Source: a virus. From it: a stretch of DNA of 32,112 bases. Of this stretch, positions 1-32,112 are shown in pieces. Both the position numbers and the translations under genes were made by a program. The notes under the pieces are model-generated. The model was not told the DNA's origin, did not search any database, and was given only the letters and a program-made list of their open reading frames with translations. Positions within the stretch are counted from its first letter, which is position 1, and every line of letters starts with the position of its first letter. The stretch is from IMG/VR virus record IMGVR_UViG_3300042937_000486, positions 1 through 32,112 of that record, one strand, 5' to 3'.

Positions 1-963
1 GGTATCACAGGTGCTACAGGTGCTACAGGTCCTCAAGGTATCTCAGGTGCAATAAGTTTCACCTCATCAACCACAGCACCAGCAGGAGCCACATACGGTG
101 ATATGTGGTTCAACACCACGAGCGGAAATATCTTTGTTTATATTACAGACGGAACATCTTCCTATTGGGTTGAACCTTTTGGTCCTCAAGGTCCTCAAGG
201 TGCGACAGGAACAAATGGAGTAAGTGGTGCTACTGGTGCAACAGGTGCTAATGGAACAAATGGTGCAACAGGTGCTACAGGTTCCACTGGTACTACAGGT
301 GCAACAGGTTCTAATGGTATCACAGGTTCCACTGGTGCAACTGGTGCAACAGGTTCTAATGGTATCACAGGTTCCACTGGTGCAACTGGTGCAACAGGTT
401 CTAATGGTATCACAGGTTCCACTGGTACTACAGGTGCAACAGGTTCTAATGGTATCACAGGTTCCACTGGTGCAACTGGTGCAACAGGTTCTAATGGTAT
501 CACAGGTGCTACTGGTGCAACTGGTACTACAGGTGCAACAGGTTCTAATGGTATCACAGGTTCCACTGGTGCAACAGGTGCTACAGGATCACAGGGTGCA
601 ACAGGGCCAAGCGAGGATGTTCTTTCTGTATTCATAGATTCTACTCCTGATAATATATCAATAGGAAAAAAAGGATATCGTTTAATTCCCTATGATTGCC
701 AAGCATTGGAATGGTATGTCGTTGCGGGTCAAACAGGTTCGATACAGTTTGATGTGAAGAAATCATCATTTGCCAATTATCCATCAACTACAACAATTGT
801 TGGATCAGACTACCCAAGCCTTAGCGGTCAATTCAAGGCTTCAAACACAGGCATCACCGCATGGTCGGGAATGAGTGCAGGTGACATGATTGATTTCGTA
901 ATAAATAGTAATACAGATATACAAAGCGTAGGATTGTTCATAAAGATTAGGAGAATCACATGA
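1..963 (+). CDS. Collagen-like phage fiber protein (5' end outside window)
   Basis: The frame is open from base 1, so the gene begins upstream; the ATG at 103 is internal. Visible domains are a short Gly-X-Y tract (bases 1-50), a fiber spacer containing [15 protein letters not shown], a long collagen-type Gly-X-Y domain (about bases 181-612), and a C-terminal globular domain of about 115 residues containing [16 protein letters not shown]. Gly-X-Y tracts trimerise into rigid rods in phage fibers, and the globular end is the likely receptor-binding or capping tip. The 3' end overlaps the next gene by ATGA, so the two are probably co-translated. Family role is established for collagen-like phage fibers; the receptor is unknown. 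Confidence 0.85.
181..612 (+). repeat. Collagen-coding repeat, 45-bp unit
   Basis: A 15-codon unit ([12 protein letters not shown] plus GAT or GTT) starts at 298, 343, 388, 433 and 478, with a further copy at 532 after a 54-bp step. The flanks carry shorter GAT/GTN repeats. Near-identical DNA units imply expansion and contraction by slippage or recombination, changing fiber length. The repeat creates long spurious open frames on both strands. Confidence 0.9.
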
Positions 964-3398
964 AAGCAGCAGTAGATCATCATTTTACGGGGAACACTAT
1001 AGGATTTACAGGAGGAATTCCTGCCGTTGGTATAACTGCGGGTGGTTATGATTCCACCAAGACCATGCTTTCCTCGCTTATTCGCCAAGCCACGGGAGCA
1101 AACCCAGAAGACAAATATATTTCTTCAAAGCCATCAGCCATTGTGAACATCGCCGAAGTCTTCACCTCGGGATCGCAGTTCATGCCCTATGTGTACAAGT
1201 GGTCGGACAACATCTATTGGGTGTTCACCGCTTCCAACGCAACCGCCGCCGCCACGAGGACAGTCGCCCTCACGGAGTTCAACTCAAGCACATCGACCCT
1301 GACATTCAAGGGATTCATAACGCTATCAGGAACCACGGTATCAGGAAACAAGAATGTCCGTTCGATTCGTGGAATCGTGTATGAGCATACATCGGGAACA
1401 GTTTCCACAAGTGGCTCTTCCACCACCATCACAGGGTCAAGCACACAGTTCACCACCGACCGTATTGCAGTTGGAGCAAGAATTGGATTTGGAACCACAG
1501 ACCCAACCGCAGTCACCACATGGTATGAGATTACTGCGATTGCAAGTGATACCTCTCTGACAATTAGCGCACCCGTAAATCTGAGTGGAGGTACATCGTA
1601 TGTGATTGAAGAAATTCGCATAGCCCTTGCGGTGACGAATGCCACCTTGCTCAACGGCGGTATTCACCTCATCAAGGGACTCAATCACAGCACATTCGCA
1701 AGCGGCGGAACCACGATCACCGAAGCGACCACGACGGACAATGTCCGTGCCTCGTATCTCCTCACCGATGCGGTGGGAACGCTCGGCACGGCGACGGCGA
1801 CGGTGACCTACAGCACCACGAACATCCTGTCGTTGAGCAGCCACGGACTGAATGTCGGTGACCCCGTGCAGTTCACCACCACCACCACGCTCCCAACGGG
1901 CTTGTCTACCGCCACGGTCTACTATGTCATCGGCACGAACCTCGGCACGAACCAATTCTCCCTCTCGACCACGCTGAACGGTTCGATACAAAGCATCAGC
2001 GGTGCGGGCACGGGAACCCATACCGTGCATTCCGCCGCCCGAAATGTCCTTGCCACAATTGCGGTGGACGATGACGGGCGAAGCGCAACGAACCATGATC
2101 TGTATTCCGTGAATGCGACAACGACTACGGCAAATGCAATCATCGTGAAGTACAACATTCGGGCGGCATTGACTGTCGGTGCGCTCACGGGCGGTCCTGC
2201 AAGCGGAACAAGCGTGAGTGCATTCGTCCTCAAGACGGGAAGCGTTGCGACCACGGGAACCATTTCACAGATCAACAGCGGAAGAGTCTTCAGCGTGAAC
2301 CACGGTGCGGCTTTGGGATCAAAGAGCCTCTACTTCACGACAACCTCTAGGGTCTACCGATGTCCCGTGGCGACCCTGACGGCGGGAAACACGAGTTGGC
2401 TAGCCGATGCGATGCTCGAAGTCCCACCAGGCGGAAGCGTCACATATACCGCTTTGCAAACCATGTCACAGGTTGACTATTCGACATCACTCGACCGATT
2501 GTTCGTGGCAACTACAAGTGGACGATTCGGAGTCTATGTGACCCCGTATGTCACGGATGGATCGCAGTTTGAAAAGTTGGTCGGAGCCAACTTGAACAGA
2601 TTGAAGTTGACCACAACGCCCTCGGGAGCAAGTGATGGTCTGTTTCCGCAAGCAACAATTACCCTGTGGACAGAAGACGGTTGGATGTTCGTCGTACCCT
2701 CAACCGTGACATCGGGATCGAATTGGCTGTATGTCTTCCCCTTCATTGCGGATGCGTACTACGAGTCAACGACCCGTCAGGCAGTCATCACTCCTAAACT
2801 TGCAACTACAAATGCCACTAAACTTTATCATGCCTATGTTGACCATATGGAATATGCAGGAGAATACGGACTCGGATTCCCCGTTGAGTCCTACAAGATG
2901 TGGTATCGCACAAGTGGCATAGACGATAATAGTGGTGCATGGACAGAAATTGCTATAGGAGCGGATTTGGAAGCCGCTGCTGTATCTGATTACATTCAGT
3001 TCAAGATTGCGTTTGACATTATGGGCGAACTCTGCGTTCCCACTCGCATATACTCTATTGCTTGTTTGTATGAGGACTCCAATCAGGATTCACATTATCA
3101 GCCGTCTCTGTCAAAATCTTCTACCGCAAGCAAGATATTCGCATGGAAACAGGTTGCTGCATGGGGATCAAATATCCCAAATATGAGAATTCGTTTGTAT
3201 GATGCAAGCAACAACAATGAACTATTGAATGATACTGTCACTCTGTCCTCCTACGGTACATGGCAGTATTCGACAGATGGAACTAATTGGAGTTCTTGGA
3301 ATGCGGCACAGGATACAGTAGGCAATTATATTCGCTACACAGCAACTAGTTTTGGATATAGTGGAGTAACCGTTCGCGCACTTCTTACACAGGCATAA
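960..3398 (+). CDS. Large phage virion/fiber-associated protein
   Basis: 812 aa, starting at the ATG that overlaps the fiber stop codon (ATGA). The protein is rich in Thr, Ser, Gly and Ala with little charge, as in beta-structured virion proteins, and has no enzyme motif I recognise. It shows repeated short beta-like segments around residues 120-340 and a C-terminal region (from about residue 600) ending in [12 protein letters not shown], typical of phage adhesins. Base composition changes within the gene: about 1100-2760 is GC-rich, while both ends are AT-rich like the neighbours, suggesting domain replacement. Position next to a collagen fiber supports a tail-fiber or baseplate role, but I cannot name it. 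Confidence 0.7.
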
Positions 3399-3399
3399 T

Positions 3400-3540
3400 A
3401 TGGATGATATCATTTTCTATAGCGCATACTTTTTTCTTGATATGCCAATACAAGAGATTGGAACTGTATCTAAGTTAGAACCAGACGGGTCTTGGTTTGA
3501 GTTGAGATTGGCTTTGCCTGAACGAATCAGCATTGGATGA
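3400..3540 (+). CDS. Small hypothetical protein, 46 aa
   Basis: The ATG lies one base after the stop of the large virion protein, with a short AGG upstream, so translation is probably coupled. The product begins MDDIIFYSAYFFLD and ends in ERISIG, mildly hydrophobic at the N terminus and acidic or mixed after that. No family recognised. Position and uninterrupted codons argue for a real gene; its shortness keeps confidence moderate. Confidence 0.5.
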   Translation: MDDIIFYSAYFFLDMPIQEIGTVSKLEPDGSWFELRLALPERISIG

Positions 3541-3648
3541 TGTTTAAAATCTATCATAAATATTAACACATGGCATCAAATTTTACTATATGACTTTCCA
3601 TCATTTTAAACTTAAATAAAACAAATTAATAACGCTAAATATTAATAA
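3541..3648 (+). other. Short AT-rich intergenic gap
   Basis: 108 bases without a gene. It contains CATAAATA (3555-3562), one base off the late box, on the + strand upstream of the 76-aa gene. It may be a weak late promoter. No terminator hairpin seen. Confidence 0.3.
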
Positions 3649-3879
3649 ATGCCTAGTAACTTTCCAAATGATCCAGCAATAAACGACACCCACACCATAG
3701 GGAATATTACTTGGCGGTGGAATAGTGTTGCTTGGATTGCTCTTCCAGGAAATGGAAGTACTTTATCTTTAAATGATCTAAACGATGTTATCATAACAGC
3801 GCCAGATTCAAATGAAGTATTAAAATATGATGGAAGCGAATGGAAAAATTCAAGTTTTCTTGACGGCGGAGCTTTCTAA
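3649..3879 (+). CDS. Small fiber-like protein, 76 aa
   Basis: The sequence reads like one module of a phage fiber: an N-terminal part with ITWRWNSVAWIAL, then SLNDLNDVII and NEVLKYDGSEWKNSSF. The pattern DLxDV followed by a hydrophobic strand, YDGSxWKN is common in tail fibers and neck whiskers. The product may be a detached fiber domain or a small virion protein. No good Shine-Dalgarno is visible; the upstream bases are AT-rich. The gene ends 16 bp before the ribonucleotide reductase promoter. Confidence 0.6.
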   Translation: MPSNFPNDPAINDTHTIGNITWRWNSVAWIALPGNGSTLSLNDLNDVIITAPDSNEVLKYDGSEWKNSSFLDGGAF

Positions 3880-3895
3880 CAACTAAATATCGTAC

Positions 3896-3923
3896 TTGAC
3901 ACACAAACACACAGTGATATAAT
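3896..3923 (+). promoter_or_regulatory. Consensus sigma70 promoter for nrdJ
   Basis: TTGACA at 3896-3901 and TATAAT at 3918-3923, both perfect, separated by 16 bp. The reductase ATG lies 23 bp downstream with AGGAG between. This is a host-polymerase (early) promoter, in contrast to the TATAAATA late boxes elsewhere. Confidence 0.85.
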
Positions 3924-3946
3924 GTCACTCTAGGAGATGTATATTA

Positions 3947-5866
3947 ATGAAATTACCAACACTTTATCAAGATTTTATTCACCTTTCCCGTTACTCCCGT
4001 TGGTTGGAGGAGGAGAATCGTAGAGAAACTTGGGAAGAAACTGTCGAGAGATATTTTAAATTCTTCGATAGTCACCTGAAGGATCAAAAAGTAAAACTAA
4101 CAAAAGAAGAACGCGAAGAGTTAAAAACCGCTGTTCTCAATCTTGAAATTATGCCAAGCATGAGATCTTTGATGACTGCTGGAGAAGCACTCGAAAGAGA
4201 TCACACAGCCGGCTATAACTGTTCATATTTGGCAATTAATCGTGTGAGGGCATTTGATGAAATTTTATATATTCTTATGTGCGGTACTGGTGTTGGTTTC
4301 AGTGTGGAAAAGCAATATGTTGATAAGTTGCCTACAATCGCTGAAGAATTCACTCAGTCAGATACTACAATCATTGTACAGGACAGTAAGGCTGGTTGGG
4401 CTAAATCGTATAAAGAACTTGTATCCCTACTCATTGGAGGTCAATTACCAAAATGGGATGTATCTAAAGTACGACCTTCTGGCGCACGGCTCAAGACTTT
4501 TGGTGGAAGAGCCAGTGGACCTAAGCCTCTCGAAGATCTTTTCCGTTTCACCAGTGATACTTTTAAGAGAGCGGCTGGGCGGAAACTCACCTCACTCGAA
4601 TGCCATGATATTGTCTGTAAAATTGCGGAGATTGTCGTTGTCGGAGGAGTCCGTAGATCTGCTCTTATTAGCTTATCGAATCTCGCGGATGACCGTATGC
4701 GCGACTCCAAGACAGGTGCATGGTGGGAAGCAAATCCACAACGAGCACTAGCAAACAATTCTGCTGTGTATACAGAACGACCAGAAATTGGTATGTTCAT
4801 GGAAGAATGGTTGTCTCTTTACAAGTCTAAGAGTGGTGAGCGTGGTTTGTTTAATCGCGATGCTGCTAAAAAGACTGTAGAGAAACTTGGTGATCGTAGA
4901 GATGCAACATACGAATTTGGTACTAATCCATGTTCGGAAATCATTCTTCGTGATCGTCAGTTTTGCAATCTAACAGAAGTCATCATCAGAAGTGATGATA
5001 CCAAAGACAGTCTATTAAGAAAGATTCGTCTTGCTAGTATTCTTGGAACTTGGCAAGCATCACTTACCAATTTCCCATACCTCTCTAGTGAATGGAAAAA
5101 GAATTGCGAAGAAGAGGCTCTGTTGGGTGTGTCTCTGACTGGCATACTAGACAACAAGTTGACCTATGATAAAGGAGCTGCTCTAGAAGCTTTACTATAC
5201 GATCTAAGAAAAACTGCCATTGCTGTTAATAAAGAATGGGCAAAGAGACTTGGAATCAATCCTGCTGCAGCAATTACTTGTGTAAAACCAAGTGGCACAG
5301 TTTCACAGTTGGTCGATGCAGCATCAGGTATTCATGCTCGTCATGCAGAATACTACATTCGTACTGTCCGTGCAGATCAAAAAGATCCGCTTTGCAATAT
5401 GATGATTGAGTTGGGGTTCCCACACGAAAAGTGTGTAATGAAACCAGATTCGGTTATGGTGTTCGCATTCCCAATGAAAGCAGTGGGTTCTATTACAAGA
5501 GATGGTTTGAGTGCAATTGCACATTTGGAACTGTGGTTAACATATCAGAATTTCTGGTGCGAACACAAGCCATCTGTGACAATTAGCGTGAAGGAACACG
5601 AATGGATGGAAGTTGGTGCATGGGTGTACAAGCACTTCGATGAGATCAGTGGTATTTCTTTCTTGCCACATAGTGATCATTCGTATCGTCAAGCACCATA
5701 TCAGGATTGCACCAAGGAAGAATATGAAGTCATGTTGAGTAAAATGCCAAAAGATATAGATTGGTCTCAACTGAAGTTGTATGAGAAAGAAGATACTACT
5801 ACGGGAACACAAATCTATGCCTGTAGTGCAAATTCATGTGAAATTGTAGATTTAACAACAAGATAA
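3947..5866 (+). CDS. nrdJ: Adenosylcobalamin-dependent ribonucleoside-triphosphate reductase (class II)
   Basis: Reduces ribonucleotides to deoxyribonucleotides for phage DNA synthesis, using adenosylcobalamin to make a thiyl radical. Key residues match monomeric class II RTPR: C92 in NCSY, the NPCSE motif with radical Cys C329 and E331, C340 in FCNL, and a C-terminal redox pair C626/C631 in CSANSC. The 11-residue spacing C329-C340 equals that of the Lactobacillus enzyme (C408-C419). At 639 aa it is about 100 aa shorter than that 739-aa protein. A clear Shine-Dalgarno (AGGAG) fixes the start, and a perfect sigma70 promoter precedes it. It needs cobalamin from the host or a salvage route; compare the CobS/CobT-like pair at 27.7-31.9 kb. 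Confidence 0.93.
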   Translation: MKLPTLYQDFIHLSRYSRWLEEENRRETWEETVERYFKFFDSHLKDQKVKLTKEEREELKTAVLNLEIMPSMRSLMTAGEALERDHTAGYNCSYLAINRVRAFDEILYILMCGTGVGFSVEKQYVDKLPTIAEEFTQSDTTIIVQDSKAGWAKSYKELVSLLIGGQLPKWDVSKVRPSGARLKTFGGRASGPKPLEDLFRFTSDTFKRAAGRKLTSLECHDIVCKIAEIVVVGGVRRSALISLSNLADDRMRDSKTGAWWEANPQRALANNSAVYTERPEIGMFMEEWLSLYKSKSGERGLFNRDAAKKTVEKLGDRRDATYEFGTNPCSEIILRDRQFCNLTEVIIRSDDTKDSLLRKIRLASILGTWQASLTNFPYLSSEWKKNCEEEALLGVSLTGILDNKLTYDKGAALEALLYDLRKTAIAVNKEWAKRLGINPAAAITCVKPSGTVSQLVDAASGIHARHAEYYIRTVRADQKDPLCNMMIELGFPHEKCVMKPDSVMVFAFPMKAVGSITRDGLSAIAHLELWLTYQNFWCEHKPSVTISVKEHEWMEVGAWVYKHFDEISGISFLPHSDHSYRQAPYQDCTKEEYEVMLSKMPKDIDWSQLKLYEKEDTTTGTQIYACSANSCEIVDLTTR

Positions 5867-5876
5867 AGGAGATACT

Positions 5877-6179
5877 ATGTTTACACCAGTGCAATGTGTT
5901 TGGATTTTGATCGTTTCGTTTTGTATTATGACTGTTCTTTATATTTTATCGGAATTGAAAAACCGATCATATAAGAAACAACTCTTTAGCGAACGAGAAG
6001 ATACTAGAGAAATAAATATGCGAAGAGATATTGAACAAGATATTCAAAGTGTTCGTAGTCAAATCGATGAGAATGATCAAGCAGTATGGGCTGCATTAAG
6101 TGACTTGAGCAACAGCATCGAAACTAGATTGTCTCTGTTGTCTCCCCCCAAACAAGTAAACCCCAAAAAGATTAAGTGA
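5877..6179 (+). CDS. Small single-pass membrane protein with coiled coil
   Basis: 100 aa, preceded by AAAGGAG ten bases after nrdJ, so it is in the same transcript. Residues about 6-26 (VWILIVSFCIMTVLYIL) form one membrane helix. The rest is charged and heptad-like (RRDIEQDIQSVRSQIDE) with a basic tail ending NPKKIK. Topology is probably N-out/C-in by the positive residues after the helix. Function unknown. A terminator follows at once. Confidence 0.7.
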   Translation: MFTPVQCVWILIVSFCIMTVLYILSELKNRSYKKQLFSEREDTREINMRRDIEQDIQSVRSQIDENDQAVWAALSDLSNSIETRLSLLSPPKQVNPKKIK

Positions 6180-6186
6180 ATATAAG

Positions 6187-6215
6187 AATCCCGATAAAAA
6201 TCGGGATTTTTATTT
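6187..6215 (+). terminator. Rho-independent terminator after nrdJ operon
   Basis: 8-bp stem AATCCCGA/TCGGGATT with loop TAAAAA, followed by a run of T. It closes the nrdJ-membrane protein transcript. Confidence 0.85.
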
Positions 6216-6225
6216 AGCCAGCCAA

Positions 6226-6233
6226 TATAAATA
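6226..6233 (+). promoter_or_regulatory. T4-type late promoter box TATAAATA
   Basis: Exact TATAAATA eight bases before the protease ATG. If used as in T4, transcription would start at or next to the start codon. Confidence 0.5.
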
Positions 6234-6240
6234 ATAGTGT

Positions 6241-7008
6241 ATGAGCAAGGGTCTAGCGATTTTCCTAGCAACCTTTATTGCGACGATAAACGCCTGCAAA
6301 GGTATAGCCCCCGCATCATCCTCCACACAATCAGATGGAACTCGATCCGAAGTGATCGAAACTACTCCTGATCAAGAACTTCCCGGCTGCATTTCCCGGA
6401 ACTTCGAAGTCATACAAGAAGGAGAACATGATTCATTTGGTTGTGTGGGGAAAGTATTACGAGAGAATGGAGAACTTATTGGGAGTTGCGTTCTCATCTC
6501 TTCTAATGTTGCATTAACTGCAGCACATTGTATTGATGGAGATGCTCCATATTGGTTTGAAACTAATATGTGTGAGCGAGTGAAGATTAAGAAAGCAATC
6601 CCATGTCCAGCATACAATAAACGATCAACATCTAATGACATTGGTGTTTTAATACTGGAAACAGATTGTACGGAAACCCCGGCAATTGTTGGATCATATC
6701 TAGATCTTACCCGATTAGAAGCAATTACTACAGTCGGTTATAGTTTTTGTGTAAAGAAGAAAAGCAATCCCGGAACATTTTTCTATTACGGAACAGTAGT
6801 AGAAGATCCCACTAACATGAAGTTTTTACCAATATCTGGAACTATTTGGTTTGGTGATTCTGGTGGTGCAGTATTTGAGGCTGGTGGTAATTTATGTGGC
6901 ATCATATCGTCTTTTGGATTGTATGGCACACAGCCATTCGAAAATTCAGCTACTCATATATTTTTATATCAAGAATGGATTGACATCGTAATTGGGGAGA
7001 ATAGATAA
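6241..7008 (+). CDS. Secreted trypsin-like (S1) serine protease, probable lipoprotein
   Basis: 255 aa. The catalytic triad is intact: H96 in LTAAHC, D133 in NDIGVLIL, S207 in GDSGGA. Several Cys pairs (68/83, 97/111, 122/143 and others) suggest disulfides and action outside the cytoplasm. The N terminus is a signal sequence (MSKGLAIFLATFIATINAC) with Cys19 in a lipobox-like position, though Asn at -2 is unusual. S1 proteases are rare in phage genomes. It could attack host envelope proteins during lysis or be a superinfection or predation factor; this is inference. No Shine-Dalgarno precedes the ATG, but a late box does. Confidence 0.85.
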   Translation: MSKGLAIFLATFIATINACKGIAPASSSTQSDGTRSEVIETTPDQELPGCISRNFEVIQEGEHDSFGCVGKVLRENGELIGSCVLISSNVALTAAHCIDGDAPYWFETNMCERVKIKKAIPCPAYNKRSTSNDIGVLILETDCTETPAIVGSYLDLTRLEAITTVGYSFCVKKKSNPGTFFYYGTVVEDPTNMKFLPISGTIWFGDSGGAVFEAGGNLCGIISSFGLYGTQPFENSATHIFLYQEWIDIVIGENR

Positions 7009-7013
7009 GATGT

Positions 7014-7565
7014 ATGATAATAGCTGGTATCGATTATTCTTTGACTGGGCCTGCAATATGTGTCTTCTCCGGAGAAGGGAAGTTCGCTTTCAGCAAGTGT
7101 ACATTTTACTTCCTAACAGACACCAAAAAGTACGCCAAGAGCCATTTAACTAATATAATAGGGGAAACCTTTTTAGACTGGGATTGTGATATCGAAAGAT
7201 ATGAAACAATCGCAGATTGGGCTATCGAAGTGCTTCTAGGATGCTCAGCAATCGCTCTGGAGGGGTATGCCTACGGTGCCAAGGGTAAAGTCTTCCACAT
7301 CGCGGAGAACACCGGAGTATTGAAATATAAGATCTACCAAAGAGGTATTCCTCTTACCATATTGACTCCAAGTGAAGTCAAGAAATTTGCCACTGGCAAG
7401 GGAAATTCAGATAAAGAGGGAATGCATGATGCTTTCTCCCTAGAGAACAATATGCGGCTGAAAGAATTAATAACACCGGACAAGAAAGATGTTTCAAGCC
7501 CGGTGTCAGATATAGTCGATTGTTATTATATTTGTAAAATGCTACACAGCAAACTATCAGACTGA
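7014..7565 (+). CDS. RuvC-like Holliday-junction/branch endonuclease
   Basis: 183 aa with the RNase H-fold active-site pattern: D7 in GIDYSLTGPA, E83 in ALEGYAYGAKG, the basic loop VKKFATGKGNSDKEGM, and D166/D169 in SDIVDCYYI. RuvC-like phage enzymes resolve branched DNA before packaging or during recombination. Length is near that of RuvC (about 170 aa). It follows the protease by five bases and overlaps the 3' end of the convergent lipoprotein gene by nine. The ribosome site (GGGGAG) is distant, so expression may be low or coupled. Confidence 0.85.
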   Translation: MIIAGIDYSLTGPAICVFSGEGKFAFSKCTFYFLTDTKKYAKSHLTNIIGETFLDWDCDIERYETIADWAIEVLLGCSAIALEGYAYGAKGKVFHIAENTGVLKYKIYQRGIPLTILTPSEVKKFATGKGNSDKEGMHDAFSLENNMRLKELITPDKKDVSSPVSDIVDCYYICKMLHSKLSD

Positions 7566-7838
7566 AGGTGGTGTCTTTGGTTCGTCTTTTAGCTTACCGT
7601 CTTCTTCGCATAAAAGTGGTCTACGAACAAATTCTCTATATGCCCAGAATGATGCTATTATGACTATTGGCACATACCAAAACACCCAACCATAGCTGGC
7701 TTTTACTCCGCCTGGTTGTAAGATTTGATCCTTTAACTGCAACATAACAACATTATCTCCGCTTGTATCTGGAATGATAATAGGAGATGTGTTACACCCA
7801 GCAACAATCATAGAAATTAAAAGTAAAAAGTATTTCAT
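7557..7838 (-). CDS. Small lipoprotein with C-terminal membrane helix (spanin-like?)
   Basis: 93 aa. The start at 7838 is chosen for its AAGGA site and because it begins a clean signal: MKYFLLLISMIVAGC is a lipobox ending at C15. About 35 residues later a membrane helix (WYVPIVIIASFWAY) is followed by a charged tail. A lipoprotein end plus a membrane end is the plan of unimolecular spanins, but the stretch between is too short to cross a periplasm without partners. It directly follows the 3-TM holin-like gene, supporting a lysis role. Confidence 0.65.
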   Translation of the reverse strand: MKYFLLLISMIVAGCNTSPIIIPDTSGDNVVMLQLKDQILQPGGVKASYGWVFWYVPIVIIASFWAYREFVRRPLLCEEDGKLKDEPKTPPSV

Positions 7839-7849
7839 ATTATGTTTCC

Positions 7850-8290
7850 TTATTGTTTGTTGGTAGAAGCTGCAGATGTTCCAAAGTAGAATCCAATAAT
7901 ACTCAGTAGAACTTGTCTGTTTTCTGATGCCCACAAGAATCCATTTATCTCTACAAAGAACTTTCTAGTAGATTGTGGAACTATGCCAAACAATCCTTCT
8001 GGGGTAGTTGCATCAACTTCTACGAATGTGGGGACACCGAAGAATGGTAAAATGAATGGTGCAGCAAATGCACCAAATAAAACTGTTAGTACAATTATTT
8101 GACGGACAACTCTACCAGTATCAATAGGAACTCTTAAAGCAGCCTTGTCTTGATTGTCTGTTGTTTGTTTATTAGCAGTGATTAAACGGTCGAATATGTC
8201 TTTTTGATCTTGACTCTTTTGTGCCAAGTATCTGAATAGAAATCCTACAAAGCCACCACCAATTAAACTTATTAATTCTGTAGAAATCAT
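7850..8290 (-). CDS. Three-TM membrane protein, holin-like
   Basis: 146 aa with three predicted helices: about residues 6-24 (LISLIGGGFVGFLFRYLA), 64-84 (IIVLTVLFGAFAAPFILPFF) and 126-142 (VLLSIIGFYFGTSAA). The layout and the FYFGTS end resemble the 3-TM holin family of gene-transfer agents and phages (from memory). The start overlaps the upstream stop (TGATG). Likely forms the lysis lesion; without an alignment it could also be another small membrane protein. Confidence 0.65.
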   Translation of the reverse strand: MISTELISLIGGGFVGFLFRYLAQKSQDQKDIFDRLITANKQTTDNQDKAALRVPIDTGRVVRQIIVLTVLFGAFAAPFILPFFGVPTFVEVDATTPEGLFGIVPQSTRKFFVEINGFLWASENRQVLLSIIGFYFGTSAASTNKQ

Positions 8291-8862
8291 CAGTGTCTCC
8301 TGTTCAATTTTGCAAATTCAAGATATTGTTTTGCTAATCGTTTTTTGTTTTTCTTTGTTGGAGGTACAACATTCTGTGCATCTGGCACAGGTCTAACCCC
8401 AGCAATGTCAAAGTCGTATGGAGATGGGGTGGTACCAATAGTGGTTTCACCAGTTCCACCAACCATGCCACCCGATTGTCCACTACCTCCACCAGCAGTG
8501 ACTTCTTCTTGTAATTTCAGATTGCCGCTATATGCCATCGAACGAACGCGATTATACAACAATTGATCGTGTGTTATTGCATCGATTATGTTTTTCAGCA
8601 GTCCCAACATTCTTTTGCGATATATCAGATTACTGGTACGCAAAAATGGATGCTTCACATCGTACATCAAACTATTGGCTTTTGAACCATTCATGCCAGA
8701 TAACAACAGAAGATAATAGAATCTATTTGGGTTGTGAATAGATCCCTTGAGATAATCAACAATCTGCTTCATTTCCTTTTTATCGGGTGGAGCTTTTGCA
8801 GACTCGTTCATTTTGAACCAATCTCGAATGTCTTCTAGAAGATATACTGGTTTTGAGTTCAT
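8290..8862 (-). CDS. Hypothetical phage protein with Gly-rich linker, 190 aa
   Basis: An N-terminal helical part (residues 1-115) is followed by LKLQEEVTAGGG, a flexible Gly/Thr/Pro-rich stretch and a basic tail (KKNKKRLAKQYLEFAK). The LQEEV segment resembles a prohead protease site, so the protein may be processed in the head. Start overlaps the upstream gene by ATGA and the end overlaps the holin-like gene by TGATG. Function unknown; probably a virion protein. Confidence 0.75.
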   Translation of the reverse strand: MNSKPVYLLEDIRDWFKMNESAKAPPDKKEMKQIVDYLKGSIHNPNRFYYLLLLSGMNGSKANSLMYDVKHPFLRTSNLIYRKRMLGLLKNIIDAITHDQLLYNRVRSMAYSGNLKLQEEVTAGGGSGQSGGMVGGTGETTIGTTPSPYDFDIAGVRPVPDAQNVVPPTKKNKKRLAKQYLEFAKLNRRH

Positions 8863-9254
8863 ACGATCTCGCGAAGTTTAGTTATGATTCTTCTGTCAAG
8901 AGGAATTGCAATCAAATCTATATCAGGTATGCTTTCGGGTAATGTGTTTAAGTACACTAGAAAGGTTTTCAAATACAGATGTAGATCTTCCTCTATTCGT
9001 GAAAACAACAAACGAGCTGCTGCCTCCACACCAAAAACATTACAAAATATAATCAAATGATTCAATATCAATCGTTCTCTTAGCACACCAGAAGTCTTGT
9101 ATTTTCTAAACAATCTCTTCAGGTACTTGATTCTATTCATGTCCTCATGAAACTCTTCAATGTTTTTGCATTGAGGATTGTCATAGTTTTTCATGGCAAA
9201 CATCAAGAAATTATCATCATCTAATTTATAAAAATCCATAATTAACATTTCCAT
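8859..9254 (-). CDS. Conserved-type small phage protein, 131 aa
   Basis: Helix-rich sequence containing KNYDNPQCKNIEEF and MNRIKYLKRLFRKY, a pattern I associate with a conserved protein of marine T4-like phages; function is not known. The first ATG is kept because AAAGG sits eight bases upstream; a second in-frame ATG at 9239 (MDFYKLDDDNF) is possible. Ends in ATGA overlap with the next gene. Confidence 0.75.
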   Translation of the reverse strand: MEMLIMDFYKLDDDNFLMFAMKNYDNPQCKNIEEFHEDMNRIKYLKRLFRKYKTSGVLRERLILNHLIIFCNVFGVEAAARLLFSRIEEDLHLYLKTFLVYLNTLPESIPDIDLIAIPLDRRIITKLREIV

Positions 9255-9265
9255 TCAATAGACCT

Positions 9266-9799
9266 TTATTTTTTAAATGTCGAAGCAGCTTCAGATCCAC
9301 CCTCATAGGTAGTAGTTTCGCCAGCATCTCCAGCAACAATCTTGCCCTCAAGTGTGTGTTGACCAACTCCCTCTGGATGATTCATATCTATCACTAATTT
9401 AAGACCATGTCCTAATTTGTGTGTTAATCCATCGTCATCCAACTTGGTGCCCTTTTCATCAACACCAGTACGACCACCGAATTGAGTTAACTTGAATTCC
9501 ATATGTTCTGATGTTGGATATTTCTTGCCATCATATTTGAAATCTAAACCAATCTTGTTCAGTTCAACACGAAGCTGTATCAATTTTTGTCTTGGATCTA
9601 ACATACCAGCGGAAGGAACATTAGAAAGAAATGGCTGAACAAATGCGTTGATTCTTTCTAACATTTCTGGTTCTGAAAGATCGTGCAATCCAACACTGCC
9701 GTCAGCGGCTTGTTGACTATTGTAGCCAGGAACAACCATTCCGTGGCCCTCTAAAATGTCGTATTGTTCAATCAGTCTTCTTAGTTCTTTGAATTTCAT
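9266..9799 (-). CDS. Late virion-associated protein with capsid-targeting-like start
   Basis: 177 aa. Begins MKFKELRRLIEQYDILEG, a short amphipathic leader with LIE, as in its neighbours. A helical middle (PRQKLIQLRVELNKIGLDF) and a Gly/Asp-rich C terminus follow. The C-terminal half may be beta-structured. No known family named. One base separates it from the upstream gene, so it is co-translated in the late operon. Confidence 0.7.
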   Translation of the reverse strand: MKFKELRRLIEQYDILEGHGMVVPGYNSQQAADGSVGLHDLSEPEMLERINAFVQPFLSNVPSAGMLDPRQKLIQLRVELNKIGLDFKYDGKKYPTSEHMEFKLTQFGGRTGVDEKGTKLDDDGLTHKLGHGLKLVIDMNHPEGVGQHTLEGKIVAGDAGETTTYEGGSEAASTFKK

Positions 9800-9800
9800 A

Positions 9801-10103
9801 TTAGCAATTCCACTTTCTTAAAGATAATGCTTTTCTTGTTGGTCTACCTTTTTCATCTTTCATTGGGCCAGGCATTCCACCCATTCGCGCACAGAACGAC
9901 TTTCGACGCTTTGCTGCTTTTGATCCTGGCTTCAACTTAGATGGTTCTGTAGTTACTGCAGTTTGTAGTTTTGATCCTGGGTTTTCTCTTCTATAAGAAG
10001 CAACACCCTTCTTGTTCAAACCACCTTCTGGATTCTTGCCTTCTTTGCGAGTCCATGCTGCGGTTGATTCTTTGATGAGATGTTGTAATTTGAAAAAATC
10101 CAT
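9801..10103 (-). CDS. Small basic phage protein (DUF6321-like)
   Basis: 100 aa, very basic. After the leader MDFFKLQHLIKES come AAWTRKEGKNPEGGLNKKG, a linker, and KAAKRRKSFCARMGGMPG with RKWNC at the end. This arrangement is typical of a widespread phage family I recall as DUF6321. The Cys residues and basic patches suggest nucleic-acid binding. The leader has the late operon's capsid-targeting pattern (LIKE then Ser), so it may be packaged with DNA. Confidence 0.8.
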   Translation of the reverse strand: MDFFKLQHLIKESTAAWTRKEGKNPEGGLNKKGVASYRRENPGSKLQTAVTTEPSKLKPGSKAAKRRKSFCARMGGMPGPMKDEKGRPTRKALSLRKWNC

Positions 10104-10114
10104 ATTACTCTTAT

Positions 10115-11248
10115 TTATGCTTTACGCCATTTGTTGTTGTTACGAGAGCGGTTTGTGTGTGTAGAAACCACTCTCAGATTCTTTGGACTGTTATCATTAG
10201 CATTACCGTTTTTGTGATCCAGCTCGACTGAACTGTCCCCCTTGCGGGTTCTGCCAGATGCATTTGCTTTTCGTCTTGCAACCGTCCGCTTATCTTTCTT
10301 TTTTCTATTAGCCAATTGCTTTGCAGATGGACGCTCTTTGTCCCATCCATACATCTTATGATCTCTTTTCTTTCTAGTAGCATCTTTTGCTTCCTGTAAG
10401 AAAGATAGAATCTGAAGATAAGACTCTTTGACTGTTTTCTTTTTGGTTGGCTTGACTGGTTTAGCAGCAGCTTTGGCTGCTTTCTTTTCTGCTTTGGCCA
10501 CTTCTTTTGCCGCTTTATCATCAGCAATCTTCTTGTGGGAAGCATCGAGCTGAGTCTTAATTAATTTGAAATATGCCTTCTTATTCTTAACAGATGTTGG
10601 CATCATGGAATGTGCAACTTCCTCATCACCAGAAGAAACGGCATCGCGTAATCTACCAGCCTTTATTGCTGATATGTCGCCTAAATTGATACCCTTTAGA
10701 AGAGTCTTTCTATCTATTGCACCCTCGTTTCTTGTTCCACCCATTTGATGGAAGTTGATATCAACCTTGTGGACTTTTTTATCTTCCCCGACAAAGCCAC
10801 CATATCTTTCTAAGTGTTTCTCTAAATGTCCTTTGATTCCATTAGGTCCCATTTGATCAGAACCAACAGCAACAGTTATGTCTTTGTGTCCCTTTGATAT
10901 CATATGACTTATTTGGTGAAACGGTGTCATCGAACTAGCTTTTGGGACAATACCAAATTTCAACTTACCCTGATGTTCTTTTGGCATATTTGCAGCAATA
11001 TGTGCATGAGAACCCGAAACGATATCAGTCTTTTGTTCATGTGTGAGTGGTGCGTCTGGTTTTAATTCAGTTGTACCAATACCATGATAGAAGTGCGTGT
11101 GTCCAGTTGTAGCAGCATGATTTGCTGCCATTCTAGCCATCTCTTCGTGTGCTTTGGTATATGGACCAAATGCACCAGTAACCAAGAATGCCCTGCCAGG
11201 ATTCTTTGCTTCTATGAGAAGATTACGAATTTTCTGAAGGTTTATCAT
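10115..11248 (-). CDS. Nucleotidyltransferase fused to HNH endonuclease, capsid-targeting-like leader
   Basis: 377 aa in two enzymes. Residues 1-14 (MINLQKIRNLLIEA) are a T4-CTS-like leader. Residues 20-210 are a HIGH-type nucleotidyltransferase: GAFGPYTKAH with T31/H34, VGSDQM, and ISAIKAGRLRDAV in the place of the ISSTxxR motif. A Lys/Ala linker leads to a second leader-like segment (SYLQILSFLQEAKD) and then an HNH nuclease with VELDHKNGNANDNSPKNL and TNRSRNN. The internal leader suggests two tagged genes fused. The first domain could make NAD-like or sugar nucleotides; the second cuts DNA. Start overlaps the upstream gene by 26 bases. Confidence 0.8.
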   Translation of the reverse strand: MINLQKIRNLLIEAKNPGRAFLVTGAFGPYTKAHEEMARMAANHAATTGHTHFYHGIGTTELKPDAPLTHEQKTDIVSGSHAHIAANMPKEHQGKLKFGIVPKASSMTPFHQISHMISKGHKDITVAVGSDQMGPNGIKGHLEKHLERYGGFVGEDKKVHKVDINFHQMGGTRNEGAIDRKTLLKGINLGDISAIKAGRLRDAVSSGDEEVAHSMMPTSVKNKKAYFKLIKTQLDASHKKIADDKAAKEVAKAEKKAAKAAAKPVKPTKKKTVKESYLQILSFLQEAKDATRKKRDHKMYGWDKERPSAKQLANRKKKDKRTVARRKANASGRTRKGDSSVELDHKNGNANDNSPKNLRVVSTHTNRSRNNNKWRKA

Positions 11249-11498
11249 TCTTTTTTGCTCTTCTTTTTGACACTTTCTTGACTACTGGGGCTTCTACTTC
11301 CTCCAACAAAACAAGATCATCTAATTCTAATGTAGATTCAACTGCTGGGGATTTCTTGGACTTGATATGGAGTAATAGAAATGCTGATGTGACTAAGGTA
11401 TTGACTTTATCTTTAAGCCAATAAACCTTACCATCTTTCTTGATGAATGTACCACCAAACAATCCTTTAAATATTTTCATTAATTTAGTTTTCAACAT
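11223..11498 (-). CDS. Small basic protein with acidic centre, 91 aa
   Basis: Start at 11498 is set by TAATG overlap with the 29-aa gene and an AGGA site. Begins MLKTKLMKIFKGLFGG, an amphipathic helix, then TFIKKDGKVYWLKDKVNTL, a hydrophobic stretch, an acidic EL-rich part and a basic tail (KKVSKRRAKKND). No family recognised. The amphipathic start could bind membrane or act as a leader. Confidence 0.65.
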   Translation of the reverse strand: MLKTKLMKIFKGLFGGTFIKKDGKVYWLKDKVNTLVTSAFLLLHIKSKKSPAVESTLELDDLVLLEEVEAPVVKKVSKRRAKKNDKPSENS

Positions 11499-11587
11499 TA
11501 TTTTGGTTTTCCTGTATTCGGTTTCGGTCTTGGGGTTGGTCTTGCAGGCTGTCTCGGACCACCACATCCACATCCATTAGTAATCAT
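11498..11587 (-). CDS. 29-aa Cys/Pro/Arg microprotein
   Basis: A complete tiny gene: its ATG overlaps the stop of the ligase-like gene (ATGA at 11584-11587) and its TAA overlaps the next ATG (TAATG at 11496-11500). The product starts MITNGCGCGG and continues as a Pro/Arg/Lys tail ending TGKPK. CGC could bind metal; the tail is extended and basic. Tight coupling on both sides is the main reason to call it. Function unknown. Confidence 0.65.
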   Translation of the reverse strand: MITNGCGCGGPRQPARPTPRPKPNTGKPK

Positions 11588-12882
11588 TGTGCTTCTCCTG
11601 GATTTGATCGTTTCATGGCACCCATCTTACCTTTTTCGAAATTCATACGAGAGAATTGTTCTCTTTTGACTGCTTTAAGAGCCCTTCCAGTACTACTGTC
11701 AACCATAACAAATCCCTCTGGTTCTACTGCTTCATGATGAATTGACTCTGCACCAGTATGAGGATCCACCTTCGAAGTCTTAGAGTATGTTGCAATTCCT
11801 TTAGTCTTCTTTAATCCATCTATCAACAACGACTTTGCTTTTGCAATGTTGTGATGAGCAGTCAAGGTATTATGAATATGATCGCTATTTTGAAGAACAT
11901 GATTAATAAGTTCCACTCTTCTAGCATGTACTTTATCTTTGCCGGTTTGTGTTTTTAACTTATCGGCTTCTGCTGTATGTCTTTTAGTTATAAAATCGAC
12001 AAGATGTTCTTTAGTCGGCTTGTCAATGCCTCGTTTAACATTGTCATTTACAAACATTTTCAAGATAGGTCTAAGTGTTGGATGTTTTGTAGTAGAATCC
12101 AAGAAGTCAGCACTGTTGTCCATATGTTCATGTGCAAGTTTTAAATGCTCTACGATTTTCTTATGATCTCCAGCAGATAGAAGTTTTTCTTCTCCTTCTG
12201 GTTTGCTCATTTGTGCGTCTTTATGCCATACATCTGGGTGAGATTGAAAATGTGAGATCTCTGGTGAAAATTCTACTGATTGATCCTTAGCACCAAAGTT
12301 TTTGTAACCAGTATGAACTATGATACCCATTTTAGATCTTGCAATCTTCTTAGCATCATCTGTGCCATGTGGCACAGCATATGTTAATGTGTTTGGTGTA
12401 AATGAAATGTGTTCTTTACCATCAATATTTTCAGACTTGAGATCCTCTGGAGTATACATCATATCTCCTTGATACACCTCACCGTGCGGAACATTCAGCT
12501 TCTTTAAATGTGTATATGCTGCTTTCAGCTTTGTGACTAAGCCAGGAGAATCTCCATGATGTTTTTCTATGTCTCTGTGTGAGTAATTAATCTTTGGAGT
12601 CTTTGCGAATACAGATTTTGTTCCAACAAAGAACTTGCCTGTCTTGGGATGCATACCAAATATTACTGCAGGAGCACCATCATATTTGGTAGTTACTTTA
12701 AAATCTGGTCCATGCTTACCACGCAAACCATTTGCTAATGAATGTATGTAATGTGCCCCAGACTTGCCACCGGCATGTCCTTCGTCAAACATAGCATCCT
12801 CCGCATGTTCCAGATGTATGTTTGCACCCGGAGCTTCGTCAGTTTGTTCTAAGAGAAATTGTGAAAAATCAAACAAGTACAT
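11584..12882 (-). CDS. DNA/RNA ligase-fold nucleotidyltransferase (DUF6267-like), capsid-targeting-like leader
   Basis: 432 aa. Leader MYLFDFSQFLLEQTDE fits the capsid-targeting pattern. The rest carries the motifs of covalent nucleotidyltransferases: motif I K66-Y-D-G, a motif III-like HGEVYQGDMMY (E135), motif IV EGFV (389-392) and motif V K403xxK406. Such enzymes form a lysyl-AMP and seal nicks, or cap RNA. The spacing between motifs III and IV is long, with a helical insert (about 230-360). I recall the family as DUF6267 in cyanophages, without assigned activity. Start overlaps the upstream gene by 14 bases. Confidence 0.75.
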   Translation of the reverse strand: MYLFDFSQFLLEQTDEAPGANIHLEHAEDAMFDEGHAGGKSGAHYIHSLANGLRGKHGPDFKVTTKYDGAPAVIFGMHPKTGKFFVGTKSVFAKTPKINYSHRDIEKHHGDSPGLVTKLKAAYTHLKKLNVPHGEVYQGDMMYTPEDLKSENIDGKEHISFTPNTLTYAVPHGTDDAKKIARSKMGIIVHTGYKNFGAKDQSVEFSPEISHFQSHPDVWHKDAQMSKPEGEEKLLSAGDHKKIVEHLKLAHEHMDNSADFLDSTTKHPTLRPILKMFVNDNVKRGIDKPTKEHLVDFITKRHTAEADKLKTQTGKDKVHARRVELINHVLQNSDHIHNTLTAHHNIAKAKSLLIDGLKKTKGIATYSKTSKVDPHTGAESIHHEAVEPEGFVMVDSSTGRALKAVKREQFSRMNFEKGKMGAMKRSNPGEAQ

Positions 12883-13186
12883 AAGCAGTTATTCCAGACC
12901 CAAGTGTCAAAGAAGTTACTTTCTTTAAAGCAAGAGGGAGTACTAGAGTCTCGTGCTGTCGAACATTTACAGTAAATGTTACAGTCTTATATGTTCTGCC
13001 GGTATAATCACCATATTCTGTAGTATCTCTTACTCCTGCATTCTGTGTGATCCAAACTTCTGCAGTTATTGAAGTTGTGGCTCCTGCATCAAGACCATTT
13101 GTGAACATGATTGCTCTGGAATTTAACTCAACGCCTGTAGTAAGTGAACCTGTAATTGTGTATGCTGGTGGATTTGAAAATCTCAT
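12869..13186 (-). CDS. Small beta-rich protein, 105 aa
   Basis: Begins MRFSNPPAYTITGSL, with alternating hydrophobic and Thr/Ser residues throughout and KTVTFTVNVRQHETLVLPL near the end. Consistent with a beta-sandwich virion or decoration protein; no family named. AAGGAG precedes the ATG and a TATAAATA box lies 30 bp upstream, so it is a late gene. The end overlaps the ligase-like gene. Confidence 0.7.
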   Translation of the reverse strand: MRFSNPPAYTITGSLTTGVELNSRAIMFTNGLDAGATTSITAEVWITQNAGVRDTTEYGDYTGRTYKTVTFTVNVRQHETLVLPLALKKVTSLTLGSGITAYVLV

Positions 13187-13207
13187 TTTGTGTATTTCTC
13201 CTTGAAG

Positions 13208-13732
13208 TTACTCATTATTTATACTAATCCACCTTTCCCAAAGTTGATTGTGTCCATTATCATATACTTTAATCAGAATAAAGTCCTTATTTGGGGGAGC
13301 AGGAACAGCCAATAGTTTCATATTTGCTTCTGATGGTGTTCTATTCTTCTTTCTTACATTGCAGGGCTTGCAGCAAGAAACCATATTTTCCCATGTATTC
13401 TTACCACCACGGCTTTTTGGCAGCACATGATCCATTGTGAATAGGGTTTTTGTGAGCTTTTTAGAACAATACTGACACACACCACCATCTCGAATGTATA
13501 AATTCTTTTTAGTCATCTTACATTTACGGAATGGAATGCGAACATACTCAACCAATACAATAACTGTTGGGAGTTTTAATACTCCACTGGTAGTCTTGAT
13601 TTCGTGATAATCTTCATAATTGTATGGTTTGATTGCTTTACCAGCAATAACCAACTTAACCGCTTTGATCCAATCAATCACTCCAAGTACTTCTTCGGAA
13701 GCATTTAACAACAAAACTTCTTTATCCATCAT
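13208..13732 (-). CDS. HNH endonuclease
   Basis: 174 aa. Zinc pair C86/C89 (CQYC), HNH core MDHVLPKSRGGKNTWEN with D101/H102 and N116, and second pair C121/C124 (CKPCN). The N-terminal 80 residues are the usual helper domain of stand-alone HNH enzymes (KEVLLLNASEEVLGVIDW). It may be a homing endonuclease or a packaging or host-DNA nuclease. AGGAG precedes the start, three bases after the upstream gene. No capsid leader. Confidence 0.88.
   Translation of the reverse strand: MMDKEVLLLNASEEVLGVIDWIKAVKLVIAGKAIKPYNYEDYHEIKTTSGVLKLPTVIVLVEYVRIPFRKCKMTKKNLYIRDGGVCQYCSKKLTKTLFTMDHVLPKSRGGKNTWENMVSCCKPCNVRKKNRTPSEANMKLLAVPAPPNKDFILIKVYDNGHNQLWERWISINNE
13216..13223 (-). promoter_or_regulatory. T4-type late promoter box TATAAATA
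   Basis: Exact box on the - strand inside the 3' end of the HNH gene, 30 bp before the ATG of the 105-aa gene. Would start transcription of the ligase/nucleotidyltransferase block independently. Confidence 0.65.
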
Positions 13733-13735
13733 ATA

Positions 13736-14659
13736 TTACTCCTGTGAGCTTAACATTGCATCTACTGTAGATAGAAATCTCTTTGAGTATTTCTTGTATA
13801 GTTTATTCATATCCTTAGTTTCTTTTGCAAACACCTTGTCTACTTCTTTTTCGTCAGAATCTAATAGTTTCTTTACCATCTTTTTGTTTACTGCTGATGG
13901 ATCTTTTTCTGAACTTAGAATCTTATCTTGTACAAACTCTGCAAATTCTTTATCTTCCATAGAAAGTAACTGTTGAAAGTATTGTAGATATTCTGCACGA
14001 CCGTATGCCTGTTGACTAGACTTAGCAGGTGCAGCCTTACCACCTCCACCACCACCGCGAGTAGGGGCGCTTCCACCTTGTTCTTTTGCATTTGGTCCAC
14101 CGGATGCTTGAAATTTCAACATGGTTGGACTTGATGGAGCACCATCAACATTGTTCGGGGCAGCTTTTGATGGGGGATCATTTAGAGATCCTGAGGCTTC
14201 GCCAGTATTCATAATAACACTGGCAGCTTTGATGAAGCGATCTTTATACTTCATAAATGGATCTCTGTATGTGCCCCATTCTTTATCTTGGGTGGAAAAC
14301 AGATTCTCCCATCGTTGCAATCCGCTCATTAAATCTTTAACAGTAAAAGAAGAAACAGGCTTCTCATTATCAAAAGCCAAACGATACAATCTATCTTGTA
14401 CCCAATTCATAAACTCAGCATCATTTAATTGCATCGCATTCATCATTGTATTTCTTTTTCTACCAACAGCTTGCACAGAATATTGTTTAATAACTGCTTC
14501 CTCGTTTACTGATCTCATGGTTCCCGTTGGAATTATAGTCGTTATAAGTTTACTTGCCATAGCAACAGAATTCAGTTTTTGATCACCCATCAACTTGCGT
14601 TTAACGCCATGTCGTTCCAGTATCTTTTTAACTTTTGATAATATCTGTGCTCGATCCAT
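13736..14659 (-). CDS. Hypothetical phage protein with duplicated helical domain
   Basis: 307 aa, started at 14659 because GGAG lies six bases upstream. A similar segment occurs twice: DAEFMNWVQDRLYRLAF near residue 110 and DKEFAEFVQDKILSSE near 240, joined by a Gly/Ala/Pro-rich linker (residues about 160-210). N and C ends are basic and helical. This looks like a two-lobe structural or DNA-associated protein; no family named. It follows a terminator and a GATAAATA box, so it heads its own transcript. Confidence 0.7.
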   Translation of the reverse strand: MDRAQILSKVKKILERHGVKRKLMGDQKLNSVAMASKLITTIIPTGTMRSVNEEAVIKQYSVQAVGRKRNTMMNAMQLNDAEFMNWVQDRLYRLAFDNEKPVSSFTVKDLMSGLQRWENLFSTQDKEWGTYRDPFMKYKDRFIKAASVIMNTGEASGSLNDPPSKAAPNNVDGAPSSPTMLKFQASGGPNAKEQGGSAPTRGGGGGGKAAPAKSSQQAYGRAEYLQYFQQLLSMEDKEFAEFVQDKILSSEKDPSAVNKKMVKKLLDSDEKEVDKVFAKETKDMNKLYKKYSKRFLSTVDAMLSSQE

Positions 14660-14678
14660 ATGATACTCCATTTAAAAG

Positions 14679-14686
14679 TATTTATC
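14679..14686 (-). promoter_or_regulatory. Late promoter-like box GATAAATA
   Basis: One mismatch to TATAAATA, located between the terminator and the 307-aa gene with about 20 bp to its ATG. Position fits a late promoter restarting transcription after the terminator. Confidence 0.5.
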
Positions 14687-14690
14687 TATT

Positions 14691-14715
14691 AAAAAACCCC
14701 CATTGCTGGGGGTTT
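14691..14715 (-). terminator. Rho-independent terminator
   Basis: 8-bp stem AAACCCCC/GGGGGTTT, loop AGCAAT on the - strand, followed by TTTTTT. Ends the transcript of the 422-aa gene. Same loop and core as the terminator at 19.66 kb. Confidence 0.85.
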
Positions 14716-14718
14716 CTT

Positions 14719-15987
14719 TTACTTCTTTTTGTTTTTGGGTAATGTTGCTTGTAGTTTCTTTATTTCTGCTGAATTTCCTTTACCAGCAGCGCGCAACGCT
14801 TGTATCTTCTGTATTGTGGTTTTCTTATATCCACCTCTGGCTTTAACTACAGTTGATTTTGCATCAACCTTTACTTTGCTAGATTTGGCTGCAGATTCCT
14901 TTGCTTTAGATGCAATTCTTTTTTGCATTGCTTCTTTGTTACCAAGCAATCCACGAACCTTTGCAACTGCACCGCCAATGCCCTTGCCAGCAGAAGATGT
15001 TGCATTTTTCTCAAGAGTTTCTTTTGCTTTTGCAAGTATTGCTTTATTGGTAGATCCTTTAGATTTTTCTAATTTATTAACTAGAGCATGTAATTCTGCA
15101 GTTGTTGCTTTTCTTGTACCATCCGCACGACGACCGGCGCGTGAAGTTGCCAATTCTTTTTCATTCTCTGCCATTGCATCTTTTTTATCGAGTCGTGTTT
15201 CTCTATCTTTACCATATTTCTTTGTCTTGGCAACAAAATCACCAATACCTTTTGCAGAACGCACAGCAGCCTTAGCACCACCAGCATATGCCTTAATTTT
15301 ATTAAGAATACCTTCTTCTAATTGTTCTTCGGTGAGTAGTTCAATCTCTTCAAACGAATATGTTTCGATAAGATCGTCAATAAAAGAAATTGTAAAAACA
15401 TCATGCTGATCTTCTGTCAAGCAATCCAACACATCTGAATATTCTTCTGCAACAACTGGTTTCTTGTTTCTGTGTATTGCAGCATCATATACAGCGGCTC
15501 CGTCAAAAGGCAATCCTCTTCTTGCTCTATTGACTTTGAGTTTATCAAGGGCATGCCTTGCTTTCCCTGCTGCTCCTAGTCGTTTGTAAGTTAATTCGTC
15601 TTGTTGTTCTTGTGATAAACCATCCGGCATACCACCAGTAGATGCTTGTAAAGCCTTTGCATATGCACCCAAAGCACGACCAGCTTTTGCAGCATTGGCT
15701 TCTGTTATATCTTCGTCCGCACCGTCAGTTTCTTCTTTTTGTATACTAGCTTTCATGTCAGCTTTCAATTCCTCTTCACAATCCTTGCAATGTCCAGATC
15801 CTTCAGTATCGTTAGGATCAATTGATTCGCCACAATCTTTGCAAGTAGATGATTCTTGACGCTTGTACTTGCCAACATAAGAAGGTTTCTTTCCAGCAAG
15901 AGCGGCTGCAGTTGGCAATCCTGGATTACCATTTGCTTCAAGGTAAGTCTTCGATACTTCTTTGATCCAATCTGAGTCGTTTGTCAT
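14719..15987 (-). CDS. Zinc-ribbon, Lys/Ala-rich late protein, 422 aa
   Basis: Leader MTNDSDWIKEVSKTYLEANG belongs to a second leader class in this region (W-helix-Y-x-E). A four-Cys zinc ribbon follows: C49, C52, C67, C70. The middle is acidic with LLTEEQLEEG, a good match to a T4-type prohead protease site, as is DITEANA near residue 93. The last 190 residues are Lys/Ala/Arg-rich like histone tails and should bind DNA. Together this suggests a processed, DNA-associated head core or internal protein. Separated from the upstream gene by one base; a terminator follows. Confidence 0.75.
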   Translation of the reverse strand: MTNDSDWIKEVSKTYLEANGNPGLPTAAALAGKKPSYVGKYKRQESSTCKDCGESIDPNDTEGSGHCKDCEEELKADMKASIQKEETDGADEDITEANAAKAGRALGAYAKALQASTGGMPDGLSQEQQDELTYKRLGAAGKARHALDKLKVNRARRGLPFDGAAVYDAAIHRNKKPVVAEEYSDVLDCLTEDQHDVFTISFIDDLIETYSFEEIELLTEEQLEEGILNKIKAYAGGAKAAVRSAKGIGDFVAKTKKYGKDRETRLDKKDAMAENEKELATSRAGRRADGTRKATTAELHALVNKLEKSKGSTNKAILAKAKETLEKNATSSAGKGIGGAVAKVRGLLGNKEAMQKRIASKAKESAAKSSKVKVDAKSTVVKARGGYKKTTIQKIQALRAAGKGNSAEIKKLQATLPKNKKK

Positions 15988-15988
15988 G

Positions 15989-17872
15989 CTAGTCCTTTAA
16001 TTTGGCTGTGTTAGTTTGCTTATTATATGTATATTTTGAAGGAGAATTTCCAGATTTCTTGCTTGCCCTATCTTTGGCTCTCTCTCCCGGTGTCATACTA
16101 TTACGAGTTTCACCTTTATCTGTTAATGCAAGCGAGTCTTGCTGTAATATGCCAAATTGGCGCAATTTACCTATTGCTACATTTGCTGCACCAGAAACAC
16201 CTTTTGATCTCAATTGATTTGTAAGACGAGTGAGTATCTTTGGCTTTGTTTCTTCTTTGATTTTGACTGTTCTCAATCTGAATTTTGTGTTTGGATGTGA
16301 TTGTTGTAACTCACCAACCGCATCTACATTTGGAGCATGATCATCACTGAACTCAACTTTTTTATAATTCTTACCAGCAATATGAGTACCGAGTGCATTT
16401 CTTTTTGCATTTGGATCAGAAGAACCAACTGCCATTATTTTCAAACGCTTGCCGCGCACTCCACGAGTCTTTAAATACTTGCGAATCGCATCTTCGGATT
16501 TGGCAGGTCTTGCAGTAAGCACTGCTACATCTCTGCCTTTTCTAGAAGCATTTCTTGCTGCTCTATCTAATCCGGTAACTGGTACTGGATCTACAACATT
16601 ATGAAAATCTGTATAATCCATTTGATGATGCTTCTCTGGTGTAAACTTTGCATATTCAGCCGGAGTTAAATATGTAATTTCACCATTACGAGTATCAGTA
16701 ACTTTGACTTTTGAATTTGTATGTGCTAATGTATCATCAAAATCAAATACATGGAGATGTTTTTTTGCTTCAGTTATCTTATCTTTTTTTCCATGAAACA
16801 CATCTCTCCAACCAGATACATTTTTTGTCCAGTTCTTATTCAAGCCAGTTGGATCATTACTGGCTCCAGCTGGTGCATATTTGCTTGCAAGATATGGAAT
16901 AAAATCTTCTGGTTTGCCACCAGATGATATATGTGAACGATATTTGCTCATTACAGTGGCTGCAGCCCATCCGGCTTGTCTATCCAGAGTGGTTTCTTTT
17001 CCTTCACCTTTTTTGCCTAAAGCTTTTGGTGCAAGGACTCCAAATTCTTTTCCAGATTTGCCATTCTCTGCTTTACGAATACCAAACAATGTAGCTATAT
17101 GGTCGTGATCTGTTGCCTTTATACCATTTCGCTCTGCAGCAGCCATTATGATTGGGTATTCTTCGCCAAAGTGTTGTTGCAATCTAGCGTGAAATTCTTT
17201 ATGTCCAGGCGGTTCTTTTGTTTTTACTTCAGGCATCTTTGATTGAACATCTTTAGGAATAATCAATGATGCTTTTGGTTTTTTGATTTGTGGTGCTGCT
17301 GCATTTACTTGTGCTATATGAACTTCTGGTTTCTTTGGAAACATATTCTTAACTGCTTTACCACCACCAAATGCCACAGCTCCTGCAACAGCAGCAGTGC
17401 CCAATACCTTTGCGATATCTTTCTTTAAACTCTCATTGACAATTTCATTTCTTTCATAATCTTTGATCACATAATCTGGATGTGCTTTGCGTAATTTTTG
17501 AACTATGCCAGATATATGTGATGGTGGAGTCTTGTTATCGTATGTTAAAGAGATGGCTTTAAGATCATGATCGACTCTACCAGAAGGTCTTCTGGGGCCG
17601 CCTTCTGGGTAATGTAATTCATCCATGCCAAACATATCGCCATGTGTGGCTTTTGGTCTCCACTCTGGTATTTTTTTTCTTTTGATAGTATCATCGTGGT
17701 GTACCCAGAGTTCTGTGTTTGTACTAGAACCAATACCACCAGTATATGCCTGATGACCAATTTCAGTATATGCATCCTTATCAACAGGATATTGGTGCCT
17801 AGTCTTTACTCTTTTGTAAAATTCTGGCACATCCGGTTCATTAGATTCTGAAAATTGACCAAATGACTTCAT
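15989..17872 (-). CDS. Lysozyme-like plus HAD phosphatase protein with capsid-targeting-like leader
   Basis: 627 aa. Leader MKSFGQFSESNE. Residues about 15-145 are an unassigned domain (ELWVHHDD, GDMFGMDELHYPEGGP). A Gly/Ala stretch near 155-175 may be a membrane helix. Residues about 225-355 look like a lysozyme/transglycosylase (FGIRKAENGKSGKEFGVL, RQAGWAAATVMSKY, NWTKNVSGWRD). Residues 372-540 are a HAD phosphatase: motif I D377-F-D379-D-T, VLTARP, and FSDDHAPN. The tail (MTPGERAKDRASKKSG) is basic. It could be a virion enzyme for entry plus a nucleic-acid end or nucleotide phosphatase. ATGA overlap with the 61-aa gene upstream. Confidence 0.75.
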   Translation of the reverse strand: MKSFGQFSESNEPDVPEFYKRVKTRHQYPVDKDAYTEIGHQAYTGGIGSSTNTELWVHHDDTIKRKKIPEWRPKATHGDMFGMDELHYPEGGPRRPSGRVDHDLKAISLTYDNKTPPSHISGIVQKLRKAHPDYVIKDYERNEIVNESLKKDIAKVLGTAAVAGAVAFGGGKAVKNMFPKKPEVHIAQVNAAAPQIKKPKASLIIPKDVQSKMPEVKTKEPPGHKEFHARLQQHFGEEYPIIMAAAERNGIKATDHDHIATLFGIRKAENGKSGKEFGVLAPKALGKKGEGKETTLDRQAGWAAATVMSKYRSHISSGGKPEDFIPYLASKYAPAGASNDPTGLNKNWTKNVSGWRDVFHGKKDKITEAKKHLHVFDFDDTLAHTNSKVKVTDTRNGEITYLTPAEYAKFTPEKHHQMDYTDFHNVVDPVPVTGLDRAARNASRKGRDVAVLTARPAKSEDAIRKYLKTRGVRGKRLKIMAVGSSDPNAKRNALGTHIAGKNYKKVEFSDDHAPNVDAVGELQQSHPNTKFRLRTVKIKEETKPKILTRLTNQLRSKGVSGAANVAIGKLRQFGILQQDSLALTDKGETRNSMTPGERAKDRASKKSGNSPSKYTYNKQTNTAKLKD

Positions 17873-18054
17873 TTATAAGATTCCGTGAGAACGCTTTCAA
17901 GAACAACTGCAATTTCTTTTTCAGTTAATTCAACATCATGTGCTTCTTCGTATCTGCAAATGGCTTCAACGATACTAGAAGTGTTACTGTTTGCCCATTG
18001 CTCAAACAATGCTTGTTTAGCATATGATTCTGATATTGTTTTTACCCAGTTCAT
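17869..18054 (-). CDS. Small acidic late protein, 61 aa
   Basis: Begins MNWVKTISESYAKQALFEQW, matching the W-helix-S-x-x-Y leader class of the 422-aa and 219-aa proteins, and ends in LESVLTESYK. Almost entirely helical. ATGA overlaps on both sides place it firmly in the operon. Possibly a small head core peptide; function unknown. Confidence 0.75.
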   Translation of the reverse strand: MNWVKTISESYAKQALFEQWANSNTSSIVEAICRYEEAHDVELTEKEIAVVLESVLTESYK

Positions 18055-18206
18055 TTGTTTTTTCCTTTTACTCTTTTCATCATCTCTCTTGCAGCAATTA
18101 GTATATCAGATGGTGATGGTGATGTGTTAGTGGGTTTACTTCTTGCATCTTCTCTTGCAAGTGCTGCTCGTATTTCTTTTATGTGATCTTCAATATCAGA
18201 TTTCAT
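18051..18206 (-). CDS. Small charged protein, 51 aa
   Basis: Starts MKSDIEDHIKEIRAALARED, then a Ser/Pro/Thr linker, then a basic helix (AAREMMKRVKGKNK). The ATG overlaps the upstream gene by 11 bases and the TGA overlaps the next ATG (ATGA). Translational coupling on both ends supports it as real. No family recognised. Confidence 0.7.
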   Translation of the reverse strand: MKSDIEDHIKEIRAALAREDARSKPTNTSPSPSDILIAAREMMKRVKGKNK

Positions 18207-19185
18207 GTTTCTTTGCTTTGATTTTATTAACAGAATCTGTAAATATTCCAGAAGTAGAATGTATTGTATGATGTGGTCTCAACATATCTATAGTTGATGG
18301 ACTGTCTTTGACTTTGCCATGAACTTTAATAGCAGTTACGGCTCTTCTGTTATAGAATCCAGTTGCTTTCTGTCTAACAGAATCTTTTGCTCTTATTCTT
18401 AAAGATACTTTCAATCCTTGACCAAGAATTGGTGGAGCATTTCCTTGTTTATCAAGAATATTCAATGGATTTTCTTCGGATGTTCTATACAAATGAGCTC
18501 GATTTGATGATTTGCCATTCTTGCCGGAGACAGTTACATGCTGTATATGGTACATAGAACCATGATGTTCTTTGTGATGATCTGCTAATATTGTTCCATC
18601 CATCGGAAGATACATTTCTCCACCTGTATGAATGTGATATGCTTCATCGTTTAGATGCTTCATTTCTCTGCCAGATTTTATTGGTTTCTTTGGTGCTTCT
18701 AGAGTTGTTCCATAATGTTTAGTCATTATGTCGAGTAAATGAGTTGGTTTACGCGAGATCGTCTTTTCTGCTCCACCAAGACCACCAACAGCGCCTGATG
18801 TAAATTGTTTCTTTTCTATATGTCTTTGTAATGCAGTTGAAGTTGCAGAATGAGTCCATTTTCTGCCTCCAAGACCATCTGGTACAAATTTCAGTGTTCC
18901 TTGACCAACATCTTTTCCACTAAACTCATGACCGTGACCAATGCTAACACCAACACCGTGAATCATTGCATCGACTTGGTGGCCACAACCACCTTGTTCT
19001 GCACATTGCTCATGTCCTATTTTTTTCATTGACGACTTGATGCGCTTTTCTGCATCTTGCCATGGCTTTGGTTTAATTTTATTCTTTTGACCAGGAGTTG
19101 CAACTACAGCCGCTGCTGGAGCGACACTTCTTTTAGTCATCTCATTAATGAGTTGTAATTTTTCAAGCAATTGCTGTTTGTTCAT
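18196..19185 (-). CDS. Late protein with capsid-targeting-like leader, 329 aa
   Basis: Start at 19185 chosen for AAGGG upstream and for the leader MNKQQLLEKLQLINEMTK (INE). The body has many His and Gly: MIHGVGVSIGHGHEFSGKD, HIHTGGEMYLPMDG and HHKEHHGSMYHIQHV, and three Cys near residues 60-68 (CAEQGGCGHQ). A folded, possibly metal-binding enzyme is suggested, but no catalytic motif is recognised. It overlaps the 51-aa gene by 11 bases. Confidence 0.72.
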   Translation of the reverse strand: MNKQQLLEKLQLINEMTKRSVAPAAAVVATPGQKNKIKPKPWQDAEKRIKSSMKKIGHEQCAEQGGCGHQVDAMIHGVGVSIGHGHEFSGKDVGQGTLKFVPDGLGGRKWTHSATSTALQRHIEKKQFTSGAVGGLGGAEKTISRKPTHLLDIMTKHYGTTLEAPKKPIKSGREMKHLNDEAYHIHTGGEMYLPMDGTILADHHKEHHGSMYHIQHVTVSGKNGKSSNRAHLYRTSEENPLNILDKQGNAPPILGQGLKVSLRIRAKDSVRQKATGFYNRRAVTAIKVHGKVKDSPSTIDMLRPHHTIHSTSGIFTDSVNKIKAKKHEI

Positions 19186-19201
19186 TGTCGTATTATATCC
19201 C

Positions 19202-19630
19202 TTAATCAGATTGTGAGCACATATCGTCTGCACAGTATTTCTTCTTGCAATCTTCTTTGGACATATCTGGATAGTTCTCTTTGCACTGTTCCATGCACTC
19301 GGATGGAGTTCCATGATACATTTCAGACAATTGAGACAACATGTCTAAGTATGCTTTAGATAGCTGAGTTATGACATTGGATTCCATGACCTCTTCTTTA
19401 TCGCCACCTTTGCGAGAAGCCATGATGCTATTGATGTCGGCTAATTCCTTTTCGTGACGCGCTTTCTCTTCACCTTCGGTTTCGGCAATCTTTTTGGTGT
19501 ATTCATCAACCAAACCATTTAACTCCTCGTCAGATAGTTTGATTAGTTCTTCGTGTGTGTGACTCTCTCGAATCATATTCGAGTATGCTTTGGCTAATTG
19601 TTGTATAATTGGGTCGTTGAAATTGTTCAT
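19202..19630 (-). CDS. Late protein with duplicated leader helix and Cys-rich tail, 142 aa
   Basis: Leader IIQQLAKAYSNMIRES near the N terminus is echoed by VITQLSKAYLDMLSQLSE near residue 90, so the gene holds two copies of the module. Between them is an acidic coiled coil (KIAETEGEEKARHEKEL). The tail has five Cys (CMEQCKENYPDMSKEDCKKKYC and CSQ), perhaps a small disulfide or metal fold. AAAGGA and a TATAAATA box precede it. Possibly a head core protein. Confidence 0.75.
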   Translation of the reverse strand: MNNFNDPIIQQLAKAYSNMIRESHTHEELIKLSDEELNGLVDEYTKKIAETEGEEKARHEKELADINSIMASRKGGDKEEVMESNVITQLSKAYLDMLSQLSEMYHGTPSECMEQCKENYPDMSKEDCKKKYCADDMCSQSD

Positions 19631-19646
19631 AATAGTTCCTTTATAC

Positions 19647-19654
19647 TATTTATA
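19647..19654 (-). promoter_or_regulatory. T4-type late promoter box TATAAATA
   Basis: Exact box on the - strand, 17 bp before the ATG of the 142-aa gene and just after a terminator. Well placed to restart late transcription. Confidence 0.75.
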
Positions 19655-19658
19655 CAAT

Positions 19659-19684
19659 CAAAAACCCCCCATTGCTGGGGGGTT
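19659..19684 (-). terminator. Rho-independent terminator
   Basis: 8-bp stem AACCCCCC/GGGGGGTT with loop AGCAAT and a T run on the - strand, closing the transcript of the 219-aa gene. Core nearly identical to the terminator at 14.7 kb. Confidence 0.85.
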
Positions 19685-19708
19685 GTGTGTTAATGTTGAT
19701 TTATTTAC

Positions 19709-20368
19709 TTACACAGTCCATTTGTCTGCATGTGCTCGTTCTGCTCGCTTCTTTTCAATTGCTGCTGCTGCTTTGGCTGCTACATCTCGTCTATTGGCAC
19801 GATCTGCATTTCCCATAGCAGTTAATTCTTTGTGTGCCATTTCTCTGTCAGCTTCTGGCACTTTAGATATATTTAGTGGGGTATCTTTTCCGATGGGATA
19901 GTGTTCGTGCGGTGTGCGGACTTCTTTGCCTGAATGAATATAGCCATGACTTGATGGATCACTATTAAAACGCGTTTCAGCTCCTGCTGCTGTCGTTGCT
20001 TTATTAAGCCTATCTCCCAGGCGTGCATCTTGCTCACCTTGCGCCATGCCAGGCCCGTTGCCAATCGCCTTGCCATCTGAGTTTAATTTGTCATTACGAC
20101 GGGATACCAATCCCTTTACTCTGCCAGCATATCTCTTTGCGAGAGCTTCCCCCTTTGGGGTGTTTCTGTTTTTATCTGATACTTGATATTCCATCAAGTC
20201 TTCTACAGACACTTCTAATGCTTCAGCAATTGATATAACAATATCCTCTAGTTCAGAAATGTATTGCGCTTGTTCGTTTATAAGTTCTTCATTTATATTA
20301 GAAGGTGCGCCTGCTGAATTGTTGATGTATGAATTAGTAAGTTCTTGTAACCATCTTGAGTCTGTCAT
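19709..20368 (-). CDS. Late protein with coiled-coil module, 219 aa
   Basis: Leader MTDSRWLQELTNSYINNSAG is of the W-helix class. Then INEQAQYISELEDIVISIAE, which matches the NEQLAYIxELEDA module of the two genes at 21.9-22.7 kb. The rest is charged and probably extended, with KAAAAIEKKRAERAHAD at the end. AAAGG lies seven bases before the ATG. Likely a head core or scaffold-associated protein; function unknown. Confidence 0.72.
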   Translation of the reverse strand: MTDSRWLQELTNSYINNSAGAPSNINEELINEQAQYISELEDIVISIAEALEVSVEDLMEYQVSDKNRNTPKGEALAKRYAGRVKGLVSRRNDKLNSDGKAIGNGPGMAQGEQDARLGDRLNKATTAAGAETRFNSDPSSHGYIHSGKEVRTPHEHYPIGKDTPLNISKVPEADREMAHKELTAMGNADRANRRDVAAKAAAAIEKKRAERAHADKWTV

Positions 20369-20405
20369 ATTGAATCCTTTTTAATACATTCTATCTTATT
20401 ATATA

Positions 20406-21062
20406 TCATTTCTCTGGATGGTGAATCAACTTCCACGATCCATGCTCTCTGTAGTCAATACCATACACTTTAGATTCGTGTTCTTCTGGCTTGTAAACGG
20501 GAATATGTTCATCCGTGTTTTCATTGAAAGCAGCAGATCCACCAAGACGGGTTATATCCTTCCACATACTATGCGAACCATGTGTATGTGCATCTCCGCT
20601 CATAATGGATTTCTTGAGATGCTTTGCTGCCATCATGTACACATTAGCAGCCAGATTTGGAACCTTAGCCCGCTTTCCTGTATGCTCTCTTGCAAATGTA
20701 GGAGAAGCGTGTGGATAAAGAACTGTCTTGCTTGCACCTGGCAGTTTCTTTGGTTTTGGCAGTTCTATGAAATCAACATGACCAATTGGTTCTTGTTCGT
20801 GCTTCACAATGAAACTGTGTTTGTCTTGTTCTGGGGAGTGATAAACTTTGTATGGGCCTAATTCGCCAATCTTAACATGAAGACCTTTGTTTGGTGTTGC
20901 TGGATAGTCAGCAGTCGGAGCTTTTACAGCATCGCGGACATCCTTGGCATGATTGAATGGCATATTCGGATCCATCAAATGCACTCTCTTAGCATGAATA
21001 CCAAAATCGGTAGTGGCATCAAAGAATGGTGCTTCAGAGATGTACTTCTTAAAGCTTTTCAT
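20406..21062 (-). CDS. Late protein with capsid-targeting-like leader, acetyltransferase-like?, 218 aa
   Basis: Leader MKSFKKYISEAPF is nearly superposable on T4 internal protein leaders, with ISE then Ala. The body shares a domain with the next gene: LGPYKVYHSPEQDKHSFIV, then HTGKRAKVPNLAANVYMMAA and SMWKDITRLGG. The order of strands and a GKxxxVxNLxxxxY helix loosely recalls GNAT acetyltransferases, but I see no firm motif. ATGA overlap with the upstream gene. Confidence 0.72.
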   Translation of the reverse strand: MKSFKKYISEAPFFDATTDFGIHAKRVHLMDPNMPFNHAKDVRDAVKAPTADYPATPNKGLHVKIGELGPYKVYHSPEQDKHSFIVKHEQEPIGHVDFIELPKPKKLPGASKTVLYPHASPTFAREHTGKRAKVPNLAANVYMMAAKHLKKSIMSGDAHTHGSHSMWKDITRLGGSAAFNENTDEHIPVYKPEEHESKVYGIDYREHGSWKLIHHPEK

Positions 21063-21856
21063 TTCTTTTTCTTACCATCTAAGCGTAGAACTATATCTTC
21101 GTTTCCATCTTCTTGAAATGGATGACCATACACAAACGAATCGTGTGTAGCAGGATTATACTTCTTAATATCACTCAGTTTAATTGATTTCTTTTTGAAC
21201 TCGTCTGGATGAGGAAGATGTTCTTTTTTCTTGATCGCTGCCAATCTTTTTGGGTGCATTCCAGAAACAGCCAAATGTTCTTTTGCCGTTTTAAAATCTC
21301 CATAACCAGCATATTCACCACCATGCAATGCTTCATGCTCATCAGAATAATCTTGAAAGTTTCCTGCATTCATAGAAAGATTTGGATGTCTTGGATGAGT
21401 GTGTACATTTACGCTTGTAGGGGCTCTTACTCCAGTTGGTGTTCCAACCGTGACTGTTCTCATTTTTGCCACTCTATTCCAAATAGATTTACCACCCTTA
21501 GTCTGTCTTGTTCCACTCTCTATTGGCGCTACTTTATCTGCAATCATAGAATAGATCTTTGGAACAAGGTTTCTTACTAATGCATTCTTACCACTATGCT
21601 TTCTGTGCATCTCTGGCATATTAATGCTTATTCTGCCTCTTCCCACTCTACCGATATCCATCACACCAACTTGCTTTCCCTTATGTTGTACAGACACCTG
21701 ATCAATTTCGTGATGGTGATGAACTTCATATGGACCAACATTACCAAGTTTGGTAGCCGGACCATCTGGTATTCTAGTGGTGAATGTGTTGCCACGATGT
21801 CTGGAACCCAGTTCCATCATGGGAAACTCTAGAAGAAATTCAGAAAAGCTTTTCAT
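21059..21856 (-). CDS. Paralogous late protein with capsid-targeting-like leader, 265 aa
   Basis: Leader MKSFSEFLLEFPMM (LLE). Residues about 25-135 align with the 218-aa neighbour: VGPYEVHHHHEIDQVSVQ, HSGKNALVRNLVPKIYSMIA, KSIWNRVAKM. A further C-terminal region of about 110 residues (HPNLSMNAGNFQDYSDEHEA, HPDEFKKKSIKLSDI) is absent from the neighbour. The pair arose by tandem duplication. Function unknown; possibly transferred into the host with DNA. Confidence 0.72.
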   Translation of the reverse strand: MKSFSEFLLEFPMMELGSRHRGNTFTTRIPDGPATKLGNVGPYEVHHHHEIDQVSVQHKGKQVGVMDIGRVGRGRISINMPEMHRKHSGKNALVRNLVPKIYSMIADKVAPIESGTRQTKGGKSIWNRVAKMRTVTVGTPTGVRAPTSVNVHTHPRHPNLSMNAGNFQDYSDEHEALHGGEYAGYGDFKTAKEHLAVSGMHPKRLAAIKKKEHLPHPDEFKKKSIKLSDIKKYNPATHDSFVYGHPFQEDGNEDIVLRLDGKKKK

Positions 21857-22386
21857 GTGTTATTGGTATTGCCCAATTGTCTCAATGCCCTAGCCCTTCC
21901 TGGTTTTCGTCGTCTTGTTTCTGCATCTCCGGGTGTAGCATCGAGTCGGCTAAACCGTCCCTCTGGTTTCCCACCAAACCAATTTTTGCCGTCTGCAACT
22001 TTCTTCTCCACTGCCTTAAGATAACTAATTCGGAGTTCATTGCTGATCTCACTTAAAGTTTCTTCTTTCACAGTTTTATTTTGTATCTTACTAATTCTGT
22101 CTTTTCGATCAAATGCGCTTGTCAATTTTTTGTCTTCATCTGCAGTCATTTCATGTCTATCGCCTTCTTCATAAGACTTCTCCGCATTGTCATCAATGGT
22201 CTTCTGTGCCTTGTTCTTTTCTCTCTTCAATATCGCATCTCTTTCAGGAGTCATTCTATAGGCTTCATCCAAAGACAATATAGCATCTTCTAATTCAGTA
22301 ATATAAGCCAATTGTTCATTGACAGTCTCTTGGAGTTTAACGGATTCATTAAAGTAATGTTGATATTTTCTTACTAAGTCTGACAT
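21853..22386 (-). CDS. Late coiled-coil protein, 177 aa
   Basis: Start at 22386 (ATG, AAGGGTGG upstream, one base after the previous stop) rather than the GTG codons just before. First 45 residues (KYQHYFNESVKLQETVNEQL then AYITELEDAI) are almost the same as the next gene upstream. The rest is charged, with a basic Arg-rich end (ETRRRKPGRARALRQLG). FNE then Ser could be a processing site. Probable head core protein. Confidence 0.75.
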   Translation of the reverse strand: MSDLVRKYQHYFNESVKLQETVNEQLAYITELEDAILSLDEAYRMTPERDAILKREKNKAQKTIDDNAEKSYEEGDRHEMTADEDKKLTSAFDRKDRISKIQNKTVKEETLSEISNELRISYLKAVEKKVADGKNWFGGKPEGRFSRLDATPGDAETRRRKPGRARALRQLGNTNNT

Positions 22387-22387
22387 A

Positions 22388-22699
22388 TCATTCACCACCC
22401 TTTTGTTTTTCTATTTCTTTCAAAAGATCTTCAATTTTAGGACTTCCGGTTCTATTTGCAGCAGCATCTTGTTGCTTCCTAAGTTTTGCTAGTTTTGCAT
22501 CAGCCTGCTTGAGCAGTTCTCCCTCTTTTCCCCATGATATGCTTTTATTGGTAAAAGGTATTTTAATTTCACCTTCACTCAAATCAATGAGAGCATCTTC
22601 TAATTCAGCAATATAAGCCAATTGTTCATTAACAGTCTCTTGCAACTTGACCGATTCATTGAAGTAGTGTTGGTACTTTTGTACGAGTATATCAGACAT
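22388..22699 (-). CDS. Late coiled-coil protein, 103 aa, first gene of late operon
   Basis: Begins MSDILVQKYQHYFNESVKLQ, then ETVNEQLAYIAELEDALI. This 40-residue module is repeated in the next gene and partly in the 219-aa gene. The C-terminal half is a charged helix (ADAKLAKLRKQQDAAANR). AAGGA precedes the ATG and an exact late box lies 42 bp upstream. Likely a scaffold or core-associated protein. Confidence 0.75.
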   Translation of the reverse strand: MSDILVQKYQHYFNESVKLQETVNEQLAYIAELEDALIDLSEGEIKIPFTNKSISWGKEGELLKQADAKLAKLRKQQDAAANRTGSPKIEDLLKEIEKQKGGE

Positions 22700-22740
22700 G
22701 GTAGGTTCCTTATTTTGTTAACAATTGGAATAATCACATG

Positions 22741-22748
22741 TATTTATA
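22741..22748 (-). promoter_or_regulatory. T4-type late promoter box TATAAATA
   Basis: Exact box on the - strand, 42 bp before the first gene of the late block. Expected main late promoter for 22.7-19.7 kb. Confidence 0.8.
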
Positions 22749-22798
22749 ATATGAAATATACGGGTAATCGGGCCAATTGAGTGGGAATAGCGAAGGGG

Positions 22799-23083
22799 TC
22801 AGAGGTATCTGCGTTTGATTGCGGCTTCTACGCGACCACCTTTGATGCCATCGCCACTTGCGATCTTTTGCATGATATCCCGGAAGCCACCAGTAGCCTT
22901 CCCGTCCACCCGGTGCGCCGTATCAATTGCAGTACCCGGTACACTCAAGACCACTTGCCGTACACACCGCTTCTTGCCACACTGTGGGCATGGGAGCCCC
23001 TCTGGTAAGGCATTGTCAGCCATGCGGTGGGTCTCCTCCCAGATCGCTTGGCACTTGTCACATTGGTAATCGTATGCTGGCAT
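22799..23083 (-). CDS. FmdB-type zinc ribbon protein, 94 aa
   Basis: Begins MPAYDYQCDKCQAIWEE with zinc ligands C8, C11, C32, C35, the standard FmdB ribbon (two CxxC knuckles about 20 residues apart). The tail is basic (GIKGGRVEAAIKRRYL). FmdB-type ribbons in phages are assumed to be regulators or protein-binding zinc knuckles. AAAGGAG precedes the ATG. It is transcribed away from the repeat block that starts about 120 bp upstream and could be regulated by it. Confidence 0.85.
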   Translation of the reverse strand: MPAYDYQCDKCQAIWEETHRMADNALPEGLPCPQCGKKRCVRQVVLSVPGTAIDTAHRVDGKATGGFRDIMQKIASGDGIKGGRVEAAIKRRYL

Positions 23084-23205
23084 AATAAATCTCCTTTAAA
23101 GTATCTATCTGGTGCCAATTGAGCAACGGACGATTTGCATGGAGGCGAGACGCTGGAGAGCTCTGGGTTCTGTAGTGTCACTGAGGCATTGCCGGCATCA
23201 TCATG

Positions 23206-23515
23206 ACTTCCAATCGAGTAAGCTGGAGCTGCAGGTGAGAGCTCTGGGGTTTCCAGGTAGCCAAAACTTCCAATCGAATGAGCATGGCATATGCCGGCTT
23301 CCAATCGAAAACTTCCAATTGACTGTCTCCCATATTAAACTCTGAGAGCTCGCGACAACTCTCGCGACAACTTCCAATCGATGTTGTAATAATGGCATTC
23401 GGAAACTTCCAATCGAAACTTCCAATCGGCTCGTAAGAGTTTTAACAGAGCTCTGGAACTTCCAATCGATCTGCAATGATTTGGCGTTCAACGGAGGACG
23501 AAAACTTCCAATCGA
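23206..23515 (+). repeat. Nine-copy iteron ACTTCCAATCGA
   Basis: Copies begin at 23206, 23266, 23297 (first base G), 23311 (CAATTGA variant), 23370, 23405, 23418 (last base G), 23458 and 23504. All have the same orientation. Steps are 60, 31, 14, 59, 35, 13, 40 and 46 bp, so it is neither a tandem satellite nor a CRISPR array. Spacer sequences are unrelated except for interspersed AGAGCTC palindromes. Confidence 0.9.
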
Positions 23516-23540
23516 ATTGCTCTATGGCCCACGACTTGTA

Positions 23541-23614
23541 GACAGCGACCTTTAGACCTTCCGCGAGCGACGAGATTTATGCGATAAATCTCTGAAGGTC
23601 TAAAGGTCGCTGTC
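23541..23614. repeat. Long imperfect hairpin (21-bp arms with inner 9-bp stem)
   Basis: Outer arms 23541-23561 and 23594-23614 are perfect 21-bp inverted repeats starting GACAGCGACC. Inside, GAGATTTAT/ATAAATCTC (23572-23580 and 23584-23592) pair with loop GCG, leaving a 10-base bulge at 23562-23571. It could be a cruciform, an RNA hairpin or a bidirectional terminator; there is no clear T run. Confidence 0.9.
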
Positions 23615-23649
23615 GATAGACTCTATTTGTGCGCGAAAATCAGCAGTTT

Positions 23650-24069
23650 TTAGCTGTTTTCCCACAGTTTCGTGATGTATTTGTGAGAAGAACGCTGGCG
23701 AACACCCATGTTTATGGGTAAATTGTAGCGCGCCAATAGATTTAAAGCTCTGGCTTCTGTTCTTGACTCTAATTGTAAATAAGAACTGTTGTCATAATAC
23801 TTGACCTGCTCTTGCCATTGCTGAAAATGTACAAATTCGTGCGCCAAAGTGTGTAAAACAGTGGGCATTGGTCTTTTTGCTGCAATTACGATGAAGCCAC
23901 GAGAATTTTTGGTTGGCGGATTAAAATATCCATCCAAACCATCCTGGAATTCTCCGTCCCAGTCTTTTATACTTCTGTGATTCGCAAGAATGATAGTAAT
24001 CTTACTCGCGCGGCATTGCTCACGCAGGTGCTGAATGAATCGCTGAACTTGTGGATCAGTTCTCTTCAT
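23650..24069 (-). CDS. Small zinc metalloprotease (HExxH)
   Basis: 139 aa with LAHEFVHFQQWQ, giving H77, E78 and H81, and a downstream E105 in ESRTEARALNLL as the likely third ligand (gluzincin order). This resembles the compact zincins related to SprT or IrrE/ImmA. Such proteins cleave regulators or DNA-bound proteins; the target here is unknown. AGGG lies just before the ATG and ATATATACT further up may be a -10. Downstream is the hairpin and repeat block. Confidence 0.75.
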   Translation of the reverse strand: MKRTDPQVQRFIQHLREQCRASKITIILANHRSIKDWDGEFQDGLDGYFNPPTKNSRGFIVIAAKRPMPTVLHTLAHEFVHFQQWQEQVKYYDNSSYLQLESRTEARALNLLARYNLPINMGVRQRSSHKYITKLWENS

Positions 24070-24226
24070 GCCCTAGTATATATGGGCCAATCTGCAGGTG
24101 CTAATTAAAAGTTCTGGTTGTTTCTGGTGCCGCCGCTGTCGACCTCGGCGCCAAAACGAAAGAACCCCCCCAACATGCCGCACTTTGGCGGGTGTTGGAG
24201 GGGTCTTCATTTCGCGAATTGTTAAA
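24070..24226 (-). other. Intergenic gap with terminator
   Basis: 157 bases between the 114-aa gene and the metalloprotease. It holds the terminator at 24153-24204 and possible promoter elements for the metalloprotease. A short open frame here is the hairpin read through and is not called. Confidence 0.6.
24153..24204 (-). terminator. Rho-independent terminator, - strand
   Basis: 12-bp stem pairing 24164-24175 with 24193-24204 (one G-U), an inner CCGC/GCGG pairing in the loop, then a T-rich run on the - strand. It follows the stop of the 114-aa gene. Confidence 0.8.
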
Positions 24227-24571
24227 TCAGCTGCGGCGGGAGTAGTTTGGAGCCACGCGGCGACTTGGGCCATCATGCATGACGGACTTCATCCCCTCGT
24301 TGTCGTAGTACTTACCGAAGTTATAGTTGTACTTCGAGAAGAAACCGCCACCGTTCTTGTCGCGATTCACGGCACGATCAAACTGCTCAAGGAAGCCACC
24401 TTCACGGGCAACCATGCGGCAAGTACGCGCACGGGAGAACAGATCCTTCACCTCGGTCGTGCTAGGGCTCGCATCAGCATCCGAAGCCAATCGGCGAAGG
24501 TAGTCACGGAAGGCGTTGATGGTCATATCCACGATACTCGTATTGCGGTCGGTCTTAATACTGCTAGCCAT
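24227..24571 (-). CDS. Hypothetical early-type protein, 114 aa
   Basis: Begins MASSIKTDRNTSIVDMTINA at 24571, with GGAG 12 bases upstream. An earlier ATG at 24718 in frame is possible but its extra 49 residues look non-protein-like. The middle is helical (AFRDYLRRLASDADA), then RARTCRMVAREGGFLEQFD, and the end is Gly/Tyr/Arg-rich (GGGFFSKYNYNFGKYYD). The tail may bind RNA or DNA. No family recognised. Confidence 0.6.
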   Translation of the reverse strand: MASSIKTDRNTSIVDMTINAFRDYLRRLASDADASPSTTEVKDLFSRARTCRMVAREGGFLEQFDRAVNRDKNGGGFFSKYNYNFGKYYDNEGMKSVMHDGPSRRVAPNYSRRS

Positions 24572-24692
24572 AGTGTCCAAATCTCCAATCGGGGTAGTGA
24601 TTTCTGCACTTTGAAGCGCGGCAGAATTACGCTCTTGAATCAGCGGTCGCCTGACGATGGGACAAAGCCATCCGGCGTACCGTGAGATCACC

Positions 24693-24881
24693 TCAGTCGT
24701 CGAGATCGTGAAACTCATCAGGGAGTTCCAAACGATCCCATTTCCTCGCGAGGTGATCATCCCCATCTCTCGGCTTTCGGACCGGAGAAGGGAACTTGGT
24801 TTGTTGTTTTGCTCGTCTACGGGCATGTTCTTTTTCTCTTTCGTTGCGCCAGTTGCGATCTTTGTCTGCTTTGTCTGTCAT
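24693..24881 (-). CDS. Small highly charged protein, 62 aa
   Basis: Start at 24881 fixed by AAGGA. Begins MTDKADKDRNWRNEREKEHA, then basic (RRRAKQQTKF), and ends in an acidic EFHDLDD. Likely an unfolded nucleic-acid or protein-binding early protein. A good sigma70 promoter lies just upstream. Confidence 0.65.
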   Translation of the reverse strand: MTDKADKDRNWRNEREKEHARRRAKQQTKFPSPVRKPRDGDDHLARKWDRLELPDEFHDLDD

Positions 24882-24901
24882 CTGTTTTCCTTCGCATCTA
24901 T

Positions 24902-24930
24902 ATTGTATCACGAACCATTCGCGATGTCAA
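24902..24930 (-). promoter_or_regulatory. Sigma70 promoter, - strand
   Basis: TTGACA (24925-24930) and TACAAT (24902-24907) on the - strand with a 17-bp spacer, 20 bp before the 62-aa gene. Early-type host promoter. Confidence 0.8.
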
Positions 24931-24933
24931 TAC

Positions 24934-25227
24934 TTAGTCTCCTGAATCGTTGATGTCTTCTTCTTCAAACCCATATCCAAGAACGGATTCGTAGCCAATC
25001 TCTGACAAGCCAGAAAGCATCAATTCTCGCTCTTCGCGTGTCAGATATGGCATACAGATTTCAATCGGCTTCAATGAATCCGGATTGAGCCACTCGGCGT
25101 AGTCGGCTTCCTCTACCGTAATGGTGAATGCCTTGTTCGTTGCCCAACACCTACGCAGAATGGTCTTTGGCTTCGTGAAGGTTTGTGCTGGCGTGGTTTC
25201 GGACATTGGTTCTTTCAGTGCTCGCAT
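24934..25227 (-). CDS. Conserved-type early phage protein, 97 aa
   Basis: AGGAG stands five bases before the ATG. The sequence TRCWATNKAFTITVEEADYA then EWLNP and MPYLTREERELMLSGL matches a pattern I know from small phage proteins in which a CxxC usually follows the SGL segment; here the Cys pair is missing. Acidic C terminus (FEEEDINDSGD). Function unknown. Its transcript begins just after two hairpins. Confidence 0.7.
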   Translation of the reverse strand: MRALKEPMSETTPAQTFTKPKTILRRCWATNKAFTITVEEADYAEWLNPDSLKPIEICMPYLTREERELMLSGLSEIGYESVLGYGFEEEDINDSGD

Positions 25228-25236
25228 AGTTCTCCT

Positions 25237-25298
25237 AAAAGGGTCGGATGGCCGTCAAGCCATCCGACCCCGATGGTTCCTGTTGGGGTACAGGAACC
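25237..25298 (-). terminator. Double hairpin between early genes, terminator-like
   Basis: On the - strand a 9-bp stem (25275-25283 with 25290-25298) is followed by a perfect 12-bp stem (25241-25252 with 25259-25270), then TTTT and directly AGGAG and the next ATG. The second hairpin fits a terminator or attenuator, with read-through controlling the 97-aa gene, or an RNA processing site. Confidence 0.65.
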
Positions 25299-25311
25299 GC
25301 GCTATTTACTT

Positions 25312-25632
25312 TCAGTCGAGAGGGTCGGTGCTGACTGAATCTTCCGCATAGCGGGCTTCGAGTGCTTGCCCAAGCCGGGGCGCGCCTCGAGTGTCTTCGG
25401 ATACTGGCAGTGAGCCTAGGTCGCCAATACATTCGGGGAGACTGTACACCCCACGACTTTGCTTTCGCACCGGATCGCCAGTAATCCAAACGGGAATCAC
25501 AGAGTAGCCAAGCATGTTCTTGACCACGGTAAGATATGAACGAGGGAACGAAACGATTCCCGGATAAACTTCACTTGCCTTCTTAAAGAACTCGACTTGG
25601 TTCCTTGTATATTGTGACTTGATGTGTTGCAT
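25312..25632 (-). CDS. Early protein with winged-helix-like domain, 106 aa
   Basis: Start at 25632 fixed by AGGA. Begins MQHIKSQYTRNQVEFFKKAS. Residues about 15-70 carry the module shared with two other genes: a helix, then VIPVWITGDPVRKQSRGVYS and LPE. The R-G-V-Y end looks like the wing of a winged-helix DNA-binding domain. The C-terminal 35 residues are acidic and probably flexible. May be a regulator. Own sigma70 promoter. Confidence 0.65.
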   Translation of the reverse strand: MQHIKSQYTRNQVEFFKKASEVYPGIVSFPRSYLTVVKNMLGYSVIPVWITGDPVRKQSRGVYSLPECIGDLGSLPVSEDTRGAPRLGQALEARYAEDSVSTDPLD

Positions 25633-25678
25633 GATAGTTCCTGTAGTTAGTGTTTCATCCACTCGGATGTATGAATGT

Positions 25679-25706
25679 ATTGTACAATGTATTCGTACAA
25701 AGTCAA
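25679..25706 (-). promoter_or_regulatory. Sigma70 promoter, - strand
   Basis: TTGACT (25701-25706) and TACAAT (25679-25684) with a 16-bp spacer, upstream of the 106-aa gene. Leader of about 40 bases. Confidence 0.7.
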
Positions 25707-25710
25707 TACA

Positions 25711-26133
25711 TTAGAAAAGAAAATCTTCCGTCTGATCGTCCGATTCTTCCGTGTCAGACATACTGGCGCGCCAGGCTTGAGTCCGCACATCGATTTCGTG
25801 CAGCGCATCTTCAATAGTCAAAATCTTCCCATCGCGCAAGTCCTTCTGAACCTCTCCCACAATTTCCTGGCCCTTCTGCATCAGCAGAGCCAGAGCATTG
25901 CAAGCCAAAGCACGACCATTGTCAGTATCGGTAGTCATTGCCATACCTGCAAGCGTCAGCACTCCGGTATCCAACGATGTTGGCGCGCCATGCATCTTCA
26001 AACGCTCGATCAAGTAGTTCATGATGAGAGCACTGCATTGCAGGTTGAATTCAAGTTTCTTGATCTGGTCATTCAACTCCGTATTACTGCGAATGGCGGA
26101 CATATGAGCGCGGCGTAGAACTTCTGTAGACAT
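25711..26133 (-). CDS. Helical early protein, 140 aa
   Basis: Starts MSTEVLRRAHMSAIRSNTEL at an ATG overlapping the upstream stop (TAATG). Long helices (NDQIKKLEFNLQCSALIMNY) suggest a coiled-coil or helical bundle, with an acidic end (DTEESDDQTEDF). No family recognised. Last gene of the operon led by the AAA+ gene; the sigma70 promoter for the next gene begins close to its 3' end. Confidence 0.7.
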   Translation of the reverse strand: MSTEVLRRAHMSAIRSNTELNDQIKKLEFNLQCSALIMNYLIERLKMHGAPTSLDTGVLTLAGMAMTTDTDNGRALACNALALLMQKGQEIVGEVQKDLRDGKILTIEDALHEIDVRTQAWRASMSDTEESDDQTEDFLF

Positions 26134-26381
26134 TATACAAACCTTTCGTTTGAGTCATCATAGGCAAGGGAATCGTACTCGGCATCGGTGATTGGTTCAT
26201 TGGCAGGCTTCAGACATGGCACCAAACCATGTACACTTCTGAAGTCATGCATGATATTGATTTGGCGTTCGAGATCGAACATCTCCTCATGCTCGGCCGC
26301 GGCGACAGCGACTTCGCAATCTTTGCAATTAACACAATCAGCATCGTTCACATCAGCACCGCATTCACGACATGGTAGCAT
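26133..26381 (-). CDS. Zinc-ribbon early protein, 82 aa
   Basis: Start at 26381 set by GGAGAAG; the longer open frame upstream overlaps the previous gene. Begins MLPCRECGADVNDADCVNCK, four Cys in two CxxC-type knuckles within the first 25 residues, then an acidic helix (AAAEHEEMFDLERQINIM). Probably a protein- or nucleic-acid-binding knuckle. TAATG overlap with the next gene. Confidence 0.7.
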   Translation of the reverse strand: MLPCRECGADVNDADCVNCKDCEVAVAAAEHEEMFDLERQINIMHDFRSVHGLVPCLKPANEPITDAEYDSLAYDDSNERFV

Positions 26382-26682
26382 TTGTCTTCTCCATTGTTTT
26401 GTCCATGATTCGACTGTACGCTTCGGTCTTGTATTCAGTACCTGCACAAGCGGTAATGATTTCTGCATTCAATTCATCGTGTCTAATAGGGATTTCCGGA
26501 CAGTAGTACAGACCACGAGATCGTCGGCGCGATACATCCTTCATCAACCATCGGGGCAACCGTTGACCAGTGTTCTTCCGAATGTTAATCAACATTTTTC
26601 GAGAGATCAGATCTGTGGTTGCTCCACAAGAAATTGCAGCATCAAGAAACAGGTTTTGCTTTTGTGTATAGATTGAATTCAT
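26365..26682 (-). CDS. Early protein with winged-helix-like domain, 105 aa
   Basis: Start at 26682, AAAGGA upstream. Residues about 10-65 hold the shared module: TTDLISRKMLINIRKNTG, then RLPRWLMKDVSRRRSRGLYY and CPE. This is close to the N terminus of the AAA+ ATPase (SWLMKDDSRR, GRYSCAE) and to the 106-aa protein. The remainder is helical. Likely DNA- or partner-binding adaptor; inference. Confidence 0.68.
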   Translation of the reverse strand: MNSIYTQKQNLFLDAAISCGATTDLISRKMLINIRKNTGQRLPRWLMKDVSRRRSRGLYYCPEIPIRHDELNAEIITACAGTEYKTEAYSRIMDKTMEKTNATMS

Positions 26683-26692
26683 GGCGTGTCCT

Positions 26693-26920
26693 TTAACTAG
26701 ATTGGGTGAGTTCAAGATCCCGAACGATGGCAAACAGATTGGTCTCTTCATCAGCAGAGAGCATGATCGGATCATGGGTGGTGATGAAATTGTGAATGAG
26801 TTCTGCGATGTACTTGGTTTCTACTTCGCAACCAACCCACGATTCGGATTGATATGCATCACCAATAATTGCGAGTTGATCTGAGATGTTTGTGGGTGAA
26901 CCACTTCGGCAGTCTTTCAT
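26693..26920 (-). CDS. Hypothetical early protein, 75 aa
   Basis: Start at 26920 with AAAGGAG. Begins MKDCRSGSPTNISDQLAIIG; a helix-rich middle (ETKYIAELIHNFITTHD) and LSADEETNLFAIVRDL follow. No motif recognised. ATGA overlap with the zinc-ribbon gene upstream. Confidence 0.65.
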   Translation of the reverse strand: MKDCRSGSPTNISDQLAIIGDAYQSESWVGCEVETKYIAELIHNFITTHDPIMLSADEETNLFAIVRDLELTQSS

Positions 26921-27081
26921 TTTACTCCTTTGTTGTAGCAGTTGAAATAGCAGGTGTAACACATGATAGCAGACTCACCGGCATTTGCACTTGCAATATC
27001 TTGCGAGAGCGACGGCACCACGATGCACTTTTCTTTGGTAAGTTCATTACCACAATTGTCGCAGTACTCTTTGTCTTTCAT
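26917..27081 (-). CDS. Four-Cys zinc-binding protein, 54 aa (paralog A)
   Basis: Start at 27081 with AAGGAG. C7 and C10 (CDNC) and a C-terminal CYTC pair frame a loop IVVPSLSQDI and ESAIMC. The same frame occurs in the 66-aa protein at 27.5 kb (IPSLSRDI, DSAVMC), so the two are paralogs. Likely a structural zinc knuckle. ATGA overlaps both sides. Confidence 0.7.
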   Translation of the reverse strand: MKDKEYCDNCGNELTKEKCIVVPSLSQDIASANAGESAIMCYTCYFNCYNKGVK

Positions 27082-27275
27082 TTGGCTCCTTGGTATGGGT
27101 ATGCGACAGCGAGAAACGATGGGACTGCCCAAGCAACAAACACGAACGGCATCGCGAACCACACTGGCGCTTCGCGATTGATGATGCTATCCATAGCAAT
27201 GAAAGTGAATGCAATTGCCATAAAGAATGTTGCGAGAGTAATTAGTGCGTAGGTCTTACTGTTGAAGTTCTTCAT
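27078..27275 (-). CDS. Small two-TM membrane protein, 65 aa
   Basis: Two helices: residues about 10-28 (ALITLATFFMAIAFTFIAM) and 38-58 (VWFAMPFVFVAWAVPSFLAV). AAAGGAG upstream overlaps the stop of the 55-aa gene. Could be an inner-membrane early protein, for example in superinfection exclusion; not shown. Confidence 0.7.
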   Translation of the reverse strand: MKNFNSKTYALITLATFFMAIAFTFIAMDSIINREAPVWFAMPFVFVAWAVPSFLAVAYPYQGAK

Positions 27276-27289
27276 ATCGTGTGTCTCCT

Positions 27290-27457
27290 TTAGAATCCGA
27301 TGGCGAACGCGCCATCCTTGTCTGTTTTAGTGATGGCCGGATTGGCCCAATGATGAATGTCGTTTGTTGAATCGTAGATGACTACTGGGCGATGAAGTAG
27401 ATCAGGATCCTTGTCGATTGCTTGCTTGATTGTTTTTAATAGTGTGGCGTATGTCAT
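27290..27457 (-). CDS. Small hypothetical protein, 55 aa
   Basis: GGAG lies nine bases before the ATG. Begins MTYATLLKTIKQAIDKDPDL, then LHRPVVIYDSTNDIHHW and ends in KDGAFAIGF. It has the look of a folded alpha/beta fragment. The stop forms part of the next gene's ribosome site, and spacing to the upstream gene is four bases. No family recognised. Confidence 0.68.
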   Translation of the reverse strand: MTYATLLKTIKQAIDKDPDLLHRPVVIYDSTNDIHHWANPAITKTDKDGAFAIGF

Positions 27458-27461
27458 TGTA

Positions 27462-27662
27462 TTAACTCCGTTCCATGTAGCAGCATCCGAAACACATCAC
27501 GGCTGAATCGCCCTGTTTCTTTCCGTCACGAATACCCGCAGCAGCCGGGATGTCTCGCGATAGACTTGGAATGTTGATACGAGTAGTATCGGTCAGGGTT
27601 TGCTGGCAGTAGTCGCACTTCAGTTTGGCGGTCTTGTTTGCTTTGATTGTGAATACTTGCAT
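27462..27662 (-). CDS. Four-Cys zinc-binding protein, 66 aa (paralog B)
   Basis: Start at 27662 with AAAGGAG. CDYC near residue 16, then LTDTTRINIPSLSRDI, DSAVMCFGCC near the end. Paralog of the 54-aa protein at 26.9 kb. First 15 residues (MQVFTIKANKTAKLK) are an added strand. Function unknown. Confidence 0.72.
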   Translation of the reverse strand: MQVFTIKANKTAKLKCDYCQQTLTDTTRINIPSLSRDIPAAAGIRDGKKQGDSAVMCFGCCYMERS

Positions 27663-27675
27663 ATGAGTTTCTCCT

Positions 27676-29136
27676 TTAGGCGTAGATGGCAACGGGGGCG
27701 AACTTAGCGAACACAGGATGAGTAGTTGCTGCATCTGCATCATGCTTTGCAGGCGTGATGAACCAAACCTTCTTGGCAGCATCCCATGTCGCACCTGCGG
27801 CACGAATTGCATTGCGATCATGGTACGATGCACCCGACAGATCGTAACGCGTCACGATCTTCGCCGCGACCGGGATAGGGTTACCATGCTGGTCGACAGC
27901 GCCACTTGCCGCTTCAGGTGCAGCATCAGGTGCAGCATCAACGCATTGAGCCGATGCAGCGTCAACCTTGCTGTACAGATTCAAGAACGAATCGCGAGTC
28001 GAGGCACTGAACCGCGCACAAGCAGCGGTCACAGCCTTGGTACGATCAGCAAAGATGCTGAAGTTGTCCACGATCATGCACAGACGGCGAGTAGTGATGA
28101 TCGCATCCGATCCGCCTTCCATGTAAGTCTTACGAACGATCTCAGCCCACTTCACCAACGAATCGGCGAACGGCTCATCGATGCACTGCATGGCTTCCAT
28201 GTTACCAAGCACGATCTTCTTCTCGACCGACTTCGTTGGGTACTCTTGCTCGTAAGTACCGGAGAAGCGTTCAAGCAGCGCCTCATCGAGGATCGAACGA
28301 GAGGAGAACTGCTCGGAACCCTCACCACCCTGGCCCTTGGTGTTCATCGTAGCGAACACATTGAAGCCGGGAGCCGGTTCGATCTGCGCGTTGATCTTTG
28401 GCAGGAACGCGCCCTTACCTTCAAGGACGCGCATCAGGCACATGATCTTGTGCGAAGCCGTGTCCATCTCGTCGAGGAGAAGGATCGCGCCGCGCTTCAT
28501 CGCAGACACAACAGGGCCGTCCTGCCACACGGTATCACCGGCGACAAGACGGAAACCACCCATCAGGTCATCAGCATCGGTCTGGCTAGTGATGTTGACG
28601 CGCACACACTCGCGCCCCAACTTAGCACACACCTGCTCAATCATGGTCGTCTTACCGTTACCGGAAAGACCAGTGACCATCGTTGGATACCAACGCTTGG
28701 ACTTGACGATGGCTTCCACATCCTTGTAGTTGCCGTACGGAACATAGGTCAGCAACTTGGAAGGAACGAAGTTCCCATCAAGCGTAGCAGCAGTGACCGC
28801 GACAGCGGCAGGAGCCGCAGTACGCGCTTGCATCACAGGCTGCACCTGCTCAACTGCATTCGCTGGCAGGCTACGAGCATGAGCGGCACCGGCAGCAGCA
28901 TACTGTGCTGCTGCATACGCACCGTTACGCGCTGCACAAGCGGCAACGAGTTCAGCGCACGAGTAGCGACCGTGGCCGCAACGGCGTGAATCGTCCTTCA
29001 TCAACCACGACGGCATGGGGCAGCCGTACTTAGCGCGAAGCGCCTTGATCTGCGAACGCGACAGCGGCGAGGTGAAGCCCTCTTTAACACACAAGGACAC
29101 GAAGGTTTCGATCTTGTTATTCATTGAATTAGTCAT
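27676..29136 (-). CDS. CobS/MoxR-type AAA+ ATPase with N-terminal winged-helix-like and C-terminal DUF5710-like domains
   Basis: 486 aa. Residues 1-65 are the shared module (MPSWLMKDDSRR, GRYSCAE). An Ala-rich linker follows, then the AAA+ core: Walker A GLSGNGKT with K162, Walker B LLLDEMD with D222/E223, sensor-like FATMNTKG. After about 400 comes RNAIRAAGATWDAAKKVWFI, matching the GARWD pattern I know as DUF5710. CobS is the ATPase motor of cobaltochelatase; MoxR proteins are chaperone-like and act with VWA partners. Such phage genes are often labelled cobS. The VWA partner gene lies divergently across a shared control region. GGAG precedes the ATG. Confidence 0.88.
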   Translation of the reverse strand: MTNSMNNKIETFVSLCVKEGFTSPLSRSQIKALRAKYGCPMPSWLMKDDSRRCGHGRYSCAELVAACAARNGAYAAAQYAAAGAAHARSLPANAVEQVQPVMQARTAAPAAVAVTAATLDGNFVPSKLLTYVPYGNYKDVEAIVKSKRWYPTMVTGLSGNGKTTMIEQVCAKLGRECVRVNITSQTDADDLMGGFRLVAGDTVWQDGPVVSAMKRGAILLLDEMDTASHKIMCLMRVLEGKGAFLPKINAQIEPAPGFNVFATMNTKGQGGEGSEQFSSRSILDEALLERFSGTYEQEYPTKSVEKKIVLGNMEAMQCIDEPFADSLVKWAEIVRKTYMEGGSDAIITTRRLCMIVDNFSIFADRTKAVTAACARFSASTRDSFLNLYSKVDAASAQCVDAAPDAAPEAASGAVDQHGNPIPVAAKIVTRYDLSGASYHDRNAIRAAGATWDAAKKVWFITPAKHDADAATTHPVFAKFAPVAIYA

Positions 29137-29236
29137 TGCGATAGTTGCTCCGAAAGAGTGAGGAAATTGGTGGCCTACGAAGGCGACTCGCCAATCGTAC
29201 CATAAACGCCCTGTAGCCGCAATGGGGGCGAAGCAT
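29129..29236 (-). other. Possible leader peptide, 35 aa, before AAA+ gene
   Basis: An ATG five bases after GAGGAG opens 35 codons ending just inside the AAA+ start (TAA at 29131-29129). Arg-rich product (MLRPHCGYRAFMVRLASRLR). The likely promoter lies inside it, so it would be made only from an upstream start such as the TATAAATC nearby. Low confidence. Confidence 0.2.
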
Positions 29237-29467
29237 AATTCTCCTCGGATTTATAACCCCATATGGGACAAGGACTTAGGCACTATGTCGAAAAGTCCTC
29301 CCCAAATCGACATATTATCCGGACATTGGTAGGGCATCGACATAGTTGTTATTGGACATCGACAGCGTATTATCGGACTTTTCTGACTCAGCGACCCAGG
29401 TTTGGTTATTGGACACTTTGGCTATTGATGTTGACACAGGGCAGCGTTTATGGTACGATTGGCGCAT
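29137..29467. promoter_or_regulatory. Divergent control region with matching promoters
   Basis: Two near-identical promoters point outwards. On the + strand TTGACA (29431-29436), 17 bp, TACGAT (29454-29459). On the - strand TTGCGG (29217-29222), 17 bp, TACGAT (29194-29199). A perfect 21-bp element (29189-29209 and 29444-29464, inverted; contains TTTATGGTACGATTGGCG) covers both -10 boxes. Between them lie four TTATYGGAC copies (about 29315, 29349, 29370, 29406), candidate operators. Confidence 0.75.
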
Positions 29468-31861
29468 ATGACTACCGTTTCTACATCGTCTCTGAACCCA
29501 TTCGCCGTCAACACAAGCGCCAAGGACGCTTTCGCTCGTTTGCTTGCTACTGAGAACCTGACCGTAGTGCATGATGCTAGTGCGCCTACTGCTATGTTCG
29601 ATACCATGTCTCGTGTTCTTACTCTTCCCGTTTGGAAGGATATGACCGGAGACATTTACGATATGCTTTGCGCTCACGAAGTGGGTCATGCATTGCATAC
29701 GCCGCGTGATATGTCCGTGATCGCTGCAAGCATGACCGCGATTGATGCTGATGCATCAGCCAATCAGCAGGTGCTGCACGATTATCTTAATGTCGTGGAA
29801 GACATTCGTATTGATCGCCTCATGAAGGATCTCTACCCTGGCCTCAAGCGTTGCTACGCTGAAGCAGGCAAGTACTTGTACAACAAGAACTTCTTTGGCG
29901 TTACCGATCTCAGCCCTGCTGATGTTGCTGCATTGTCCATGCTTGATCGCGTGAACCTGCACTTCAAGTCTGGCATCTACGGCGTGACCTCTGTGCCGAT
30001 GAGTGTCGATGAGGCTGCATGGCTTCCTCGCTTGGAGTCCTTGAAGACTTGGGACGATGTAGTCGCCCTCGCCACCGAACTCTACGAGTACGATGGTGCA
30101 AAGAAGTCCGCCAAGCAGCAGCAGCAACAGCAGCCCCCACAGGCTGGCAATGATGCAGGTGATGGTGAAGGCGAAGACGCCGGTGCCGCTGTCGCCTCTG
30201 AGCAGGGTTCCGAGGGTAACGATGCAGGACAATCGGAAGCCACTGGTCAGTCTTCAGACTCTGAAGATTCATCGGCTGCTGACGGTAGCAATTCATCCGG
30301 CCCTGAAGCAACTACGCAGGACGGTAACAAGCAGAGCAACGGCGATGGTAAGCAGCAGAACAAGACTGCCCCTGCCAAGCAGAGCAAGCCTGCCCCTGCC
30401 AGCAATGGTGGTGGTACGAACTCCAAGCCTACTGGCTCAGTCACTGCTGAAGCAGAACGCAAGAACGCCAGTAGCCTGATCGCTGCTGACGGTACGACCG
30501 TTCGTAAGTGGAAGATGCCGACTGTCAATCTCGCCGAGGTTGTGGTGGGTTACAAGTCTGTTTGTGCTCAGTTCGCTGGCCACCTCAGTCGTAACCCAAA
30601 CTACACTGGCGCTAAGTTGCTCAATGACTTCCGCAAGAACAGCACCGATGCCATCAAGATGCTCGTCAAGCAGTTTGAGATGAAGATGGCTGCTGATGAA
30701 TCACGCCGTACTCGTTCGGCTCGTTGTGGTGTCATCGACATGGATCGCGTGTCGGACTATCGTTTCTCTGACGATATCTTCCTCTCTGTCGAGGAGCATG
30801 CCAAGGGTAAGAATCACGGCATGATTATCTTCGTGGACTGGTCTGGCTCAATGTCTAGCAATCTCAAGAACACCGTGTATCAACTGATGAACCTGGTCAT
30901 GTTCTGCAAGGCTGTCGGTATCCCATTCGAGGTGTATCTGTTCACTGATGCATACGATACTTACTGCGAGAAGTACAACCTCACCGGCAATGGTTCTGCA
31001 AACTATGTGACCACCCATGTCAATATCTGCAAGGAGTACGCAGAAGAGATCGAACCACGCACCGGTCACAAGTCGACCAACTACGGTGAGTACTTGACCT
31101 TCCGCCGTTTCCACTTGCTCAATGTGCTTTCCAACAAGATGACCAAGACGCAGTTCGATCTGTGCGCCGGTATGATGCTTGCGTTCGGTGATTGCAGCGC
31201 CAGTGGGTATCATCCTCAGAATCCTACGCCACCGGGGTTTGGACTTGGTGGTACGCCGCTTGATGAAGCAGTGTATGCAGCCGTGCCGCTCACGCAGCAG
31301 TTCAAGGCTGACTACAAGTTGCAGGTAGCCAATGTGGTTTTCCTTACCGATGGTGAGTCGGGCTCATCGCCCTTCCACACTTCGGACAAGTTTGGTAACA
31401 ACAACTGCCGCCCTGTGCTTGTTGACGGTAACAAGTCATGGGCTGTGCCTGTGAAGGTGTCCGGCTCACGGTATACCTATGTGGAGCAGAAGATGACCAC
31501 GACCGCGGTGTTCCGTTCGTATCTCAAGTACAAGACGGGCGCCAATGTGATTGGTTTCTTCCTGACTGATAGCATGAACTCAGCCAAGCATTACATTCCT
31601 GCTTCAGCCGAAGCGGATAGTCAGTTCGCTAGCCTCAAGGAGAACGGATTCGCTTCAGTACAGACCGAGGGTTTCGATCAGAACTTCATTATCATCCCAA
31701 CGGCTACGACCTCTTCGGATGATGTGAAGAATGCTCTCAACAAAGCCGCCCGTGATTCTAAGGATCTTCGTAATGCTTTCATGAAGTCTTCCAAGAGCAT
31801 CCGCGGTAGCCGTGTGCTGATGTCTCGGATTGCTGATGTGATCGCCAAGAATCTTTCCTAA
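29468..31861 (+). CDS. CobT-like zincin plus VWA domain protein, partner of the AAA+ ATPase
   Basis: 797 aa from 29468; an ATG at 29450 lies upstream of the predicted transcription start and is not used. N terminus has a zincin-like HEVGHALHTP (H70, E71, H74) with a Glu/Asp-rich VVEDIRID (E111). Residues about 215-335 are a low-complexity Gln, then Ser/Asp/Glu/Asn-rich linker. The C-terminal half carries a VWA domain with the MIDAS motif D457-W-S-G-S461 and later FLTDGE. The order (N domain, acidic linker, VWA) is that of CobT, the CobS partner. Whether the HExGH site is proteolytic is unknown. Confidence 0.85.
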   Translation: MTTVSTSSLNPFAVNTSAKDAFARLLATENLTVVHDASAPTAMFDTMSRVLTLPVWKDMTGDIYDMLCAHEVGHALHTPRDMSVIAASMTAIDADASANQQVLHDYLNVVEDIRIDRLMKDLYPGLKRCYAEAGKYLYNKNFFGVTDLSPADVAALSMLDRVNLHFKSGIYGVTSVPMSVDEAAWLPRLESLKTWDDVVALATELYEYDGAKKSAKQQQQQQPPQAGNDAGDGEGEDAGAAVASEQGSEGNDAGQSEATGQSSDSEDSSAADGSNSSGPEATTQDGNKQSNGDGKQQNKTAPAKQSKPAPASNGGGTNSKPTGSVTAEAERKNASSLIAADGTTVRKWKMPTVNLAEVVVGYKSVCAQFAGHLSRNPNYTGAKLLNDFRKNSTDAIKMLVKQFEMKMAADESRRTRSARCGVIDMDRVSDYRFSDDIFLSVEEHAKGKNHGMIIFVDWSGSMSSNLKNTVYQLMNLVMFCKAVGIPFEVYLFTDAYDTYCEKYNLTGNGSANYVTTHVNICKEYAEEIEPRTGHKSTNYGEYLTFRRFHLLNVLSNKMTKTQFDLCAGMMLAFGDCSASGYHPQNPTPPGFGLGGTPLDEAVYAAVPLTQQFKADYKLQVANVVFLTDGESGSSPFHTSDKFGNNNCRPVLVDGNKSWAVPVKVSGSRYTYVEQKMTTTAVFRSYLKYKTGANVIGFFLTDSMNSAKHYIPASAEADSQFASLKENGFASVQTEGFDQNFIIIPTATTSSDDVKNALNKAARDSKDLRNAFMKSSKSIRGSRVLMSRIADVIAKNLS

Positions 31862-31888
31862 TCCATTCAATGTAGAATGGGTCATATA

Positions 31889-31926
31889 GCCCCTGTGATG
31901 CCTTACGGCATCATGGGGGTTTTTTC
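31889..31926 (+). terminator. Rho-independent terminator
   Basis: GC stem with core TGATGCC/GGCATCA and CCCC/GGGG, loop TTAC, then TTTTTT. Ends the VWA gene. A small CCATTC/GAATGG hairpin lies at 31863-31880. Confidence 0.85.
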
Positions 31927-32112
31927 GTTTGATGCTGCCGGGCTTGCCGGGCTAGGGCAGGTCGGCATGCACCGGGAAGACTCGTACCCCGCCGAGACTT
32001 GGCGAGAAAAACAGTATAAATGAGGGGGGTCGGAGGGTAGCCCGGGGGGCAAGGCTCCACCCCTCCCCCCTTCCCTCAGCCAGATTCAGTCTGGATCCCC
32101 CCCGGCCATTAC
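31927..32112. other. GC-rich region to window end, no gene seen
   Basis: 186 bases with G and C runs and a TATAAATG (32015-32022), one base off the late box, on the + strand. No open frame with a ribosome site. It may be the upstream region of a gene outside the window. Confidence 0.4.

Follow-up and report, generated by a model that had tools for sequence, protein, structure and literature searches.

The internal proteins IPI, IPII and IPIII of phage T4 carry a capsid-targeting sequence (CTS), an N-terminal leader of about 10 residues with aromatic residues at positions 4 and 7, Leu or Ile at position 8 and Glu at position 10. The T4 ADP-ribosyltransferase Alt is likewise packaged, a head-borne enzyme that acts on the host. 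In phage P1, unrelated virion proteins that counter restriction (the Dar proteins, DarB among them) are packaged through an N-terminal signal (PMC9024508). In the cyanomyoviruses S-CREM2, S-SZBM1 and S-SCSM1, enzymes including nucleotidyltransferases (NTases) are reported in virions; the available parts of the three papers discuss possible carriage and do not discuss a shared leader (PMC10665884, PMC9146016, PMC9602691). A literature search on capsid targeting and cyanophage returned nothing beyond a T4 review.

Here we analysed 32,112 nt of IMG/VR record IMGVR_UViG_3300042937_000486 (positions 1 to 32,112; the window); a megablast of the region against phages gave no match. Each of the nine leaders quoted in the initial annotation was found inside 7850-22699, in the reading frame and at the start codon of a minus-strand open reading frame. 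The leader of the 142-aa protein, MNNFNDPIIQQLAKAYSNMIRES, is a further case, as are MKSFGQFSES on gene 15989-17872, MSDLVRKYQHYFNES and MSDILVQKYQHYFNES on genes 21853-22386 and 22388-22699, and MTDSRWLQELTNSYIN on gene 19709-20368. We conclude, with a probability of about 0.78, that the block at about 9266-22699 encodes a T4-type, capsid-targeted, multi-protein cargo of a T4-like myovirus, most likely ejected with the DNA. The proposal of capsid-targeting leaders on unrelated late proteins is supported by statistics, by orthologue comparison, by the protease of relatives and by their published virion mass spectrometry.

Table 1 Leader-bearing genes, internal sites and promoter candidates in the window. 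A slash marks the predicted cleavage point.
Feature	Coordinates	Strand	Leader or motif (position)	Remarks
Candidate late promoter of the block (T4-type -10)	22741..22748	-	TATAAATA	
Late promoter candidate	19647..19654	-	TATAAATA	upstream of 19630
Late promoter candidate	13216..13223	-	TATAAATA	upstream of 13186
103-aa tandem paralogue	22388..22699	-	MSDILVQKYQHYFNE/S	
177-aa protein	21853..22386	-	MSDLVRKYQHYFNE/S	conserved coil; N-terminal module shared by different bodies
265-aa cargo candidate	21059..21856	-	MKSFSEFLLE/F (21827-21856)	F4, F7, L8, E10 as in T4 IPIII CTS
218-aa cargo candidate	20406..21062	-	MKSFKKYISE/A (21033-21062)	F4, Y7, I8, E10, A11
219-aa protein	19709..20368	-	MTDSRWLQELTNSYIN (20321-20368)	W-type; no terminal Glu, weak case
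142-aa protein	19202..19630	-	MNNFNDPIIQQLAKAYSNMIRE/S (19565-19630)	site in 5/5 aligned relatives
329-aa protein	18196..19185	-	MNKQQLLEKLQLINE/M (19141-19185)	
61-aa protein	17869..18054	-	MNWVKTISE/S (18028-18054)	relatives MQDPTKAIAE/AY
627-aa protein, HAD/kinase-like C-terminal domain	15989..17872	-	MKSFGQFSE/S (17846-17872)	phrog_415, E 2e-10
Internal site of 627-aa protein	16769..16777	-	ITE/A	just before HAD domain; motif in 7/8 relatives
422-aa protein	14719..15987	-	MTNDSDWIKEVSKTYLE/A (15937-15987)	W-helix
432-aa DUF6267 protein, possible NTase/ligase	11584..12882	-	MYLFDFSQFLLE/Q (12847-12882)	PF19782, E 2.4e-97
377-aa NTase-like and HNH protein	10115..11248	-	MINLQKIRNLLIE/A (11210-11248)	orthologues in relatives
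Internal leader-like segment of 377-aa protein	10391..10426	-	ESYLQILSFLQE/A	between its two domains
100-aa DUF6321 protein	9801..10103	-	MDFFKLQHLIKE/S (10068-10103)	PF19846, E 1.3e-24
177-aa protein	9266..9799	-	MKFKELRRLIE/Q (9767-9799)	spacing unlike T4 CTS

The leaders do not form one homogeneous class (Table 1; genes are named below by their lower coordinate). The T4 positions are well matched in three of them, exactly in 21059 and 20406 and with two extra residues in 11584, and partially in the others; the best leaders keep the four IPIII residues that matter in T4 targeting and processing (PMC9026906). An aliphatic version ending in (L/I)xE opens 10115, 9801 and 18196, and other conserved helices with a final Glu open 14719, 9266, 17869, 19202 and 21853/22388. 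Several leaders depart from T4 spacing, and those of 15989 and 19709 are weak; the W-helix leaders, the 627-aa protein and several of the enzyme names are the weak points of our reading.

The bodies that follow are unrelated, save for the paralogous pair 20406/21059 (31%) and a coil common to 19709, 21853 and 22388. Comparison with relatives shows that a leader is kept or replaced independently of its body. On DUF6267 the leader type varies among phages, some having none, and on DUF6321 a 146-kb relative (G018) has MKSFLQHLQE/SAAWTRK; among the relatives compared, the leader is swapped at a fixed junction on both families. Across eight phages the leader of the 422-aa protein is 88% identical and the next 30 residues 24%. 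The MKFKELRRLIE leader is present in nearly all close relatives, and the leader Glu of the 627-aa protein is not conserved, its relatives having M(K/R)SFRQHMSGG. The 329-aa protein, found only in this phage and a near-identical copy (L010), starts (MNKQQLLEKLQLINEM) at 19185 and not at 19314, the start of the longest open reading frame.

The enzyme names given to the bodies in the initial annotation fared unevenly. The HAD/kinase-like assignment held through phrog_415. HNH_3 in the 377-aa protein fell below the Pfam cut-off, and the predicted HNH domain is clear by conservation; an NTase in the same protein is suggested by clade-B relatives with intact motifs. No family match was obtained for the 'lysozyme'. 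In DUF6267 KxDG is invariant, and the 'ligase fold' is a reading from motifs, because the structure model was poor (pLDDT 57) and matched no fold at E <= 0.001; assignment as a ligase by structure thus found no support, and a sequence profile found no match in the PDB. The NTase-HNH, HAD/kinase-like and DUF6267 proteins would probably act in nucleotide or nucleic-acid chemistry.

Virion evidence comes from homologues or leader-sharing proteins of S-CREM2, S-SZBM1 and S-SCSM1, none of the window's close lineage, and is taken from their published tryptic-peptide data. In S-CREM2, five of six leader carriers were detected in virions versus 52 of 219 background proteins (p = 0.003; list from PMC10665884), namely a SAM lyase (PF23780), an APH-like kinase, a cytidylyltransferase and two unknowns. 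A sixth protein, with the annotation Cas9, carries LRFASFMAEA (residues 17-26); the 'Cas9' label of gp12 is without Pfam support and is not relied on. Leader-bearing NTases were reported in the virions of all three phages (PMC10665884, PMC9146016, PMC9602691), and the NTase leaders MKNFSSFLTEA, MRFRQFIIEA and MKSFLQFLKEA each stand on a virion-detected protein. A start like that of the 422-aa protein (MTHLNDISKVYMEKV) opens the virion protein S-SCSM1_92, and the DUF6321 domain forms the end of MS-detected S-CREM2 gp137. The leaderless DUF6267 proteins S-CREM2 gp87 and S-SZBM1_141 are absent from the virion lists. The S-CREM2 authors note that proteins foreign to the virion, if abundant, may persist through CsCl purification (PMC10665884).

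Virion detection also bears on the possibility that the tagged proteins belong to the prohead core or scaffold, their leaders binding the scaffold, and that they serve head assembly, being degraded or kept and not delivered. The T4 core proteins gp22, gp67 and gp68 are processed by gp21 and loss of IPIII slows T4 head assembly (PMC9026906), and several proteins in the window are small, charged or coiled, all of which would suit such a role. However, the bodies are diverse, enzyme-like and variable between phages, and the SAM lyase and kinase-like protein among the carriers detected in S-CREM2 virions are not obvious core proteins. We consider an assembly role of this kind unlikely.

A gp21-type protease gene, which the initial annotation had proposed to look for in the rest of the genome, was not found in the 32-kb window. 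It was present in relatives: gp21-type (S77) protease PF03420 was found in 7/7 complete DUF6267 relatives and the gp21-type protease in 3/3 contigs of the window's lineage over 100 kb, and PF03420 in none of the shorter related fragments, as expected for fragments. The sequence TATAAATA, which we take to be the T4 late -10 motif, occurs at 4 sites in all versus 0.99 expected, three of them within about 45 bases upstream of the genes starting at 22699, 19630 and 13186. These promoter candidates, the association of leaders with virion detection, and the match of the best leaders to T4 targeting and processing residues all argue against N-terminal helices that recombination has shuffled and that serve another purpose, for instance localisation to the membrane or the replication site. 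That explanation would better accommodate the W-helix, YQHYFNES and MKFKELRRLIE leaders, which are off T4 spacing, and we regard it as highly improbable.

The leaders are real and non-random. The core motif [FYL]xx[FY][LIFMV]xE was found within residues 1-20 of 5/43 called window proteins versus 0.19% of internal 20-mers, a 60-fold excess at N termini (p = 2.5e-8), and a looser motif in 7/43 (p = 1.8e-6); these p-values are somewhat optimistic because the expression was written with knowledge of the leaders in the window, of T4 and of the S-CREM2 list. Starts were taken from an automatic caller tuned on S-CREM2 starts (93% agreement with the S-CREM2 annotation). All five core-motif genes are minus-strand and fall within 11584-22699, and all seven looser matches are minus-strand genes at 9801-22699, with 0 elsewhere in the window. 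The N-terminal excess was also seen in S-CREM2 (p = 2.8e-4), G018 (p = 0.006) and a further relative, G019 (p = 0.001), and was not significant in S-SZBM1 by the same test. Among 36 T4 genes used as a control, the motif marked IPII and IPIII only, missing IPI. In G018, nine genes start with near-identical leaders of the form MKSFLQxLxE, and their bodies are mostly unrelated (one clear body similarity only); M[KL][ST]Fxx[FYHI][LIFM]xE had nine matches versus 0.0025 expected. The leaders might be put down to chance if short hydrophobic N termini with a final Glu were common, and the bare (L/I/F/M)xE(A/G/S/Q) ending without the aromatic core showed no association with virion detection (p = 0.27), yet chance is already disfavoured by the full-motif excess, the G018 leaders and the 14719 leader conserved over its linker, and is the least probable explanation.

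Under the capsid-targeted cargo reading, the proteins would be made late in infection and docked into the prohead scaffold (core) by the amphipathic leader. A gp21-type protease, its gene lying outside the window, would cut after the leader-final Glu, and the released bodies would remain inside the head, surrounding the DNA, most likely to be ejected with it and to act early in infection. Some precursors may be cut further. In relatives of the 377-aa protein a hydrophobic segment ending in Glu, comparable to the internal segment in Table 1, precedes the invariant HNH block. In the 627-aa protein, conserved internal (L/I/F/V/M/Y)xE(A/G/S/Q) sites account for 3/34 conserved Glu columns, near chance by a rough estimate from residue frequencies, so that only the position of the sites speaks for a polyprotein. 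It is a rather doubtful extension that some cargo (NTase-HNH; N-terminal region-HAD) would be polyproteins, the prohead protease freeing several proteins per tagged precursor at junction sites, and that a wide range of T4-like phages would deliver enzyme arsenals in this way.

The mechanism is already known from T4; what is new is its scale and its cargo. 'Hypothetical proteins' of abundant aquatic T4-like phages become predicted virion cargo, testable from sequence alone, and a leader profile could list the proteins that phages may carry in at entry, counter-defence proteins included. The leaders also offer a cause for the puzzling cyanophage virion enzymes (nucleotidyltransferase, kinase, SAM lyase), which their authors could not tell from contamination, and are natural tags for protein delivery.

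Compared with the T4 internal proteins, the window shares the leader, a T4-like genome, a gp21-type protease (here in relatives) and the use of one leader on different bodies. It differs in the far larger number of tagged proteins, whose bodies are enzyme-like and for which cleavage and ejection are predicted, and in its aliphatic and W-helix leader variants, which are not described for T4 in the literature compared. A parallel to Alt is a leader-tagged G018 protein with a weak ART-PolyVal match, none being seen in the window. The P1 system is similar in placing an N-terminal packaging signal on unrelated proteins, whereas the DarB signal exceeds 9 residues and spans no more than 30, the Dar proteins have no common consensus and P1 belongs to another phage group (PMC9024508). 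The cyanomyovirus virion enzymes share with the window the NTase superfamily and the leader type, and are themselves reported in virions, whereas the bodies in the window are different.

All of the leaders that the initial annotation had likened to T4 capsid-targeting sequences (CTS) were found at start codons of minus-strand genes. To gauge chance, genes were called automatically (starts agree 93% with the S-CREM2 annotation) and residues 1-20 were set against the internal 20-mers of those proteins. In the window, 5/43 proteins have the motif [FYL]xx[FY][LIFMV]xE, against 0.19% of internal 20-mers (p = 2.5e-8), and 7/43 match a less strict version (p = 1.8e-6); both p-values are optimistic because the motif was defined post hoc, once the window leaders, T4 sequences and virion-protein list were known. 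Matches in the window all lay within the minus-strand block, with none in the remainder. The motif requires the positions at which mutations of T4 IPIII have an effect: residues 4 and 7 act in targeting, 8 and 10 in processing (PMC9026906). In a T4 control stretch of 36 genes, it picked out IPII and IPIII only.

The window, a 32,112-base virus record kept as a fragment, matched nothing at the DNA level in the phage collection that was searched. Relatives of its DUF6267 gene occur in T4-like phages of Synechococcus, Prochlorococcus, Pelagibacter, Methylophilales and Stenotrophomonas, and close ones in other environmental contigs (66-73% identity, plus one near-identical copy); the window's ribonucleotide reductase is 82% identical to that of G018, a 146-kb lineage contig. 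Across these sequences, leaders and bodies evolve separately. In G018, near-identical leaders stand on nine genes (0.0025 expected under independence), eight of them on one strand at 118.7-132.0 kb, and their bodies are unrelated save for one short similarity. The W-helix leader of the 422-aa protein (14719) has 88% mean identity across 8 phages, versus 24% for the following 30 residues. The DUF6321 protein (9801) reads MDFFKLQHLIKE/S-TAAWTRK in the window and MKSFLQHLQE/S-AAWTRK in G018 (slash, presumed cut point), a different leader joined at the same point. DUF6267 leaders include MYLFDFSQFLLE, MHLFDFTQFLTE, MLTLINFSKYITE (Melnitz), MMKFTQFLAE (DLP6) and MMLDFKNFITE (C48C1); the S-SZBM1 and S-CRM01 proteins and the partial homologue S-CREM2 gp87 lack one. 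On the NTase-HNH protein, close relatives have MINLQKIRNLLIEA or MSNLQQILKYLKEA, and members of a more distant clade MKSFFNLTEQ or MKSFFDLKEQA. As counter-evidence, leader conservation clearly above that of the body was not seen for the genes at 9266, 17869, 11584 (DUF6267) and 10115 (NTase-HNH), and relatives of the 627-aa protein (15989) begin M(K/R)SFRQHMSGG, without the Glu.

For the cyanomyovirus S-CREM2, a virion proteome has been published together with gene coordinates (PMC10665884). Six of its 219 proteins carry the motif in residues 1-16, and five of these are among the 52 virion-detected (Fisher p = 0.003; p = 1.7e-4 against non-structural virion proteins), including a SAM lyase (PF23780), an APH-like kinase and a cytidylyltransferase. 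The S-CREM2 authors caution that abundant proteins may survive CsCl (PMC10665884). A cytidylyltransferase/NMNAT protein was likewise reported in virions of S-SZBM1 (N terminus MRFRQFIIEA; PMC9146016) and S-SCSM1 (MKSFLQFLKEA; PMC9602691 and record notes). The leaderless DUF6267 of S-SZBM1 and S-CREM2 is missing from the virion lists, in two cases only. The window DUF6321 body matches the end of virion-detected S-CREM2 gp137 (41% identity, 86 residues), and a G018 protein starting MKSFRNILREA shares 51% identity with virion protein gp156. S-SCSM1_92, a virion protein from the same gene neighbourhood, starts with MTHLNDISKVYMEKV, which bears some resemblance to the W-helix leader.

The proposed enzymatic cargo was upheld in part. 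In the 377-aa NTase-HNH protein, the C-terminal HNH domain is nearly invariant between clades, if under Pfam's cut-off, and the N-terminal domain aligns to clade-B proteins with GRFQPPTxGH and ISGTKVR, which we take to be nucleotidylyltransferase motifs. For the supposed ligase-fold protein, DUF6267, the invariant KxDG is consistent with a covalent nucleotidyltransferase, but a structure model and fold search gave no support. The supposed lysozyme/HAD protein (627 aa) matched phrog_415, polynucleotide kinase, at its C-terminus; its lysozyme part had no Pfam or PHROG match. A leader-like segment also occurs inside the NTase-HNH protein, past a lysine-rich linker at the junction of its two domains (TVKESYLQILSFLQE/AKDATRK in the window; ...ALQRIASFMEAAKDPTRK or ...LLLEKTKDPTRK in relatives), and ITE/A stands ahead of the HAD domain in 7/8 relatives of the 627-aa protein. 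Such sites at domain junctions could mark cargo polyproteins, an unlikely reading because their number looks close to chance.

Further features of the window and related phages
Record	Coordinates	Strand	Observation
Window	103-963	plus	Collagen-like Gly-x-y repeats; adjoins large tail-like protein
Window	19202-19630		N-terminal helix IIQQLAKAYSNM seemingly repeated inside as VITQLSKAYLDM; in relative L006, second half encoded separately behind a leader of its own
Window	20406-21856		Two neighbouring paralogues, 31% identical
G019	144755-145504		Body resembling the 20406-21856 paralogues; leaderless (GPYEVHHH)
Window	21853-22699		Tandem genes with first 40 residues (coil) in common, then divergent; same arrangement in relatives L002, L005, L006
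Window	27676-31861	divergent pair	MoxR-like AAA ATPase and large VWA/CobT-like protein; may be cobS and 'midasin'/'peptidase' genes of T4-like cyanophages
G018	118733-119896 (L144:18733-19896)		MKSFIQFLSES leader; weak ART-PolyVal match (ADP-ribosyltransferase; E 0.002, below cut-off); possible counterpart of packaged T4 Alt
S-CREM2	L025:7704-10313		gp12, virion-detected, leader at residues 17-26; annotated Cas9/Csn1, a name that looks doubtful; no Pfam match; similar start in S-CRM01_128 (SRWAKWSRGTEVKLSLDSFIKEAA)
S-SZBM1	122311-122628 (L031:22311-22628)		MKSFKSFLSES leader, 105 aa, close to structural genes; absent from published virion list

The capsid-targeting reading of the leaders is supported, within limits. 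The prohead protease of the gp21 family (PF03420) was found in 7/7 complete relatives and 3/3 lineage contigs >100 kb (G018, G019, G020); its absence from the window and shorter contigs is to be expected in fragments and is no evidence either way. Most likely, cargo would be made late, docked by its leader onto the scaffold, cleaved after Glu by gp21, retained with the DNA and ejected. Late promoter-like sites in the window give weak direct support to late synthesis; the subsequent steps are drawn from analogy with T4 and the virion data of relatives. CTS loading as a general route for various proteins in T4-like phages has already been proposed (PMC9026906), and no report of such a leader in cyanophage-type genomes was found in the open-access literature searched. 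The window set would extend T4 CTS cargo to a multi-protein, enzyme-rich form in environmental T4-like phages.

Follow-up and report, generated by a model that had tools for sequence, protein, structure and literature searches.

Non-coding block with direct repeats

What is the function of a block of phage DNA in which one short sequence recurs in the same direction, at irregular distances, upstream of an fmdB-like gene? The window, i.e., the whole stretch of DNA analyzed, comprises the 32,112 nt of IMG/VR virus record IMGVR_UViG_3300042937_000486 (positions 1 to 32,112). An earlier note on this DNA had described nine same-direction 12-mers in 310 bp, six of them exact and three with one mismatch, and had read them as an iteron array belonging to a replication origin, a partition site, or multi-operator control. 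Two features carry the motif:

23206..23515, plus strand: iteron array, nine copies of ACTTCCAATCGA, refined motif (A/G)AACTTCCANTCG
23112..23122, plus strand: tenth copy, degenerate, GTGCCAATTGA, lying about 30 bp before the start of the fmdB-like gene

Searching the whole window with up to one mismatch, ACTTCCAATCGA was found to start at 23206, 23266, 23297, 23311, 23370, 23405, 23418, 23458, and 23504, and the described counts were confirmed, with 9 of 9 copies on the plus strand. No further match at this threshold was present in the rest of the 32-kb window. Allowing two mismatches, 14 matches were obtained in the window versus 3.31 ± 1.80 expected, a number attained by 0 of 100 shuffles. 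The Poisson estimate for nine copies per 310 bp was about 1e-34, and about 1e-22 after correcting for all 12-mers and all positions. Chance is excluded as the source of the array. The copy-to-copy distances (60, 31, 14, 59, 35, 13, 40, and 46) are irregular, as had been claimed, and range from 13 to 60; helical phasing of the copies was tested and none was found. AGAGCTC palindromes, which the earlier note had seen mixed into the array, do occur four times in the window (23157, 23238, 23345, and 23447). They were ruled out as a conserved part of the element, since AGAGCTCT is missing from the related loci examined.

Genomic context

The array sits inside a one-direction transcription block, about 6 kb from the nearest point of divergence. 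Its surroundings are as follows:

22799..23083, minus strand: fmdB-like zinc-ribbon gene (PF09723), directly downstream of the array along transcription, candidate control target
23650..24069, minus strand: small metallopeptidase-like gene (HExxH) that matches DUF6782 weakly, located beyond the hairpin
22741..22748, minus strand: TATAAATA, before the next gene block (22699 and below), a block boundary outside the array
22799-31861 in the window and about 36948-47498 in G002 (reversed): block of high fourfold-site G+C, with the array at its edge

The sequence TATAAATA matches the consensus of T4 late promoters letter for letter. In both phages, fourfold-site G+C increases from about 0.2-0.3 to mostly 0.4-0.7 in the stretch that runs from fmdB to the CobS/CobT genes inclusive, part of which may have greedy ORF picks on the wrong strand. 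The CobS/CobT-type proteins of the window belong to PHROGs 249 and 459, and the best matches of the CobT-type protein were found in cyanophages and other T4-like marine phages. The T4-type DNA polymerase of the related contig G002 shares about 50% identity with that of Synechococcus phage S-RIM8, and G002 also encodes proteins which, on reading of their sequences, appear UvsX- and gp41-like.

Conservation in related phages

Related phages, whose comparison the earlier note had proposed, carry the array rather than lacking it. It was found in G002, in its near-identical sister G003 (96-99% identity for much of the sequence they share around the locus), and in L030, which stems from another contig than G002/G003. 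In each of them it lies upstream of the fmdB-like gene in unchanged orientation, and the copy number per array in this phage group is about eight to eleven. In L035 the first two copies are visible before the contig ends, and L034 showed no motif within the 64 bp available. Where the window has the degenerate GTGCCAATTGA, a good copy is present in G002, G003, L030, and L035. Alignment of the window with L016 showed preserved motif copies and diverged intervening DNA.

Tabulating 30 sites of the window, G002, and L030, among them the degenerate window copy and one chance match inside the G002 peptidase gene (38004), showed that the information lies within a motif about 13 bp long, one position of which is free, and that the flanks are near zero. 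With a weight matrix built from 27 tabulated copies, and for this reason partly circular, the array and outlying copies scored at least 14.5 and other sites in the window, G002, G003, G001, and L030 at most 12.3. The one exception was an opposite-strand site (14.8) between two outlying copies of G002/G003. As single sites reach 16.2 in shuffled G002 sequence, the weakest copies alone would lack significance. The outlying copies are two further ones that precede the peptidase start by about 100-145 bp in G002/G003; none were seen there in the window.

Counting the motif, as the earlier note had suggested, showed that it is not scattered in the available sequence (window, its 27-kb continuation, G002, and G003): all records compared are fragments, and no copy was found elsewhere in the rest of the 73.5 kb of G002, the 48.8 kb of G003, or the 27-kb contig continuing the window. 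Using a shorter 10-base pattern on the full 18.7-kb L030 contig, two further one-mismatch matches were obtained on the other strand. Near DNA matches were absent from the phage records. Motif pairs were found in 17 stretches of bacterial and archaeal genomes, some of them regular tandem repeats. An example is L067 (4317-4506) of Methanosarcina sp. KYL-1, a regular 15-bp tandem array of TCGATTGGAAGTTGA with the same core, which is probably unrelated. The array is also not a general companion of fmdB: when the more distant fmdB loci L038-L061 were scanned for k-mer arrays, only L054 was flagged. There, at 1556-1724 of another phage contig, a different repeat, TGAGCCCAA, occurs six times near a distant fmdB-like gene.

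Long inverted repeat next to the array

Two nested structures adjoin the array on the peptidase side:

23541..23614, no strand: long inverted repeat beginning GACAGCGACC, 26-nt arms, 92% complementary, 22 nt between them
23572..23592, no strand: hairpin with a perfect 9-bp stem, GAGATTTAT-GCG-ATAAATCTC, nested in the loop of the long repeat, seen by sequence and fold

The inverted repeat of G002/G003 has 26-nt arms with 100% complementarity and agrees with that of the window in position and outer arm sequence. Between the two forms three pairs are altered on both sides, and one whole pair was inserted or lost. These compensatory changes support a paired structure without proving it, as the repeat is represented by just two independent forms. 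The L030 contig stops at the base of the inverted repeat. Pattern matches to the hairpin in L080-L082 were dismissed; they lie in loci without an array of this motif and look like chance.

Nature of the element

We read the block 23112-23614 as a cis-acting DNA element that a clade of uncultured T4-like phages has conserved. The earlier statement that no gene explains the array held, as no conserved gene covers the block and the copies occupy all three frames. A short minus-strand ORF (23201-23491) does cover most of the array, and duplication can spread short repeats. Nevertheless, functionless duplicated DNA or the trace of a repetitive peptide is a very improbable explanation: the motif was kept in diverged phages while the DNA between the copies was not, and the relatives share position and orientation. 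A coding repeat in particular was rejected on the basis of the three frames.

Slightly less improbable, and still unlikely, is an RNA element, e.g., a sponge displaying the minus-strand motif CGANUGGAAGU in hairpin loops. The minus-strand motif contains GGA, single copies fall into hairpin loops in G002 and L030, and the minus strand folds locally into somewhat more stable structures than it does with shuffled flanks. However, the core was not preferentially unpaired when both strands were checked, for which reason an RNA-loop motif was rejected. The bases flanking the motif do not covary, with position 0 nearly always A and position 11 mixed, and an Rfam search of the window gave no family match. 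Folding calculated without the inverted repeat was weak to moderate (z -0.4 to -2.1). A CRISPR array was ruled out, since a 13-bp motif at spacings of 13-60 in the window differs from long regular repeats with unique spacers; a cas-like gene was not recognized among the genes searched.

As all reading frames are used, an RNA-loop signal is missing, and helical phasing is absent, an array of asymmetric protein sites is the best reading. Very probably, the copies are binding sites for one sequence-specific DNA-binding protein, which would occupy all of these asymmetric sites of about 13 bp, arranged in one direction and adjoining the long inverted repeat. The earlier reading as an origin or multi-operator region survived in this general form and was strengthened by the conservation in relatives, the confinement to a single locus, and the adjacent inverted repeat with compensatory changes. 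Its more specific part, the origin itself, was not borne out by the features discussed below. The function that we assign to the array is an inference throughout.

Gene exchange next to the hairpin

One neighboring gene differs between the two sister strains:

37654-38073 of G002 (reversed) versus the same place in G003: swapped HExxH peptidase gene

The two peptidases are only 56% identical at the protein level, though the strains are near-identical around the locus. The swapped stretch is bounded on its 3' side by a breakpoint where the hairpin has its outer end, and on its 5' side by one within the beginning of the peptidase gene. Array and hairpin might accordingly mark a site of recombination or module exchange, where neighboring genes swap between phages, and the three independent contigs L030, L034, and L035 terminate in or beside the array. 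We consider this role improbable. The swap was seen a single time, and it requires nothing beyond ordinary homologous recombination between conserved flanks. The contig ends possibly represent assembly breaks at repeats or the swapped gene, and may also reflect strain variation. Moreover, such a role by itself needs no 13-bp motif in 8-11 copies. Arbiol et al. 2010 are said to have proposed gene exchange at regulatory cassettes for T4-type phages. The swap between close strains described here resembles such an exchange, with its breakpoint at the hairpin beside a regulatory-looking block, but differs in having been seen once.

Possible roles in replication or transcription control

Tentatively, our first choice is that the array would serve to start or control genome replication in a manner similar to T4 oriE. 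The evidence separates this poorly from control of transcription, which is a close rival and nearly as likely. Replication is favored because of the confinement to one locus, the many sites in the same direction, the adjacent structured repeat, and the precedent of oriE. A putative initiator would fill the iterons and help to open the DNA or to load the primosome, and the adjacent hairpin would act as an entry or stop structure, as was proposed, though left unproven, for the oriE iterons of T4.

T4 oriE contains a cluster of 12-nt direct repeats that close relatives carry as well, in syntenic regions (PMC3016281). In both cases short direct repeats cluster at a single locus in a T4-type phage and are retained in syntenic regions of relatives. 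The oriE repeats are evenly spaced, whereas the array is non-coding and irregular with an adjacent hairpin. Several same-direction repeats in a non-coding region are also present in iteron origins, both those of plasmids and that of the phage satellite PLE (PMC7145576). As in these origins, several direct repeats of one short sequence lie in one orientation at one locus of non-coding DNA, and at the same place in related genomes. Unlike them, the array has neither an identified initiator gene nearby nor a directly adjoining A+T-rich opening region.

An initiator gene linked to the array was not recognized among the selected genes searched, and the neighbors encode the zinc-ribbon and peptidase proteins. 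ParA/ParB-type genes were likewise absent from the selected genes searched against Pfam and PHROGs. In a 60-bp profile the A+T content stays between 0.40 and 0.60 through the array, and no A+T-rich opening region adjoins it directly; clearly A+T-rich DNA is first reached at about 22600-22780 on one side and around 23740 on the other. T4 origins working through R-loops do not require an A+T-rich region. GC skew, which the earlier note had suggested as a test for an origin, showed no strand-composition switch at the array: at fourfold sites it tracks gene direction on both sides. As gene direction accounts for the skew, base composition does not independently support an origin. In T4, several origins are located near divergence points (PMC3016281), so the position of the array within a one-direction block, about 6 kb from the nearest such point, counts against an origin.

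The alternative, a possible one in our estimation, is multi-operator control, in which a phage or host regulator would switch fmdB and perhaps the peptidase gene, or would block elongation that arrives from the genes upstream. The array lies directly upstream of fmdB, and in G002, G003, L030, and L035 the first copy is located about 30 bp from the fmdB start codon beside a conserved -10-like TANATAYT. The outlying copies of G002/G003, about 100-145 bp before the peptidase start, have the same orientation relative to that gene. However, the promoter-proximal copy of the window is degenerate, its nearest good copy lies 123 bp upstream of fmdB, and the copies on the peptidase side were seen in G002/G003 and not in the window. 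Eight to eleven sites without helical phasing are many for one promoter, the motif was found at no other gene in the available sequence, and no repressor gene was recognized. The closest parallel is provided by the operator/stoperator sites of cluster A mycobacteriophages (L5 type), asymmetric sequences of about 13 bp in one orientation relative to transcription, which are bound by L5-type repressors (PMC9283540). The motif of the array is likewise asymmetric, about 13 bp long, and in a single orientation relative to transcription. L5 sites are spread genome-wide, in contrast to one locus here, judged from fragments only, where a repressor gene was not recognized either. If the array is an operator array, it points to an unrecognized regulator acting where two gene blocks meet.

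Returning to replication, a narrower proposal is a dedicated non-coding iteron origin in T4-type phages, with an initiator acting on one-direction 13-bp iterons beside a structured inverted repeat. We regard it as rather unlikely. If true, this clade would start replication through an initiator-iteron mechanism that replaces or complements the transcript-primed R-loops of T4. The role of the oriE iterons has been called "ill defined" in a review of T4 (PMC3016281). In L079, regular repeats with a 24-bp period were found at 9427-9558 beside the annotated T4 oriE, within the coding sequence of gene 5, and we infer that these are the published oriE iterons. As they lie inside a coding sequence, a repeated protein motif may underlie the T4 "iterons". 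A non-coding array with a precise motif in diverged phages offers a cleaner object for testing initiator-iteron origins in T4-type phages.

Further observations in the window

Several proteins of the window start with MKSF... (15989-17872, 20406-21062, and 21059-21856), a start that appears to resemble the N-terminal sequence by which internal head proteins of T4 are targeted to the capsid. Two adjacent ORFs at 21853-22699 share a near-identical N-terminal region (YQHYFNESVKLQETVNEQLAYI.ELEDA), which is also present in ORFs of L016 and L030. A collagen-like protein with Gly-X-Y repeats is encoded at 1-963, its frame being open at the window start.
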